Source: Acetivibrio alkalicellulosi (GTDB taxonomy: Bacteria; Bacillota; Clostridia; Acetivibrionales; Acetivibrionaceae). From it: DNA of 61,423 nt. Both the position numbers and the translations under genes were made by a program. The notes under the pieces are model-generated. The model did not search any database, was not told the DNA's origin, and worked only from the letters and a program-made list of their open reading frames with translations. Each line of letters starts with the position of its first letter. Within the stretch, counting starts at the first letter, position 1. Below, piece by piece: positions 1 to 61,423 of this stretch. Location: contig VLTH01000002.1 of assembly GCA_008125075.1 (NCBI GenBank), forward strand, positions 3,158,623 to 3,220,045, given 5' to 3'.

Positions 1-212
1 TCTCCACTTCTTTTATTATACATTTATAATATAGATAAATAAATATGCAATTTAAAAATCACATTATTTTATCTATATTTTTCATGTTTGGATAATTTAT
101 TTTGAAGATATTTCTTGGTTTCTGTATAATATAAATAGCAACTCTACAATTAGCTTATGGTGATATTCTTGAGGCTTTAGCAATAGCTTTATCTGAAAAT
201 GCCAAGTATGAA

Positions 213-2327
213 TTGTTTGAATTGTTTGAGGAACAAAAGAATAATTCCAATGTAATTAAAGGTTTCTGTAATTCACTAAAGTGGAGAAAGTCATGTACAA
301 TAAACAAAAAAACTTTAGAGTATATTAATAATGTGATTTTGAAGTCTAGAAGTGGTTTTGAGAGCTTATTTGATGCATTAGTTCTGATTTCTACCAAAAT
401 TGCTCACGATTTAAATGCCGAGCGTACCGTTGATTATATTTTAAGCTATCCTATGCCGGATCGAGATTCGAAATATATTCCTATGTTTGATGAATTTTAT
501 TATGAAGAAGGTTCATCTGTCAATAGAATACTAGATTGGTGTTTATCAAAAAACATTAATGAAAATGTCTTAGAAGAAACAATAAGATTGACGGCTATTA
601 TGATTGCAACATTTTTATTGTCTTCAAATAACTCATTAAGGGATAAAGCGACTAAAGCACTTGTAAATTTATTGAATGGAAGAATTGATATATTAATCTC
701 AGTATTAGAGAAATTCCAAAATGTTGATGATCCATATATAACTGAGCGATTGTATGCAGTTTCTTTTGGCTGCATCGTATCTGAACAAACAAATGCAAAT
801 GTAGAAAAGTTGGCTTTGTATGTGTACAACAAAATTTTTAATACTGAAAATGTTTATCCCAATATGCTATTACGCGATTATGCTAAAAATATAATTGATT
901 ATGCTAAATATAAAGTTGCAAGTGAGGAACTACTGTCTCTAAATGTATTGCCCCCATATAAATCAGAATTTCCACAAGTGCCTTCAGATGAGGAAATATC
1001 AAAATATAAATATGACTATAATTCAGAAGAATTTGAAGATTACTTTTGGAGTCAAAATGCAATTTTAAACTCTATGAAAGTAGAATATGATCGTAATGGA
1101 TCGCCGGGAGGTTATGGGGATTTTGGCAGATATATATTTCAATCATACTTTTCAAATTGGAAAGGGTTAAACTACAATGATTTGAAGAACATTGCGATTA
1201 AGAAAATTTTTAATATGGGTTATGATGTTGAAAAACATGGTAGATATGATCGAGGGATAGAAGGGGGGAGGCATAGAAACAGTTCACAAGAAAGAATTGG
1301 TAAGAAATATCAGTGGATTGCGTTGTATGAACTTGCAGCACAAGTTGCAGATAACTATAAAATGCAAATTCATACAGATTGTTATGGAGAAAAAGAAGAG
1401 ATTTATTGTAAAGGTTCTTTTGAACCTGATTTGAGAAATATTGATCCAACAGCTTCAATTGTTCCTGTAAATAACAACAATAATAATAAATTAATACATA
1501 ATCGCTTATTCCAATTTTCTTCAGCAACAAATAATGAATGGTTATCTAATTTTAATGATTTGCCGACTGTAAATGATTTGTTTAGAATTATATATCAAAA
1601 CCAGAATTTCGTTATACTAAACGGATGGTATATATGGACAGAAGATAAAGAATTAGGTAATAAGCAATATCAAAACCCTCAAAAGGATATGTGGATACAG
1701 GTTAACAGTTATATAGTAAAGACTAATATGTTTGAAAGCATAATTGAGCAACTAAAAGATCGAGATTTTATAGGGAGAAAGATGTCAGAACCGAATGAGA
1801 ACTACCAATTATTCAATAAAGAATACTTCTGGTCTGATGCTTATCAATTTTTTAAAAATCCTTATTACGGTGGAGATGATTGGACTAATATTGATAAATA
1901 TGGTGAAGAAAATGGACATAAGGTATTACTACCAACGTGTAAATATATTACCGAGCGTCAAGGTGATTTATTAGGAAATGATAATTCAACGTCATGGTAT
2001 AAACCTTGTATGGACATGTTTGCTTCATTAGATATGAGGTATGGGAAAGATAATTCTACTCTATATAATTCCGAAGGTAACATTGTATGTTTTGACAGTA
2101 ATGAGCTATTAAATGAAAATATAGGTTTTTTTATTAACGAGGAATTATTAGGAAATTATCTCCAAAAACATAATTACAGTATTCTTTGGACTATGTTAGC
2201 AGAAAAAAGGATTATTTCTGATAGGCATGATAGAACAGACAATTTTAAAATGCCACGTATTTCTGGCGTATTTACTAGGGACGATAGTGGAAGTTTTGTT
2301 GGCTATACAAACGAATTCGAAGATTAA
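213..2327 (+). CDS. Truncated large protein, possibly the C-terminal part of a STAND/HEAT-type defence protein
   Basis: I do not firmly recognise this 704-residue protein. The frame is open back to about 135 and reads sensibly there (ALAIALSENAKYELFELFEEQ region), but it has no ATG and no ribosome binding site, and a stop lies at 132-134. The gene is therefore probably cut at its 5' end; TTG at 213 is only the first listed start. Residues of about 100-240 are helical with HEAT-like pairs (for example RDKATKALVNLL and ITERLYAVSFG), a style I associate with the C-terminal sensor halves of STAND NTPases. No P-loop remains, so the ATPase part is missing if it ever existed. The middle and end are rich in Asn, Tyr and Trp. 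It lies just upstream of a nuclease-type defence cassette. Bases 1-134 show no gene. Role is inference only. Confidence 0.45.
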   Translation: MFELFEEQKNNSNVIKGFCNSLKWRKSCTINKKTLEYINNVILKSRSGFESLFDALVLISTKIAHDLNAERTVDYILSYPMPDRDSKYIPMFDEFYYEEGSSVNRILDWCLSKNINENVLEETIRLTAIMIATFLLSSNNSLRDKATKALVNLLNGRIDILISVLEKFQNVDDPYITERLYAVSFGCIVSEQTNANVEKLALYVYNKIFNTENVYPNMLLRDYAKNIIDYAKYKVASEELLSLNVLPPYKSEFPQVPSDEEISKYKYDYNSEEFEDYFWSQNAILNSMKVEYDRNGSPGGYGDFGRYIFQSYFSNWKGLNYNDLKNIAIKKIFNMGYDVEKHGRYDRGIEGGRHRNSSQERIGKKYQWIALYELAAQVADNYKMQIHTDCYGEKEEIYCKGSFEPDLRNIDPTASIVPVNNNNNNKLIHNRLFQFSSATNNEWLSNFNDLPTVNDLFRIIYQNQNFVILNGWYIWTEDKELGNKQYQNPQKDMWIQVNSYIVKTNMFESIIEQLKDRDFIGRKMSEPNENYQLFNKEYFWSDAYQFFKNPYYGGDDWTNIDKYGEENGHKVLLPTCKYITERQGDLLGNDNSTSWYKPCMDMFASLDMRYGKDNSTLYNSEGNIVCFDSNELLNENIGFFINEELLGNYLQKHNYSILWTMLAEKRIISDRHDRTDNFKMPRISGVFTRDDSGSFVGYTNEFED

Positions 2328-2389
2328 CTAATTACTGTAAAATTATGATTTTTTTCGAAAGGAAATGAAGTATTTGAAGTATAATGAAT

Positions 2390-2423
2390 ATTATAATATA
2401 CTATTTAAATAGTATATTATAAT
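2390..2423. promoter_or_regulatory. Perfect 34-bp palindrome, likely operator
   Basis: The arms ATTATAATATACTATTT (2390-2406) and AAATAGTATATTATAAT (2407-2423) are exact reverse complements with no spacer. It sits 32 bp before the start codon of the ATPase gene and contains -10-like TATAAT strings on both strands. A spacer-free, all-AT-rich dyad suits a dimeric repressor site better than a terminator, because no T-run follows. I infer that it controls the ATPase/PIN cassette. Confidence 0.6.
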
Positions 2424-2455
2424 GTTATTAGGCGATTAGCGAAGGAGGAATTACT

Positions 2456-3679
2456 TTGATAAAAAGTATAAAATTAATAAATTGGAAGAGTTATGGTGAG
2501 AGTACTCTCTATATTGATCCATTAACAATAGTGATTGGTACAAATTCCAGTGGTAAATCTAATGCTTTGGATGCGCTTTTATTTTTGAAAAGGATTGCAG
2601 GAGGAGCTGGTATTTTTCAATCAATAAATGGAGATGTTTCAATGAAAGCGTTAAGGGGTGGGATTGATTGGGTTTGCAGGAAATATAACACAAGTTTTTA
2701 CATAGAAGTCTTGATGGAATTTGAAGGGAATGATTATGAATATTCCATTAAAGTAGAAGTGGAAAAGGCAAAGGCACTAATAGTAGATGAAAAGTTAATC
2801 CAGTTATCAAGAAATAATAGGTTGTTTTATACAACTTTGAGAGATCAAAAATTATTAAATATACCAACATACTTTTCTACAGGTAAGCAAGGTAAAGGAC
2901 AGAATTTTGATTTAAGTAGGAGTATTTCAATATTATATCAAGCAAAATCATTGTCTTTGAAGAAAAAAGATACAATTGAGATTGTAAGTGCCATATTAAG
3001 TCAATTAAGTGGTATTTTTGTGTTAGATCCAATTCCAAGTCATATGAGAGACTATGCTCCCTTGGCGGAGGAATTATTATCAGATGGTTCAAATATTGCT
3101 GGAGTATTGGCAGCGTTAGATGATACAAGAAAAAGCGATATTGAGGAAACAATAACACAATACCTAAAAAAAATTCCTGAAAAAGATGTTGAGTACATTT
3201 GGACAGAGAAAATTGGTAAGTTTAATACTGATGCTATGCTGTATTGCAAAGAGGGATGGAAAAATGAAAATGAACATATTATTGATGCAAGGGGAATGTC
3301 GGATGGAACACTAAGATTTTTAGCTATTGTAACGGCTATGCTTACAAATGAACCGTTTAGTTTATTGGTTATTGAAGAAGTTGATAATGGGCTTCATCCT
3401 TCGCGTGCGAATGTATTGCTTAATATGTTGAAAGAATTAGGTGAGAAAAGAAAAATTGATGTTATTATAACGACACATAACCCTGCGTTGTTAGATGCTG
3501 CCGGAGTTTCTATGATACCATTTATTACTGTTGCACATAGAGATGAGGAAGGGCAAAGTATTTTAACATTACTTGAAGATATCGAGGATTTACCAAAGCT
3601 TATTTCTTCGGGAAATATAGGGGAATTAACATCAAGTGGAAAGATTGAATCTGCTCTCTTAAGGGAGGGGTTGAAATAA
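2456..3679 (+). CDS. ABC/AAA_21-type ATPase of a two-gene nuclease cassette
   Basis: This 407-residue protein is an ABC-type ATPase of the RecF/SMC/OLD-like AAA_21 class. Visible motifs are Walker A GTNSSGKS (residues 28-35), a signature-like GMSDGTLRF (about 279-287), Walker B LLVIEEVDNGLHP (about 301-313) and the H-loop region VIITTHNPALLDA. The start is TTG with GAAGGAGG 7-8 bp upstream; no ATG fits better. The stop overlaps the ATG of the PIN-like gene by one base, so the two are translated together. In the PARIS and OLD/Gabija-like families an ATPase of this kind senses an invader and releases or activates a nuclease partner. By that logic this one would be the sensor and the next gene the effector. 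The ATPase family is clear; the defence role is inferred. Confidence 0.85.
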   Translation: MIKSIKLINWKSYGESTLYIDPLTIVIGTNSSGKSNALDALLFLKRIAGGAGIFQSINGDVSMKALRGGIDWVCRKYNTSFYIEVLMEFEGNDYEYSIKVEVEKAKALIVDEKLIQLSRNNRLFYTTLRDQKLLNIPTYFSTGKQGKGQNFDLSRSISILYQAKSLSLKKKDTIEIVSAILSQLSGIFVLDPIPSHMRDYAPLAEELLSDGSNIAGVLAALDDTRKSDIEETITQYLKKIPEKDVEYIWTEKIGKFNTDAMLYCKEGWKNENEHIIDARGMSDGTLRFLAIVTAMLTNEPFSLLVIEEVDNGLHPSRANVLLNMLKELGEKRKIDVIITTHNPALLDAAGVSMIPFITVAHRDEEGQSILTLLEDIEDLPKLISSGNIGELTSSGKIESALLREGLK

Positions 3680-4194
3680 TGAGAAAGGTTTTGATAATAG
3701 ATACATCTATATTATGTGTTTATTTAAAAGTTCCCAGTATGGATGATTGTGGACTTAATGGTGATAAGTGGAACTATTCAAGGGTAAATGAAAAGATAAC
3801 AAAAGAAATTAATGAAAAAAGTCTTTTAGTATTACCAATGGCAACATTAATCGAAGCTGGAAATCATATTGCTCAAGCAAATGGAGATCGATATAAAATA
3901 GCCTCAGACTTAGCTGGCATTATTGTCAAAGTAGCTGATGAAGAAGAACCTTGGGCAGCGTTCACGTCTCAAAGTAAACTATGGGATGAGGAAAGTTTAA
4001 AAAAACTTGCTGCAAGTTGGCCAACACTAGCAGTAAGTAGGATTTCAATAGGTGATGCAACAATAAAAGATGTAGCCGAATATTATTCATCAGCGGGATA
4101 TCAAGTGGAAATATTAACTGGAGATATAGGTTTGAAATCATACGAACCTATAAGCCATATAAGTACACCAAGAAGAAAAAAAAATCGTAATTAA
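3679..4194 (+). CDS. PIN-like nuclease partner of the ATPase
   Basis: This 171-residue protein fits the PIN nuclease fold. An Asp ends the first strand (VLIIDTS, D8), an acidic residue lies in the helix MATLIEAG (E59), GDATIKDVA carries D126, and VEILTGDIGL carries D149. Together these give the usual D-E-D-D set of metal ligands. The Lys/Arg-rich tail (RRKKNRN) could bind nucleic acid. It overlaps the ATPase stop by one base. PIN proteins usually pair with small antitoxins; here the partner is a large ATPase, which points to an ATPase-gated RNase or DNase effector. The gene ends in a 174-bp spacer before a convergent gene, and I see no strong terminator there. Target and activity are unknown. 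Confidence 0.7.
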   Translation: MRKVLIIDTSILCVYLKVPSMDDCGLNGDKWNYSRVNEKITKEINEKSLLVLPMATLIEAGNHIAQANGDRYKIASDLAGIIVKVADEEEPWAAFTSQSKLWDEESLKKLAASWPTLAVSRISIGDATIKDVAEYYSSAGYQVEILTGDIGLKSYEPISHISTPRRKKNRN

Positions 4195-4368
4195 TGAAAT
4201 AACGTGATATGGCCAAGATTGAAGATTGATGTAAAAATCCTCAATAAGACCTATAATACAATTTCAGTTGTCCCTTGCAAAAATTCAATCTGGCTAATAT
4301 ATGAGCCAATATTTAACAAGTAAAGCAAGTGACAGTTATGATAAATGCTGAATTAGCTAAATATATTT

Positions 4369-5163
4369 CTATATATGTGTAATTTTTTCCTGCAAAGAAT
4401 CAAATAGTAGTATAGTTTTTAAGGAATTAGTTTGTGTTCCGTATTCTGTATCTGCACCATGCAAAATAGCGTGCCTACTTAAAACTGAATTAATTGGTTG
4501 GTTGTGTTCAAATTTTATATATATGATCCCGTAAAGGAGGTTTTTTACTGACTTGTCTAAGGAATAGGCTTCATTTTCAAGTAGTAACTTAGCGCAATAA
4601 TCCTTAAGCTGTTTATATCCCATTTGTCCAGAATGATTAAACGCTGTAGCAATAATTCCTTCAATTTGGGATAGTATTGTTGGAATAGTTAAATAATAAT
4701 ATCCTTGTAAATGAGCCTGTATTGCTTGTTTTAGAATTATTATACGATATTCAAGTAATTGATTTTGTTCCCAAGCACATTGAATTCTTAGAATTTCGTC
4801 GTTATCATACTTTTTTATAAAATAATTTTCTATATTATTTTTTATGCTATCAAAACCGTATTTATTGTATAGATCAACAACTTTTTTTACCTCTGCTAAA
4901 TTCATATTTCTATGTGCAGGCCATCCAAGCTCATAAAGGATATTAAAAAACTTTGATATCCTTTCGTTTAACTCTGATATGATATTATCTGACATTCTTT
5001 TATTTTTTTGTAGTTGCTCTAGCCACTTTTTTCTATTTTCTTCTGCAATATCTTCAAAATATTTTTTTTGTTTTTTTCTGTTTTCTTCTATAATATCTTC
5101 AAAATACTTTTTCTGTAATTTTTGTTTCTCAAGAAAATACTTTTTGTTTAAAAAATTATTCAT
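4369..5163 (-). CDS. Coiled-coil protein with a C-terminal HEPN-type Rx4H motif
   Basis: I do not recognise a named family for this 264-residue protein. Residues 1-60 form a charged coiled coil containing a 15-residue tandem repeat (KKYFEDIIEENRKKQ, then KKYFEDIAEENRKK). The rest is helical. Near the end is RHAILHG (R230 to H235), an Rx4H motif as in HEPN ribonucleases, followed by a conserved-looking YGTQTNSLKTILLFD tail. HEPN domains are common in abortive-infection and toxin-antitoxin RNases. The ATG is preceded by GAAGGG about 9 bp upstream. It is last in a leftward group after the membrane protein and the DUF5710 gene, with gaps of about 170 and 80 bp, and converges on the ATPase/PIN cassette. 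An RNA-cleaving defence role is inference. Confidence 0.55.
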   Translation of the reverse strand: MNNFLNKKYFLEKQKLQKKYFEDIIEENRKKQKKYFEDIAEENRKKWLEQLQKNKRMSDNIISELNERISKFFNILYELGWPAHRNMNLAEVKKVVDLYNKYGFDSIKNNIENYFIKKYDNDEILRIQCAWEQNQLLEYRIIILKQAIQAHLQGYYYLTIPTILSQIEGIIATAFNHSGQMGYKQLKDYCAKLLLENEAYSLDKSVKNLLYGIIYIKFEHNQPINSVLSRHAILHGADTEYGTQTNSLKTILLFDSLQEKITHI

Positions 5164-5333
5164 ACATATTATCCCTTCAAATGATTTTTACCTTAAAATC
5201 TTAGAATGTGTAAAATTGTATTCAATCATTGTATTACTTGTTAAAAATCGAGTTGCATTCTATCCAAATAGAATTTTTGAAGTGTACAGGTATCCTGTTA
5301 ACTGGTAACACAAACTGCAAAGGAAAATCAATT

Positions 5334-6287
5334 CTATAAGTCTTTATTTTGAGTATTGTTGCTTGTTAAAATAATTTGCATAATAACTATAATAAAACCA
5401 ATTATACTTGCTATAGCAGATGAGTAATTTAAAAGCTTATTATTTGCGAACATTGCATATAAAATAAATATAATTCCAAGTGTTAATACAAATATTGCTT
5501 GTAATTTCCTATTAAATACAAGGACCTTTGTAACATTTAAGAATTTGCTAATTGACGTTTCTTTGTTTATATTGTTAATGTTAATACTGCCAAGTTCAAT
5601 AAGAAGAGTACTTAATTCTTGTTGTTTTATTTCTTTTTCATCATAAGTTATTGATTTTATATTTTCTGGATTTATAAAAGTATAATTTTTTTGAATACAA
5701 CACCCATACGAATCTAGCATTAAATCAAATAGGCTTTGGACTTTATCTCTGTAATTATTATTTTTCATAATAAGTTTTATTCTATCAGGAAACATAGTTC
5801 TTATATTTTCATTTAAAAGATAATCTTTTTCAGTATCAAACGAGATAAACAAGTTTTCATAATTAACTTTTACTGCATATAAAAATACATATAATCTATT
5901 TAAGAAATAATTTAATCTCCAAGAAGCAAATGCCTTTTTAATATATTTTAATTCTTCAAAATTTTTAAAATCTTTCATAAACAAATATATGTAAATGAAA
6001 ATTTTATCGTTTAAGGGTAACTTTTTTATAGGATCAAAAATATCCCTTATTATAAAGAAAGTTATAAATGCAGTTACTATTCCACCTGATAACCCCAAAT
6101 ACTGATTTGCTAAATCTTCATTTTTACTGAAAAGCAATATAATTGAGAAAAAAAACAATACAACACTTACACAAATAATAGGTATAAAAATAAATAAAAG
6201 TATTGCATTATTATTAATTCTGTGTACTATTTTTTTTTCTAGTTCTTTAGTTACTGACTTCCTAAACAAAGTATAAAATTTATCCAT
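5334..6287 (-). CDS. Membrane protein, four predicted spans, function unknown
   Basis: I do not recognise this 317-residue protein. Two hydrophobic segments lie near the N terminus (about 28-52 and 62-82), a soluble middle of about 170 residues follows, and two more spans lie at about 260-310. This gives an N-in/C-in topology with the central part in the cytoplasm. The middle is Lys/Asn/Tyr-rich and has no motif I can name. It lies between a HEPN-motif gene and a DUF5710 gene, all leftward. A membrane-disrupting effector or the anchor of a sensor are both possible; nothing in the sequence decides between them. Confidence 0.5.
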   Translation of the reverse strand: MDKFYTLFRKSVTKELEKKIVHRINNNAILLFIFIPIICVSVVLFFFSIILLFSKNEDLANQYLGLSGGIVTAFITFFIIRDIFDPIKKLPLNDKIFIYIYLFMKDFKNFEELKYIKKAFASWRLNYFLNRLYVFLYAVKVNYENLFISFDTEKDYLLNENIRTMFPDRIKLIMKNNNYRDKVQSLFDLMLDSYGCCIQKNYTFINPENIKSITYDEKEIKQQELSTLLIELGSININNINKETSISKFLNVTKVLVFNRKLQAIFVLTLGIIFILYAMFANNKLLNYSSAIASIIGFIIVIMQIILTSNNTQNKDL

Positions 6288-6366
6288 ACTATTACCCCAT
6301 AGTTTTTTAAAAAAGTTTATTTAATTCATATATTGTGTAAAAGCAAAAAGCATTCACACAAATTTG

Positions 6367-7002
6367 CTATAGGTTAAAATTATTATTTAGCAAATGTATT
6401 TTCCCATACTCTTTAATTAAATTATCTTCTGAACCATAACCAATATCAGCATTTAGTATTAAATCATTTTTAATTACAACCTTATTTAAAACTAAATTCT
6501 TTGCTTTTTCTATGCTGTCTATAAAAAAGGGGCTATCCACCTCATTAAAAAGGTAAAAATCACCTTGAATTACATTGCAGTGTTTACAATGGTTTGAATA
6601 ATAATTGCTTTGTGTTGTTTTAGAGTATCCCAAATAAAAATTATACTTTTCTTTAAGATATTTTAATAGTTCTGTAGATAAAGGCTCAACACCACTAGCA
6701 ATATGTATTTCTCCCGAAAAATATTCAAAACTATCATCATACATATCATAATAATTCTCAATTCCGAATCCAATTACCTCTGTTTCTTTTCCACATTTAA
6801 AACATCTATGCTTTCCTTCAATAATATAAAAATAATCACAAACAATTATAGCAATATCTCTATCCTGTAAAATCCATTTTTTAAATTTATGGTACTCACT
6901 TCTGTCTGGTGCATACCATTTTTTTAGCTCATTGTTCCATCTTGCTCCAAGAGTCTTTGCTGCATCTTTTTCTTGATAGCTTACATTTAATATTAATGCC
7001 AT
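6367..7002 (-). CDS. DUF5710-type N-terminal domain plus zinc-binding protein
   Basis: This is a 211-residue protein. Residues 1-45 (LNVSYQEKDAAKTLGARWNN, then KKWYAP) match the DUF5710 pattern of an L-x-V-x-Y-x-E-K-D-x-A-K-x-LGARW motif, a small domain often attached to DNA-handling or mobile-element proteins. Two Cys pairs (CFKCGK near residue 80 and HCKHC near 142) look like a zinc ribbon whose halves are separated by an acidic insert. The ATG follows GGGGGTAGT. It lies downstream of the Rhs immunity gene and a 220-bp spacer holding a possible coding remnant. It may therefore belong to a displaced toxin/immunity pair or to the accessory group on its left. Function is unknown. Confidence 0.55.
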   Translation of the reverse strand: MALILNVSYQEKDAAKTLGARWNNELKKWYAPDRSEYHKFKKWILQDRDIAIIVCDYFYIIEGKHRCFKCGKETEVIGFGIENYYDMYDDSFEYFSGEIHIASGVEPLSTELLKYLKEKYNFYLGYSKTTQSNYYSNHCKHCNVIQGDFYLFNEVDSPFFIDSIEKAKNLVLNKVVIKNDLILNADIGYGSEDNLIKEYGKIHLLNNNFNL

Positions 7003-7096
7003 CTAAATACTACCCCCATTCTTGTTCAATCAAGTATATAATTTATAAAATAACGTGTATGTACAATTAACTTTCAAAACATACTCACACTAATCA

Positions 7097-7224
7097 TTAC
7101 CAACCATGAAAATCTATATTTATTGGCGAGTATTTTATTAGAGACCTTACAAGCAATCCCATAGTATCTTGCTTGCGTTCCCTAAAATCAAAATTATATT
7201 TTTTGTTATTGTAACAAGATTCTT
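7097..7224 (-). other. Possible coding remnant downstream of the Rhs immunity gene
   Basis: Read leftward, a frame with no start codon of its own runs through this gap and ends at 7097. It reads sensibly near its end (FDFRERKQDTMGLLVRSLI, then a YSPINIDFHGW tail). It overlaps the end of the immunity gene in another frame. It could be the tail of a displaced toxin tip or of an older immunity gene, as is common downstream of rhs loci, or chance. No family recognised. Confidence 0.25.
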
Positions 7225-7707
7225 TTAAATAACGCTAACTCTTAATTCTTTCTTCATTATAGTATTTATTCTTTTAATTTCACTCCAAAGACCCTCTGGT
7301 TCTCCTATTCCCATCCATCTAAAGTCGGTTTTTAAATCATCTCTATTTTGATTTAATTTACTTTTTAATAGGGGCAGTATTTTACACCTATCAATTATAA
7401 ATGGTGATCTGTTTTCTGCTTCTTTTGATATTTGCTCAAATAAAACATTAATAACAACATATAAATTTAAATTATCGTCATCTATCATGCTTATTAGAGT
7501 ATTTTCAAAAATTTTATCCATACCGATATTAGGATTTTCTATAAAAAGCTTATATATTCCATTAGGAATAATATTAGTCCAATCAGTAGGTATATTTACT
7601 GGAACCATATGAGGAACAGAAACTTTGTAATCGCCATCACCTCTCAAAAATTTATTTAATTCATTTTTCGCAATTGCTTGTTCTAACAAGTCTTTAACAT
7701 TTGACAT
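7225..7707 (-). CDS. Putative immunity protein for the Rhs toxin
   Basis: This 160-residue, soluble, acidic protein starts 10 bp after the Rhs stop codon with a good SD (GAGGTGAG). I see no known domain. The position directly behind an rhs gene with a variable C-terminal tip, the small size and the lack of a signal peptide are what is expected of a cognate immunity protein that binds the toxin tip in the cytoplasm of the producer. Sequence features include a GDGDYKVSVPHMVPVNIP stretch at about 24-41 and WMGIGEPEGLW near 134. The role is inferred from position only. Confidence 0.6.
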   Translation of the reverse strand: MSNVKDLLEQAIAKNELNKFLRGDGDYKVSVPHMVPVNIPTDWTNIIPNGIYKLFIENPNIGMDKIFENTLISMIDDDNLNLYVVINVLFEQISKEAENRSPFIIDRCKILPLLKSKLNQNRDDLKTDFRWMGIGEPEGLWSEIKRINTIMKKELRVSVI

Positions 7708-7717
7708 TTACTCACCT

Positions 7718-10700
7718 CTACCAATCAAAAAATGTAACTGTTCTGAAACCATCATTATTGGGAACACGGTTAACAACTGCTTCAGGAACTCCACCAGAAG
7801 TATAACCACCCCATTTAAAATACTTATTAGCGCCCATTTCCATACCCGATGGCATACGTGCATTATGTAAAAGTGGACTCTTAATATCTATTCGTACTAA
7901 GCCGCCGCCACCAGCAAAATATCCATTGTCAAACCCTAATCTTTTTTCTAATACTGAAAGATCCCCATTCGCTTCATTAAATATTTTATCCATGTAATCT
8001 TTTCTCGCAATATACATTGTATTATCTGGGTATCCCATAAGCTTTGAGTTTTTAATAAATTTATTATAAGTATCTGTGCTTGTTATAAATGAGCCTCCAT
8101 CCCTAAATTCTTCTATATGTAGTCTAACACCTGTACGTGGATCATCCAGACTTGGGCTTGTGATTGAATCTCCACGTCCATTTCTTGAATCTAACCTTTG
8201 TTGTCTACTTTGTTCTTTCCATTGTTCACGTGTCATAGACCTTTCGCCTGCCTTAGGTCTATAACCTTTTTCATATACATTACTCTTACTCTCACCACAA
8301 TACCCACTTGGATCTACATACTTAACAGGATTATTACTAACATAACTATAAAGATTTAACCCATCACCCCTATAAGTATCCTCCTGTGTAAACCTACCCA
8401 CCACAGGGTTATAGAACCTTGCCCTCAAGTAATACTGTCCTGTGACCTGATCAAACTGTTCCCCTGCATACTTAAACCTATTATGCACCTGCTCCTTAGC
8501 TTCAACTATATTACCAAAGGCATCATACCTATAACTATTTACAACCTCACCCTTACCATCTGCCAATCCGACAACATCCCCATGTCCATTGTTCAAGTAA
8601 TAGTGACTGTTTCCCTTATCATCCTTCTGGGCAAGAAGCTCATGTCCCCTTACTATTGAAGCCTTTAGATTACCCACTCCATCTAGCTCTGCCACTACAT
8701 CCCTGCCACTGAATATAAATCTATTTAAACTACCATTTTCATTTACCTCAAACCTCAAACCTTCTGGGTCGTATCTATTTTTTACATAGCCTCCTGTTGC
8801 ACTTTGAACCTTAAGAGTCCTATTAAAGCAGTCATAGGTGTATTTAGTTGTTCCACGCATCCCATTCTCTGCTATCAAATTACCTTGTGCATCATACTGG
8901 TATGAGGTATGCTCTCCACCTTCTATCTTTTCTCTTAGCCTGTTTCTGCTATCATAATCATAGCTCGTTGTTATGCTTCCTATTGTCCTTGCCCTGCGGT
9001 TTCCTGCCATATCATATGTAAATACCTCTTCTGCACTTGGATAAACCGCTTTTGAAAGTCTGTTTAGGTTATCGTAAAAATACTTTGTTACTTCTCCATT
9101 TTCAACCTTTTCTACCTGATTTCCATTGTTGTCATACACATAGCTGTGATTTAAAATCTCTATTCCTTCACCATTTACCGCATGTATGCCAATAAGGTTT
9201 TTTTCTTCATCGTGACTGTATTCTACCTTTATTCCATTTCCAAAGTTTATAGAGGATATTGTTCCGTCATCGTTATATCCATAAGATGCTTCCCTTTTTC
9301 CTCCCGCATAAACCTCTTCCATGCGCCCGATTATATCATATTTGTACTGTATTTGCCTGCCTGCTACGTCATCTAATTCAACTATATTACTGTTTTTATC
9401 ATACTTATACTTAAGTATGGGCTTTCCATTAGCCTTCTTACTCTTTAGCTTCATTCCTGGAGTATATTCATAACTATATGTCATACCTCCACTTGATGCA
9501 GCCTTTAGTGTTCCATCAACATTATAATTAAACTCTTCTAATGCTCCTGTTGCTAGATCTTTTCTAAGTAACAAATTGTCATCCATATTATAAAGGAAGT
9601 CGGTTACTCTCTTGTTTCTGTCTATTTTCCTTGATACTCTACCCTTAATATCATACTTATAGGAGATAGCAGCTCCTGCTTGATCTATTATCTGTGACAC
9701 CTTATTTAAACTGTTGTATTTATATTCTGTTGTGTTGCCATTTCCATCAGTTGAGCTAGTTATGTTTCCTGCATAATCATAGCTGTACTTTTCAATGCTT
9801 CCATCAGCTTTTGTAATTTCCTGAATCCTTCCCCAGAGGTCAAGAGTATGGTTTGTAGTATTACCTTCTCCATCTACTATACCTGTTATGTTGCCCTGAG
9901 CATCATAGGTATACTTTTGTGCAGGCATTCCCTTTTTCTTTGCACCTGGAGTAAGAATCTCTATTATTCTTCCGCCTATATCATACTTATATTCCATGCC
10001 CTTTTGGGAGGCATCAACCTTTTCAACCAGTTCTCCTGCGTTGTTGTATATGTTTTTTTGCACCACAACACCAAGAGCATTAGTTATTTCAATAAGCCTG
10101 TTTAAATTATCGTATGTATAAGTTGTACCCTCTCCATCATCAGTTTCAGCATTATAATTTTGTGGAGTTACTTGCTTTATCACATTTCCTGAGTCATCAT
10201 AAAAAAGCCTTGTAATTCCACCCTCTTTGTCTGTTATCCTTATTCGCCTGTTCATGCTGTCATATTCATATTTAATTGAATTTCCATTACAATCTATTTC
10301 TTTTATAACATTTCCTGCACTGTCATATTCATAAGCAGTAGTTCTGATTCCTTCTTTTCCACCAATTCTTTTTACCTTTGCAATACGGTCTGATTTATCA
10401 TATTCAACAGAAGTTTCAGATCCTTCAGGTAATGTTATCTTTTTTATATTTCCGTTTTTGTCATACTGGTAGACTGTCTGTGCTATTGCTTTTCCTTCAA
10501 GATTTTCTTTTAAATCTTCTCCGTCTATTTCTTCACTCGTCTTCTCAAGCCAACCTAAACTATTATATCTATATCTTATTATTTTGTTCTTTTTATCATT
10601 TATCTTAATTTTTTCAAATGTTTTATTACCAAGACAATCATAGGCATACTCTACCTGTGCCCCTAATGTGTCTGATATTTTTATTATCCTGTTGTTTTTG

Positions 10701-12883
10701 TCATAAGTGTAGCTTATTATATTCCACTCTTTAGGATAGCTTTCTTCATCAACATAATCCCTAGATACTTTTTCTTCAATTTTTCTACCTGCCAGATCAT
10801 AAGTATATTTTGTAATATTATAAAATACCATGCCTGATTTTTCTTCTACAGGTATTCTCTTTTCAAGTACCCATCCTGCTAAATTATACTTATATAGCGT
10901 GGCGTAGCCCTTTGCATTTAATTCCTTTATTAATCTGCCATCTTCATCATATTCAAACTCTTTAACTTTATTTCCTTCTGCATCTATTATTCCTGTAAGC
11001 CTATTCATTTCATCATAACTGTAGGAAGTTCCTGATTCTTTTCCTGCCTCTATTGTCTTAATAATGTTTCCTGCAGGATCATATACAACTTTTGCTTCTC
11101 CACTTTCGGGATATATGGTTTTTATCTTTCTATTGCTTTCATCATACTGGTATGAAACACCAGTGCCATCACCAGTATTTTGGTCATAATAATTTGGATT
11201 TACTTCTTTTATCAAATTACCGTGGATGTCATATTTTAAAGAGAATACATTGTTCATTGGGTCAATGGTCTCTATGAGTCTATCCATAGAATCATACTGA
11301 TATGCATATTCATGTCCTTTAGGCAATACCTTTTTTATAAGGTTTCCCATCATGTCGTATTCCATATGGGTAATGTTACCTAACGGGTCAATTATCTTTG
11401 TCTTTTTATTTATCGAATTATATTCAAATTGTACCTTACCGTAAGATGTTGCAATAGATGTCATTCTTCCTACTTTATCATAGGTGTATTCAAAAACATT
11501 GCCTTCAGGATCTATAACTTTTGTGGGCTTGTTTATATGATTTTCATTATATTCAAAATTAGTTGTGTTATTATTGGCATCTGTCCTTGTAAGTATTCTG
11601 CCATATAAATCATATGTGTATTTAGTAACAGAGTATTGACCTTCTTCTGTTTTTAACTTTTCCTCTAAAAGATTTCCTTTTTTATCATAGGAGTAAAGAT
11701 TTTCTGTCCCACCTGATGTCACTGTTTTAATAAGGTTTCCAGCTTGATCATAAGTGTTTTCTACAAAGGTATTATCAGGGTATCTTTCCTCTAAAAGATC
11801 TCCCTTATTATTATATCTTCTCTTAATTTCTCTGCCGCTTCTATCTATTTCACTGTATTTATTCCAGCATTCATCATATTCAATAGTTTCACTTGTTCCA
11901 TCACTGTATATCCTACCTGCAAATAAGCTTGCTTCATTATATTTATGCCTTTCCACAACTCCTGTTGCATGGTATATAAATGTATTTTCCTTGTTATCTT
12001 CATCATAATTTATTTCTGTTAAATTGCCATCAGCATCGTACTGTTTTACTACTTTTCCAGCTTCATCATATTCATTTTTTACATAAGTAACCCCATTTTG
12101 ATCAGTTACAGAAGTAATAAAGCCTTGTTCATATGTATATTTTACAGTTCCTCCGTTTGGCAAAGTCACTTCTTTGAGGTTATCACCTTCATATTTATAT
12201 AAAACCTTCCTGCCTATATTGTCAGTAATTTTAATTATTTTCCCAGATTGACATTCAAAAGACAGTTTCTTTCCTCCGGGTGATACAATTGAATCTATCT
12301 CTCCATTGTGATTATATCTTACATCAATTGTATTCCCATTTCTATCAATTATCGATTTGATTTTTCCTCTTTTGTCATATTGAAATGTTTTTCTGTCTTT
12401 TTTACACTGTAATGTATATCCGCCTGTTTGTAAATCGTCTGTTAAGACATCTGATTGATCATCATTAATCTGGTTTTCATAACCTGAATCTGCCTTCTTA
12501 AAAATATTAATATGTCCATCAGGATATGTAACTGTGACTTGGCCATCTTTAACTTTAACATTGCTCTCAAATTCAAAGAACCATCCCATGCCCATTAATC
12601 CTATTTCGTCTTGATTTGAAACATAACTTCTTTTTATACTAACCTCAACACATCTATCTTCTATTAAAAGATCAGTGGAATCCAGCAGAAAACTCCCTGA
12701 TACAACATTTATCGGATCTCCACTTGTTTCTACAAGATCGTTATTAATAACTTTGCTATTTTTATTACTTTGTATGTTTTTTTTGACATTTTTTATTTGT
12801 TCTTTAAATTTCGCTTGTTCTTCTTTGCTTATTTTAAGCCTTTGTCCTACTCCTTTTCTCTTCTTTATTGCCACACTCAACAC
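7718..12883 (-). CDS. Rhs/YD-repeat polymorphic toxin with C-terminal tip domain
   Basis: This protein of about 1,720 residues has a charged Lys-rich N terminus (1-50), a DUF6531-like entry domain (GDPINVVSGSFLLDSTDLLI), then about 60 YD repeats (YDxxGN/RL patterns) that build the Rhs cocoon. It ends in the hyperconserved core RFTQEDTYRGDGLNLYSY and NNPVKYVDPSGY (to residue 1528). The 193-residue tip after DPSGY should be the toxin. It holds MPSGMEMGAN and GGYTSGGVPEAVV motifs that I cannot assign to an activity. GTG at 12883 is the first possible start, but GAGAGG at 12883-12888 fits GTG at 12874 or TTG at 12880 better. It overlaps the stop of the VgrG-like gene, so spike and cargo are co-expressed. 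There is no signal peptide, consistent with delivery by the spike and PAAR-like tip. Immunity protein follows directly. Confidence 0.9.
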   Translation of the reverse strand: MLSVAIKKRKGVGQRLKISKEEQAKFKEQIKNVKKNIQSNKNSKVINNDLVETSGDPINVVSGSFLLDSTDLLIEDRCVEVSIKRSYVSNQDEIGLMGMGWFFEFESNVKVKDGQVTVTYPDGHINIFKKADSGYENQINDDQSDVLTDDLQTGGYTLQCKKDRKTFQYDKRGKIKSIIDRNGNTIDVRYNHNGEIDSIVSPGGKKLSFECQSGKIIKITDNIGRKVLYKYEGDNLKEVTLPNGGTVKYTYEQGFITSVTDQNGVTYVKNEYDEAGKVVKQYDADGNLTEINYDEDNKENTFIYHATGVVERHKYNEASLFAGRIYSDGTSETIEYDECWNKYSEIDRSGREIKRRYNNKGDLLEERYPDNTFVENTYDQAGNLIKTVTSGGTENLYSYDKKGNLLEEKLKTEEGQYSVTKYTYDLYGRILTRTDANNNTTNFEYNENHINKPTKVIDPEGNVFEYTYDKVGRMTSIATSYGKVQFEYNSINKKTKIIDPLGNITHMEYDMMGNLIKKVLPKGHEYAYQYDSMDRLIETIDPMNNVFSLKYDIHGNLIKEVNPNYYDQNTGDGTGVSYQYDESNRKIKTIYPESGEAKVVYDPAGNIIKTIEAGKESGTSYSYDEMNRLTGIIDAEGNKVKEFEYDEDGRLIKELNAKGYATLYKYNLAGWVLEKRIPVEEKSGMVFYNITKYTYDLAGRKIEEKVSRDYVDEESYPKEWNIISYTYDKNNRIIKISDTLGAQVEYAYDCLGNKTFEKIKINDKKNKIIRYRYNSLGWLEKTSEEIDGEDLKENLEGKAIAQTVYQYDKNGNIKKITLPEGSETSVEYDKSDRIAKVKRIGGKEGIRTTAYEYDSAGNVIKEIDCNGNSIKYEYDSMNRRIRITDKEGGITRLFYDDSGNVIKQVTPQNYNAETDDGEGTTYTYDNLNRLIEITNALGVVVQKNIYNNAGELVEKVDASQKGMEYKYDIGGRIIEILTPGAKKKGMPAQKYTYDAQGNITGIVDGEGNTTNHTLDLWGRIQEITKADGSIEKYSYDYAGNITSSTDGNGNTTEYKYNSLNKVSQIIDQAGAAISYKYDIKGRVSRKIDRNKRVTDFLYNMDDNLLLRKDLATGALEEFNYNVDGTLKAASSGGMTYSYEYTPGMKLKSKKANGKPILKYKYDKNSNIVELDDVAGRQIQYKYDIIGRMEEVYAGGKREASYGYNDDGTISSINFGNGIKVEYSHDEEKNLIGIHAVNGEGIEILNHSYVYDNNGNQVEKVENGEVTKYFYDNLNRLSKAVYPSAEEVFTYDMAGNRRARTIGSITTSYDYDSRNRLREKIEGGEHTSYQYDAQGNLIAENGMRGTTKYTYDCFNRTLKVQSATGGYVKNRYDPEGLRFEVNENGSLNRFIFSGRDVVAELDGVGNLKASIVRGHELLAQKDDKGNSHYYLNNGHGDVVGLADGKGEVVNSYRYDAFGNIVEAKEQVHNRFKYAGEQFDQVTGQYYLRARFYNPVVGRFTQEDTYRGDGLNLYSYVSNNPVKYVDPSGYCGESKSNVYEKGYRPKAGERSMTREQWKEQSRQQRLDSRNGRGDSITSPSLDDPRTGVRLHIEEFRDGGSFITSTDTYNKFIKNSKLMGYPDNTMYIARKDYMDKIFNEANGDLSVLEKRLGFDNGYFAGGGGLVRIDIKSPLLHNARMPSGMEMGANKYFKWGGYTSGGVPEAVVNRVPNNDGFRTVTFFDW

Positions 12884-14286
12884 CTCTCTCTGACAAACGT
12901 CCCCTTAATATGAGTTGTACCATCCATCTTAATGCTGCTTGCCTTGCATTTCATACTAATCTCATCAGCAGCTTTCATTTCTATATTTTCTGCATCTATT
13001 TCCATGTTATTATCTGACTTTATTTTTATCTCACTATCACTGTATATTTCTATTCCCTTATCCTGATGGAGCTTTATTAATACCTTGTCATCCTTTGCAG
13101 ATAAAAGAAGTTCCTCTTTATTGTACTTCTTTTCTTTTTTAAATTTGGTCCTGAAATACTTGACATCAGGATCATCTATTTTATCACCCTTATTTATCCT
13201 TCTTCTAATAGAATTTATAACTATAGCTTCTTCTTCTTTGTTGCTAGGAAAATAAAGCTTCACGTAATCATCAATTTCAGGCATGCAATACCAACCGGTG
13301 CTGCCTTCTGTTGTAAAAAAGGTTGAATATGGAAACCAGTAAGCCTCATCCTTTTTTTGTTTATCATCAATTTCAAGATGAATCCTTATATTGTCCTCTT
13401 TAGTTTCTATTACCTTTCCTTCAACTGAAACCTTAAATACTTTTTTATTTCGAATGATATTTTGACTAAGTCCTTTTTCAGGCGTCAAAACACAGAGGTG
13501 TTTTAAAATACCACTTATTATTTCTGATGTTATTTTATAAACAACAAGACTTATATTGTTGTACTGTACTTTATCACCAATACAAAGTAGTTTATCGGTC
13601 TCAATTTCATAATATGTAAAATCCTTTTCTTCTATATCACCAATATAGTTTTCTGACGACTCTCTGTAAATCCCAATTGTTTTACTTACTCTATAGTGAA
13701 ACTCTTCTAGCTTTCCTTTACTGCTTCCTTGTGGAATTCCAAACCAAAACTTTGCTTTATCATTATTAGAATCAGGCACTAAGGCTGTATTAAAATGAGA
13801 TGCCATCCTCTTTAAAAACTCCCAGTCAGTCTCATCATATTGAATAATAAACTTTTCTAAAACTTTACCCTTAGATACAGTATCAATAAAATCTGTGCCC
13901 GAATGGTCTTTTATAACTTCTTTTATAAGATCTTTATATGTCATATCTTTATGCTGAAAAGATCTCCTTTTGAATTTTATATCAAGGTTGTATGTAGCTG
14001 AGACAGCTTCAACCTTTAAATAATGTATCCCTCTTACTGCATTTATTTCGATATTTGATACTATCCCTTTAAACAATATGTCTTCAGATGAATCTACTTT
14101 ACTCACTTGAATTGTGTCACTAACAGAAACACTATTTACATAGCTGTCTTTCTTATCAGGATGAATAACACCTGTAAAACTAACTCTAGTGTGCTGATTA
14201 AGGCATTTATGTATTTTCAACTGGCACAAATAAAGAATTTCAAAAGGAGACACTACTTTTATATTTCCATACACTACATTTGCCAT
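12877..14286 (-). CDS. VgrG / phage late control gpD-like spike protein
   Basis: This protein of about 469 residues carries gpD/VgrG signatures. The N-terminal half is gp27-like with the hallmark FIIQYDETDWEFLKRMASHF. An OB-fold, gp5-like domain follows (EGKVIETKEDNIRIHLEI, WFPYSTFFTTEGSTGWYCMP, DDYVKLYFPSN). The C-terminal needle consists of short repeats (KVLIKLHQDKGIEIYS, IKIKSDNNMEIDAENIEMK), which is a typical triple-stranded beta-helix. The start at 14286 is chosen because GAGGAGG lies 7 bp upstream; the upstream in-frame ATGs overlap the SD. It would form the puncturing trimer at the tip of the tube, capped by the DUF4280 protein and loaded with the Rhs protein, whose gene it overlaps. 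The family is clear; whether it belongs to a T6SS-like or eCIS-like machine is set by its neighbours. Confidence 0.88.
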   Translation of the reverse strand: MANVVYGNIKVVSPFEILYLCQLKIHKCLNQHTRVSFTGVIHPDKKDSYVNSVSVSDTIQVSKVDSSEDILFKGIVSNIEINAVRGIHYLKVEAVSATYNLDIKFKRRSFQHKDMTYKDLIKEVIKDHSGTDFIDTVSKGKVLEKFIIQYDETDWEFLKRMASHFNTALVPDSNNDKAKFWFGIPQGSSKGKLEEFHYRVSKTIGIYRESSENYIGDIEEKDFTYYEIETDKLLCIGDKVQYNNISLVVYKITSEIISGILKHLCVLTPEKGLSQNIIRNKKVFKVSVEGKVIETKEDNIRIHLEIDDKQKKDEAYWFPYSTFFTTEGSTGWYCMPEIDDYVKLYFPSNKEEEAIVINSIRRRINKGDKIDDPDVKYFRTKFKKEKKYNKEELLLSAKDDKVLIKLHQDKGIEIYSDSEIKIKSDNNMEIDAENIEMKAADEISMKCKASSIKMDGTTHIKGTFVRERC

Positions 14287-14332
14287 ACCCATCCCTCCTC
14301 GACTTAGTGACTTCACATTTTATCGTCTATTT

Positions 14333-14710
14333 TTACTGTCCATCATCTTTTACACTTATGATTCCACACCACATACACATTGTTGTTGATTTTTTCAACA
14401 TTGCAGGGAAATTTTCAATTAATACGTCCATTTTTCCATTAATCCAAGGCATTGTTGTAGCTGGAATACAAGGCATTTCCTGTAGTTTCCCGTAGTTTGC
14501 TGCTGTTGCAGCTGCAACTACTGGATTTAAAAGGCTTTTGCACATACCAAATGGCAGAATGTTTACAGTAGGTTTAAAATCCATAATATTGCCTTGAGGC
14601 TTATTATTTATATATACCTTATGATCCATAGGCACTTTAAATGTGCTATCACTATCTCCCATACTGCATTTGAGTTTTGCTCCTTGAACAACATAGCTAC
14701 TCATATCCAC
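14333..14710 (-). CDS. DUF4280 PAAR-like tip protein
   Basis: This 125-residue protein starts MSSYVVQGAKLKCSMGD, the diagnostic opening of DUF4280, a PAAR-like family in Firmicutes and Bacteroidetes. The pattern continues with Cys residues near positions 16, 58, 81 and 112-115 (CMWCG), probably metal-binding, and a hydrophobic AAATAANYG segment. PAAR proteins sharpen the VgrG trimer and connect it to cargo. This gene sits between the degenerate phosphatase and VgrG genes, the expected neighbourhood. The SD GGGGG lies before the ATG at 14710. Good confidence in family and in spike-tip role. Confidence 0.88.
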   Translation of the reverse strand: MDMSSYVVQGAKLKCSMGDSDSTFKVPMDHKVYINNKPQGNIMDFKPTVNILPFGMCKSLLNPVVAAATAANYGKLQEMPCIPATTMPWINGKMDVLIENFPAMLKKSTTMCMWCGIISVKDDGQ

Positions 14711-14733
14711 ACCCCCTTAAAAACTAAATCTTC

Positions 14734-16377
14734 TTACTCTTCATTATTTTTGCTTTCCTCTATATTTCTACTTTCCTCAATAATCTCCTGAGCTTGTGTA
14801 ATCTTTCTTCTGATATCTCTTTCTTTTTCAAGAAAATCATATCCTTTTTCTTCTTTTAGTTTTTTATATAAATTCAATGCTAATTCATAATCAATTATTG
14901 CTAATGAGTATTTTTGCTGTGACATTTGTCCATCTGCATCTTTCTCCAATTCCTCGGCCTTTTTGATCTCCTCAATATCACCTAATACCCTGTTTTTTAA
15001 ATCTTCTGTATCCTTTATCTTTTGATCTAAATCCCTTCTCATTTCATTGTAGCTAACCTCTGCTGCAAAACCTCTTGCCAATTTATACCTATCTAAAGCA
15101 TCACCAAAGATTTCTAATGCTCTTTCAGAATCTTTGGCTATCATATCTTTTGCCTCTTGTACCTTTTCATCGCCTTTTTCAATAAGCTGCTGGGCTTCAA
15201 TAATCCTTCTTATATCTCTTACCTTCTTTACTACCGCATCTTCTAAAATGATTTTATCATAGCTATGATAAAATTTTATTTCATCTTCTGCATTTTCAAA
15301 ACTCTTTAGAGCAGCTTCAAAGTTTTTTTGACTCAATAAATTGTCACCTTCATATATAAGCTCTGTAATAGTTTTTTTCTTGTTTATTTCATCTCTGAGT
15401 TCCTTGTCATTAATTTTTCTTGCATTCCTACTTGCCTCAGTGAATTTATCAAGAGCTTTTTGAATATCGCCCCTCCTAAAATGTTCTTCACCTTCTTCAA
15501 TACTCTCGGATATTGCATTTACTGCTTTTATCTGTTCATTGCGCTTGTATATTGTAGCAATTGCACCAATTATCAGTACTGGTATTAATATTTTTATAAA
15601 TCTTTTTAAAATACGATTTTTTTTAATATCCTTTTGCTCTTCTTTAAAAACTTTTTTTGTATAAATAACAGACAAAGTATAGTTATTTATAACCTTGCTC
15701 TGTCTTGATAATAAAATCTCTTCTAAATATTCAACTATTTCACTAGGTTCTTTCATATCCCTGAATGCATCTACAAAATCAATATTACTGATTTTTTCCC
15801 AAAAACCTGACGTACAAAGAACAATTGCATCATCATCATTTAACTTTTTAACCTTTGATACAAAAGGCTCAAATCCTTTTGGTTGACCCAAATAATTAGT
15901 CAGATTATTTCTTTCATCATGCTGGTTTATTTCATCTTCTGTTATTTTTCCTTCATCAAGAATCATTTGAGCTACACTTTGATCCTTGCTTCTAAAGAGA
16001 AATTCGCCTTTTCTAAAATGGTATACTCTGGCATTTCCTGATATTGCCCAAATCATTTTTGAATAATCTGTAATTACAACAGCTATACTAGCTTTTAGCC
16101 TTACACTTCTACTCTCATCATTTAATAATTTATGGGCATTTATAATATATTTTTTCAATTTGTTCCTTGACATAGAGGGATTTTCCATTATGCTTTCAAA
16201 GATACTATTAGCTGCAATCTCTGCGCTCTTTAATACTTCATCAGAATCTATTCCATCAGCTGCTATATAACAAGCAACATCATCTAATTCAACATAAGCA
16301 TAAAAGTCTTTATTATTCATGAAAGTTCCAGCTTCTGATGTGAAGCTTGATAAAAACTCACTACTGTTTTTCCTCAT
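14734..16377 (-). CDS. Degenerate PP2C-like domain, membrane span and TPR/coiled-coil tail
   Basis: This is a 547-residue protein. Residues 1-245 follow the PP2C fold: ADGI (40-43), SGNARVYHFRKGE (113-125), LGQPKGFEPF, CTSGFW (188-193) and NNYTLSVIY (231-239). The key acidic positions differ from the active family: GD becomes GN115, SDG becomes TSG (S190), and the DN of the last motif becomes NN231. D41 and possibly D24 remain, so the metal site looks half lost and the domain is probably a pseudophosphatase. One membrane span follows (about 259-277, IKILIPVLIIGAIATIY), then about 260 residues of helical TPR-like repeats (GEEHFRRGDIQKALDKFTEA, and similar units). The catalytic-side domain would be cytoplasmic and the repeats outside, or the reverse; topology is not decided. 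It lies next to the intact PP2C gene, so a decoy or scaffold role in phospho-signalling is likely. Confidence 0.75.
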   Translation of the reverse strand: MRKNSSEFLSSFTSEAGTFMNNKDFYAYVELDDVACYIAADGIDSDEVLKSAEIAANSIFESIMENPSMSRNKLKKYIINAHKLLNDESRSVRLKASIAVVITDYSKMIWAISGNARVYHFRKGEFLFRSKDQSVAQMILDEGKITEDEINQHDERNNLTNYLGQPKGFEPFVSKVKKLNDDDAIVLCTSGFWEKISNIDFVDAFRDMKEPSEIVEYLEEILLSRQSKVINNYTLSVIYTKKVFKEEQKDIKKNRILKRFIKILIPVLIIGAIATIYKRNEQIKAVNAISESIEEGEEHFRRGDIQKALDKFTEASRNARKINDKELRDEINKKKTITELIYEGDNLLSQKNFEAALKSFENAEDEIKFYHSYDKIILEDAVVKKVRDIRRIIEAQQLIEKGDEKVQEAKDMIAKDSERALEIFGDALDRYKLARGFAAEVSYNEMRRDLDQKIKDTEDLKNRVLGDIEEIKKAEELEKDADGQMSQQKYSLAIIDYELALNLYKKLKEEKGYDFLEKERDIRRKITQAQEIIEESRNIEESKNNEE

Positions 16378-16441
16378 CTTCCCCCTCCATATAAAATCTT
16401 TGTTTTAAATTTAAATCTATAGCTCCCAATTAAAATAAAAT

Positions 16442-17281
16442 TCAACTCATTTCTAAAACTATAATGGTTGCGTTATCTTGCTTTGCTAGGTTTTTCCTTT
16501 TAATAATCGACATAATTTTTTCTACAGCTTCAAAAGCTTCATTTTTTTCTATCAGAACACTTTCTAATTCTAGTTCAGACAAACTGTTTGTTACACCATC
16601 ACTACAAAGGATTATTTTATCTCCTTTTTTTAACTCTATTGGTTTTTGACTTATTTCCATATCCTTTAATACCTCAGCCCCAATATAACTTGTAATTCTC
16701 TTTTTCATTGGGTTATTAGATACCTGTCTCATAGAAATCTGTCCTGAAACAAACCTTTCTTCTAATACAGCCTCATAAACATGCTTTTTATTTATATTAA
16801 TAAACTCATTATTTCTAAAAAGAATTATTGCACTGTCACCTATTGATATGGAATACAGCTTTCTATCTGCTATTATTACAGATACAAGGGTAGTTCCCAT
16901 ACGCACTCCTTTTGCCTTGTCAAGTATTGCCCTATTGCTAAGTCTAGCAGTATTGGCAAAAAATTCATCCACTGGATAAAGGCTTTCTGCATTTGCAAAC
17001 TGTTGAATAAACATGTCAACTGCCATACTGCTGGCTAATTTACCATTTGCATATCCGCCCATTCCGTCTGCTAAAACAGCCATAACACCTTTTGCTGTAG
17101 TTATAGTGGCAAAACTGTCTTCTTGTTCCATTCTCTTTCCAATAATCTGTCCATTACCTATAAGTATATCTGGCTTTTTTTCAGGTGTATTAATTAAAAA
17201 GTATCTAATACCATAAAGCACACAAATAATAATAAATGCAGCCAGAACAACATAGTATGAATTGTTAAATAATTCTAGCAT
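16442..17281 (-). CDS. Membrane-anchored PP2C-family Ser/Thr phosphatase
   Basis: This 279-residue protein has an N-terminal membrane span (about 9-29) and a complete PP2C domain: QEDSFA (D55), VLADGMGGYANG (D72), GTTLVSVIIADRKLYSISIGDS, ILCSDGVTNSL (D228) and KQDNATIIVL (D269). All four metal-binding Asp residues are present, so it should be active and face the cytoplasm. It lies 3 bp after the zinc/FHA gene and upstream of the degenerate PP2C gene. In proteobacterial T6SS clusters an analogous phosphatase (PppA) reverses phosphorylation of an FHA protein by the kinase PpkA. Here the FHA proteins are adjacent but no kinase gene is in the window. Confidence 0.88.
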   Translation of the reverse strand: MLELFNNSYYVVLAAFIIICVLYGIRYFLINTPEKKPDILIGNGQIIGKRMEQEDSFATITTAKGVMAVLADGMGGYANGKLASSMAVDMFIQQFANAESLYPVDEFFANTARLSNRAILDKAKGVRMGTTLVSVIIADRKLYSISIGDSAIILFRNNEFININKKHVYEAVLEERFVSGQISMRQVSNNPMKKRITSYIGAEVLKDMEISQKPIELKKGDKIILCSDGVTNSLSELELESVLIEKNEAFEAVEKIMSIIKRKNLAKQDNATIIVLEMS

Positions 17282-17283
17282 TA

Positions 17284-17820
17284 TTAAGATTCCTCTTTTT
17301 CATCTTTTTCCCAATCAAAGTGTATACCACATAGTGGTAAGAATATTAGTTTGCTTTTTCCTATTTCTATAACATCATAAGCAGATATTTCAACGGGTAC
17401 AAATACCACTTCATTGTTAAGGTAAACAAGCCCTGCTCCATCTCCTGGAATAAGGAAAAAATTTCTTTGTTTAGGATTATAACTTAGTGCAGCATGATTC
17501 TTTCTTGATATTGTTAAATCTCCTAATATTGCTATATCCATTTCATCGGATCTTCCTATAAAGTTTTTACCTCTTCTGATTTTGTAATCCTTGCCCCTCT
17601 GCTCTCCCTCAATACACACAAGCCATCCAACTACAGGTTCTATACCATCTTCATAGTCATCTGTTGTACGTGTCCTGTCATCATCTATATCAGGTCGTGG
17701 AGTTTGAACTAGTTCTCTTGAACCAGCAGGTGACCCACCACAAAAGTTGCATCTATTTCCATATCTCTCTGAATTGAACATATGTCCATTTACACATCTA
17801 ACAAGTCTTTGCTTTGACAT
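17284..17820 (-). CDS. FHA-domain protein with N-terminal zinc-ribbon-like segment
   Basis: This is a 178-residue soluble protein. Residues 1-30 hold CVNGHMF and CNFCGG, a small zinc-binding knuckle. Residues of about 65-165 form an FHA domain: GKDYKIRRGKNFIGRSDEMD, then LTISRKNHAALSYN, with the GR, S and H/N residues that bind phosphothreonine. A Thr-rich acidic linker (DDDRTRTTDDYEDG) connects them and is itself a plausible phosphorylation site. It lies 3 bp upstream of the PP2C gene, so they are co-translated. It likely reads the phosphorylation state of a component of the injection machine. Confidence 0.85.
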   Translation of the reverse strand: MSKQRLVRCVNGHMFNSERYGNRCNFCGGSPAGSRELVQTPRPDIDDDRTRTTDDYEDGIEPVVGWLVCIEGEQRGKDYKIRRGKNFIGRSDEMDIAILGDLTISRKNHAALSYNPKQRNFFLIPGDGAGLVYLNNEVVFVPVEISAYDVIEIGKSKLIFLPLCGIHFDWEKDEKEES

Positions 17821-17927
17821 AATTATTACTCCTCCATCTTATATCTGAAGTTATTTATTAATGAATGCCTTAGAAATAACTTAGTATTTTTAAAGGACAA
17901 AATCCCTATGTTATTTCTTAACCCTTA

Positions 17928-18557
17928 TTAATTAACAAGTATCTTTGTGTTTGCAATAAAAATAATGTCTCCTTGCTCTAAATTATATGGCTTACCTTGT
18001 TCTAACTTAAACTTTGTTTTTTCGCTAGCCCTTTGTATTCCACTGCCATTAGAAGAACCCAAATCTTCAATGTACCATACGTCCTTATCAAAATTCAATA
18101 CAGCATGTTGTCTACTAACAAGGGATGCATATTCTGAATCCGAAAGGTCAATATCAACTTCATTATCAGTCTTTTGTTTTCCTATTAGCAATGATACTTT
18201 TCCTTTTATGTTCCACGTTTTTGCATTAGCTCCATCCTCATCTAAGAGTATAAGCTTTGATATTTTGACATCTGTCTTTTCCCTGTTTAAAACAATTGCA
18301 GTTATTTTTGTTACTAAGAAAAGTCCATAGGCAGAAATTGCAACATATCCTAAATACTTAAGTAGTGCTTCCTCATTTACAAAATATATGTAATACACTG
18401 TGCCTGCCAACGTCAGTGTTATCAAAATATCTATTATAAGTATCAAGTTTTTGTTCATTTTGCTTTTAGGTGCTTTTTGGGCTTTTTGAGCTTTCCCTTT
18501 CCCCAGATATTTATTTAATTTTCTTTTAACACTTAATACTGATGATATTTTTTTCAT
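17928..18557 (-). CDS. Membrane FHA-domain protein
   Basis: This protein has about 209 residues from the start at 18557, where GGGAGG lies 8 bp upstream; a longer frame would overlap the J-domain gene. Residues of about 1-30 are very basic (KGKAQKAQKAPKSK), two membrane spans follow (about 38-55 and 62-83), then a C-terminal FHA domain: VSLLIGKQK, SDSEYASLVSRQHAVLNF, YIEDLGSSNGSGIQ, all the classic FHA residues (SRQH, LGSSNG). The FHA domain should face the cytoplasm. It follows the J-domain gene by 31 bp. A 107-bp gap separates it from the next FHA gene. Probable partner of the PP2C phosphatase in post-translational control. Confidence 0.82.
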   Translation of the reverse strand: MKKISSVLSVKRKLNKYLGKGKAQKAQKAPKSKMNKNLILIIDILITLTLAGTVYYIYFVNEEALLKYLGYVAISAYGLFLVTKITAIVLNREKTDVKISKLILLDEDGANAKTWNIKGKVSLLIGKQKTDNEVDIDLSDSEYASLVSRQHAVLNFDKDVWYIEDLGSSNGSGIQRASEKTKFKLEQGKPYNLEQGDIIFIANTKILVN

Positions 18558-18588
18558 CCATGCTTCCTCCCGAAGATATCCTTTTGTT

Positions 18589-18996
18589 TCATTTCTTTCT
18601 TGTCCCGAAGTACTTATCAAATATATCCGATGCATCTAATGGATTCTTTTTGTTTTCTTTCTCTTTTTTGATGTTCACTTCATTTGTTTTTGGATTAAAG
18701 CCAAAAAATCTTTCAAATGTTTTTTCCACATTATGAAAGTCAAAATTACTATCATTTACAGGTTTTGTAGTTGAGTTTTTATTGGTTTGATTGGTTTTAG
18801 TATTATCCTGCCCTACTTCTTTCCCCTCAACTACTGCTTTGTATGCCTCATTAATTTGCTTAAATTTTTCCTCTGCATCTTTATTTCCTTTGTTGACATC
18901 AGGATGATACTTTCTTGCCAGCTTCCTGTATGCTTTTTTTATTTCCTCTGGAGAAGCATCCCTTGAAACCCCCAGTATTTTGTAGTAATCAACCAT
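18589..18996 (-). CDS. J-domain (DnaJ-like) co-chaperone
   Basis: This 135-residue protein has a full J domain at 1-65 ([27 protein letters not shown] with the HPD triad). The remainder is a Thr/Asn/Lys linker with a C-terminal [12 protein letters not shown]-like and [10 protein letters not shown] tail that looks like a short docking peptide repeated twice ([17 protein letters not shown]). It lacks the Gly/Phe, zinc and substrate-binding parts of true DnaJ, so it would recruit DnaK to a specific client. It lies 12 bp after the gene at 19009. In this cluster it could replace the missing ClpV-type unfoldase or help Rhs or sheath assembly; that is inference. Confidence 0.85.
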
Positions 18997-19008
18997 ATTC
19001 TCATCCTT

Positions 19009-19509
19009 TCAGCATTCAACTTCTACTTTTTTAAACTTTATTCCAAAAAAATCACTTCTTAGAACACTTTCAGCCACATCTAAATTAACTACTATGAAAT
19101 TTTCAATAATACCATCTATTGAAAATATACTATAATTTCCAGCTTTTTTTTCATCAATGACAATTCTTTTTATAGTATCATTTTTATTAAACTCTGTTTG
19201 TAAAGAAAGGCATTCTCTCTTTTGGGGCAACATAAGCCAATATAAATCCTGTCTCATTCGCTTTTTATCTGCCAACACAACAGGTTTGTAAAATATACCC
19301 TTCTGGTATATTTCAAATATCTGTTTAAGTTTTTCCGATATTAATGTAACAGGCTTTTCAATAAAGTCAATATACTCATTTTCACTTTTATCTTTTATAT
19401 AAAACTGAACAGGAAGGTCATCCATATTAATAATCTTCGATACTCCCATAGGTTCAGCAAAATTTTCAATTCTATTATCTTGGTAAATCAAATAATATTC
19501 CATTTCCAA
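19009..19509 (-). CDS. Imm43/DUF1629-like protein
   Basis: This is a 166-residue soluble protein. Its layout (LISEKLKQIFEIYQKGIFYK, then YWLMLPQKRECLS, then a C-terminal SVLRSDFFGIKFKKVEV) resembles the Imm43/DUF1629 pattern, in which short domains end with a statement of the form SE-x-L-x-x-x-GxxF. Such proteins occur with polymorphic toxins and VgrG-like genes. It lies 15 bp after the pentapeptide gene and 12 bp before the J-domain gene. It may be an adaptor or immunity-like protein. The family match is made by eye and is moderate. Confidence 0.5.
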   Translation of the reverse strand: MEMEYYLIYQDNRIENFAEPMGVSKIINMDDLPVQFYIKDKSENEYIDFIEKPVTLISEKLKQIFEIYQKGIFYKPVVLADKKRMRQDLYWLMLPQKRECLSLQTEFNKNDTIKRIVIDEKKAGNYSIFSIDGIIENFIVVNLDVAESVLRSDFFGIKFKKVEVEC

Positions 19510-19524
19510 AACCTCTTGTAACCA

Positions 19525-20574
19525 TTAATCTGTCATCACAACACTTTTTTGCTCATCGTCTAGATATTGTATATCCTTCATTAAAAACCTAGCGCCATTT
19601 AATTTTGATCCTTTAAAACATGTTTTCCTCAAGGTTGCTCCTCTAAAGTCTACAGATGACAAATCAGCCTTTTCTAAACTTGTTCCCTCCATATTACAGT
19701 TACATAAAACAGCACTACTTAAGTCTGCACATTGAAAATCGGCATCTGTCATTATAGCTTCAGTAAAATCAACCTTTTGTAAATTACAGTTTCCAAGCCT
19801 TGACCCAAAAAGTATGGATTTTTTAAGATTGCTCTTTGATAGATTACTGCCTCTAAAATCTGTATAAGTAAGATCAATCCCCTCATAATTACCTTCAGAT
19901 AAGTCAAGATTTTTAAAAACTTCATATATATATTCATTTAGGTTCTTTTCTTCTAACCAATCTTTCATTTCATTTGAGTCTTTTATTCTTGTGTCATCCT
20001 TATATACAACTTCACTTATTGACTTATACTCACCAAATCTGATTTCTAAAACGTCTTCCTTCTCAATTTCTTGATACTCTTTTATTTTAATAGCTTCTAA
20101 AATAGCATGCCTTGCAAGTTTCAAAATAGGTTTGCTGTAAAAATCAGTTTCATTAAGTGCTATTCTTTCTATATCTGAGTTAATGACCTTGTTTAGATAA
20201 GGTTTTCTCTTCTCTTCAAGATAATTCATAAACTCTTTAAAAAAGTCAAATGCCCAACTAACATCATACTCTACCTTGCACTCATTTTGGTCAAAATACC
20301 AATTCTTATCATAAGCATAAATGGAATAGTTGTAATTGTTGCTAATTATTTTAGTCCTCAATATTGAATAATTAATAAATCCAATTTTGTCTTTTAGACC
20401 GGACGCCTGCATACCTTTTATTTTTTTACATATTTCCCCAAACGACCTAATAAATCCTTCAGATAGTTGGAGTCTGTATTTATCATAATACTCTTCTAAC
20501 TTTAATACATCTTCTTCTAAGTAACTTTTTAGATAGTTTTGCTTAAAATGCTCTAGTGCCTCTCCTTTTTTCAT
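19525..20574 (-). CDS. Pentapeptide-repeat protein with helical N-terminal domain
   Basis: This is a 349-residue protein. Residues 1-215 are helical and unrecognised. Residues of about 222-335 form a right-handed pentapeptide-repeat helix of A(D/N)LxX units (TDFRGSNLSKSNLKKS, ADFQCADLSSAVLC, ADLSSVDFRGATLRK). Similar proteins with a pentapeptide tail often occur next to DUF4280 and VgrG-like genes, and in T6SS some are adaptors or effectors. It follows the tube-like gene by 105 bp. A GAAAGGAT SD precedes ATG at 20574. Structural or adaptor role inferred. Confidence 0.75.
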   Translation of the reverse strand: MKKGEALEHFKQNYLKSYLEEDVLKLEEYYDKYRLQLSEGFIRSFGEICKKIKGMQASGLKDKIGFINYSILRTKIISNNYNYSIYAYDKNWYFDQNECKVEYDVSWAFDFFKEFMNYLEEKRKPYLNKVINSDIERIALNETDFYSKPILKLARHAILEAIKIKEYQEIEKEDVLEIRFGEYKSISEVVYKDDTRIKDSNEMKDWLEEKNLNEYIYEVFKNLDLSEGNYEGIDLTYTDFRGSNLSKSNLKKSILFGSRLGNCNLQKVDFTEAIMTDADFQCADLSSAVLCNCNMEGTSLEKADLSSVDFRGATLRKTCFKGSKLNGARFLMKDIQYLDDEQKSVVMTD

Positions 20575-20679
20575 ATAACTATCCTTTCAGTTTTGGTTAT
20601 AATTCAATAAGGAATGTCTTGGTTCAGAATACCTAAAATATGGCCTCTGAACCAAAACAATTGACTTCATTATGAAAAA

Positions 20680-21102
20680 TTAGGCACCATATCCGCCTTC
20701 AATCTCAACTTCTTCCATTTTGTCTTTTTTCTGCTTGATTATAAGAGTAAAAGTTCCATCACCCTTATCTTCTGAAAACTCTTCAATGTAGTCAACTACA
20801 AAAGCAGAAGTTAATTTGTACTCTCTCATTACAACACTGCCTGCAATGTGTTTTACAACAACATTCTTATAAGGTAATTTACTTTCTAATGACCACTTAG
20901 CCATTTTTTTTGTATCTTCTTCTTCATCTTGTAACAAATCACCTGATATAACAAGTATGGCACTTACATCGTTTGATCTGGAATTATCATCATCAGGTGT
21001 ATCAGTTTTATACTTCACAGATTTGATAACTTTATCGCTAAGTGAAAAAGAAATTCCATCTCCTCCTTTTGCTGCAGGTGTAGCATTAAGTTCAAAAGCC
21101 AT
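20680..21102 (-). CDS. Tube-like (Hcp/phage tail-tube-like) protein A
   Basis: This 140-residue protein is homologous to the one at 23477-23863. Shared signatures are the YKTDTPDDDNSRS / FKVDTPNDSDARFS segment, a middle strand with W, and the C-terminal AFVVDYIEEFSEDKGDGTFT with a QKKD end. A small all-beta protein of this size, with a Y/F-x-E-x-GDG-x-F-T-L closing hairpin next to a sheath-like gene, fits an Hcp or tail-tube subunit. I cannot show the fold from sequence alone. It directly follows sheath-like protein A (67 bp apart) and has a GGGAGGG SD. It would form the inner tube that carries the spike. Confidence 0.6.
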   Translation of the reverse strand: MAFELNATPAAKGGDGISFSLSDKVIKSVKYKTDTPDDDNSRSNDVSAILVISGDLLQDEEEDTKKMAKWSLESKLPYKNVVVKHIAGSVVMREYKLTSAFVVDYIEEFSEDKGDGTFTLIIKQKKDKMEEVEIEGGYGA

Positions 21103-21169
21103 AATTAAACCCTCCCTTTACTATAATTAATGATATATATATTAATACTTCTGTATTAATACCTAGTTT

Positions 21170-23356
21170 CTATTTTGAACTTGCTGTACTTGTACTTTTT
21201 GTAATAGCAACTTCAAGGTTTTTAATGTTTCCATTAAATGCAAGATCAATTTGACACATATTACTTACTTCGTCTATTGTGTAATTTAAGTCATCTCCAT
21301 CTTGAATAATAGAATTTATATAATTACTCTCATTAATCCACTTTCTTTTTTGACTGTTTGGATTATTACTAAAAAATGCCACTATATTGTCTTGTTTAAA
21401 ATCATTTGACTGGAATCTTAAAATTCTTTCAATATATGTACTTACCAGTCTCTTATAAATGGACTCAAATCCATCATCAGTTAACTCTAAACTTCTTGCT
21501 TTGTATACAGTTATTCTCTTAACGTCTTTTCCCTCAACTTGAGCATTTTCAGATGAAAACACAAATCCAAAGCTTTTTTTGTTAATCTCATCTTTAATAT
21601 TGTTTGTAAATCCTGTGATTTCTTTAGCCATAGTTGTAACCATTCTAAGGCTATTATCTCCTGCTTCTATATCAAATCTTACACCAGGATATTTCTTACT
21701 TACGTTTTTAAAGTACTCCTTTAAATACTCAGGACATTGATATGCTCCAACCAACCCTGCTGCTACATACGATGCATCAACATATACCCCCTGAATCCAG
21801 AGTTTTAATACATTCTCTTTTGCATCTGATACTTTAACTCCACCATTTTCAGTCTTTTCTATCAAGGAGTCTATTACGACACCTGACTTATCTTTTGGAA
21901 TAATTGTGAAGTTTGGTATACATGGTATTGCAAATTCACTGTAATCCTGACGAGTAAGAAGCTGGCATTTATCAATATACTTATCAACACCTGTAGTTGC
22001 AACACTGTTAAAGGTAGTCTCTTCATTAGCTTGAAAATTAAAAAATACCTGCACCTTAAAATCTTTCAGCACTTGAAGAAGAGCTGTCAGTGATTCCATA
22101 GTATTTCCTTCTTTTTTTACTACTTCGTTACCTTTAAAAATACCCTTTGATATTTTAGGTTTTCCTGCTGATTCCATTTCAATAGCAGGTACAATTCCAA
22201 ACCATACTGTATTGCTAAAATCATTCTTATCATTTACTGTCCTAAGATATGTCTCAAGTCTTGATACATTTAAACTCTTCACTAACATATCAAGTTTGTT
22301 ATTTGTAATTAGGAGTGCTGGTCTCATACCTCTGTTTTTACTGTTATACTGGTCAAAAAACATTTTTACTCCCAATACTTTTTCAATTAAAGGCTTTGCT
22401 GCCTTTACAAAATCATCTTTTGCCTGAGTATAAAACTCAAGATATGTCTTATAATTTTGGATTTCCTTATCAACATCAACTTCTGTTATAACTGCTGGCA
22501 AGGGACAAAAAGTCCTGACAACCAAATCCCTAACATATGAAGATGGAGCTTCTGAAACCTCGTCATAATCACTTTCAAAAATAGTGGTAAGACTGTTACT
22601 ATTACTTTGATCTGCAATCATAAGAGCATTATCATCGTTTTTGGGAATTTCAACTATTTTCAAGTCTCCATCGTCTCCAATAGTAAGCATACCAACTTGT
22701 ACAGGCTTAGACCCACCCCCGTCTTCTGATTGTCCTAAAAGAAGCCTTGTCTTTATGTCCTCTATTGCAAGAGGCAAAAGTGCCATTACATTATTATAGT
22801 TCTGTCTTGCTTCATCAAATTTATAATTAAGCTTGTCCCCTAAATCCAGCTTCTTAGGGTCATTATCTTCTAATTCATCATACTTTTCATATAAATAATT
22901 AATTTCTTTTCTTACTTGTCTTATATCATCCATTACTTTTTTAGGAGATATCATATCTAGAACTCTGTCAAATTTGAAATCTACATTAATAATTCCCTGA
23001 CTTCTCTTTGTGTCAATCAAAGTAAACAACATTTTCAGAAAATCATTATTTTGATTAAGGCGTATTTCAGATATGTAATCTTCCGGAATATTCTCAGGTT
23101 TTTTTAAAGTATAAATAACCTTTCCCTTGCCTTCACCTTCTTCTGCAACATTATAAAATGAGTATACCGTTGGTGAAAATTTTTCAATAAACTCATCAAA
23201 ATTTTTCACCAAAAGTTGTTGATTGATTTCCTTTATTTTATCATCATTTAAGCTGTCTATTCCCTTAACATCTCCAACAATTGTGAGCAAGTCAAGCTTT
23301 TCAGGATTAATCTCCTCAAACAACATACTCCTGTTTGTTTGGTTTATGATATCCAT
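21170..23356 (-). CDS. Sheath-like protein A, apparent TssB-TssC fusion
   Basis: This is a 728-residue protein. The first part (about 15-190) follows TssB: LLTIVGDVKG, a FDEFIEKFSPTVYSF segment, then VDFKFDRVLDMISPKKVMDD and a helical KEINYLYEKY. This matches the TssB order of an F-D-x-V-x-x-x-x-P region, a strand L-x-F-x-x-x-x-D-F-x-P and a helix. The rest (about 240-728) resembles TssC/contractile sheath: FAIPCIPNFTIIPKDKS, WIQGVYVDASYVAAGLVGAY, KRITVYKARSLEL, and a C-terminal NMCQIDLAFNG strand that could join neighbouring subunits. The fusion reading is by eye. It is about 60% identical over long stretches to sheath B. Start ATG at 23356 has AGGGGG upstream. It would form the contractile outer layer around tube protein A. 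Confidence 0.6.
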   Translation of the reverse strand: MDIINQTNRSMLFEEINPEKLDLLTIVGDVKGIDSLNDDKIKEINQQLLVKNFDEFIEKFSPTVYSFYNVAEEGEGKGKVIYTLKKPENIPEDYISEIRLNQNNDFLKMLFTLIDTKRSQGIINVDFKFDRVLDMISPKKVMDDIRQVRKEINYLYEKYDELEDNDPKKLDLGDKLNYKFDEARQNYNNVMALLPLAIEDIKTRLLLGQSEDGGGSKPVQVGMLTIGDDGDLKIVEIPKNDDNALMIADQSNSNSLTTIFESDYDEVSEAPSSYVRDLVVRTFCPLPAVITEVDVDKEIQNYKTYLEFYTQAKDDFVKAAKPLIEKVLGVKMFFDQYNSKNRGMRPALLITNNKLDMLVKSLNVSRLETYLRTVNDKNDFSNTVWFGIVPAIEMESAGKPKISKGIFKGNEVVKKEGNTMESLTALLQVLKDFKVQVFFNFQANEETTFNSVATTGVDKYIDKCQLLTRQDYSEFAIPCIPNFTIIPKDKSGVVIDSLIEKTENGGVKVSDAKENVLKLWIQGVYVDASYVAAGLVGAYQCPEYLKEYFKNVSKKYPGVRFDIEAGDNSLRMVTTMAKEITGFTNNIKDEINKKSFGFVFSSENAQVEGKDVKRITVYKARSLELTDDGFESIYKRLVSTYIERILRFQSNDFKQDNIVAFFSNNPNSQKRKWINESNYINSIIQDGDDLNYTIDEVSNMCQIDLAFNGNIKNLEVAITKSTSTASSK

Positions 23357-23476
23357 TTTAAACCCCCTTAATTAATCATACTGGTAATTATAATAAACAC
23401 CTTTCCTTTGAATTCTATCAAGAACATTAGTGTTTTTTCGATACTTTTGTAAAAAAATATTATTTTTTCTCAGCTA

Positions 23477-23863
23477 TCAAAAACCGGAAACTATGACATC
23501 ACTATTTAAGTCCTTTTTTTGTTTTAGAAATATAGTAAATATACCATCTCCTTTTTCAACTGAATAGCTTTCTGAATAGTCTACAACAAATGCTTTTGAA
23601 AAAGTAACCTTTCTAATAGTTTCCTTTTCAAAAATAACCTCTATCTCAACATTTCTGTATGCCTTATCATTATCTGATGGCAAAAGTGACCACAGATACA
23701 TTTCAACAGTAGGTTCATCAGTGTTAATAGTGCCAACAATCTCAACAGTGTTGCTTACATGGCTAAATCTAGCATCAGAATCATTTGGTGTATCTACTTT
23801 AAAATATACTGCCTCAATACTTTTCTCTAAGTTGACGCCGTCAACTTTCACCTTAAATGCCAT
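23477..23863 (-). CDS. Tube-like (Hcp/phage tail-tube-like) protein B
   Basis: This 128-residue paralogue of the protein at 20680 is shorter at both ends. It keeps FKVDTPNDSDARFSH, a WSLLPSDND segment and AFVVDYSESYSVEKGDGIFT with a FLKQKKD end. SD AAAGGAGG lies 6 bp before the ATG at 23863. It lies between the two sheath genes: 248 bp after sheath B and 120 bp before sheath A. Each sheath gene is therefore followed by one tube gene. The two pairs are clearly diverged, so they may form mixed or alternative tubes. The tube assignment rests on position and pattern. Confidence 0.6.
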   Translation of the reverse strand: MAFKVKVDGVNLEKSIEAVYFKVDTPNDSDARFSHVSNTVEIVGTINTDEPTVEMYLWSLLPSDNDKAYRNVEIEVIFEKETIRKVTFSKAFVVDYSESYSVEKGDGIFTIFLKQKKDLNSDVIVSGF

Positions 23864-24112
23864 ACTCCGCTCCTCCTTTAATTACTCTATTTAAATTGTT
23901 AACAACATTATATCTTTCAAAAAAATATTAAAAATTAAGAAACCTACATTTAATAAATACTCATTTGGAAATTGTTGCTTCTTACATTATCTCTTTTTTC
24001 TAGTATATAACAAACAATATTATAATACAATATTTTAATATCAACTTATCAACTTTCAAGTATAATATTGTGAGTATTTGTCTTTATATGATGGTTAAAA
24101 ATTCATTTTTTT
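23864..24112 (-). promoter_or_regulatory. 249-bp spacer inside the sheath/tube cluster
   Basis: This is the largest gap inside the leftward cluster apart from its beginning. It is extremely AT-rich. On the minus strand it has TTGATA and TATAAT strings around 24020-24050, though with non-standard spacing. It may hold an internal promoter that lets tube B, sheath A and the downstream genes be expressed apart from sheath B. No reading frame of interest seen. Confidence 0.3.
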
Positions 24113-26305
24113 TTAATTTTCATTATTATCTATTTTACTTCTTTTTGTAACACTTGTTTTCTTTGATATGCTCACTTCAAACTTTTTTATATTTCCATTA
24201 AACACAATATCCACACGACACAACTTGCTTGTTTTATTTATTTTGTAATTTAACTCATCTCCATCTTGAATAATTGAATTTATGTACCCACTGTCATTAA
24301 TCCATTTTCTTTTTTGACTGTTTGGATTGCTACTAAAAAACATCTCAATATTATCCTGCTTAAAGTCATTTGAGTAGTATCTTAGAATTCTTTCAATGTA
24401 CATACTTACTAATGTCCTATAAATAGGTTCAAATCCCTCATCCCTTTGTAGTAGGTTTCTCGCCTTGAATACAGTTATTCTTTTCACGTCTTTTCCATCA
24501 ACCTCAGCATTATCAGATGAAAAGACAAATCCAAAGTTTCTACCATCAATCTGATCACTAATGCTATCACTAAAACCTGGAATTTCCTTTTCCATAGTTG
24601 TTACTATTCTAAGATAGTTGTCTTTATCTTCAATATCTAACCTTATACCAGGATATTTTTCACTAACATTCTCCATATGCTCCTTTAGGTATTTAGGACA
24701 TTGAAATGCTCCGACTATTCCTGCCGCTACATACGCAGCATCAACATATACTCCATGAATCCAGATTTTTAATGCACCATCCTTAGTATCAGATACTCTA
24801 ACTTCTCCATCACCAGTCTTTTCTAAAAAGTTACCTATAATTATAGCTGATTTGTCCTTTGGAATAATGGTGAAGTTTGGAATACATGGTATGGCAAACT
24901 CACTATAATCCTGACGCATTAAATACTGACATTTTTCAAAGTACTTTTCAATACCTTTAGAAGCCAAATTTTTAAAGTCTGTCTCATCACTAGTTTGGAA
25001 ATTAAAAAATACCTGTACTTTGTGATTTTTTAAAATCTCTAGAATGTTAGCCAACGACTCCATAGAGTTTGCTTCTTTTTTTACTTCCTTGTTTCCTTTA
25101 AAAATAATCTTTGATACCTTAGGCTTTCCTGTTGATTCAATTTCAATATTAGGAACAATCCCATACCAAATGGTATTACTGAAATCATTTTTATCATTTA
25201 CTGTCCTAAGATATGTGTCCAATCTAGACCTATAATTACTTTTCGCAATCATTTCCAATTTAATGTTTGCAACAAGAAGAGATGGTTTCATTCCTTCACT
25301 TTTACAGTTGTACTGGTCAAAATACAATTTAACTCCCAATATTTTTTCAATTAAAGGTTTGGCAACTTTTATAAAATCATCTTTTGCATTAGCATAAAAC
25401 TCAATATACGAGTTGTAATTTTGAATTTCTCTGTCTACATCTATTTCCGTTGTATCTGATGATGTAGGGCAAAAAGTCTTGACAACTAAAGCTTTCACGT
25501 AAGATGAAGGATATTTTGAAAACTCATTATACTCTCTTGTAATTAAATCTACAAGAATACTTCTACTTTTATTTGAAATAAATACTTTTTGATCTTCTCT
25601 AGGAGCTTCAATAACTTTTAAATCTCCTCCCCCTTGAACGGCAACCATACCCATTTTAACAAGCTTTGTTCCAACTTCTGAGTCTCCATTTAAAAGTCTT
25701 GTTTTTATATCATCAATTACAAGAGGCAGCATTGCTATTACATTATTAAAATTAATGCTTGCTTCTTCAAATTTTAATTTAAGTTTTTTCTCTAAATCAA
25801 TACTTTCAAAATCACTACCTTCTAATTGACTATATTTTTCAAACAAATCATGTATTTCTTTTCTGACTTTCCTAATATCATCTATCACCTTTTTAGGAGA
25901 CATCATTTCAAGAACTCTTTCAAATTTAAAATCAACATTGATAGGTTCATTATTTCTTTTAGTGTCAATAAGAGTAAATAGCATTTTTAAAAAATCATTT
26001 TTGTAATCAAGCCGTATTTCTGATATGTATTCATCAGGAATACTTTCAGGTTTTTTTAAAGCATAAACAATTCTTCTTCCTTCACTCTCTTCAATAACAT
26101 TGTAAAACGAGTATACAGTGGGTGAAAATTTTTCTAAAAACTCATCAAAATCACTTACCAGAAGATGTCTATTAATTTCCTTGATTTTCTCATCATCTAA
26201 GCTATCTACCCCTTCAATATCTCCTATAATTGTTAACAAATCAACTTTTGTAGGGTTAATTTCTTCAAATAAAATACTTCTGTTTGTTTGGTAAATAGTA
26301 TCCAT
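24113..26305 (-). CDS. Sheath-like protein B, apparent TssB-TssC fusion
   Basis: This 730-residue paralogue of the protein at 21170 is the first gene of the cluster. It has the same order: TssB-like 15-190 (LLTIIGDIEG, LEKFSPTVYSFYNV, VDFKFERVLEMMSPKK) and TssC-like 240-725 (FAIPCIPNFTIIPKDKS identical to sheath A, WIHGVYVDAAYVAAGIVGAF, QKRKWINDSGYINSIIQDGD nearly identical). The linker near 215-250 is diverged. The C-terminal tail adds Lys/Arg/Asn. SD AAGGGGGA precedes ATG at 26305. Upstream is a 558-bp divergent spacer, so the main promoter of the cluster should lie there. Confidence 0.6.
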   Translation of the reverse strand: MDTIYQTNRSILFEEINPTKVDLLTIIGDIEGVDSLDDEKIKEINRHLLVSDFDEFLEKFSPTVYSFYNVIEESEGRRIVYALKKPESIPDEYISEIRLDYKNDFLKMLFTLIDTKRNNEPINVDFKFERVLEMMSPKKVIDDIRKVRKEIHDLFEKYSQLEGSDFESIDLEKKLKLKFEEASINFNNVIAMLPLVIDDIKTRLLNGDSEVGTKLVKMGMVAVQGGGDLKVIEAPREDQKVFISNKSRSILVDLITREYNEFSKYPSSYVKALVVKTFCPTSSDTTEIDVDREIQNYNSYIEFYANAKDDFIKVAKPLIEKILGVKLYFDQYNCKSEGMKPSLLVANIKLEMIAKSNYRSRLDTYLRTVNDKNDFSNTIWYGIVPNIEIESTGKPKVSKIIFKGNKEVKKEANSMESLANILEILKNHKVQVFFNFQTSDETDFKNLASKGIEKYFEKCQYLMRQDYSEFAIPCIPNFTIIPKDKSAIIIGNFLEKTGDGEVRVSDTKDGALKIWIHGVYVDAAYVAAGIVGAFQCPKYLKEHMENVSEKYPGIRLDIEDKDNYLRIVTTMEKEIPGFSDSISDQIDGRNFGFVFSSDNAEVDGKDVKRITVFKARNLLQRDEGFEPIYRTLVSMYIERILRYYSNDFKQDNIEMFFSSNPNSQKRKWINDSGYINSIIQDGDELNYKINKTSKLCRVDIVFNGNIKKFEVSISKKTSVTKRSKIDNNEN

Positions 26306-26565
26306 TTTATCCCCCTTAAACTTAGGATTGCTAATCCTTATATAAACATTATAATAAAAAGTCGGGGCAATTAAAGTAGTTTTTCTAATTTTTTTGCTAT
26401 CTTGTTTTTATATACTGAAATATCTGTCAACTATAAAATTAATCCTGCATCTGTGGCAAAAGGATTTAATACACTTATTGAAAATGGAATTGTATATAAA
26501 TAGACATTCATGAGCAAAAAGCTCACCAACATAGAATGAAAAGTATAAAGCGAATGAATGACGCT

Positions 26566-26605
26566 GCGCATGTGCATGTTTGAGAAGCAAACAAATTGCA
26601 CGCGC
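26566..26605. repeat. Imperfect stem-loop with GC-rich base
   Basis: The left side is GCGC-atg-TGCA-TGTTTG and the right side CAAACA-aat-TGCA-c-GCGC. They pair as three helices separated by small internal loops, closing on an AGAAG loop. It is an unusual GC-rich patch in this AT-rich spacer. Confidence 0.55.
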
Positions 26606-26623
26606 ATTAAATCAAAAGGTTCT

Positions 26624-26646
26624 ATTCTGAAAAGTATTTTCAGAAT
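26624..26646. promoter_or_regulatory. Inverted repeat ATTCTGAAAA-gta-TTTTCAGAAT
   Basis: The repeat has perfect 10-bp arms around a 3-bp centre, with no T-run. It suits a dimeric regulator site in the divergent promoter region. Confidence 0.5.
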
Positions 26647-26863
26647 ACATAATAGATAAGTAATAGACTAGATAGGCATTTGCTTTTTTCATAGAATCAT
26701 ATCAGATCCTGTTTTTCAGTACTAAAATCAAATTAACAAAATAGAGCTTAAAAAGCTAAAAAATTTTTTCTTCTTTTTTTTATTTTGAAAACTTTTTTAT
26801 AACTGCCAAGGTATTTATAGAAAGAATATTTACTTTTTTAAAAAACAAGGGAGGATGATGAAA

Positions 26864-28042
26864 ATGATTAATAATTTTAGAAAGTTGATTGTTTTACTAG
26901 TTTTAACGGGGTTGATTTTGAATAATTTTACTTATTTTTCTTACGCATTAAAAGATTTTTCTGAAAGTGAAGAACCTTTAGTAATCCAAATTGGAAGGGC
27001 ATCAGGATTTAAAAATCATATTGTTGAAGTTCCTATTAGTTTTTCAAATGTTCCTACGTGTGGGTTAGACCATTTTGAATTTAAACTTAAATATGAGCTT
27101 GAGGATATAGAAATTATAGGCATAGAACCCGGAGACATAGTAATGAATCCTGAAAAAGACTTGGGTGCTTCACTAAATTATGACGAAAGTAGTATTCTTT
27201 TTGTATTTACTGATGAGTCTGCAGTAGGTAAAAGAAATATAAAAAATGATGGGGTTTTTGCCACAATTATAATAAGAGTTAAAAATGAAAGTGAAAAGTT
27301 TTCATTAATTGAACTTTTAAATCAGAGACCTTTGTTTTCTAATTACGATTATACAATGATGCCCTTTGTTTTTAAAAGTGGTGGAGTAAATCTTAATGAA
27401 TCTGGTACTGATGAAGTAAATAAAGGTGAAATAAGTGCACCTGTTATTGATTTATTTACTGTTGAATTAGAAGATATCTCAGCAAGGAAAGGTGAAACAA
27501 TAGAAATTCCAATATATCTCAAGGACTTACCAGATCACGGCATTGATGGTTTGTCTTTTGGTCTTAATTACGATCCCTCTAAATTAGATATTTTATCTAT
27601 TTCAGATGAAGGACTAGTATCTATTTTTTATTATTATATTTTTGAAGGATCTATAGGTTTTAATTTTTTGAGTTTAAATGATAAAATCACAAAAGATGGT
27701 ATATTAGCCTTTGTTACCGTTAGAGTAAAAGAAGATGCATCAGTCGGCTCAACTCAGATTATTGGAACAAGAAATTCAACAGTAATTTATCCATCTCCTA
27801 AAAATAATTATAATTTAAATATTGGTAAAATATATATAAATCCTATCTTAGGTGATTTAAATGATGATGGAGTTATTAATTCAACAGATTATATACTATT
27901 GAGAAGGTATATTCTTGGAATTAATAATGATATTCCATTAGAAAATAAAGTTGATGTGGCTGATATAAATGGAGACGGTAAAATTGATTCAACTGATTGT
28001 GTGTTACTTAGAAAATATATCCTTGAAATAACTAATTTATAA
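26864..28042 (+). CDS. Secreted protein with two cohesin modules and a type I dockerin
   Basis: This protein has about 392 residues. The ATG at 26864 is preferred because AAGGGAGG ends 9 bp upstream, while the two earlier ATGs abut the SD. A signal peptide covers about 1-28 (FRKLIVLLVLTGLILNN). Two cohesin-like modules follow, at about 37-150 and 200-325; the second has the FTVELEDISARKGETIEIPI and GLSFGLNYDPSKLDILSI strands. A C-terminal type I dockerin covers about 328-392 with two Ca-binding loops (DLNDDGVINSTDY, DINGDGKIDSTDC) carrying the ST pair at the recognition positions. It would act outside the cell as a small adaptor that plugs into another cohesin and presents its own two cohesins. 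There is no CBM or anchor. A terminator follows at 28113. Confidence 0.85.
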   Translation: MINNFRKLIVLLVLTGLILNNFTYFSYALKDFSESEEPLVIQIGRASGFKNHIVEVPISFSNVPTCGLDHFEFKLKYELEDIEIIGIEPGDIVMNPEKDLGASLNYDESSILFVFTDESAVGKRNIKNDGVFATIIIRVKNESEKFSLIELLNQRPLFSNYDYTMMPFVFKSGGVNLNESGTDEVNKGEISAPVIDLFTVELEDISARKGETIEIPIYLKDLPDHGIDGLSFGLNYDPSKLDILSISDEGLVSIFYYYIFEGSIGFNFLSLNDKITKDGILAFVTVRVKEDASVGSTQIIGTRNSTVIYPSPKNNYNLNIGKIYINPILGDLNDDGVINSTDYILLRRYILGINNDIPLENKVDVADINGDGKIDSTDCVLLRKYILEITNL

Positions 28043-28112
28043 TATGCTATTTGTAACAGGGGACCTTCTAATATGTTTGCAGCTACTACATAATATATGA
28101 AATTCTAAATAC

Positions 28113-28152
28113 AAAGAAGCCTATAGAAAGTTTTTTTAAGGCTTCTTTTTTA
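28113..28152 (+). terminator. Rho-independent terminator of the cohesin gene
   Basis: AAAGAAGCC and GGCTTCTTTTTT form a stem about 70 bp after the stop codon and end in a T-run. Confidence 0.8.
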
Positions 28153-28255
28153 TTATCTTTTGCATCCTTGCTTTATATTAAAGGATTTTTATAAGGAATT
28201 ATAGAAATTAATATTATGTCCTGTAAAATTGATCAGATTAGGGTATATACTATTC

Positions 28256-28294
28256 TTCTCAAAAAGTTTGTTTTTTTAGCAAACTTTTTAGAAG
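28256..28294. repeat. Long hairpin CTTCT-c-AAAAAGTTTG / CAAACTTTTT-a-GAAG
   Basis: A near-perfect stem encloses a T-rich loop. Its left arm resembles the CTTCTCAAAA arm of the hairpin at 31067-31102. Confidence 0.55.
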
Positions 28295-28416
28295 ATATAG
28301 TTCCTCTGTTTATCGCAGTGGAACATAACTACTATGATTGCAGCTTCCGCTGCGATATGTAATAAATGTGAAGAAAATATTCACCTTATTATTCTTATAT
28401 GAAAGAAGGTTTAAGT

Positions 28417-28872
28417 ATGGATCGAAATATTAAAGAGATTTTTTATCTCCTTATGCAACTAGAAGATAACTTTAGTAATTTTTATAAGAATATATCAATT
28501 TTTAATGACGAAAAAGTCAGCAGGATAAAAACAGTTTCTTTGGTTTTAGCAAAAGAAGAAGAAAGACATGCTGAATTTTACAAGGATTTCTTGAATAAAG
28601 AACAATATCTTACAACCATTATAATTGAAGATAAAATATATGAAAAAACAAAAGATATACTAAATGACTTTAAAAAAACTCTCAAATTAAACTCTTTTAA
28701 AAATGAAAAAGAACTAATAGAGTTTGCTATTTACTATGAAGAAAAAAATTCTGAAGTTTTAAAAACAATTTTAGAACTTGTCCCTGAAAAGAATATACAT
28801 TTAATCGAAATGCTTACAGAGCTAATCAAAATAGAAGATATTCATGCAAAAAATTTAAAAAATTTTATATAG
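28417..28872 (+). CDS. Ferritin-like / rubrerythrin-type helical protein
   Basis: This protein has about 151 residues from ATG 28417, with AGAAGG upstream; an earlier in-frame ATG overlaps the SD. It is a four-helix bundle by pattern, with likely di-iron ligands: EEERHAEFY (ExxH, helix 2), YYEEKNSEV (helix 3) and KIEDIHAKNL (ExxH, helix 4), plus a Glu in helix 1 (LEDNF). This matches the ferritin-like diiron superfamily, often used by anaerobes against peroxide or for iron handling. There is no rubredoxin domain. Cytoplasmic. It stands alone, followed by a hairpin. Confidence 0.65.
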   Translation: MDRNIKEIFYLLMQLEDNFSNFYKNISIFNDEKVSRIKTVSLVLAKEEERHAEFYKDFLNKEQYLTTIIIEDKIYEKTKDILNDFKKTLKLNSFKNEKELIEFAIYYEEKNSEVLKTILELVPEKNIHLIEMLTELIKIEDIHAKNLKNFI

Positions 28873-28935
28873 ATTTTTTATTATATTTATATAATAATAT
28901 AATAAGGAATAGCTAAAACAGTATTCTTAAAAAGC

Positions 28936-28963
28936 AAATAATGCCTTAGTGAAGGTATTATTT
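28936..28963 (+). terminator. Hairpin after the ferritin-like gene
   Basis: AAATAATGCCTT-agtg-AAGGTATTATTT is a 12-bp stem with one G-T pair and a short T-rich tail. A second small dyad, CACCTT-atag-AAGGTG, follows at 28986-29001. Confidence 0.55.
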
Positions 28964-29033
28964 AATTACTTTTAAGAGTTACTACACCTTATAGAAGGTG
29001 GGGGATTAGAATAATATAAAGGATGTATGAACT

Positions 29034-29663
29034 ATGGCAAAAACACTTTTATTTGACTTTGATGGTACTCTAGTAAATACAAAAGATATAGCAGTTCAAA
29101 TATATAATGATCTAGCAGAAGAATACAACTATAAAAAAATAAATGCTTCTGATATTTCTGGTATAAGTAAAGCCTCTATTATTGAAAGGTGCAAACTCCT
29201 TAACATACCAAAATTTAAAATTCCTTTCTTGCTATATGAAGCAACTAAAAAATTTAAAAACCATACTTTAACCATTAACCTGTTTGAAGGTATTAAAGAA
29301 GTTTTAAATACTTTATATAATGAGAATTTTAATCTAGTTATCATATCCTCAAATACAGAAGATATAATAAAAGAGGTGTTGCTAAAAAATGGCATTTATG
29401 CTTTTAGCAATATATACTCGTCAAAAAACCTTTTTGGTAAGCATATAACTATAAATAACTATATCAAAAAAAATAATCTCAAAAAAGAAGATGTCATTTA
29501 TGTAGGTGATGAACTTAGGGACATTGTTTCATGTAAAAAATGTGGAGTTAGAATTATTTCTGTTACATGGGGTTTTGATTCTCCCGAACTTCTTATGAAC
29601 AACAATCCAGATTATCTTGCAAACACTCCCGAACAAATAATTGATATTGCAAGAAGCATGTAA
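29034..29663 (+). CDS. HAD-superfamily hydrolase, phosphoglycolate-phosphatase-like
   Basis: This 209-residue protein has all HAD motifs. Motif I is LLFDFDGTLVNT (DxDGT), motif II is VIISSNT, motif III is the Lys in SKNLFGKH (about 140), and motif IV is YVGDELRDI (GDxxxD). The helical cap sits after motif I. Such enzymes hydrolyse small phosphate esters; substrate cannot be read from sequence. The ATG is preceded by AAAGGA. It is monocistronic, with a terminator at 29754. Confidence 0.85.
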   Translation: MAKTLLFDFDGTLVNTKDIAVQIYNDLAEEYNYKKINASDISGISKASIIERCKLLNIPKFKIPFLLYEATKKFKNHTLTINLFEGIKEVLNTLYNENFNLVIISSNTEDIIKEVLLKNGIYAFSNIYSSKNLFGKHITINNYIKKNNLKKEDVIYVGDELRDIVSCKKCGVRIISVTWGFDSPELLMNNNPDYLANTPEQIIDIARSM

Positions 29664-29753
29664 ATGTTTATATTTTAACAACTATGGATTAGCTAAAAAT
29701 ATTACCTCTACTTTTCACAGAACATAGCCTAAGGTATGTTATCTTAGACTAAT

Positions 29754-29783
29754 ACTCTGCCTTTATAGAAGGTGGAGTTTTTT
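29754..29783 (+). terminator. Rho-independent terminator of the HAD gene
   Basis: ACTC-tg-CCTT and AAGG-tg-GAGT pair and are followed by TTTTTT. Confidence 0.8.
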
Positions 29784-29944
29784 ATATTGAGGTTGCTACA
29801 TACCTCCACTATGCTAGATAATATGTACAGTTCTTATAGCCTTTATTATTGGTTTTAGTATATTTAGTATAAGTTATTGAAAGTGAACTAATTTAGGGTG
29901 TATGTAATAAATGTGAATAAAAATATTCTATAAACTTAAGTTAC

Positions 29945-30037
29945 GAAGCCTAGAGCCTGTAAGTACTCCTTGAGGACTTTGCAAAAGTCGCTTAGCGTAG
30001 AAACCGTTGTACTAACAGGCTCTAATACTTGCTTCAT
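29945..30037. ncRNA. Large folded element, possible structured RNA or terminator
   Basis: Nested complementary arms are visible. The outer pair is GAAGC (about 29945) with GCTTC (about 30033). The main stem is GAGCCTGT-a-AGTAC (29953-29966) with GTACT-a-ACAGGCTC (30009-30022). An inner ACTTT-gcaa-AAGT helix and a CGCTTAGCG dyad lie in the loop. The stem of about 13 bp with a single A-A bulge is far stronger than expected by chance here. No family recognised; strand unknown. Confidence 0.4.
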
Positions 30038-30094
30038 AATGTTTCTTTCATATCTTTCTTTAATTAATAATATACACCTTTACCTAGTTACAAT

Positions 30095-31036
30095 TCATGC
30101 CCCTATGCCATTTGATAATACTACATTAGCTTGATTATCTTTAATTTCATAAATATTGTATCCAAATCCTTCGAAATATTTGTATTTAACTATTACTTCC
30201 ATGCTATTGTTATTATTCAAATCAGCTATTCCCACAATTTCATAAGATATTGGACCTCCATCAGAATACTCACCATCAATTGCATAAAAATCACCTTCAA
30301 GAAATAGCCTTTCAGATATACCATTAATTTCTTTGTTTATAAAGACCATAGAATATGTTCCTTTTTTATATGTAGCTCCTAATTCATCAATATTACTTGC
30401 CATAATCAATATTTCTTCATTTCCATTTCCATTTAAATCAACTTGATAAATCTGTGTTATTGTTGCTGAAACACTATTAATATCATTTTCAAATAAAATA
30501 TCATTAACTAATTCTATAAAATAGCTATCATCATTTTGAAATTTAATTTGACGTGGTATAATATTCCAACTCCCATTAATAGCAATGTAATCATTAGGGA
30601 GTTCAAATTCAGCATCAATATAAATCATCTTAGTTAAAATAGGATCAAGTATTGTTACCCCTTCTCCAGTTCCAGTTCCTAATAATTTATTAAAATCATA
30701 AATTTTATATATTTCATTTCCTTTTATATGTTGTTCAACATACTCTAAAGAAATCCATTCACCATTTTTGTATCCACCCATTAAAAAATCATCAATAACA
30801 ATAAGCTGATACTCTTCAGCAAAATTTTCTACTTTAGCATTATCTATATTATGGCTTTCAATAGTTTTAATATTACCCGCTTCATCAGTCTTTGAAGTAT
30901 TACCTTCAATATTATTTTTTTCTACCCTTTCAATCTCATTAGATTTACTATTACTTATTTCTTCAGTTTTCTCACCACAACCTGCAAATAAAATACTTGT
31001 AACTAAAATAGTAATAATAATTATTATTTTATTCAT
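30095..31036 (-). CDS. Secreted lipoprotein with DxNGNG repeats
   Basis: This 313-residue protein has a clear lipoprotein signal (IIIITILVTSILFAGCGE, Cys near 20). A low-complexity acidic linker leads to a beta-rich domain. Two segments, YQVDLNGNGNEEILI and VGIADLNNNNSMEVIVKY, are VCBS/FG-GAP-like calcium-type loops. The YKYFEGFGYNIYEIKDN end is typical of small Clostridial lipoproteins of unknown role. It would be anchored on the outer face of the membrane. It lies downstream of the dockerin/M15 gene on the same strand. Confidence 0.7.
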   Translation of the reverse strand: MNKIIIIITILVTSILFAGCGEKTEEISNSKSNEIERVEKNNIEGNTSKTDEAGNIKTIESHNIDNAKVENFAEEYQLIVIDDFLMGGYKNGEWISLEYVEQHIKGNEIYKIYDFNKLLGTGTGEGVTILDPILTKMIYIDAEFELPNDYIAINGSWNIIPRQIKFQNDDSYFIELVNDILFENDINSVSATITQIYQVDLNGNGNEEILIMASNIDELGATYKKGTYSMVFINKEINGISERLFLEGDFYAIDGEYSDGGPISYEIVGIADLNNNNSMEVIVKYKYFEGFGYNIYEIKDNQANVVLSNGIGA

Positions 31037-31066
31037 TAATTCTCATCCTTTCGTTTTAAGTATATT

Positions 31067-31102
31067 ATACTTCTCAAAAAAGCAAGCTCTTTTGAGAAGT
31101 AT
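31067..31102. repeat. 13-bp stem hairpin ATACTTCTCAAAA / TTTTGAGAAGTAT
   Basis: A perfect 13-bp inverted repeat with a 10-base loop lies in the 123-bp gap between the dockerin/M15 gene and the lipoprotein gene. It has no clean T-run. It could be a terminator for the upstream gene or an operator for the lipoprotein gene. Confidence 0.55.
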
Positions 31103-31159
31103 AAATACCTTAGAGGATCTGTTTAAATAAAATTTCATTGATAACTATAATAAATGTTA

Positions 31160-34100
31160 TCATCCACCTAAATAACTAAAGTGCATATAGTCTTTCAGGG
31201 AATTCCAATCTCCTCCCCAATCCCATCCATATTTTTTAAATATTCTTACAACCGAACTATTAGCAGCTATTGAATATTGACTATTTTGAGGATCGTACGC
31301 TCCACCAGCTACTAATCTTAGGTTGCCATTTCTATCTTTAGTATACATACCATTCCATGTCCAATTAATATCTATAGCAGTACCTGACGGATGATTAGGA
31401 TATCTAATATTATTACTGCTATCAAAATCTTGACTTCCCCATCTCCATCCACCAATTTCCTGTATGGGAAACTGTTCTGGATCATTGTATATTTCAGTAA
31501 AAATAGCTTTTACTTGTTCAACTAGCTCTTCATGAACCTTTATAGTATAATTAGTACTTTCTTTTAGCCCTGTTCTTGTATTTATTGTCCATGCAGGTAT
31601 GGTAACATTTGCTTGAAAACTTAATGACAGCTCCCTGTCATTCCATGTTTTTAGTAAACTTCTTTGCTGTATTACTCTGTTACGATTTGGCTCAGTCCTT
31701 GGCATTGCTTCCACAGTAACAATTTCTGAACTTACTAGAATTCCTTCACTACCTGGAATATTTCTTCCTTTTACTTGTATATCAAATTTCCCAGATGAAG
31801 GCAATAAATATTCATATTCTAAGTTAATTATATCAGTATTGTTGTTTCCATGTCCAGTATTTACCCATTGCCCATTAACAAAAACCGCAAGGTGGTGACA
31901 ATTTTCACCTGTAGCAGTCACCTTTATTTTTTCCCCTACTTCTAATTTAGTTCCATGCAAAGGTAAACTCAGTTTAACTTTTGGAGAAGAATTATAGAAA
32001 TTAATATTATTTAAAACATAACGATAACTCCAGCTATTTCTATCAGGTTGTGCACTTTCTTCATCCCATGGCATAGATAAATCAAACCACGTATCTTTTC
32101 CAACTATACCATTTAAATTACCTCTTTGCTTCTTCTGAAACTTTTCAACAGCCTCCTTTGTATTTTCGCAGTATATACCTAAAGTTATATTATTCCTAGA
32201 CAAGTTTAGAAGGCCATGAACTGCTAATAATTTTTGCAAGACTATTACATCATCTTTATTATTATTTTCACCATGTTCCAGTGACCAAAGTCTTTCTCCT
32301 GTATCAACAATTGTTACACGCACTATGCTTCCATCTAGTAAAAACTTAGTTAGTGGAATAATGTTACTCTCGTCAAATGCAATTCTTCCTCCTCCATAAA
32401 ATGATTCTATTCTCCCTATTACCAATCCAATAGTTTTTCCTGTTCTTATCAATATTGAATTGTTAGTTACAAATCTGGCATTCCACCTTGTATAAATTAA
32501 GGCATACTCTCTATATATAGCACCGTGAACCTGATACTCTTTTAATGCATTACTACCACTTGTTAAGCCATCACTTATAGTTCCTATTATTTCTTGTTGG
32601 GTAGGAGTTTTTCCTCCTGCTTCTATTTTCTTAAAGCAGTAATCAACAAAGTTTATAATTCTTGTTCTAGCATAATAATCATTAGTTTTTGGTACATATA
32701 TACCTGCTATTTCCCTATTGGTTTTAGTATCAATAATAACAGCCCTAACATTTGAACTTCTGCTCAATTCTATAATTGTGTTATTAATATTAGTTTTAAA
32801 TGTGTCTAAGCTCTGTTGATCGGAATAGACACTGTCAATTACAAATGCTATATTAGTAGTTCTGTTTTGAGCTAAAATGTACCCTAATACAAAAATTCCA
32901 TGGCTTAATACATTTAAGGCATACACTTCATCTTCTGAATTCAATTGTTGTGATGAAGAATAATTATTAAAATGCATATTTGTAACAGTTGTAGATATGC
33001 GTCCATTTACACTATCTAGTTTAGTTGCCTGTGGTACTAGTGTATCTGTGTTTTCGTCATACCAATAAATCATAAGGTCCTCTTCATTTAATTGCTCTAA
33101 TTGATTTTCGCTTAGCTTAAACCCAACTTCCATCCAATCAAATTCTGATGATGTACTTACTTTTATTGGTTCTCCAATAAAACCTACCTTCTCATCAAAC
33201 ATTTCAAACATATTTGTAACTTTTGTTGTATTATTTATGTTACTATCACTGTTAATTGTGATTTCAGGTATAACTTCTGTATTTCTAAATCCTATATAGT
33301 TTTCTCTTGAAACATTTTTTGGAGCCTTTCCATCTTGTAAGTTCTCAGGTATTATATTAACTTTACAGAAAAGGCTTGAAGGTGCAAGTATGTCATACAT
33401 TGGTTGTGCTGAAACTATTATAGTTCCCTCACTTTTTGCAGTTAATACTCCTTTAGATATAGTTGCTACTTCAGGATCGCTTACAGACCAAAAATATGAG
33501 TCATTATATAACTCAACAGGTATAATGTGATCCACTAAATTTATTTCTTCTCCTTCTTTTAATAATACCTCATCATATAAAAGACTTATTGATGCATTTC
33601 TTTTAAAGTTATTTATATCAACATAATACTCATTTTGCCTGATATCATTTATTATTTCATAATACTTTCCATCATTATCATAATCTATTCTTTCTAAAGT
33701 ACTTATGTAATTTGTTGTACATGAAATGCCCTCTACAGATTTATATGTTCGACCTGAGAGACTATCATAACCTTCTCGGATCTGATCATCAGTTAAATTA
33801 TAGTATCCATAAAACCCCTGACCTCTTTTCACACCTGCATTCCACGTAGCATCCATATGATACCAGTGATTATCTATTTTAACCACATTCCATGCATGAT
33901 CTTCATTTGTAACTATTATATTTTCTATACCTGCTGCTTTTAACATTTTATGTGCCAGCATTGCATAACCAGTACATTTAGTTTTTCCATGATAAAGAGC
34001 GCTATATGCATTATTATATTCACCAGAATAGTCATATTGCAAATAATTTAAAATAAAGTCATGTATAAGCTTTTGTTTTTCATGTTGGCTCATTTGGCTA

Positions 34101-35254
34101 TTTGTAAGCTTTGAAACTATATAATCGACAGTTTCACTTACATAATCTTCCTGTTCTTTTGTAGTACTATAATTAAAGCTAAATCTTATTCCCGAAACAC
34201 CCATTGAAAATACAATTTCATATCTATAATCCAAAATTGCTGCCTTTAGATATGTATCATTTTCTAATATTAGACTAATAATATCATCTATACTGCTAGT
34301 TTCAATTGTATCTTTATATACAAGATTTATATTTTCTGTTCTATTATTAAGATTTCTTAGCAACTCAGTCTTAAACTCATCTTCAGAACGTGCAACGCCA
34401 GTATACTCATAAGTGTTGTCATATACAAATTCGAATTCTATGTTTAGGTTTCCTGCAACACCATTCCAACTATACGCTCTTCTCAAAACTATAAATGGAT
34501 CAATACTTTCTTTAATAGCCTGTATTATTGAATCATCAACCCTATTACTTAAATCAATAACATCCCCGTCATATACCACTCTATAAACAGTTTCCCTTCT
34601 CCAAAAGCTATCAACTAGTGCATTTTTAAGTTGTTCCATATTACTTACTGGCAAACTTACTTCACAAACGTTGCTTTCCTCAGACATATGTCCCTCATAT
34701 GCTGCTACAACTGTAAATTTATATGTTTTACCCGGATCCAATTCATTATTAGTATATGTTGTTTCTCCCACTATTGCATCAAAAAAGCAACCGTCGTCAT
34801 ATATTATGTATACAATATCATCAATATTATCTTTTGAATGTAACCAAGACAGGGATGCTGAAGTAGATTGCTTAGATACTAAATTCAAATTTTCAGGTGT
34901 ATTTAATGTAATAGGATCGGAAGGTATAGGATTTAATTTTTCAACAGGAAATTCATCTATAATTCTAAGAATATACCTTCTTAAAAGAACATAATCAGTA
35001 CTGTCAATGCTACCATCACCATTTAAGTCAGAAGCCTTAACATTAATTGAATCTATTCCAGATATCATCAATAAATACCTTCTTAATAAGACACAATCAG
35101 TACTGTCAATGCTACCATCACTATTAACATCTCCATACTTGATAAAATCATTTTGATTCTGTGCATAAACCAATGAATAATCTAAATTAATTATCGACGT
35201 AAAAACCATACAAACCAAAACTACAATACCTAAAACTCTTTTAAAATTACTCAT
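31160..35254 (-). CDS. Secreted multidomain protein: N-terminal dockerin, Fn3, transglutaminase, Big2, PG-binding, M15 peptidase
   Basis: This is a 1,364-residue protein. The signal peptide covers about 1-31. A type I dockerin lies at about 40-103, with DVNSDGSIDSTDC and DLNGDGSIDSTDY, both with ST. An Fn3-like domain covers 112-197. The transglutaminase-like domain has Cys of KCTGYAM near 426, His of EDHAWNVV near 450 and Asp of HMDATWN near 466. A Big2-like domain lies at about 565-640 (VATISKGVLTAKSEGTIIVS). A long unknown region follows, then a peptidoglycan-binding domain at about 1008-1065. The C-terminal M15 D,D-carboxypeptidase-like domain has HPSGTAIDIN near 1283 and a DYMHFSYLGG end. 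It would act at the cell wall and dock onto a cohesin. A dockerin at the N terminus is uncommon. It probably modifies peptidoglycan or wall proteins rather than cellulose. Confidence 0.85.
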   Translation of the reverse strand: MSNFKRVLGIVVLVCMVFTSIINLDYSLVYAQNQNDFIKYGDVNSDGSIDSTDCVLLRRYLLMISGIDSINVKASDLNGDGSIDSTDYVLLRRYILRIIDEFPVEKLNPIPSDPITLNTPENLNLVSKQSTSASLSWLHSKDNIDDIVYIIYDDGCFFDAIVGETTYTNNELDPGKTYKFTVVAAYEGHMSEESNVCEVSLPVSNMEQLKNALVDSFWRRETVYRVVYDGDVIDLSNRVDDSIIQAIKESIDPFIVLRRAYSWNGVAGNLNIEFEFVYDNTYEYTGVARSEDEFKTELLRNLNNRTENINLVYKDTIETSSIDDIISLILENDTYLKAAILDYRYEIVFSMGVSGIRFSFNYSTTKEQEDYVSETVDYIVSKLTNSQMSQHEKQKLIHDFILNYLQYDYSGEYNNAYSALYHGKTKCTGYAMLAHKMLKAAGIENIIVTNEDHAWNVVKIDNHWYHMDATWNAGVKRGQGFYGYYNLTDDQIREGYDSLSGRTYKSVEGISCTTNYISTLERIDYDNDGKYYEIINDIRQNEYYVDINNFKRNASISLLYDEVLLKEGEEINLVDHIIPVELYNDSYFWSVSDPEVATISKGVLTAKSEGTIIVSAQPMYDILAPSSLFCKVNIIPENLQDGKAPKNVSRENYIGFRNTEVIPEITINSDSNINNTTKVTNMFEMFDEKVGFIGEPIKVSTSSEFDWMEVGFKLSENQLEQLNEEDLMIYWYDENTDTLVPQATKLDSVNGRISTTVTNMHFNNYSSSQQLNSEDEVYALNVLSHGIFVLGYILAQNRTTNIAFVIDSVYSDQQSLDTFKTNINNTIIELSRSSNVRAVIIDTKTNREIAGIYVPKTNDYYARTRIINFVDYCFKKIEAGGKTPTQQEIIGTISDGLTSGSNALKEYQVHGAIYREYALIYTRWNARFVTNNSILIRTGKTIGLVIGRIESFYGGGRIAFDESNIIPLTKFLLDGSIVRVTIVDTGERLWSLEHGENNNKDDVIVLQKLLAVHGLLNLSRNNITLGIYCENTKEAVEKFQKKQRGNLNGIVGKDTWFDLSMPWDEESAQPDRNSWSYRYVLNNINFYNSSPKVKLSLPLHGTKLEVGEKIKVTATGENCHHLAVFVNGQWVNTGHGNNNTDIINLEYEYLLPSSGKFDIQVKGRNIPGSEGILVSSEIVTVEAMPRTEPNRNRVIQQRSLLKTWNDRELSLSFQANVTIPAWTINTRTGLKESTNYTIKVHEELVEQVKAIFTEIYNDPEQFPIQEIGGWRWGSQDFDSSNNIRYPNHPSGTAIDINWTWNGMYTKDRNGNLRLVAGGAYDPQNSQYSIAANSSVVRIFKKYGWDWGGDWNSLKDYMHFSYLGG

Positions 35255-35958
35255 TACAAAATTACCCCCTAAATTTTATTTTTTTATAGCAAAAACCTGT
35301 ATACTTTAAATCATACAGATTTTAACTTTCTGATAACATTTTTTCTATAAACTTTTAATATTTTTATTTAATTTAATAACGCAAAATTGCTTGATTTTAA
35401 GTTTTAAAATCAAAAGTCACTCTCGTTTTAAACACATATTCAAACTTCTCAAACACATAGGAATAATAAGGACGTTAATAGAAATTTCAATCATAAAAAT
35501 TTTACATTACGTAGCCTGATACTCCCCTTGTATAAAATAAATTTATTGCTTTTATTTAGCCACTATTTATAAAATGTTAGCATAACAAAATAAATAGTCA
35601 GCTATTTATATATATTTTGTTATAATGATATAATAGATTTTTACATATGTCAACACAAAAAACATTTTAAGGTACATATATCTTTCGTGTTCAAAAATAT
35701 GAAAGAACCATTATGAAACAGGTTTTAGAGCTTGTTACATACAACGAAGAGAGCACTGTTTGATCTATAGCAAGTTTCGTTCAACCTCGAAGAGTATTTA
35801 GCAACCGTATTCCATGAATTTTCAGAAAGTTTTGCTTTGTATTTACAATTGCATCTATTATATTACTTATGATATAAAAATCTAGCCTGGTATACTGTTT
35901 GTTAAAATAAAAATGTTATAATAAAACAATAATATTTAATTAAAGGAGATAACCTAAA
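35255..35958. other. 704-bp divergent spacer
   Basis: No convincing gene seen. It should hold promoters for the dockerin/M15 gene (left) and the IMPase-like gene (right, with AAAGGAG before its ATG). The stretch 35710-35870 is less AT-rich and may be a decayed coding remnant, but no frame is long or recognisable. Confidence 0.4.
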
Positions 35959-36915
35959 ATGCATAGTTTTTGTGAAAAAGACTTTTTAAACTTCTCAAAA
36001 TCATTATCTGATGAAGTATTTAAAGCTTACACCGATTATTATAAAAAAAAAGTTCTTAATAATAATTTTTCAATAGAATATACCAATTCAGTTTATGACA
36101 TTAAATCTGAACATAAAATTGACACCTTCATTGTAGACTGTATCCTTAGTTTTATTAAACAAAACTACTCTTATATTTATGACAATGCAAATATCCACAT
36201 GGAAGACTACCAATTTTCTAATAACAAGGATTTTATAAACCTATATATTGACCCAGTTGATGGTTCTAGAAGTGCAGATTTAAATATAGGCGATCCTTGC
36301 TTTATGATTGCATACTCAGAAAAAACTAAAGATGTAAAATTTAATGATTTAAAAAGCTGTTTTATAAAGGGTCTTAAGTCAAATGACACTTACTTTACAT
36401 ATAAAAACAAAGGGTATTATGTACCAAATGGTTTTTCATACAAATTAGAAGAAGACACTGTGACTTTATTAACCAACAAATATTCTTCAATTTTAAAACC
36501 TGTAAAAAACAATTATAAAAATATTACTTTGTCAAATTGTTCAGTTATATTAAGAGATGGCTATGGTATGAGAAGCATTGTAGAACAAAAAATTGACCAT
36601 TCAGTTTTAAATAAAGTTTATCATTGTTTTTCTCATGATATTACAGGCATAGAGTTGTGCTATACTGGTTCTTGCAGAGGTATTGCGCACATTATGGTTG
36701 AAGCAAGGCGTCACAGAAAAGGTAATAAGATGATGGTAAGCGATGGATTTAATCTTATTCCATATCCCTTTGTAAAGTCAGCCAATTGTATTATAACATC
36801 GCTAGATGGAACTCCCTTAGATGATGTTAGTTACAACCCAAAAGATATATATGACTTTATTGCATGTATTAATAATGAACTCTTAAATGAGTTTTTAGAA
36901 TATGTTAAGAAATAA
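35959..36915 (+). CDS. Inositol-monophosphatase-superfamily-like protein
   Basis: This 318-residue protein has MEDYQFS (E82/D83) and IDPVDGSRSADLNIGDPCF (D98-S103). Together these match the metal-binding ED and DPxDGT/S motifs of the Li-sensitive phosphatase superfamily (IMPase, FBPase, CysQ). The usual second motif WDxAxG is not evident; in its place is GSCRGIAHIMVEARRHRKGN and later ITSLDGTPLDD. It would be an unusual member, with a sugar- or inositol-phosphate substrate possible. SD AAAGGAG is at the right distance from ATG. The solute-binding protein follows by 73 bp and may be in the same unit. Confidence 0.6.
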   Translation: MHSFCEKDFLNFSKSLSDEVFKAYTDYYKKKVLNNNFSIEYTNSVYDIKSEHKIDTFIVDCILSFIKQNYSYIYDNANIHMEDYQFSNNKDFINLYIDPVDGSRSADLNIGDPCFMIAYSEKTKDVKFNDLKSCFIKGLKSNDTYFTYKNKGYYVPNGFSYKLEEDTVTLLTNKYSSILKPVKNNYKNITLSNCSVILRDGYGMRSIVEQKIDHSVLNKVYHCFSHDITGIELCYTGSCRGIAHIMVEARRHRKGNKMMVSDGFNLIPYPFVKSANCIITSLDGTPLDDVSYNPKDIYDFIACINNELLNEFLEYVKK

Positions 36916-36988
36916 ACTTTTAAATTTATTCATTTATACATTGATATTAATATGAAATAACTGTATCATATTAAAAAGGTGATTAATC

Positions 36989-38512
36989 ATGAAAAGAAAA
37001 TTATTTCTCATTGCTCTAATATTAATTTTTATAATATTTATAATGGCTTTTCAAATTGGCTTTTCAAGATTCCCCTACTTTAAGGTGATTTTATTTGAAG
37101 ATGTAAGTACAATTACAAAGGAATCTCCTTACCATATAGTATGGTATCATATAGGCACTCCTCAGAAAGACACAGAGTTGGTATTTAACGAGGTAAGTAA
37201 ATACACTCTACAAAAAATAAATGCAACTGTAGAAATGAGACTGATTGACTGGGGAAGTTATAATGAAGAAATGGAGAAAATTATAGCCTCAAGGGAAAAA
37301 TTCGATATATGTTTTACTGCAGCATACTCTAATTATGTTCATAATTCTGGAAAAGGTGCATTTTTTGAAATAGATTCACTACTTGAAACATATGGTCAGG
37401 GCATAATTGAAGTTACAAGTCCTCTTTTATTTGAAGGAGCAAAAATTAACGGCAAACTATATGCCGTACCTTTAAATAAAGAAGTGGGGCATCAAAATGC
37501 ATTGACTTTTAATAAACAGTATATAGATAAATACTGTTTCGACCTATCAAAAATTACTAAGCTTGAGGATATAGAACCATGGCTTCAAATTATTAAAGAA
37601 AAAGAGCCTGATATTATACCTTATTTGATAGAGTCAACATTTAACAATTCCTTTGCACTTCCTTTTGATAGAATTGTAGAAGGTATCCCTGGAGCACTTT
37701 ATTACGACAATAGAACAGGATATAAAGTAATAAACGAACTTAATACTCCAGTATATAAAGAGTATTTTAAAACAATGCACAAATGGTATAAGGCTAGATA
37801 TATCCATCAAGAATCAGTTTATACTAAGCAATTGAGCGAATATCAAAAGAAGGGAAATTGGTTTGCTTCTGTTGTATCATATACACCTCATGTAGATATA
37901 TCCTTGTCTTTAAGATTTGGATATGATGTTGAAGTAGTTCCTCTAAATATACCAGTGGTAGAAAACAGAGACTGTCGTGGATCTATGCTTGCCATATCAT
38001 CTACATCCCAAAATCCCCAAAAAGCTATGATGTTTTTAGAGCTTTTAAGTACTGATAAGTATCTTTATAATCTAGTTACTTATGGTGTTGAAGGAGTGCA
38101 TTACATAAAGAATAATGAGTACACATTTAAATATCCTGATGGCATAAATGAATTTACCACATCTTACACCCTAGCACCTTTTACCTCAGGAAATATGATG
38201 TTATCTTACATAAACATAAATTTTCCTCGTTCACTATTTGATGATTACAAAATATTTAGCAATAGTGTGCTAGAGTCTCCACTTCTAGGTTTTGATTTTG
38301 ACCCCACAAATGTAAAAAAAGAAATATCAGCTCTTTTAAGTATTTCATCTCAGTTTGAAGGACCACTTAAAACAGGTGCTGTTGATCCTGACATTTACCT
38401 TCCTAAAGCCATAGAAAAATACAAATCTGCAGGATTGGATATTGTGCTTGAAGAACAACAAAGACAGCTAGATGAATGGTTACTTCAAAAGGGGATTTCT
38501 ACATTAAATTAA
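36989..38512 (+). CDS. Extracellular solute-binding protein, DUF3502/LipO-like
   Basis: This 507-residue protein resembles the Family 1 sugar-binding proteins of Firmicute ABC importers: YHIVWYHIGTPQKDTELVFN, FDICFTAAYSNYVHNSGKGA, INGKLYAVPLNKEVGHQNAL, and a C-terminal DUF3502-like helical part near 440-507. The N terminus is a membrane span (LIALILIFIIFIMAF) without a lipobox Cys, so it is anchored by an uncleaved helix or released. No permease or ATPase genes are next to it, so it is an orphan. Function may be sensing or sugar uptake with a distant transporter. Confidence 0.75.
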   Translation: MKRKLFLIALILIFIIFIMAFQIGFSRFPYFKVILFEDVSTITKESPYHIVWYHIGTPQKDTELVFNEVSKYTLQKINATVEMRLIDWGSYNEEMEKIIASREKFDICFTAAYSNYVHNSGKGAFFEIDSLLETYGQGIIEVTSPLLFEGAKINGKLYAVPLNKEVGHQNALTFNKQYIDKYCFDLSKITKLEDIEPWLQIIKEKEPDIIPYLIESTFNNSFALPFDRIVEGIPGALYYDNRTGYKVINELNTPVYKEYFKTMHKWYKARYIHQESVYTKQLSEYQKKGNWFASVVSYTPHVDISLSLRFGYDVEVVPLNIPVVENRDCRGSMLAISSTSQNPQKAMMFLELLSTDKYLYNLVTYGVEGVHYIKNNEYTFKYPDGINEFTTSYTLAPFTSGNMMLSYININFPRSLFDDYKIFSNSVLESPLLGFDFDPTNVKKEISALLSISSQFEGPLKTGAVDPDIYLPKAIEKYKSAGLDIVLEEQQRQLDEWLLQKGISTLN

Positions 38513-38592
38513 TGACTGTCCACTTTTAATAAAATCATTTAATCCAACACTAGGTTTTAGCTTATGAAATCACTAATAACTTAAGAATTAGT

Positions 38593-39096
38593 TTATTCTG
38601 TTTGCTGTGTATCTCTTAAAAATAGAAAATAGATACCTACTGCAATTAAGGCAATTGGAAGTATCAATCCTAAATTTATAAATGATGTAATTCCACTAAG
38701 TACCGTAAGTGTGAGTGAAGTTCCACCAATCAAAAAAAGTATTGAAATAGCTATAAAAAGTCCCTTTGATCTTACGCTAAACAAATACATTTGAAGTAGA
38801 CCAATTGCAACTGAGAATATATATATTGGCCATGTATACTGTGAAAATCGCCAGGAAGTAAAGCTTTCAAAGAAGAACAGTAAGCCTAATGTAGTAAGTA
38901 TTCCTCCTGGTACAAGAAGCCCTGGTGCTTTTTTGTTCATAAAAAAACTCATTTCAAAAATCAATCCTAATCCCAAAACAAACATAGGCCACATTGTTGA
39001 CATACTGAAAATATTAACATCAGTAAAGTAGGCGTATAAAAGAAAACCTCCTATAAAAATGAATATAAGCCCAAAAATAGAACTACTTTTTTTCAT
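38593..39096 (-). CDS. Membrane protein of the LiaI/DUF5668 type
   Basis: This 167-residue protein has about five short hydrophobic segments with Gly/Phe-rich turns (IFGLIFIFIGGFLLY, MWPMFVLGLGLIFE, YTWPIYIFSVAIGLLQM). The WPxxxxxxGL pairs are typical of the DUF5668/LiaI-LiaF membrane family. Such proteins often link to cell-envelope stress systems. SD AGGA lies before ATG. It is monocistronic and convergent with the solute-binding protein gene. No two-component genes nearby. Confidence 0.65.
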   Translation of the reverse strand: MKKSSSIFGLIFIFIGGFLLYAYFTDVNIFSMSTMWPMFVLGLGLIFEMSFFMNKKAPGLLVPGGILTTLGLLFFFESFTSWRFSQYTWPIYIFSVAIGLLQMYLFSVRSKGLFIAISILFLIGGTSLTLTVLSGITSFINLGLILPIALIAVGIYFLFLRDTQQTE

Positions 39097-39238
39097 AAAA
39101 ATTCCTCCGAACTTTTTAATTTAATAAACCAATTAACTTATTATACGAATAGTATTTATAAATGTCTTATAAAAAATTTAATTTTATATTCAACTTCCAG
39201 AGGAATTAGAGCATATATGTTTTTTGACTTGGCCTAAG

Positions 39239-39263
39239 AAGACACGGGGAAGCCCCCTGTCTT
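39239..39263. terminator. GC-rich hairpin at the end of the acyltransferase gene
   Basis: AAGACA-c-GGGG-aag-CCCC-c-TGTCTT is an 11-bp stem with one C-C mismatch. It overlaps the stop codon of the leftward operon. There is no long T-run. Confidence 0.5.
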
Positions 39264-39852
39264 AAAATTTTATAATATTTTGCTCTATTTTGTAAATTCC
39301 CGAAGGGTAATTTTTGTTAATTATAATGCTAGGACTAAAAATACTATTTTCAGGTACAATTCTTCCAGGTAGTATAATAGATGCAATCCCTATACTAGTG
39401 TTACATTTAATCCATGCACCTAGCTTTTCCATTCCTGTATCTTCGAAATACTCACCGTTCCACGACTTTATGTTCATTTTATCTAACCTATGATTTGATG
39501 TTCTGACCAGTGCTCCTAAGTAAACATTACTTTCTACCAATGAATCCCCTATATAACACATAGGACCAATAGTTGAGTTTTCTTTAATAACAGAATTTTT
39601 AATCTCAGCAGCATAGCCAATTTTCACATTATCATGAATTTTGACATTTCCTCTAATAACTACATTTGTACCTATCATGCAATTATTACCTATAACAATA
39701 TTTCCGTTAAGCTTTGCATCTTTTGATATAAAAGTTCCTTCTCCAACTATTAAGCTTCCTTCATACTCTACTTTAATATCTTTAGTACTATAGGAGTTTT
39801 TTTTCGTAATATTCTCTACTTGACTTTTTAAATCAATCCACCAACGATACAT
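39262..39852 (-). CDS. Left-handed beta-helix (hexapeptide) transferase-like protein
   Basis: This protein has about 196 residues from ATG 39852, with GGGAGG upstream; a longer frame would overlap the GT2 stop. Hexapeptide repeats run through about 30-150 (LIVGEGTFISKDAKLNGN, IVIGNNCMIGTNVVIRGN, VKIHDNVKIGYAAEIKNS), then a GlmU/nucleotidyltransferase-type tail (GAWIKCNTSIGIASIILPGR). It is probably a sugar O- or N-acyltransferase or the beta-helix half of one. It is last in an operon with PIG-L deacetylase and GT2, so it likely decorates a surface glycan. Confidence 0.75.
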   Translation of the reverse strand: MYRWWIDLKSQVENITKKNSYSTKDIKVEYEGSLIVGEGTFISKDAKLNGNIVIGNNCMIGTNVVIRGNVKIHDNVKIGYAAEIKNSVIKENSTIGPMCYIGDSLVESNVYLGALVRTSNHRLDKMNIKSWNGEYFEDTGMEKLGAWIKCNTSIGIASIILPGRIVPENSIFSPSIIINKNYPSGIYKIEQNIIKF

Positions 39853-39872
39853 TTTTAAACCTCCCGATAACA

Positions 39873-41003
39873 TTAATATCTTTTTACCTTATTCCATCCT
39901 TTCTCAACACCAGTTACCATACTTGGAACTCCCCATACAACCCAGCAGAAAAAAACTGTCAAGATAATCAGAATAGACAAAGGGGAGTATAATATTAGCC
40001 ACCATTTCTTTCCTTGCTTATTTGCAGAGTAAGTTGATGCACAAAATAGCACAACACACCAAATAATTGCTCCAAATATAGCACCCTGAATATTAAATAC
40101 AAAGGGGCTAACCATTAAAAATGCTCCAAACAAACCAATAACAAAGTTAGGCATAATTATTGTCAATCCAAATCTAGTCTTTAATAGCTTTCTATGAATT
40201 CTCATACATACTGCATATCCACTTATCCATCTTCTCCATCTTTTTATGTCATCTAAAAAAGTTAGAGCTTCTTGGCTATATACTATTGCTCTTGATGATT
40301 GTGCAATTTTATACCCCCTAGAAACTAGCTCCCATGTCAAATCTAAGTCTTCTACACATGTTCTGTCAGAAAATTTAACACTCTTTAAAATCTCTGTTCT
40401 ATACATTCCTACGCTACCTGAAACACAGAAGGGATGACCTCCTATAATTTCTCCTCCGCATTTTCTGAAGGTAGCAAAGAATATTTTTATGGATGCCCTT
40501 ATTTTGCCAAAAAAATTTATTTTAGTCATGTCAGAACCAGGGATTCCAGCAACTGCATCTGCGCCTTTTTCAATAGCTTTGATTAAATAGCCTAATCCAT
40601 TGTTTTTTGGAATTCTTATATCTGCATCTGTTAAAAAAACAAGTTCAGTTTTAATATAATTAATACCATTGTTAATCGCTCCTGCCTTACCTGTGTTTTT
40701 TTGACTTATTATCCTTAACCTTTCACCATAAATAGATTTAATCTCATTTAACACTTCAACAGTTCTATCTATTGAGCCATCATCTACAACAATAACATTT
40801 TTTATATAGTCATTTACCAGTAAGTCAGTAACTGTCCTTGAAATTGTTACTTCCTCATTATAAGCAGGAATAATTGCATCAACTGAATGGTAATTATTTG
40901 AATATTCTTTTTCTCCCTTTTTGATAATAAACCAAATCCAGTAAGCAATAAAAAAAACTATAAATAAAAGAGTTCTAGGACTTGTAAATATATAATGAGA
41001 CAC
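39873..41003 (-). CDS. Membrane GT2-family glycosyltransferase
   Basis: This 376-residue protein is a processive-type GT2. An N-terminal span covers about 8-27. The GT-A domain has AIIPAYNEE, VVDDGS (D74-D75), FLTDADIRI (D126 and D128) and a catalytic EDLDLTW, followed by WRRWISGYA (the Q/RxxRW-type motif). Three to four spans close the C terminus. It should transfer sugar from a UDP- or lipid-linked donor on the inner face of the membrane. It shares an operon with the deacetylase (35 bp) and transferase genes. The set suggests synthesis and de-acetylation of an amino-sugar glycan, such as a poly-GlcNAc-like or lipid-linked glycan. Confidence 0.88.
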   Translation of the reverse strand: MSHYIFTSPRTLLFIVFFIAYWIWFIIKKGEKEYSNNYHSVDAIIPAYNEEVTISRTVTDLLVNDYIKNVIVVDDGSIDRTVEVLNEIKSIYGERLRIISQKNTGKAGAINNGINYIKTELVFLTDADIRIPKNNGLGYLIKAIEKGADAVAGIPGSDMTKINFFGKIRASIKIFFATFRKCGGEIIGGHPFCVSGSVGMYRTEILKSVKFSDRTCVEDLDLTWELVSRGYKIAQSSRAIVYSQEALTFLDDIKRWRRWISGYAVCMRIHRKLLKTRFGLTIIMPNFVIGLFGAFLMVSPFVFNIQGAIFGAIIWCVVLFCASTYSANKQGKKWWLILYSPLSILIILTVFFCWVVWGVPSMVTGVEKGWNKVKRY

Positions 41004-41038
41004 ATTCAGTCCTCCTTTACATAAAATAATAAAAACTT

Positions 41039-41674
41039 TTAAGAGAATTTAACAAATCTAACTATTTCATAGGCTTCTGCAACCTCTGAATGACACCTAA
41101 CTTGAGCTGCTCTCATTTTTGCAATAGATAAAATTATATCATCAAAAAAATAAGGTTTAGTCATTTGTGTTTTGTGACATTTTAAAGCTTCTAGTTTAAT
41201 ATTAAAATAATTTAAACTACATAACTTAAAGTAATTTGGTGTAAACTCAGGCGTGGTAGAAGGTGTTTCATAACAGATTATTTTTGGTATCCTTAAGTTA
41301 GTTAATATTGTTAAAGCACATTTATGAGTAGTTACATGATCCTGATGAAAGTCATATTGAGAAGGAATATAAGCAATGTCAGGCATAACCTCCAAAACAA
41401 TAGATCTTAACTTTTTTGTAACTTCTTGAATGTGAGCAAAAAGTTCTGTATCCGGAAAAGAAAGAAAGTGGTTTTTTGAGTTTGGAGCTAATATCTCAAA
41501 AGAATTTTTCTGTTCCAGACTGCGTTTAGATGGACATCCTCCTTTTTCTCCGTTTGTTAAAACTATATTTATAATTTCATCATTTTTAAGATAATGATCA
41601 TGCATAGATATTGCACAGCCTAAATCAATGTCATCAGGATGTGATCCTATAAATAATACTTTTTTGCTACTCAC
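41039..41674 (-). CDS. PIG-L/LmbE-family deacetylase
   Basis: This 211-residue protein has the family zinc motifs HPDDIDLG (H12, D14, D15) and DFHQDHVTTHK. The GEKGG loop lies near 54-58. PIG-L enzymes remove N-acetyl groups from GlcNAc-containing molecules. First gene of the PIG-L / GT2 / hexapeptide operon. The ATG has GGGGGC upstream. Confidence 0.88.
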   Translation of the reverse strand: MSSKKVLFIGSHPDDIDLGCAISMHDHYLKNDEIINIVLTNGEKGGCPSKRSLEQKNSFEILAPNSKNHFLSFPDTELFAHIQEVTKKLRSIVLEVMPDIAYIPSQYDFHQDHVTTHKCALTILTNLRIPKIICYETPSTTPEFTPNYFKLCSLNYFNIKLEALKCHKTQMTKPYFFDDIILSIAKMRAAQVRCHSEVAEAYEIVRFVKFS

Positions 41675-42049
41675 TATTGATGCCCCCTATAATTTTCTAT
41701 TTTTAAGTTTATGGTAAACTAATAGTATTATATTTTTTTAAATTAAAACTTGTTACAACTAGTTGAAGTTTTATATATTAGCATTAAATTTTATATTCAT
41801 CTCTTTTAGTTGACTGAACATAACAATAAACCATTAAATGTTGGACTTTTTATAAATAGTACTTAAAAAATAAAGACAAGTCTATTTCTATTGCATATAT
41901 AAATATGAATTAATTTAAATAATTAAGTAAAAAATATTTTATGTCAAAATGATATTAATTACATAAGAAATTTCACTTCTAATTAAGTGAAAAACAGGCA
42001 GCCTAAGTTTACTATAGAGAAATTGAAATTTGAAAAGGAGAAATGAAAT
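41675..42049. other. 375-bp divergent spacer
   Basis: No gene seen. AT-rich, with TATAAT-like strings on both strands; it should carry the promoters for the PIG-L operon and the flavoprotein. Confidence 0.4.
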
Positions 42050-43129
42050 TTGAAAGTAGCAATAATTGGTGGAGGACTATCGGGAGTTGTATGTGCGCTT
42101 CAATTGCAAAGGTACGGCGTAATGGCTGATATATTTGAAAGAAATAAAAAAGTTGCAGAACCATATAGACATGTTGGCGCAGCATTAGAAATAGCTCTAA
42201 GACCTATCAAGGATCCTCTAGAATACTTAAATGAGAAATATAATATTTTTTTAAAATCATCAGGATTAGTTAATAAGGTTATCCATAATGGTCCATCAAC
42301 TTCTTCAACTATAACAGGCAATCTTGGTTATTTTTTAATACGGGGCAATCATCCTGCTAGCCTTGTTAATCATTTAATTAAAGACTTTAAAGGTAAAGTT
42401 TATTTAAGCAAGGAAGTAGATTATAAGGACTTAAAAAAGGTTTATGATTTAGTTATTGTAGCAAGTGGATACCCTACTGAAGCAAAGGATCTTGGTATCT
42501 GGAATGACATAATTAAAATGAGTGTGAAAGGAGCTGTTATTGATGGGAATTTTGACAGCGACACATTTATAGTTTGGATAAATAAAGATTACTGTAAGTC
42601 AGGATATGCTTATTTATCCCCTTTTAATAATAAGGAAGCCTCTCTTGTACTAGCTGTTAATGATATTCAACTAGATGAAATAGAAAAGTATTGGAAAAAG
42701 TTTATTGAATCAGAAAAACTAAATTATAAAGTAAAAGAGAGTTTTAAAAGGGTTCATTATGCAGGTTTTATGTATCCTCATAAGGTTGATAATGTATATT
42801 TTGTAGGCAATGCAAGTGGCTGCTTAGATCCACTATTAGGATTTGGAGCTTTTTCTTGTGTCGTTACTGCAAGTGAAGCCGCAAAGTCCATAGTATATGG
42901 AACTGATTATGAGTTAGCAATAAAAAGTGTTATTGATTCAAACTTAAAAATGTTGGAGTTTAGAAAAGTTTTTAATAAACTAAATAATAAAGACTACGAT
43001 TTGTTGATAAGGTCTCTAGGTTTACCAGGGATTAATTCATTATTCTACAAATGGTCCAAGATAAATGTTGTTAACATGGGATACTCTGCAAGCAAACTAC
43101 TTAATAAACTATTATCAGACAAAACGTAG
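42050..43129 (+). CDS. FAD-dependent oxidoreductase, geranylgeranyl-reductase-like
   Basis: This 359-residue protein has an N-terminal dinucleotide fold KVAIIGGGLSGVVCALQLQ followed by an acid-ended strand (ADIFER). A C-terminal FAD motif VYFVGNASGCLDPLLGFG with AFSCVVTASEAAKSI is characteristic of the geranylgeranyl reductase/FixC-type flavoproteins. The start is TTG with AAAAGGAG about 10 bp upstream; no ATG is better placed. The partner is unknown; it stands alone. These enzymes saturate isoprenoid chains or oxidise polyketides. Confidence 0.75.
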   Translation: MKVAIIGGGLSGVVCALQLQRYGVMADIFERNKKVAEPYRHVGAALEIALRPIKDPLEYLNEKYNIFLKSSGLVNKVIHNGPSTSSTITGNLGYFLIRGNHPASLVNHLIKDFKGKVYLSKEVDYKDLKKVYDLVIVASGYPTEAKDLGIWNDIIKMSVKGAVIDGNFDSDTFIVWINKDYCKSGYAYLSPFNNKEASLVLAVNDIQLDEIEKYWKKFIESEKLNYKVKESFKRVHYAGFMYPHKVDNVYFVGNASGCLDPLLGFGAFSCVVTASEAAKSIVYGTDYELAIKSVIDSNLKMLEFRKVFNKLNNKDYDLLIRSLGLPGINSLFYKWSKINVVNMGYSASKLLNKLLSDKT

Positions 43130-43521
43130 GTGAAACAAACCTATATCAAACCGACTCCCTCTTTTAGGCTAATTGTCATGGACAGGATATATTCTTAAAA
43201 TCATCATTAATTTCTCTTCACGAAAAAATGAATTAGCTAAAGTTACTGAAATTATAGCCCTGATGGTGATATTCATGATTATGCTTTTAAAAACCACCTA
43301 TTCATTGTATCCTACAATTTTGTTTGGGAATACCAAGGATCTACGGAGCCATACCAGGACATTCTTTAAAGTTTAAGTAGCGTATCAAGATGACACTTAT
43401 GATGGTATAATAGATGTTGAATACAGAGGAAAGCTGTAAAACTATCAGAAAATAAATAACAGTAAGTGGTAACATGTACAAAGATAATTATACCACAAAG
43501 TTTACTAGGGGGGAAAACACT
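43130..43521 (+). other. 392-bp spacer
   Basis: A short reading frame at 43173-43376 has no ribosome binding site and no recognisable content. The stretch has mixed coding-like composition and may be a decayed gene. The last 20 bp hold AGGGGGG, the SD of the next gene. Confidence 0.35.
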
Positions 43522-44256
43522 ATGAAAGGATCTACTCATGCATTAATTGGTCTTGCTGCAGCAAGCAGTTTTCCAATAGATAGTAGCATTACAGGGCCTG
43601 AAAAATTGCTGCCTTTTGTTTTTGCCTATACAGGTGCTCTAATATGCGATATCGATACAGGAACTTCTAAAGTTTCTAACATGCTTAACCCAATAAAGCA
43701 AAAGTATGTAATAACAATTGTAAATGTACTGTTTTTACTATCTTGTATATTAGGTGCAATCTATTTAAAGGACAGCAAATACATGTATTTGTTTATTTCT
43801 TTGATGGTATTAGGAGGACTTAACCTCAATAATATTTCATCAAAAGTATTTAGCATTGTCAAAAAAGTTGCCATTATAGCTATATCTGTAGGTTTAGTTC
43901 TATCAGGAGTTATATATACTCAACCACCAGTAATTTTAATAGGACTCTTTTTATTGGCGATGGTATTTTCACCCCATAGAGGGTATTCTCATTCACTTGT
44001 GGCGGTAGTTGTGGCGTTTTTTATACTAAAGTATGCTTTTAGTTTCTATAACCTATTTGACTACTCTTTATACTTTTGTATAGGTATGCTAAGCCACATA
44101 CTAGCTGATATGTTTACACAAAGAGGAGTTCCCCTACTCTTCCCTATTCAAAAAAAGTACTCCTTCCCTATTACTTTTAAGACAGGAAGTTCCTTTGAAA
44201 TTGTGTTTTGTGGTCTATCCATTGTAATAATATCTATAAACGTTATAATAAAATAA
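43522..44256 (+). CDS. YdjM/DUF457-type membrane metal-dependent hydrolase
   Basis: This protein has about 244 residues. ATG 43522 is chosen because AGGGGGG lies 8 bp upstream. It begins MKGSTHALIGLAAASS and has PHRGYSHSLVAV, GMLSHILADMFTQRGVPLLF and a family-typical ALICDIDTGTS. The His/Asp residues are as in YdjM, an inner-membrane protein with a metal-dependent hydrolase signature. Five or six spans. Targets unknown. A perfect hairpin at 44292 closes the unit. Confidence 0.85.
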   Translation: MKGSTHALIGLAAASSFPIDSSITGPEKLLPFVFAYTGALICDIDTGTSKVSNMLNPIKQKYVITIVNVLFLLSCILGAIYLKDSKYMYLFISLMVLGGLNLNNISSKVFSIVKKVAIIAISVGLVLSGVIYTQPPVILIGLFLLAMVFSPHRGYSHSLVAVVVAFFILKYAFSFYNLFDYSLYFCIGMLSHILADMFTQRGVPLLFPIQKKYSFPITFKTGSSFEIVFCGLSIVIISINVIIK

Positions 44257-44291
44257 ATCAACTCAATTTTATACTTCCTTCACCAAGCCAA

Positions 44292-44335
44292 GCATTAGGT
44301 TACTGATATGTTCTCCTTGGACAGTAACCTAATGC
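44292..44335. terminator. Perfect 14-bp inverted repeat between convergent genes
   Basis: GCATTAGGTTACTG (44292-44305) and CAGTAACCTAATGC (44322-44335) enclose a 16-base loop. It lies between two converging genes, so it is probably a bidirectional terminator although no T-run is seen. Confidence 0.6.
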
Positions 44336-44346
44336 AGTAATCAAGG

Positions 44347-46983
44347 CTATAAATTAACTAGTTTCTTTCGTTTATATATTAATAAAATTAAAACAAACAC
44401 TATACATATAATTAATCCTGGTTCGCTCATCATTACTGCTGGTGCCTCGTACATTTCATCGTTTAAAAACTTTTCTTGTAACTCAAGAAGGGATTTTTCT
44501 TGTTCTTTTGTTTCAAGCACAGTAAATGCAGTATGTTTTGTCAATAAGCGTTGTCTAAAGCTATCTCTTATTATGGTACTATCACTATTTTCCATACTTT
44601 TTTGTTGTAATATAAAAGCATTATAATATTTGTTCCTTGTATATTCTCCTATGTCACCATGTTTTACAGTTGAGCTCTTATTATTATCTGCTACAGTTAT
44701 ACCATTATAATTTAGTGCTTTTGATAGTATAGGACTTTTTACACGGTTTTCCTTAATATTTCCCCTAAATGAATATGGTATAAGAGATAAATCGTAGTCT
44801 AAATTATAATAATATTCACTTTCAGGATACATTTTAGCTAAACTGTTTTTTTCAAATATTGTTGCTTTGTACATATTATCAGTAACTGCAATAATAATAG
44901 GATATTCTCCTTCAACTGTATTTTTAAAGATTAAATCCATTGCAAAGGATAAATTAAATCCACCTTCACACTTGACATTGTCCTCATCAAATTCAGATAC
45001 CTTATATGATACTGCATATATTTTTCCTTGATCTATATTGTGCTTCTCCATATATTCTTTTACTTTTCTAATATGTTCCATGTAAGGGCTGTTTTCACTT
45101 GCGTCAATAAGAAAATAATACTTTTGTGTTCTTTGTATGGGTGATAGTTTATTTTTATATGATGCTGGAATAAAACTTACTCCCTGCATATTGATAGGTT
45201 CATCAATTGAATTTTCTGCTGATAAGATAATTTCTATACCATCAATATTTAAAACATCATTTTGACTATGTAAAACTTGAAATCCTGTTTTCCTAACTTC
45301 ATCTATAGCAAAAGGATATACCCTTAATTCAATCACATCATCACTTTTATAATAAATAATACCAGGATCCTTTGGTGTTCTAATAATATTAAGATAGGTA
45401 ATAAGTGCTGCACGTTTATCTGATAAAATACCATATTTCTTTTCTTTTCCTACATAAAGATAGTAGTCTTGAATAAAACAGCCATCAGGAAGTATAAACT
45501 CTGTTTTATATTCTGATAATCTTATGTTGCTATTATTTTTTATTTCTAAGTCAATCCATGTTTCATATACTCCTATATCTTCATTAAATTCAGTACTTGT
45601 AGAAACATTTACTAAATCTACATTTTGATTTTGAGGAATATTAAAAAAATTATCGTTTTCTTCTACATCCATTGCAAAAAATATCTTCGAAAGCTTTTGA
45701 ACAGTTTCATTTGACATAATTTTATCGTCAAGAGCAATAGTTTGATAAAATTTCGATATAATAGGAATACTATCACCATCATAAAACAAATGATCATTTC
45801 GACTTGTGAATAAAGAACCTTCCATATGCTTAATAGGCCTTTCAAGCCTGTTTATGTTTACACTTGGCATTTCGTTACTGCTTGCCTCTATATATGTAAG
45901 AGCATTTTGTAAATTTGTTTTATCCAATGCAAAACTAATTGACATAATGGTTGGAAGAGTTAAAGTCCCGAGTAATGCAACTATAATAATACTATAATTA
46001 AATGTGGTTTTTAACTTTTTAACATTATCAATTATTTGCATAAGCTCAATAATAAATACAACCAGTGGAATAAATATCAATATACCCAAGCCATAAAATA
46101 TTATCCCTATAAAACCATAAGGTATATAAGGCATAAATATAATTGTAAAATATATAATGTAAACAAAACCCATTATTTTAAAGTAAAACAATGTCAACAA
46201 CCACTTTTTATTGTCTGTATCAATAAGCATCAAAAGTCCATTTAATACAGCAATAATATAGAACCAAACATTTGAAAAGTCTCCCAAAATACCTCTACTT
46301 GATCCAGTTAAAAACGTATCGTAGTTATTTAATGTAAGGCCTATAATTGGCATTATAACAGCCACAATAGAAACAACAATTCTATATTTATTAGTCATTT
46401 TATATCCTGTAAAACCATTTGTTGCTTTTTTAGTTTTTACCAAAAATAATAATCTAAAAAGTAAAAATATAAATGCACAAAAAAGAGCCATTGCAAATAT
46501 ATAAATTATGTTAGCGTATTCAAAGAAAAAAGCATTTCCGCCTAAAAAAATCCCCGTCAATATGGGAATAACAATACATAGGGCAACTTGATTTTTAATA
46601 TTCAATGTTTCTGTTTTTATAGATAAGGCTATGGTTAAATACAAGAGGCTAATTGAATTTAAAAGTAGATATATAATCTCTAAATTTATAAAATTAAAGT
46701 TCTTTTCGTTATATACTAAAACAACTCCAACCGAAAAAATACTAATCATTGAAATTAAAAGAATATTCAATGTTTTTTTATTCAATGACTCCTCATTCTT
46801 ATTTTTAAAATAATACCTCATTACTAATATATTTATAGCAACATGTGCCATCAATACTACAATCATTGTCCAAGATGGCATTTCTAAAGATATAATATAG
46901 TCTGTTGCAAAAATAAGAGTTATCAAAACTTGAGGTATACACATAAATAAAATTAAATAAATTGGTTTTATTAGCTTTTGCAT
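44347..46983 (-). CDS. MSEP-CTERM protein, the dedicated exosortase K substrate
   Basis: This is an 878-residue protein. The N-terminal third is a membrane domain of about ten spans (1-345). A soluble region follows with a VIT-like stretch (LPDGCFIQDYYLYVGKEKKY, DKRAALITYLNIIRTPKDPG, DDVIELRVYPFAIDEVRK) and a degenerate vWA-like part (QKYYFLIDASENSPYMEHI). The C terminus is APAVMMSEPGLIICIVFVLI followed by a basic tail: the MSEP motif, a span, then KRKK, the tripartite sorting signal of the MSEP-CTERM family. SD GGAGG. It overlaps the exosortase gene by 13 bp, so substrate and enzyme are made together. Role of the mature protein unknown. Confidence 0.85.
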   Translation of the reverse strand: MQKLIKPIYLILFMCIPQVLITLIFATDYIISLEMPSWTMIVVLMAHVAINILVMRYYFKNKNEESLNKKTLNILLISMISIFSVGVVLVYNEKNFNFINLEIIYLLLNSISLLYLTIALSIKTETLNIKNQVALCIVIPILTGIFLGGNAFFFEYANIIYIFAMALFCAFIFLLFRLLFLVKTKKATNGFTGYKMTNKYRIVVSIVAVIMPIIGLTLNNYDTFLTGSSRGILGDFSNVWFYIIAVLNGLLMLIDTDNKKWLLTLFYFKIMGFVYIIYFTIIFMPYIPYGFIGIIFYGLGILIFIPLVVFIIELMQIIDNVKKLKTTFNYSIIIVALLGTLTLPTIMSISFALDKTNLQNALTYIEASSNEMPSVNINRLERPIKHMEGSLFTSRNDHLFYDGDSIPIISKFYQTIALDDKIMSNETVQKLSKIFFAMDVEENDNFFNIPQNQNVDLVNVSTSTEFNEDIGVYETWIDLEIKNNSNIRLSEYKTEFILPDGCFIQDYYLYVGKEKKYGILSDKRAALITYLNIIRTPKDPGIIYYKSDDVIELRVYPFAIDEVRKTGFQVLHSQNDVLNIDGIEIILSAENSIDEPINMQGVSFIPASYKNKLSPIQRTQKYYFLIDASENSPYMEHIRKVKEYMEKHNIDQGKIYAVSYKVSEFDEDNVKCEGGFNLSFAMDLIFKNTVEGEYPIIIAVTDNMYKATIFEKNSLAKMYPESEYYYNLDYDLSLIPYSFRGNIKENRVKSPILSKALNYNGITVADNNKSSTVKHGDIGEYTRNKYYNAFILQQKSMENSDSTIIRDSFRQRLLTKHTAFTVLETKEQEKSLLELQEKFLNDEMYEAPAVMMSEPGLIICIVFVLILLIYKRKKLVNL

Positions 46984-47459
46984 AAAAAGCCCCTCCTTTT
47001 CTCCATTAAAAAATATACTATATAACCTGTACCAAAGTAAATTCCAAGAGATATAGTATTATGAATCAGTGTAAACTGTGGCAAGGTACAAAAAGGTATA
47101 CTTGCTGATATTCGAATAATTGTAGCAATAAAAGCTATAATTATTGATGAAATATAAAATATTGCTATTGCTTTAATTTTTTCTTTAGTACTTATGTATT
47201 CGTGCAAAAAACCAAAAACTAAAATCAAAAATAAACTAACAAATAGTTTTCCTCCCAGACAATTTTTTGCAATAACAAATAATCTGTCTGATTGCTGATA
47301 ACCTAAATTTGAAACAAATTCAAAATCGTAATTATATAAAAATCCTATTAGTGCCTTATGAGGCAATAGGGATATCTTAATATTTTGCATTAATAAAATG
47401 TACGTTGTTATACAAACTCCAACTGCAATTATATATGTTAGATATTTCATGTTTTTCAC
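46971..47459 (-). CDS. xrtK: Exosortase K
   Basis: This 162-residue membrane protein has the exosortase triad in the expected order and spacing: KNCLGGKLFV (C67), ATIIRISASIP (R116) and LIHNTISLGI (H133). It has four or five spans, and its length fits the small K-type. The GTG start is used with AAAGGAG 7 bp upstream. It cleaves the MSEP-CTERM tail of its neighbour, whose gene overlaps. Gram-positive exosortases are rare, and the one-substrate arrangement is typical of type K. Confidence 0.88.
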   Translation of the reverse strand: MKNMKYLTYIIAVGVCITTYILLMQNIKISLLPHKALIGFLYNYDFEFVSNLGYQQSDRLFVIAKNCLGGKLFVSLFLILVFGFLHEYISTKEKIKAIAIFYISSIIIAFIATIIRISASIPFCTLPQFTLIHNTISLGIYFGTGYIVYFLMEKRRGFLCKS

Positions 47460-47593
47460 ACACTCACTCCTTTCTATAACTTACTACGATATTTTAAAAT
47501 ATTTATCCCCCTAGGTTTTATTCTTTTCATCAACTCCATTATCCATAAAACAACTGTATGTCCTTTATAAAACAACCTAGCAATTGTTAACAA

Positions 47594-47800
47594 TCATTTA
47601 TCTTCCCGCCATTCTAAAATATCCCCTGGCTGACACTTTAAAGCCAAGCATATTTTATTTAAAGTATCTAATTTAATGGCTTTTGCCTTGCCGTTTTTTA
47701 GAATTGAGATATTGGCCATGGTGATGCCCACTATTTCTGATAGTTGTGTAACACTCATTTTTCTTTTTGCCAACATTACATCTATATTAATTACAATCAT
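47594..47800 (-). CDS. YozG-type Cro/CI-family DNA-binding protein
   Basis: This protein has 68 residues from ATG 47800 (SD GAGGTGG, 5 bp). It is a single HTH_3 domain, VTQLSEIVGITMANISILKNGKA with LDTLNKICLALKCQPGDIL, matching the small YozG family. It is paired with the upstream DUF2975 gene (11 bp), the usual pairing. It likely controls its own operon and perhaps the exosortase pair 135 bp further on. Confidence 0.88.
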   Translation of the reverse strand: MIVINIDVMLAKRKMSVTQLSEIVGITMANISILKNGKAKAIKLDTLNKICLALKCQPGDILEWREDK

Positions 47801-47810
47801 ATATACCACC

Positions 47811-48284
47811 TCAAATTGTTAGTTCATTTTCATTCTTCATATCTGCTGCTTTATAAACAAGCCTTGAAAGTGCAGCTGCCACTACACTAATTGCTATTCC
47901 AAAAAAATTAACAATCAATGAACCAAAGAAAATCACTGGGTGACTCATATTAATAAATAATAATACTACATTTCCAATAAAGAAATATCCTACATCGACT
48001 AATGTTAGAACAGATATATGACTTAATCTTCTTGCATTTATCTCAGAAAAAGAGTTGTCATTTTTTATCTCACAACATATTTTCCAAAACTTCACTAACA
48101 CAATATAGCATGGAATACCGCTTAACCACAAGAAAATAATCCACTGCCAGTAGTATCCCGATAAATATTTTACAGCTACATCTCTTCCAATAACAGGTAT
48201 TATTACAAAATAGATTATTAGTCCAATTAAGCCTGTTAATATTGTTATTAACTTTAACATTTTTGATAAATTATTTTGACTCAT
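47811..48284 (-). CDS. DUF2975 membrane protein
   Basis: This protein has about 158 residues from ATG 48284 (GGGGGTG upstream) and four spans with YVSNDNSFSEINARRL-type central part (actual string KNDNSFSEINARRLSHI), the DUF2975 hallmark. It forms the standard pair with the YozG-like regulator, in which the membrane protein is thought to sense a signal. First gene of the leftward unit. Confidence 0.82.
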   Translation of the reverse strand: MSQNNLSKMLKLITILTGLIGLIIYFVIIPVIGRDVAVKYLSGYYWQWIIFLWLSGIPCYIVLVKFWKICCEIKNDNSFSEINARRLSHISVLTLVDVGYFFIGNVVLLFINMSHPVIFFGSLIVNFFGIAISVVAAALSRLVYKAADMKNENELTI

Positions 48285-48539
48285 AAAACACCCCCACACA
48301 TTTGACTTCTGTATGAGGATATAATAATATATACTTTATTATTTGTCAATACATATTTATTGTTTTGCAATAAATATGTTCCGTTGTACAATGTATGTTT
48401 TTGATATTATATAGTGGTCAGAAAGTTAATTTTAAAACTATAATTAATACAATCAAGAACTGTAAGTATGCTTGTTTAATTATCATATGCAATATAGTAT
48501 AATTAATATATATAAAACAATATGGAAATGAGGGTTCTT

Positions 48540-49040
48540 ATGAATGCTAATGAAATATTAAGAGATAAAATAATTGAAGATATACGTAAGTTAAAAACAG
48601 AAATTCGTACTAAAAAGATTAAACGCTTGCAAATAGATAGATTGGAAAATATGGTGAATAAACTTTATCAACATTCTGATAATTGCCATATATGCAGTAA
48701 TTTTCTTATTACCTTTGAAAATAATTTATTAAATAATTTAGAATTAACAGATAAGTCGCACTTAAAAAATTATATGACTAATTTTAGGAAGATAGTTTCT
48801 CATTTATGTAAAAAACATAAACTAGTTACAAAGGGTAGCAGCCAAGGAACATTCACGCTGCTTGGAATGTCATTTGGCATGTCAATTGGTGCGTCAATTG
48901 GAATGATATTTGATATTGATAATCAAGGATCATGGTTTGTTTTAGGAATGAGTTTTGGCACGCTTTTTGGCATGAGTTTTGGTATGCTACTAGGCACTAT
49001 ACTAGACTCTAACGCAAAGAAAAAAGGTAACGTTATTTAA
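48540..49040 (+). CDS. Helical protein with C-terminal glycine-zipper membrane hairpin
   Basis: This protein has about 166 residues from ATG 48540 (GAGGG 5 bp upstream). Residues 1-105 are charged helices with a CHICSN pair. The C-terminal part repeats small-residue membrane motifs: GMSFGMSIGASIGMIF and LGMSFGTLFGMSFGMLLGTI. These are Gly-zipper spans that could oligomerise in a membrane. I do not recognise a family. It is divergent from the DUF2975 gene and alone. A pore-forming toxin or envelope protein is conceivable. Confidence 0.55.
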   Translation: MNANEILRDKIIEDIRKLKTEIRTKKIKRLQIDRLENMVNKLYQHSDNCHICSNFLITFENNLLNNLELTDKSHLKNYMTNFRKIVSHLCKKHKLVTKGSSQGTFTLLGMSFGMSIGASIGMIFDIDNQGSWFVLGMSFGTLFGMSFGMLLGTILDSNAKKKGNVI

Positions 49041-49202
49041 ATACACAAACTAGCCTTCCACTTCAATCTATTTAGTGTAGATCTTGTTTGTTTTTATTAC
49101 AACTAACAAATATTGATCCAATAATAACATTGATGAACAAATTCAGCATCCAGCAAGCTTATCGCATTATTAATAAAACATCTCTTGTTAATGGTGAAAA
49201 AT

Positions 49203-49244
49203 CATATTACGGTAAAATTCATATTACGGTAAAATTCATATTAC
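49203..49244. repeat. 17-bp tandem repeat
   Basis: CATATTACGGTAAAATT is repeated exactly twice (49203-49219, 49220-49236), followed by a third partial copy CATATTAC. Confidence 0.9.
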
Positions 49245-49360
49245 ACAATATGTTTACATAAGATTGTTTCCCTAGCTACGCTCACTCAACAGGCTAAAGC
49301 CCATAGTAAAATCTCAGGGCATCGAGCCCCTTTGCTTTTAAGTCTTTCACTACGTTCCAA

Positions 49361-49390
49361 AATAAAAACGCCTATGCTTTAGCAAGGCGC
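49361..49390 (-). terminator. Rho-independent terminator of the FGE-like gene
   Basis: On the minus strand GCGCCT and AGGCG pair around a TGCTAAAGCAT loop and are followed by TTTTTATTTT. Confidence 0.75.
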
Positions 49391-49396
49391 TTTTAC

Positions 49397-50320
49397 TTAC
49401 TCTACAGGGCCGTTTCTTACAACTCTTAACCCAAGATCTTCATAATACAAATGTGGTGGGATACCGCTTCCTCGAAAGTTGAAGCGAGTTGCGTCCTCTC
49501 CGCTTACCCAGCTTCCGCCTCTCACGACGCGGGCGTCGCCGCTCTCAGGCACAATGATTCTATCTTGCTCAACGAACCAATTACCATTCCATTCCCAAAC
49601 CCACTCGCGCACATTACCAGACATATCATATATACCAAGCTCATTAGACTTTTTTTGTCCGACGGGATGTGTACGTCCATTATTTGCTTCAAGTGTGCCG
49701 CTATGCCACAGGCCATCAAGGTACTCGTCGCCAGATGTTCTAAAGAACCATGCAACCTCACTTATGTCATTGCTACCGCTAAATTCAAACCCTTGCGTAA
49801 GCTGACCACCACCTGCGGCATACTCCCACTCTAATTCCGTAGGTAATCGGTAGCCATTAGCAGCTGGATTTGTTGTTACACTCCAGCGATAGTTGTCTAC
49901 CAAAAATTCGCTCTCGGGGAAGTCTGCAGTTTCTAGTGTAAGATTGTTCGGGTCTAGCTTAGTTTTATCAATTATATAAACTGGCTCAAATCCTTCCATT
50001 TCGCTTCTCTTATTCAAGAAAATTATTGCATCATACCAGCTTATACTTTCTACCGGCATTACATCGGGATTTAGACCTTCTCCTTGGTGAAAAGAGGGGT
50101 TTTCTCCCATTACCTCTTGCCACTGAGCCTGGGTTACTTCAAATTTTCCAATATAAAAGCTTTGCATAAACATCTGCGTGCCGTAGAAATTTGATAATGG
50201 ATGTGCAATAAAGCCGCCCTCTACTAGCACAACTTCAATTGGTTCAATTTGGGGTTTTGTGGCTCTACTCCCACAAGCAGTAAAAAGTGCTAAAACCAAT
50301 GCTAAATATACTATTTTCAT
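49397..50320 (-). CDS. Formylglycine-generating-enzyme (SUMF1) family lipoprotein
   Basis: This protein has about 307 residues from ATG 50320 (GGAGGAG 6 bp upstream). A lipoprotein signal (MKIVYLALVLALFTACGS) is followed by an FGE-sulfatase domain: VEGGFIAHP, KFEVTQAQWQEVMGENPS, PVESISWYDAIIFLNKRS, GYRLPTELEWEYAAGGG, IYDMSGNVREWVWEW, RVVRGGSWVS and a C-terminal GLRVVRN. The fold is used for many binding and modifying roles; the Cys pair of true FGE was not seen, so it is likely non-catalytic. Base composition is visibly GC-richer (about 65% in 49501-49560) than neighbours, as is the xylanase next to it, suggesting joint transfer. Confidence 0.88.
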   Translation of the reverse strand: MKIVYLALVLALFTACGSRATKPQIEPIEVVLVEGGFIAHPLSNFYGTQMFMQSFYIGKFEVTQAQWQEVMGENPSFHQGEGLNPDVMPVESISWYDAIIFLNKRSEMEGFEPVYIIDKTKLDPNNLTLETADFPESEFLVDNYRWSVTTNPAANGYRLPTELEWEYAAGGGQLTQGFEFSGSNDISEVAWFFRTSGDEYLDGLWHSGTLEANNGRTHPVGQKKSNELGIYDMSGNVREWVWEWNGNWFVEQDRIIVPESGDARVVRGGSWVSGEDATRFNFRGSGIPPHLYYEDLGLRVVRNGPVE

Positions 50321-50491
50321 AGTCTCCTCCACATACTGAGTTTCGCAATTAAATGTCTTTACGATTAAAAAAGTCAATACTTCTAGATGCTAGTTCTTAT
50401 GACTTTAATTTCATTTTTTCTATTAATTTAACGGCTAAAGACGTTAAGTCATTAGCCGTTATGTTTTAAAATTTACTTATATTTGCTAAAT

Positions 50492-51778
50492 TTAGTTTGG
50501 CCAAACAGTTGCATTACCACTACCATTACTTTCCCATCCTTCAATGATATAAGCTTGGTAATCCCATTGGCTGCCCATTTGCTGCCCAAAATTCCCCCAT
50601 GCATTAACGTGGTTGAGAAAAGTGATTGTGTGGTTTTGTCCAGTTGGACGTACTTGGGTTCTTACGCTCTTAAGTTGGATAAATGGACCCATGCCTTCGA
50701 TATGGTGACCATTGCGTTGATCACGCCATACTTCATATGTCCCTCCGTCGCTTGTAAATGTTCCAATGCGTCTACCTGGAGTAGAGCGGTGGTTGAGCCA
50801 GTTATCAAGTACATAGTATTCAATTAGTGGACTGCGTGTCCAGCCGTAGAAGCCTGCAATTGTCATACCTTGTTGGCCACTTGTGTGGTTTAGGTAACCA
50901 AGGTTGTAACCAATTGAACGGTCGTGACGACCAACGCGCCAGCCTAGTCCGTGTAGGTTGTTAAACTGATTGCCAGCTCTAGCTGTTGTCCAGTTTGCAC
51001 TAATTGTACCGCGGCTAAGATCAAAGTTAGCTGTAGCTGTACCTAGTGAACTACGGCTTGTTCCACTACCTTGACTTGTCATGTTCCCGCTGTCCCAATT
51101 GTGAATGAAGTTTAGAGGTTCACTTGGAGCATTTCTGCCGTTTGATGGCTGTTGTGGAGAAGGTTGCTGTTGACTTGGTTGCTGTTGTCTTGGTTGCTGT
51201 GTTGTGCCCCCTGGACGAGTTACATAAATTTGGTCAACGTGAAATTGAATAGTTGCATTACTGTCTGTGCGGATTCTAAAGCCGTCTGGAGACGCGTTGA
51301 TATGAGCTTGTGTCAATGTCAAGTTGAGTGAGAATTGATCACTTGCATTGCCTGTTGCTGTCGTAAGTGAAGGCCAGCTGTTTCCAGCATTGTTAACGCC
51401 ACCAAGTTGCATCACAGTTCCACGTGCAACACGACCGTTTACTTGAATTGTGTCGCCCACACGAAGGTTTAATGGTCTCGCAAGAATATCAAAACCGTGC
51501 CATGCTTGATTTCGAGATGTAACGTGGATGGATCTATTGCCATTGTGTACGTTTACAAATATTCTAGGGTTGTTATCTCCACTACCTGCTCTTTGTAAGT
51601 TTGGTGAGCCTGTAAAGCCTGTTGATCCATTAATTCCTCTAATTACCGAATCGTTCGCTAGAGAATAAATTTGTTGGTTTGCTTGAACAACAACACTTGA
51701 AAATAATAAAGAAATCATAACAAAGCATAAAAACAAAGCATTAATCTTTTTTACCTTTAATTTAGAATAATATTTCAC
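50492..51778 (-). CDS. GH11 endo-1,4-beta-xylanase with N-terminal carbohydrate-binding-like domain
   Basis: This is a 428-residue protein. A signal peptide covers about 1-33. A beta-rich CBM22/CBM4-like domain lies at 38-188 (NRSIHVTSRNQAWHGFDI, LNLTLTQAHINASPDGFRIR). A Gln/Pro linker covers 193-213. The GH11 jelly-roll covers 222-427, with nucleophile E320 in LIEYYVLDNW and acid/base E413 in YIIEGWESNGSGNA. It cleaves internal xylan bonds outside the cell. It has no dockerin, so it is free or bound through its CBM rather than cellulosomal. It is GC-richer than its surroundings. A possible operator lies at 51894. Confidence 0.93.
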   Translation of the reverse strand: MKYYSKLKVKKINALFLCFVMISLLFSSVVVQANQQIYSLANDSVIRGINGSTGFTGSPNLQRAGSGDNNPRIFVNVHNGNRSIHVTSRNQAWHGFDILARPLNLRVGDTIQVNGRVARGTVMQLGGVNNAGNSWPSLTTATGNASDQFSLNLTLTQAHINASPDGFRIRTDSNATIQFHVDQIYVTRPGGTTQQPRQQQPSQQQPSPQQPSNGRNAPSEPLNFIHNWDSGNMTSQGSGTSRSSLGTATANFDLSRGTISANWTTARAGNQFNNLHGLGWRVGRHDRSIGYNLGYLNHTSGQQGMTIAGFYGWTRSPLIEYYVLDNWLNHRSTPGRRIGTFTSDGGTYEVWRDQRNGHHIEGMGPFIQLKSVRTQVRPTGQNHTITFLNHVNAWGNFGQQMGSQWDYQAYIIEGWESNGSGNATVWPN

Positions 51779-51893
51779 TATAAAACCCTCCTCAAATTTG
51801 GGGATACTTCCCTACAAAGCTCCCATATATGTTATTGTTTGAAGCTCTAATATGTACTAATTCATCATTCAGAGCCTCCTAGAGTGAAACATA

Positions 51894-51918
51894 TCACATG
51901 AATTCAATATTCATGTGA
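51894..51918. promoter_or_regulatory. Inverted repeat TCACATGAAT-tcaat-ATTCATGTGA
   Basis: Perfect 10-bp arms and a 5-bp centre lie about 116 bp upstream of the xylanase start. It is likely a regulator site for xylan use; no CRE consensus was found. Confidence 0.5.
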
Positions 51919-52367
51919 AAGAAGTCTCTATATCTCACAATTTGAAATTTAGAAATACCTCAAATGTTTCTTATGCAATGGTTTTGACCTTACTCTTTCA
52001 TAAAAACTCTTATAAAATTTGTGACACAAATGCAGATATTATTTTTAGACCTATTTTCACGACAGACTATACATAGCCTTTGACGTGATTTATAGCGTGA
52101 TATATTCTTATATGTAATTATTTACATTTTAGAGGATTTATAGGTAAGAATAGTTAATGATATTAGCTTTATCGACAACAACATGGAATTATGCACAAAA
52201 TAACTAATAATATTTCACGATAATATCTGGTAATTTACTCTCTCCCTCCCTCCTAAAGAGTTGATTAAAGCCATCCATCACTTTTGTTGCTACTTAACTT
52301 TAATTATAATTTACATCTCAAAAAAAATCAAATATAATTTGAAAGGATCAATATCATTGATCCCGTT

Positions 52368-52493
52368 GTGTCAATGACAAAGGCTAAGTCAACTTTTTTA
52401 TTAGATTTGTTTTGTGAAACTGAATTAGACATTGCAGGCAATAATGATGTTATTAACATCATAGATGTAATAATAATTGACAAAATTATTTAA
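52368..52493 (+). pseudogene. Remnant of a dockerin-like C-terminal end
   Basis: The frame (first possible starts GTG 52368, ATG 52374) ends ELDIAGNNDVINIIDVIIID. It resembles one dockerin Ca-loop half (D-x-N-x-D-x-x-x-x-x-D) in which the first loop is altered. It has no signal peptide and no SD. It looks like the surviving tail of a cellulosomal gene. Confidence 0.45.
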
Positions 52494-52552
52494 AAATTTT
52501 TTTCATAAATATCAACCTTTCCTTATATATTTATTATTTTAATTAATTTTAT

Positions 52553-53392
52553 TTATTTTATAAATGCAATATCTCTTATGTTTGTTTTTTCAAACTTGAC
52601 TAACAGCTTAATTTCCTTAGTATCTGGTATATATTCATATATGCATTTATAATCCGTCTTTTTAGGACTATTATCTAAAACTATAAATATGATCCTGCCA
52701 TCTATATATTTAGTACTTATATACTCAGATTCATTAGTAATTGTTTGCTTTATTCCTATGTATACATCTGGATAATTTTCAATAATCATATTACCTTCTA
52801 AATCTCGAATATCCTTTTCAGCATAATCTAAAGAAATCTCTTCTGATTCATTTGTTCGTATATTTAATTTAACTCTATATACATCTCTAAAATCAGCGTA
52901 AGTATAATATATATAATCTTTAAAAGGAAAAACTCTTGTTATATTTCTTTCATTATATCTTTCGTCAGTAAGTATAATCTTTTGTTTTGCATTTTCATAC
53001 TTTTCTCTTTCTCCATATAGCTCCATTAAATCATTAAATTCCACCTCAGTTATCTTTTTTTTAGTTCCATATGTAGAATTAACTTTGTAGTATTCATAGT
53101 TATCTATAAGCATCATTCCTGATCTTTGAGTCGAAACAATCATATCTGCAGGCTGTTTTTCAATGTACTGTTGCATCATAAATGTTATTACTACAACGGC
53201 TATTAAAAAAAGAGAAAAAAGTATAGATGTAATTAACAATACTTTTTTTACCTTTGATTTGCCTTTTTCATTTAAATTGTTATTATAATGCCTAATAAAC
53301 ATCAGTATACCAATACATAATAACACAAACGTAAAAACTGCAAGTATCCCCACATAATTAATCGAATATTCTTCCAATACCATATTATCCAC
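52553..53392 (-). CDS. Membrane-anchored protein, unknown function
   Basis: This 279-residue protein has two N-terminal spans (about 11-32 and 47-70), then a soluble domain outside, mostly beta by pattern (for example IYYTYADFRDVYRVKLNIR, ISTKYIDGRIIFIVLD). I do not recognise it. It may bind a signal or polymer outside the cell. It stands alone, with a strong hairpin 110 bp upstream. Confidence 0.55.
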   Translation of the reverse strand: MDNMVLEEYSINYVGILAVFTFVLLCIGILMFIRHYNNNLNEKGKSKVKKVLLITSILFSLFLIAVVVITFMMQQYIEKQPADMIVSTQRSGMMLIDNYEYYKVNSTYGTKKKITEVEFNDLMELYGEREKYENAKQKIILTDERYNERNITRVFPFKDYIYYTYADFRDVYRVKLNIRTNESEEISLDYAEKDIRDLEGNMIIENYPDVYIGIKQTITNESEYISTKYIDGRIIFIVLDNSPKKTDYKCIYEYIPDTKEIKLLVKFEKTNIRDIAFIK

Positions 53393-53506
53393 CCTTATAA
53401 CATTTTATGAAATAGCTGTAACTCTATTTCGAAATTATATCATTTAAAATTCTAATACTCAATGCTGATTTTTATTTTTACTGTTATCAAATTCACATTT
53501 TTACAT

Positions 53507-53546
53507 AGTTAAAGGGTTGTAGCAAAAATGCTACAACCCTTTAACT
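53507..53546. repeat. Perfect 18-bp inverted repeat with AAAA loop
   Basis: AGTTAAAGGGTTGTAGCA (53507-53524) and TGCTACAACCCTTTAACT (53529-53546) are exact reverse complements. It is the strongest hairpin in the window, at the edge of the mobile region. No T-run follows on either strand. Confidence 0.75.
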
Positions 53547-53654
53547 AATAAGCTTTTTAGTTCTTTGTGAAAAAATTTAACTTCAGAAAAATAAGATTTT
53601 TGTATATAATAGTAATTGAAGGTATAATTTAAAATTTAATTGAAGATTGAGTTT

Positions 53655-53879
53655 GTGTCTTCTTTAAAGGTGCGAGCACATGAAATTATTGAAAATATTT
53701 CTGATAAAAAGATAGCTGAAGTTATTGATTTTCTTGAGTATTTAAAGATTAAGGAAGAAATTGAAGCTACAAATGAAATTCTTTCTGACGAAAAGTTTTT
53801 GGAAGCAATCCAAAAAGGTGTTAAGCAATTGAAAAAAGGTGAAATTGTTGAACTAGAAGAAGTGATTGAGGATGTTTAA
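53655..53879 (+). CDS. RelB-type antitoxin, decaying copy 1
   Basis: This is identical in its 74 residues to copy 2 (59144-59368), but its start has become GTG (copy 2 ATG) and its SD GGAGG has become GAAGA. The protein starts MSSLKVRAHEIIENISDKKI, a DUF2281-like helix, and ends EIVELEEVIEDV. It overlaps the toxin start. Expression should be lower than that of copy 2. Confidence 0.75.
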   Translation: MSSLKVRAHEIIENISDKKIAEVIDFLEYLKIKEEIEATNEILSDEKFLEAIQKGVKQLKKGEIVELEEVIEDV

Positions 53880-54123
53880 AGTTACTTTTACTAAAGATGC
53901 AGCTAAATACTATGAAAAAAGTGATATAAATACAAAAAGATTACTTAATCAATGTTTTGAAGTTTTAAAAAATACTCTATTTAGTGGTTATAATGTTAAA
54001 AAGTTGCATGGAGAGTTGGAAGGTTTTTATAGACATCGGGTTGGAAAACTAAGAGTTGTTTATACTGTTAAAAATGAAAATATAGGTATTTATTTTAATG
54101 TTTATTCATTTATCTTTTTATGA
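53872..54123 (+). pseudogene. RelE/ParE-type toxin, copy 1 with a replaced C terminus
   Basis: ATG 53872 lies inside the antitoxin end (8-bp overlap). It follows copy 2 through KNENI, then changes to GIYFNVYSFIFL, so the final beta strand (TVIVLAIGSRGDIYK) is lost. RelE/ParE toxins need this C-terminal region for activity, so it is probably inactive. It also differs at I42K-type and P-to-L positions. A duplicate in decay. Confidence 0.7.
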
Positions 54124-54130
54124 GAACATA

Positions 54131-54538
54131 CTAAATAGATCCTGCCATAATCATCGTAGGCGTTTTCTTGTGAATTTTTAAATCAGTAATCAATTTTTTT
54201 GGTCGATTGCATAAATATCCTTTGGCAGTTGGGTAATGAGTAAAAAAACTAATCTTTAGATTATCAATGTAAAGGCAATGAGTAGGTGTATTACGTTCCT
54301 TCAGTTTTAATTCATAATAGTAAATTTTATCCTCAATGTTTTCAACGATAGAAAATAGCATTTCATCTATAGCATGGTGATATTCTTTGATAAGTCTCAA
54401 CAACTCTGGGGGGAAATTGTTATCGATAATTTCTCCTGAATACTCAAATTGATTTTCAGGATTTCTACACACTGATACTAGTGCGTAAATCTCCTTTGTT
54501 TTACCAGAAAATATATAATCAGTTATTATTTCTTTCAT
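54131..54538 (-). CDS. Small protein, possible immunity protein
   Basis: This 135-residue protein has no recognised domain. It has a good SD (GGTGAGGA) before ATG 54538. Directly upstream on the same strand is a start-less frame (54587-54719) resembling the end of a toxin. The order toxin tip then small soluble protein suggests an immunity gene of a displaced toxin. It ends next to the toxin of copy 1, convergent. Confidence 0.45.
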   Translation of the reverse strand: MKEIITDYIFSGKTKEIYALVSVCRNPENQFEYSGEIIDNNFPPELLRLIKEYHHAIDEMLFSIVENIEDKIYYYELKLKERNTPTHCLYIDNLKISFFTHYPTAKGYLCNRPKKLITDLKIHKKTPTMIMAGSI

Positions 54539-54586
54539 TATTCCTCACCACCATAAAAAATTAAAATCTCTTTAAGCTTGTCAACG

Positions 54587-54719
54587 TTAGGATCGTTGAA
54601 TCTTTTTTATGCCTTTAGGATGTATTAACCTTGAGTGTGCATCGCCAAAGCTCTTTATCGGATTATCTTTATCATAAAACCCACCCTTTTCTTTATCCTG
54701 CAAAACAATGATCAAATTC
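54587..54719 (-). pseudogene. Remnant of a toxin-like C-terminal tip
   Basis: The frame is open over about 44 codons with no start, reading LQDKEKGGFYDKDNPIKSFG and then DAHSRLIHPKGIKKIQRS. The charged end with conserved-looking HSRLIHPKG resembles C-terminal tips of polymorphic toxins. No family assigned. It is followed 48 bp on by a small gene. Confidence 0.3.
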
Positions 54720-54849
54720 TATAACACCATTATATATCATTGCACGTTTTTTAAGCATAAAATAATACAAAAGTAATAAAATTTTATGCAGATAAAGACA
54801 TTACGCTTATAAATGGAAATCATGCATTCTGTCTTGATTAGGCACTTAT

Positions 54850-55092
54850 TCACAACCTTTTCTGACCACTTAATATCATGCCTGTAACAATCATTAATGA
54901 ACCAACCCACTGCGACCATACAGGTTGTTCCTTTAGTATCAAAACAGATAAAACAATGGCTGTCAACGGCATGGTGCCTGAGAATATCGCAGCCATTGAT
55001 GCCTCACAGCGTTTAATTCCTGCATACCATAGTATAAATGCCAGAGCTGTTATAATAATTCCGTACCAAATCAAAGCCATCCAATCAACCAT
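54850..55092 (-). pseudogene. Fragment of an EamA/DMT transporter
   Basis: The 80 residues match only the C-terminal half of an EamA drug/metabolite exporter: IITALAFILWYAGIKRCEAS, AAIFSGTMPLTAIVLSVLI, QPVWSQWVGSLMIVTGMIL. The N-terminal half is missing upstream. A stretch on the same strand (55087-55200) reads WEVDECEEVVNTYMKKKY and may be another remnant. Confidence 0.7.
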
Positions 55093-55430
55093 TCTTAATT
55101 CAGCAACTAAAGCTCGACAATACCAGGTAAATTCAATCTATTACTTTTATATTTTTTCTTCATGTAAGTATTAACGACTTCTTCACATTCATCAACTTCC
55201 CATGGCCACTCTTGTTTAGTTAAAATAAATGCTATCAAATTCTCGATACAGCAAATATGAGAAAAGTTCCTATTACTCTTAGAGCCTTGAGTTTACTAAA
55301 GAACCTTAAATCAAATAAAACCTTGGTATTTTGCACCAGAACAAATAATTTTATTAGCCCTAGAAATGTAGAAAGATCATTTGTTAGAGTTTCCAAAAGA
55401 GTTGGTCTTGATGACTGCAACTTTCACTGA

Positions 55431-56133
55431 TTAACACATTATGTTGAGTGTTTTGTTATGTGGAGTGAATTCTTAACAACTATTAAATTTGATGTTTTTC
55501 AAAAAAAACACTCCACATAATATTATTTACAAAGTGAATTAAGCCAATCCATTAATTCACCATCATTTTCCTAATCAGGGAAATTGTTGGGTAGCAAATC
55601 TTTATACGCATTTTCAATAGCAATTCTTTTCATTTCGGTGTCAGACCTAGCATAAATTTCTGTAGTATTACAGTCTACATGCCCTAAAAAATCTCGGATA
55701 TAAATAAGATTAACTCCAGATTGAAGTAAGTGCATTGCCTTTGAATGCCTAATCACATGAGGTGTTATTGGAAAATCCACTTGAAACTTTGTGTCTTTTT
55801 TGGCTAATTTAACATATTTGTCAAGAATATATGAGATGCCTCATCGTGAAAACTGGTGTTTTTTTGATTGAGAAAAAGATGGTTATATCCTTTTGAAATT
55901 CCTTGGTGGTAGTTCTTTTGTATCAAATATTCTTTCAGAAGTTCTTTAGTTTTACTCATAATTGGTACTTTTCGTGTTTTATCTCCTTTTTTTTTATGGT
56001 ATGATAAGAGTATTCTTTAGTATTCATCCAATCGAGGACTGCATTTGCTGAATTTTTAATTTCATGCAATTGGTTCATTTAACTCATCCTTTCTTTTTTA
56101 GAATAGGATAAGTATGATTTATTATGTTGAGCT
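55431..56133. mobile_element. About 0.7-kb decayed tyrosine-recombinase element inserted in the integrase
   Basis: It is bounded by 11-bp direct repeats ATTATGTTGAG (55438-55448 and 56121-56131). Inside the left end is a 12-bp inverted repeat, TTATGTGGAGTG (55456-55467) and CACTCCACATAA (55509-55520). It carries a broken recombinase on the minus strand. Confidence 0.65.
55571..56078 (-). pseudogene. Broken XerC/D-type tyrosine recombinase
   Basis: The first frame (ATG 56078) has NQLHEIKNSANAVLDWMNT and then GDKTRKVPIMSKTKELLK, apparently after a deletion near YHTIKK. The second frame ends with TPHVIRHSKAMHLLQSGVN, LGHVDCNTTEIYAR (catalytic Tyr) and LPNNFPD. A frameshift near 55810 separates them. 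Recombinase of the inserted element; inactive. Confidence 0.75.
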
Positions 56134-56472
56134 CTACATAATCGTCATACATATGCAACAACACTATTTGAACTTGGAGTTCCTGTTAATGTAGTGTCAA
56201 AATTACTTGGTCGCGCAAAAACATTTATCATAACCGATATTTATATAAGTGTAATACCTAAATTAAAAACAGATGCTGTAAAAGCCCTGGATTCTCTACA
56301 TCAGAGCGAAGTTATTCACAAACCATCTACGACCCATTTAAGATGTTTTTAGCTAATTATAGACCGTTTTTAAAACTAAAATTTGCAAAATCAACCTTAA
56401 AATCGTCCATAAACAAGGGCAACAAAAAAGCCTTAAAACATTGACTACTCAACGTTTTAAGACCTCTTAACT

Positions 56473-56522
56473 TGGAGCCCTCAACCGGAATTGAACCGGT
56501 GACCTCATCCTTACCATGGATA
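56473..56522 (-). tRNA. 3' fragment of tRNA-Thr(GGU), attachment-site remnant
   Basis: On the minus strand this is exactly tRNA residues 27-76: anticodon stem TATCC / GGATG, loop ATGGTAA with anticodon GGT, variable AGGTC, T stem ACCGG / CCGGT with TTCAATT, acceptor TGAGGGC, T73 and CCA. No acceptor 5' strand or D arm lies upstream. It is a 3' half only, as left by integrases at the non-functional att end. Confidence 0.85.
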
Positions 56523-56595
56523 GTGTCAAGGTTAGCAAAGCTAGTTATTAAAAGGCTTTTGAGCAACACAAGTTATAAAACAACCCATCCACAAA

Positions 56596-56637
56596 CCATG
56601 GGATATTATTATATAAATGTGGTAATCTTCAATTTTT
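56596..56637 (+). repeat. 42-bp direct repeat, copy 1
   Basis: Identical to 57872-57913; begins CCATGGGATATTATTATATA and ends ATCTTCAATTTTT. The two copies flank the UPF0175/DUF3368 genes and the truncated parA. Confidence 0.9.
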
Positions 56638-56702
56638 TTGTAGTGCAAAGAGAAAGGTACACACTATATAACCAATTATATGAATTATAATTTTTTACAA
56701 AT

Positions 56703-56738
56703 ATACTTATTCAAGTTATAATATAAGTATGGTATAAT
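56703..56738 (+). promoter_or_regulatory. Promoter/operator of the UPF0175 module
   Basis: ATACTTAT (56703-56710) and ATAAGTAT (56723-56730) form an inverted repeat, with a -10 like TATAAT at 56733-56738. A typical autoregulated site. Confidence 0.45.
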
Positions 56739-56789
56739 TAATTAATAATCTACTTATAGAAAAACTTTAATATCAGGAGGTAAAAAGTC

Positions 56790-57089
56790 ATGTTAACAGA
56801 TAATGCAAATGGTTTAAATATACCTGATGAATTTATACAGATTATTGATAAAACCGGATATGGAAAATCTCTAAATGAAAAATTTAGGCTTTCTTTAGCA
56901 ATAGGACTGTTTGTTGATAAATCAGTTACACTTGAAAAAGCAGCAGAGCTTGCAGGTAAACCCTTGGCTAATTTTATAGATATTTTAGTAAGTAGAAAAA
57001 TCCCCTGGATGGAGTATACAGACCAACATGTTGAAGAAGATGACTTTGCAATAATGAAATATTCAGAGGAGAAAGGGCATAATGAGTAA
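56790..57089 (+). CDS. UPF0175 family antitoxin-like protein
   Basis: This is a 99-residue protein. The pattern SLNEKFRLSLAIGLFVDKSV, LEKAAELAGKPLANFIDILV and KIPWMEYT matches UPF0175, a ribbon/helix-containing family that usually precedes a DUF3368 gene. SD AGGAGG. Overlaps the next gene by 8 bp. Likely antitoxin and regulator of the pair. Confidence 0.85.
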   Translation: MLTDNANGLNIPDEFIQIIDKTGYGKSLNEKFRLSLAIGLFVDKSVTLEKAAELAGKPLANFIDILVSRKIPWMEYTDQHVEEDDFAIMKYSEEKGHNE

Positions 57090-57582
57090 AATAATTAGCA
57101 ACACTAGTCCCCTTATTGCACTATCAATGATTGGCAAGCTACACTTATTATGGGACTTATTTGATGCTGTATATATTCCTAATGGGGTATTTTGTGAAAT
57201 TATAAATTCAGAAAACGAAGTTGATTATGGAAAAAGAGAAGTAACATCTGCAGTGGATGAAGGAAAAATTAAAGTTTACAGTGTAAAAGATGAAATATTG
57301 ATAAGAAAAATGATTGGTAGAATGCATAAAGGAGAACTTGAAACAATAGTTGGTGGAAGTGAGTTAAATGTCGATTTTGTTCTGATTGATGAAAAGACAG
57401 CAAGAAACGGAGCAAAGTCTTTTTTATTGACTCCAATAGGCACATTAGGTATTTTAAGGATTGCAAAACAGGAAGAAAAGATAGATAAAATAAAACCTTT
57501 TATTGACGTATTATTAGAAAAAGGATACAGAATATCGCAAAAATTATATGAAGACATTTTAAAAAAAGAAAATGAAATCTGA
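57082..57582 (+). CDS. DUF3368 PIN-superfamily toxin-like protein
   Basis: This 166-residue protein begins ISNTSPLIALSMIGKLHLLW, has FCEIIN near 42, KGELETIVGGSELNVDFVL with conserved Glu, and IDEKTARNGAK; these match DUF3368 (PIN-like). Its ATG overlaps the UPF0175 stop, typical of a toxin-antitoxin pair. It is followed by a terminator at 57651. Confidence 0.83.
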   Translation: MSKIISNTSPLIALSMIGKLHLLWDLFDAVYIPNGVFCEIINSENEVDYGKREVTSAVDEGKIKVYSVKDEILIRKMIGRMHKGELETIVGGSELNVDFVLIDEKTARNGAKSFLLTPIGTLGILRIAKQEEKIDKIKPFIDVLLEKGYRISQKLYEDILKKENEI

Positions 57583-57650
57583 AAATACTCCAATCAGTTG
57601 GATTTAATCAGTACTTCATTTTAAATTTTACAATTTTGTATTTTTAGCCA

Positions 57651-57686
57651 AAACTACTTTTTATTTTTGAAAGTAGTTTTTTTTTT
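57651..57686 (+). terminator. Hairpin with T-run before parA remnant, copy 1
   Basis: AAACTACTTT and AAAGTAGTTT pair and are followed by a run of T. The same sequence precedes the second ParA (60121-60155), so it travelled with the duplicated segment. Confidence 0.75.
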
Positions 57687-57708
57687 CAAAAAAACAGGAG
57701 GAATCCCT

Positions 57709-57915
57709 ATGAAAAAGATTGCAGTACTTAACAATAAAGGTGGTGTTGGTAAGAGCACAATATTCGTCCAACTCTCCCACGGTTTAGCCAAACTAGGATT
57801 TAAAGTACTTCTACTTGATCTGGACGGTCAAAGCCTTGGATTCTCTTCATCAGAACGAAGATATTTACAAGCCATGGGATATTATTATATAAATGTGGTA
57901 ATCTTCAATTTTTGA
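57709..57915 (+). pseudogene. ParA-like ATPase fragment, copy 1
   Basis: ATG 57709 (SD CAGGAGGA). It has MKKIAVLNNKGGVGKSTIFV and VLLLDLDGQ identical in style to copy 2 (60180), then a deletion and frame loss. The rest is filled by the 42-bp repeat and other sequence. Dead gene. Confidence 0.85.
57872..57913 (+). repeat. 42-bp direct repeat, copy 2
   Basis: Identical to 56596-56637 and positioned right at the broken end of the ParA fragment. Confidence 0.9.
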
Positions 57916-57980
57916 AAATTTAATAAAATAGTTTAGTCAAACTCAACTATTTATTCAAATGAACATATGAGCTCTGGAAT

Positions 57981-58019
57981 TCTTTAATTTTTTATAATAT
58001 TTCTTTAATTTTTTATAAT
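57981..58019. promoter_or_regulatory. Two 18-bp direct repeats upstream of abiEi
   Basis: TCTTTAATTTTTTATAAT occurs at 57981-57998 and 58002-58019 (21-bp period, on one face of the helix). AbiEi antitoxins bind repeats upstream of their operon, so this may be the operator. Confidence 0.4.
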
Positions 58020-58141
58020 TTTTCTTTACATTTAAAGATTAACATGTTGTTATTAAAGTTACGATGACAGACATATTCATAGCACGACAAAAAACCTTTA
58101 ACTTTAAAGAAAATAATTAATAATTTAAAGAGGTCAATACA

Positions 58142-58720
58142 ATGGTAGGATATGTAGAACTTGCAAAATTAAATACCTTTACAATGGATAACATTTACAG
58201 TATGGTTAAAAACAAAAAAACAGCATCCTCTCTTGTTTTGAGACTTTCTAAAAAAGGCCTAGTAAAAAAAATAAAGAATAACCTTTATACCCTATAAGCA
58301 TGTACCTTCAAAATTTCAGAAGGGAGTAATAGAATAGCTCCTAAAAATACACATGGAATAAGAGTTACAACACTTGAACGCACAATTGTTGATAGTATAA
58401 AAGATTTTGAGAAGATAGGTGGCCTTGAAGAACTGTTAAATTGTATTGAATCTATCCCCTCTCTAGATGAAAAGGAAATAATCAAGTATCTAGATTCGTA
58501 TGGCTTACAATTTTTGTATCAGAAGACAGGTTTTCTTTTGGAACACTATAAAGATCAACTCAAGCTATCTAATGAGTTTATAAACTACTGCAAAGGTAAA
58601 ATTGGTAAAAGCACTAGATATTTGACAAAAGAAAGTACTAAGTACTCCAATGACTGGAGATTAGTGTTTTCAGAAAATCTTTTTCAAATAACTGAGCAAG
58701 GAGGAATGCCACTTGTATAA
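58142..58720 (+). pseudogene. abiEi: abiEi-like antitoxin gene, broken
   Basis: The first frame (58142-58297) encodes the wHTH, LAKLNTFTMDNIYSMVKNKK and LSKKGLVKKIKNNLYTL, then stops. The other frame resumes near 58333 with GIRVTTLERTIVDSIKDFEK and runs to MPLV at 58720. A central segment is lost or shifted. It overlaps the abiEii start. Confidence 0.8.
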
Positions 58721-59143
58721 TTATGATAAAAACTATATTTCAAAAAGAGCATCTGAGTATGGATTTATTCGTGATACTTTAGAAAAAGTTTATCGTCTAG
58801 CAAATATTCTTGAATATTTAAATAAAGAACCTATGATAAAGGGCAAATTAGCATTAAAAGGAGGTACTGCTATTAATTTAACCATATTTAACCTTCCAAG
58901 ACTGTCTGTAGATATAGATCTTGATTATGTGGTAAATGACAACAGAGAGGAAATTCTTACCAACATGAAACTTAACAGACTTCAGAAAAATATTGAAGCC
59001 TTTGATACAGGAAGAGCTTCAGATGAACCAAGAAAAGAAGAAATTAAAACCCTTGTGGGAAAATTTAACTTCAGAAAAATAATATTTTTGTATATAATAT
59101 TAATTAGAAGGTATAATTTAAAATTTAATTGGAGGTTGAATTT

Positions 59144-59368
59144 ATGTCTTCTTTAAAGGTGCGAGCACATGAAATTATTGAAAATATTTCTGATAAAAAG
59201 ATAGCTGAAGTGATTGATTTTCTTGAGTATTTAAAGATTAAGGAAGAAATTGAAGCTACAAATGAAATTCTTTCTGACGAAAAGTTTTTGGAAGCAATAC
59301 AAAAAGGTGTTAAGCAATTGAAAAAAGGTGAAATTGTTGAACTAGAAGAAGTGATTGAGGATGTTTAA
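59144..59368 (+). CDS. RelB-type antitoxin, copy 2
   Basis: 74 residues, ATG 59144 with GGAGG 8 bp upstream. Same protein as copy 1. The helical DUF2281-like segment VIDFLEYLKIKEEIE and an acidic C terminus should cover the toxin. Nested in abiEii. Apparently the functional copy. Confidence 0.8.
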   Translation: MSSLKVRAHEIIENISDKKIAEVIDFLEYLKIKEEIEATNEILSDEKFLEAIQKGVKQLKKGEIVELEEVIEDV

Positions 59369-59621
59369 AGTTACTTTTACTAAAGATGCAGCTAAATACT
59401 ACGAAAAAAGTGATAAAAATACAAAAAGATTACTTAATCAATGTTTTGAAGTTTTAAAAAATACTCCATTTAGTGGTTCTAATGTTAAAAAGTTACATGG
59501 GGAGTTGGAAGGTTTTTATAGATATCGGGTTGGAAAACTAAGAGTTGTTTATACTGTTAAAAATGAAAATATAACAGTTATAGTTTTGGCCATTGGCTCA
59601 AGAGGTGATATTTATAAATAG
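59361..59621 (+). CDS. RelE/ParE-type toxin, copy 2
   Basis: 86 residues, ATG 59361 overlapping the antitoxin stop by 8 bp. It has MFKVTFTKDAAKYYEKSD, then KKLHGELEGFYRYRVGKLRV and a VLAIGSRGDIYK end, a complete RelE/ParE fold. It is expected to cleave mRNA at the ribosome or poison gyrase; which one is not decided. Confidence 0.82.
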   Translation: MFKVTFTKDAAKYYEKSDKNTKRLLNQCFEVLKNTPFSGSNVKKLHGELEGFYRYRVGKLRVVYTVKNENITVIVLAIGSRGDIYK

Positions 59622-60179
59622 TTTTTTAGGTTATTCAAAGAGCGTTAGAACTCTATTCTCTCTGTCCACAGTTATATGTCAAAGGATTTTTCGGCACTTT
59701 TAAAAATGCTCCAGTTTAGAGATCCTATTTTTACCTCTGTCTATTTCAGGAGAGAAAAAAATTTCAATACCCGAACCTTTCACAACTTTATACAAACTTA
59801 AAATATTCCAGAAAGATTTGAAGCAAAGGAATATAAGCCACAGTTGTTGTTTGGAGAAACACAAGTACTGGATAGAATCAAAAACCATCCTATGGCATTA
59901 TGGAAAGTTAGATAATAAATGGATTTAGGTGTTATATTGTAACAATTTTATTTCAACCCTTTATACTTAAAATCAATTTTTGTGTTTAAATAAATCATCA
60001 GGATTTTAACCTACAAAAGCATATGAGTTTAAAAACGTAGGTTAAGGAGTGTGCTTATTATGGCAGTTTTAAAAGATATGTTAAAAGAAGGTAATTTTCT
60101 AAAAAATCATTCATATAACTAAAACTACTTTTAATTTTTGAAAGTAGTTTTTTTATTTCAAAAAACAGGAGGAATCCCT
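59622..60179 (+). other. Remnants between TA copy 2 and parA copy 2
   Basis: Apart from the abiEii end (59802-59915) I see only short fragments, such as a start at 60060 reading MAVLKDMLKEGNFLKN before a stop. Confidence 0.45.
60121..60155 (+). terminator. Hairpin with T-run before parA copy 2
   Basis: AAACTACTTTT-aattttt-GAAAGTAGTTT then T-run; a copy of 57651-57686. It lies just before the ribosome binding site, so it could attenuate parA. Confidence 0.75.
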
Positions 60180-60707
60180 ATGAAAAAGATTGCAGTACTA
60201 AACAATAAAGGTGGTGTTGGAAAGAGCACAATATCTGTCCAGCTCTCCCATGGTTTAGCCAAACTAGGATTTAAAGTCCTTCTAATTGATCTGGATGGTC
60301 AAAATGATTCAAGCCTATTTTTAGGCTTTTCAGAAGACCTGTACAACAAAACCTTTTATCATCTTGTGGACAAAAGAAATGCTTCAAAAATACAAGAATG
60401 CATTATAAATGCAAGACATAATTTAGACCTCCTCCCTAGCAGCCACATTGAAGAAATAAATGCCGAATTTCATAGAGCATCTAGAATTGACATTATACTA
60501 AAGGAACATCTCAAAGACCTTGAAACTTCAGACTATGATTTTCTATTAATTGATTGCGGACCTCAGAGAACTAAAATAAATGATGCTGTACTTTGCTACA
60601 TTGATAATATTGTAATGCCTGTTCAAGTTGAAGCTGCATCTGTTAGAGCAGTAGGAAATATATATGAATACCTATCTGACCTTCGATTGGATCCACACAT
60701 GCGTTAA
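60180..60707 (+). pseudogene. ParA-family ATPase, truncated
   Basis: ATG 60180 (SD CAGGAGGA), 175 residues. Deviant Walker A NNKGGVGKST, VLLIDLDGQNDSS, YDFLLIDCGP (Walker B region) and IDNIVMPVQVEAASVRAVGN are present. It stops after LRLDPHMR, about 70 residues before the usual end, and the next bases read like the continuation in another frame. No ParB follows. Former plasmid or ICE partition gene. Confidence 0.8.
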
Positions 60708-60748
60708 TTGTCTATGAGCCTTATAATAAAATAAATCAAACTATTAAA

Positions 60749-60774
60749 AAGATTGCATAAGAGCAGTCTTTTTT
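60749..60774 (+). terminator. Terminator after parA copy 2
   Basis: AAGATTGC-ataaga-GCAGTCTT followed by TTTT. The rest of the spacer to 60995 shows no gene. Confidence 0.65.
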
Positions 60775-60995
60775 ATATACCCAAAATAAATAAAGGAGAT
60801 GGCAAGCCATGTATAAGAAGTTAAGCTTTTTAGTTCGCCAACAGCAAACTTTTATTAAAAGTGTTTAATTTTTAGCATTATAGCCGTAGACTTTAAAAAA
60901 AATACTCCTAGTACCTTGATATACATTAGAATATATAATATAATAATTTTGTAGTAAATATTTATTATTTGCCGTAGTTTTTAAAAGGTGATATT

Positions 60996-61423
60996 ATGAA
61001 TGAACTTCACAACAAAATATATAAAGTTTTCAAATCGGGTAATGGTTATGCTAGAACTAAAGATATACTAAATGCTGGCATATACAATATCTATCTAGAT
61101 AAACTCCTTGAAGATGGAAAAATTGAAAAGATTAAACGAGGTCTTTACAGATGGGTAGGCATGAGTGAAACCAGTTACCAGGGCATTGTTGATGTTTCTA
61201 AAGCTATCCCTGGCGGCATAATCTGCCTACTTTCTGCGCTTTCCTTTTATAATCTTACAACAGCAAAACCAATGGAAGTAAGCATTGCTGTAGGTAAGAA
61301 AAGGAAGGTTGTAAAACCCGATTATCCACCAACAAAAATATATTATTTTATGGATACTATATTCGTAGCAGGTGCTCTCGAACAACGTATTGGTAATAAT
61401 ACTGTTCTTATGTACGATAAAGA
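60996..61423 (+). CDS. AbiEi-type antitoxin-like protein, incomplete at window end
   Basis: ATG 60996 with AAAAGGTG upstream; open through the end (142 codons). An N-terminal wHTH (NGYARTKDILNAGIYNIYLD, KIKRGLYRW), then the AbiEi_4-like middle GGIICLLSALSFYNLTT and a KIYYF strand, match the type IV AbiEi family. An abiEii should follow beyond the window. It is different from the broken abiEi at 58142. Confidence 0.75.
   Translation, partial: MNELHNKIYKVFKSGNGYARTKDILNAGIYNIYLDKLLEDGKIEKIKRGLYRWVGMSETSYQGIVDVSKAIPGGIICLLSALSFYNLTTAKPMEVSIAVGKKRKVVKPDYPPTKIYYFMDTIFVAGALEQRIGNNTVLMYDK

What the first reader, a model, noticed from the sequence alone, without database searches (positions are those of the whole stretch)
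7225..26305. A contractile-injection-like cluster in a Gram-positive cellulolytic bacterium
One leftward gene train encodes sheath-like proteins, tube-like proteins, a VgrG-like spike, a DUF4280 tip, an Rhs cargo with immunity protein, plus PP2C, FHA and J-domain control proteins. T6SS is classically a Gram-negative machine and no baseplate, TssJLM or ClpV gene lies here, so this looks like a distinct form. The immediately upstream gene is a divergent cohesin protein, so the unit starts at 26305.
Basis: partly seen in the sequence, partly recalled or inferred. Interest (0 to 1): 0.88.

Follow-up and report, generated by a model that had tools for sequence, protein, structure and literature searches.

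The report
Toxin-injection machine in Gram-positive bacteria
This Gram-positive bacterium carries the genes of what looks like a spring-loaded toxin-injecting machine, related to the type VI system of Gram-negative bacteria but built partly from different parts, and the same gene set turns up in other Gram-positive bacteria, where such a machine had only been guessed at.

Summary
The leftward train at 7225-26305 is real: 15 genes, gaps of at most 249 bases. It is one part of a split system; a second part lies about 40 kb away, outside the window. Relatives of the sheath occur in 8 of 391 genomes of its own class and 33 of 378 of the Paenibacillus class. In 56 of 80 fetched loci the order is kinase, sheath, tube, J-domain, two FHA, two PP2C, p425, p229, Hsp70-like. 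The tube is Hcp-like. p425's one PDB fold match under 1e-3 is the type VI baseplate. The sheath has no sequence match and models poorly, but six type VI sheath entries top its structural re-alignment. Sheath and p425 occur in the same 8 of 391 genomes. TssK and TssM are absent from 18 of 18 system genomes, ClpV passes its cut-off in none, gp25 is absent here. Toxins are fused to tube or spike, beside immunity genes. Best reading: a membrane-anchored, type-VI-like antibacterial injector of Gram-positive bacteria, perhaps run by Hsp70/J instead of ClpV. Function is inferred.

The parts
24113..26305 (-). sheath1: single-chain sheath candidate, 730 aa, extra copy
   Evidence: 65% identical to sheath2; only one of the 8 own-class genomes with two matches, two candidates scored per genome; dN 0.21, dS 0.91 against sheath2
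23477..23863 (-). tube1: Hcp/TssD-like tube protein, 128 aa
   Evidence: PF17642 E=4.5e-4, below cut-off; family profile's only PDB hit at E up to 10 is Hcp1 6bdc, E=0.0038
21170..23356 (-). sheath2: single-chain sheath candidate, 728 aa
   Evidence: a tube gene directly follows the sheath in all 80 fetched loci; top six structural re-alignments are T6SS sheaths, from a poor model
20680..21102 (-). tube2: Hcp/TssD-like tube protein, 140 aa
   Evidence: PF17642 E=8.1e-4, below cut-off; PF17642 at E up to 1 in 18 of 18 aligned family members, best 6.6e-5
19525..20574 (-). pentapeptide-repeat accessory protein, 349 aa (loading or adaptor role inferred)
   Evidence: PF00805 3.1e-23; a relative stands next to a VgrG in 7 of 8 other genomes read at the spike side
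19009..19509 (-). Imm11/Imm43-like 166-aa protein; probable accessory or adaptor rather than immunity
   Evidence: PF07791 6.8e-4 and PF15570 9.6e-4, both below cut-off; present in 9 of 10 genomes read
18589..18996 (-). J-domain protein, 135 aa, with HPD motif
   Evidence: PF00226 1.4e-24; HPD; relatives in 80 of 80 loci
17928..18635 (-). FHA2: FHA protein with two predicted membrane spans
   Evidence: PF00498 5e-12; hydrophobic spans 65-83 and 90-108
17284..17820 (-). FHA1: FHA protein without predicted span, Cys-rich N-terminus (by eye)
   Evidence: PF00498 3.3e-6; no span
16442..17281 (-). PP2C-family phosphatase with an N-terminal membrane span
   Evidence: PF13672 1.2e-18; span 12-30
14734..16377 (-). 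PP2C-like domain, membrane span, TPR-like region
   Evidence: PF00481 1.1e-4, TPR_2 2.4e-6; Stp1/IreP-like NF033484 2.5e-19, below its cut-off; span 256-274
14333..14710 (-). DUF4280 PAAR-like tip
   Evidence: PF14107 7.7e-36; IglG-like NF041248 1.3e-10, below cut-off
12877..14316 (-). VgrG-b spike, 479 aa
   Evidence: PF05954 3.7e-8, PF04717 1.4e-5
7718..12883 (-). Rhs toxin carrier, 1721 aa; its own C-terminal tip has no family match
   Evidence: PF05593 4.4e-134, DUF6531 1.7e-14; Rhs core TIGR03696 2.1e-23
7225..7707 (-). cognate immunity candidate, IFS-like
   Evidence: PF16718 3.8e-5, below cut-off; starts 10 bases after Rhs

Best explanation
The genes encode a cell-bound contractile injector that works like a type VI secretion system but lives in single-membrane Gram-positive bacteria. 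A single-chain sheath wraps an Hcp-like tube tipped by VgrG and a DUF4280 cone, built on a reduced baseplate that includes a probable TssF-like protein (p425) and perhaps p229. Toxins ride on the tube, on VgrG or in Rhs shells into neighbouring bacteria, while immunity proteins protect kin. Firing is gated by a kinase, two FHA proteins, membrane PP2C phosphatases and, in many loci, a surface VWA-type protein. ClpV, TssK and TssM are not found; a dedicated Hsp70-like ATPase with a J-domain partner may fold, load or recycle the sheath. Shown by computation: gene content, order, co-occurrence, spike, tip, toxin fusions, Hcp-like tube (weak but consistent). Moderately supported: sheath fold, TssF-like fold. 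Inferred: membrane anchoring, firing, targets, the Hsp70 role.
Confidence: 0.78

Rival explanations
1. A released, eCIS-like particle: the same parts assemble in the cytoplasm and leave by lysis, carrying Rhs and VgrG toxins to distant targets.
For: Bacillota carry eCIS-type clusters, a cellulolytic Ruminiclostridium and a Paenibacillus among them (PMC11566945 passages; PMC8213781 passages). Lower rows of the p425 list include diffocin, Algoriphagus eCIS and Streptomyces CIS baseplates.
Against: No AAA+ family among the operon proteins scanned one by one; one AAA_17 hit, E 0.11, in 1 of 27 p229 members looks like chance. gp25 absent here and over cut-off in only 3 of 18 genomes; the five matches at E up to 0.001 lie at least 200 kb from the system or on another contig. 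Three of the signalling proteins have predicted membrane spans. Immunity genes accompany toxins.
Confidence: 0.1
2. An intracellular machine acting on the producer itself, as reported for Streptomyces, for example in programmed death or sporulation.
For: Cytoplasmic CIS that cause cell death are known in Streptomyces (title seen in the reference list of PMC11566945). Many hosts belong to spore-forming genera (recalled).
Against: Polymorphic toxins with immunity genes point to conflict between cells.
Confidence: 0.05
3. A domesticated prophage tail or R-type bacteriocin.
For: VgrG matches tail and baseplate-hub families; tube and tip families are tail-related.
Against: No relative of the sheath in 50,697 phage records, 72,556 plasmids, or among 600 pattern candidates in viral contigs (the pattern step can miss relatives). 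No lysis, capsid or tail-fibre family recognised among the scanned operon proteins; signalling genes belong to the core.
Confidence: 0.03
4. The large proteins are not a sheath: a polymorphic-toxin locus that uses VgrG, tube and tip proteins as carriers without a contractile machine.
For: No sequence match to any sheath; poor model; weak Foldseek result.
Against: A tube gene follows the sheath in all 80 loci; T6SS sheaths fill ranks 1-6 of the re-alignment; probable TssF-like partner with the same 8 of 391 genomes.
Confidence: 0.08

Closest known systems
Type VI secretion system (T6SS)
   Same: Hcp/TssD-like tube, VgrG, PAAR-like tip, probable TssF-like protein, sheath candidate whose best re-aligned structures are T6SS sheaths, kinase-FHA-phosphatase control (recalled as a T6SS feature), toxins fused to tube, VgrG and Rhs
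   Different: Apparently one-chain sheath instead of TssB plus TssC; no TssK, no TssM and no ClpV over cut-off in 18 genomes; no gp25 here; Hsp70-like and J-domain genes in the core; Gram-positive host
DUF4280/IglG PAAR-like proteins and PAAR_H2 with Phage_GPD in Firmicutes (PMC5349215 read whole; PMC8651086 passages)
   Same: DUF4280 tips and Phage_GPD spikes in Firmicutes, without recognised T6SS or eCIS genes around them, are what the second paper describes
   Different: [quoted passage not shown] candidates for sheath, tube, baseplate and control genes are named here
Haloarchaeal CIS acting as a T6SS (PMC11566945, abstract, outline and passages)
   Same: Precedent for contractile systems bound to the cytoplasmic membrane with contact-dependent antagonism and toxin-immunity pairs
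   Different: Built on Cis2 sheaths and Cis11, whose relatives include Bacillota CIS; kinship of p425 or this sheath to Cis11 or Cis2 was not tested
Streptomyces and Bacillota CIS/eCIS, diffocins
   Same: Contractile machines in Gram-positive bacteria
   Different: The sheath here has no Pfam, PHROG or NCBIfam sheath match; kinase, FHA, PP2C and Hsp70-like genes belong to the core

Membership tests
T6SS | Hcp/TssD tube | tested here: met
   PF17642 at E up to 1 in 18 of 18 family members, best 6.6e-5; the window's two are below the curated cut-off. PDB Hcp1 E 0.0038. Against: profile comparison with six proteobacterial Hcp found nothing.
T6SS | TssB/TssC sheath | tested here: inconclusive
   [not shown]
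T6SS | VgrG (TssI) and PAAR or PAAR-like tip | tested here: met
   PF05954 and PF04717 over cut-off; DUF4280 7.7e-36.
T6SS | TssF baseplate protein | tested here: inconclusive
   [not shown]
T6SS | TssE / gp25 | tested here: not met
   PF04965: 0 matches in this genome; 3 of 18 system genomes over cut-off, none near the system.
T6SS | TssK | tested here: not met
   PF05936 in 0 of 18 genomes; control E. coli rings.
T6SS | TssM (IcmF) membrane complex | tested here: not met
   PF06761 in 0 of 18 genomes; control E. coli rings.
T6SS | ClpV recycling ATPase | tested here: not met
   TIGR03345 over cut-off in 0 of 18; matches below it in 18 of 18, which I take for ClpB/ClpC-type proteins.
T6SS | TssA, TssG, TssJ, TssL | not tested
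   p229 may stand for TssG, by its place after p425 only.
T6SS | Contact-dependent delivery into neighbours | not testable with these tools
   Needs competition assays.
eCIS | gp25-type baseplate protein (feature recalled) | tested here: not met
   PF04965: none in this genome, 3 of 18 over cut-off and not near the system.
eCIS | AAA+ ATPase in the operon (feature recalled) | tested here: inconclusive
   No AAA+ family among operon proteins scanned one by one; no dedicated eCIS ATPase model was run.
Phage tail / prophage / R-type bacteriocin | Relatives of the sheath in phage genomes | tested here: not met
   No match in 50,697 phages, none of 600 candidates in viral contigs.

The most novel reading that the evidence does not exclude
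Bacillota possess their own type of T6SS-like machine, with a naturally fused TssB-TssC sheath, a minimal TssF-type baseplate, none of the TssK/TssM parts, and sheath assembly or recycling by a dedicated Hsp70/J-domain pair instead of an AAA+ unfoldase. It would be the 'unknown phage-like translocation system' proposed for Gram-positive bacteria in 2016 and 2021.
Probability: 0.45. Interest if true: 0.93.

Novelty: new variant of a known kind. Interest (0 to 1): 0.85.

Why it matters
Type VI secretion is usually described as a Gram-negative weapon. Two papers noted PAAR-like and spike genes in Firmicutes with no machine around them to fire them. This gene set supplies candidates for sheath, tube, baseplate, control and chaperone parts in Paenibacillus, Brevibacillus, Lysinibacillus and Clostridium species, so the question can be tested directly. 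If the Hsp70/J pair stands in for ClpV, it would also be a different way to run a contractile machine.

Tried and rejected
Sequence searches of the sheath in Pfam, PHROGs, NCBIfam and PDB gave only chance-like hits; the PDB profile hit to a viral NS1 (E 0.0022) covers 39 residues and was set aside. The AlphaFold model of the sheath was poor; it was searched all the same and the result is told as moderate only. BFVD search of the p425 model gave no match under 1e-3; this says little. Profile comparisons of six families with TssB, TssC, TssB+TssC and Hcp (24 comparisons): sheath-TssB was the best by E-value (0.013) and was followed up by shuffling; the next, Hsp70-like against Hcp (0.02), was not followed and is taken as chance. 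The 166-aa protein as immunity: thought less likely, because it is nearly always present. A prophage: rejected. The DcrB/DUF1795-like protein as an Eag-type chaperone: my recall; weak PDB support (E 0.075 and 0.22), no Pfam support, and no copy in the stretches of this genome that I searched. 'Normocyte-binding protein', my recalled public name of p425: 43 papers hold it, and the 15 listed are, as far as their titles tell, on blood parasites but for one on Francisella.

Samples and dropped rows: 228 stretches matched, the best 80 were returned. Sheath alignment A5 has 25 rows, 23 of the 80 loci and the window's two; L048 was dropped because the stretch that I named held a stop. G243's sheath relative holds an internal TAA and was left out of A1. 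The p425 model used 40 of 41 non-redundant relatives (the row from L085 was not given) and not this genome's own copy. Tube alignment: 18 of 95 (93 relatives in the loci plus the window's two). The spike side of the operon was read in this genome and 9 others. In one search two candidates per genome were scored. Counts are blastp matches at 1e-4 anywhere in the locus; related pairs such as the two FHA or the two PP2C proteins can match each other's query, and the best-hit layouts are the stricter view.

Full report
What is there. The window lies at G000:C2:3158623-3220045 of a 5.3-Mb genome. Fifteen genes run leftward from 26305 to 7225 with gaps of -47 to 249 bases: sheath1, tube1, sheath2, tube2, pentapeptide protein, 166-aa protein, J-domain, FHA2, FHA1, PP2C, PP2C-TPR, DUF4280, VgrG-b, Rhs, immunity. 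Domain assignments are from Pfam; the tube and immunity matches are below the curated cut-offs, and 'sheath' rests on other evidence, below.

The rest of the machine. A PF04717 search of the genome found a second VgrG. The stretch around it, about C2:3.114-3.124 Mb, holds a protein kinase (PF00069 1.8e-36), p258, an Hsp70-like ATPase, p229, p425 and VgrG-a (relatives). About 42 kb separate it from the train. A third tube gene, at C2:156 kb, is fused to an endonuclease domain (PF13930 2.1e-40) and followed by a YezG-type immunity gene (PF04634 2.5e-49).

Comparative survey. A pattern scan of the species collection gave 228 stretches that encode a relative, best 80 returned, mainly Paenibacillus, with Brevibacillus, Lysinibacillus, Clostridium and others. 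In these 80 loci blastp found relatives of tube, J-domain, FHA1 and FHA2 in 80, both PP2C proteins in 79, p425 and p229 in 74, Hsp70-like in 72, kinase in 64 (flanks are 10 kb at most). Layouts by best hit: 56 of 80 read kinase, sheath, tube, dnaJ, fha2, fha1, pp2c, pp2c-TPR, p425, p229, hsp70, and a tube follows the sheath in all 80. A family of about 690 aa, on the other strand in 52 of its 53 loci, lies just upstream of the sheath in 53 of 80; the one member scanned has VWA (3.8e-21) and Ig domains, as has a protein beside the sheath in G243 (VWA 5.6e-17). Among the remaining unassigned ORFs no family is shared by more than 7 loci, which marks the border of the unit.

The spike side. Downstream of Hsp70 come p258, a DcrB-like protein, VgrG-a, pentapeptide protein, 166-aa protein, DUF4280 and VgrG-b with toxin or immunity genes: this full order in five genomes (G401, G397, G399, G400, G168; small extra ORFs ignored), from VgrG-a on in Sporosarcina limicola (G405, not read further up), without pentapeptide and 166-aa genes in P. 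brasilensis (G398), and rearranged in G243, Pseudobacteroides (G391) and this genome. This genome and a few relatives have a second tube upstream of the sheath; two sheath copies were seen only here among the 8.

One system. p425 and sheath have the same 8 of 391 genomes, hypergeometric 8e-17 (kinship ignored). DUF4280 is in 17 of 391, all 8 among them, and in 18 of 18 chosen system genomes.

What is missing. TssM and TssK: 0 of 18 genomes, E. coli ringing as control. ClpV: 0 of 18 over cut-off, lower matches in 18 of 18. gp25: none here; five of 18 at E up to 0.001, three over cut-off, all at least 200 kb from the system or on another contig.

Cargo. VgrG-b of P. brasilensis ends in a deaminase domain (7.3e-24); one in G168 ends in choline-binding repeats. 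In S. limicola one 1838-aa protein joins a VgrG-type part (blastp 4e-84; PF05954 0.0017, below cut-off), Rhs and a colicin-type DNase (1.1e-8); in two Lysinibacillus genomes SUKH-3 and PoNi immunity proteins and an HNH toxin follow.

How it probably works. By analogy with T6SS: the sheath-tube is assembled on a TssF-type baseplate, held at the membrane by the FHA2/PP2C proteins or an unknown anchor, fired on a phospho-signal, and delivers toxins on tube, spike and Rhs to neighbouring cells. The Hsp70/J pair is the natural candidate for the work of ClpV, or for folding and loading. These steps are inferred.

Against known work. PMC5349215 (read whole) raised the possibility of a phage-like translocation system in Gram-positives from DUF4280. 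PMC8651086 (passages) found Phage_GPD genes mainly beside PAAR_H2 in Firmicutes, without conserved T6SS or eCIS genes, and speculated on an unknown system. Against novelty, a table in PMC3482391 (passages) already lists firmicutes under T6SS-type trafficking. My ten literature searches (several lists were capped, and most papers were seen only as listings) showed no paper that I recognised as describing this gene set; preprints and most subscription journals are not held, so prior description is not excluded. PMC11566945 (abstract, outline and passages) gives precedent for a membrane-bound CIS with a T6SS mode in archaea.

Verdict. It works like a T6SS with good probability; it is not filed as a standard member, as TssK, TssM, ClpV and here gp25 fail. 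A new variant of contractile injection systems.

Noticed in passing
G000:C2:156 kb (L007:790-1851, 318-785): Third tube gene fused to a non-specific endonuclease domain, followed by a YezG-like immunity gene: a tube-borne toxin pair far from the main cluster.
   Followed up: partly
L019:321-4950 and L018:17881-18630 (G000:C2 about 3.138-3.145 Mb): Rhs pieces, some with other C-terminal tips, a stretch of unread bases, and a gene that by eye resembles the window's immunity protein; looks like a store of swapped Rhs tips. Only described.
   Followed up: no
L017:16622-17080 and 15891-16607: A 152-aa protein that looks by eye like an HNH-type toxin piece (no Pfam match) and a 238-aa protein, HEAT-like by eye, beside p258.
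   Followed up: no
window 26855-28042: Divergent cohesin-dockerin protein upstream of the train; L017:9034-10674 reads as a similar one by eye.
   Followed up: no
L143:7704-12011: A VgrG-type protein whose C-terminal part is a long array of choline-binding repeats, perhaps a wall-binding spike.
   Followed up: no
L019:11766-15356, 17129-18352: ATPase-like and SIR2-like genes between the two halves of the system, possibly defence genes (read by eye).
   Followed up: no
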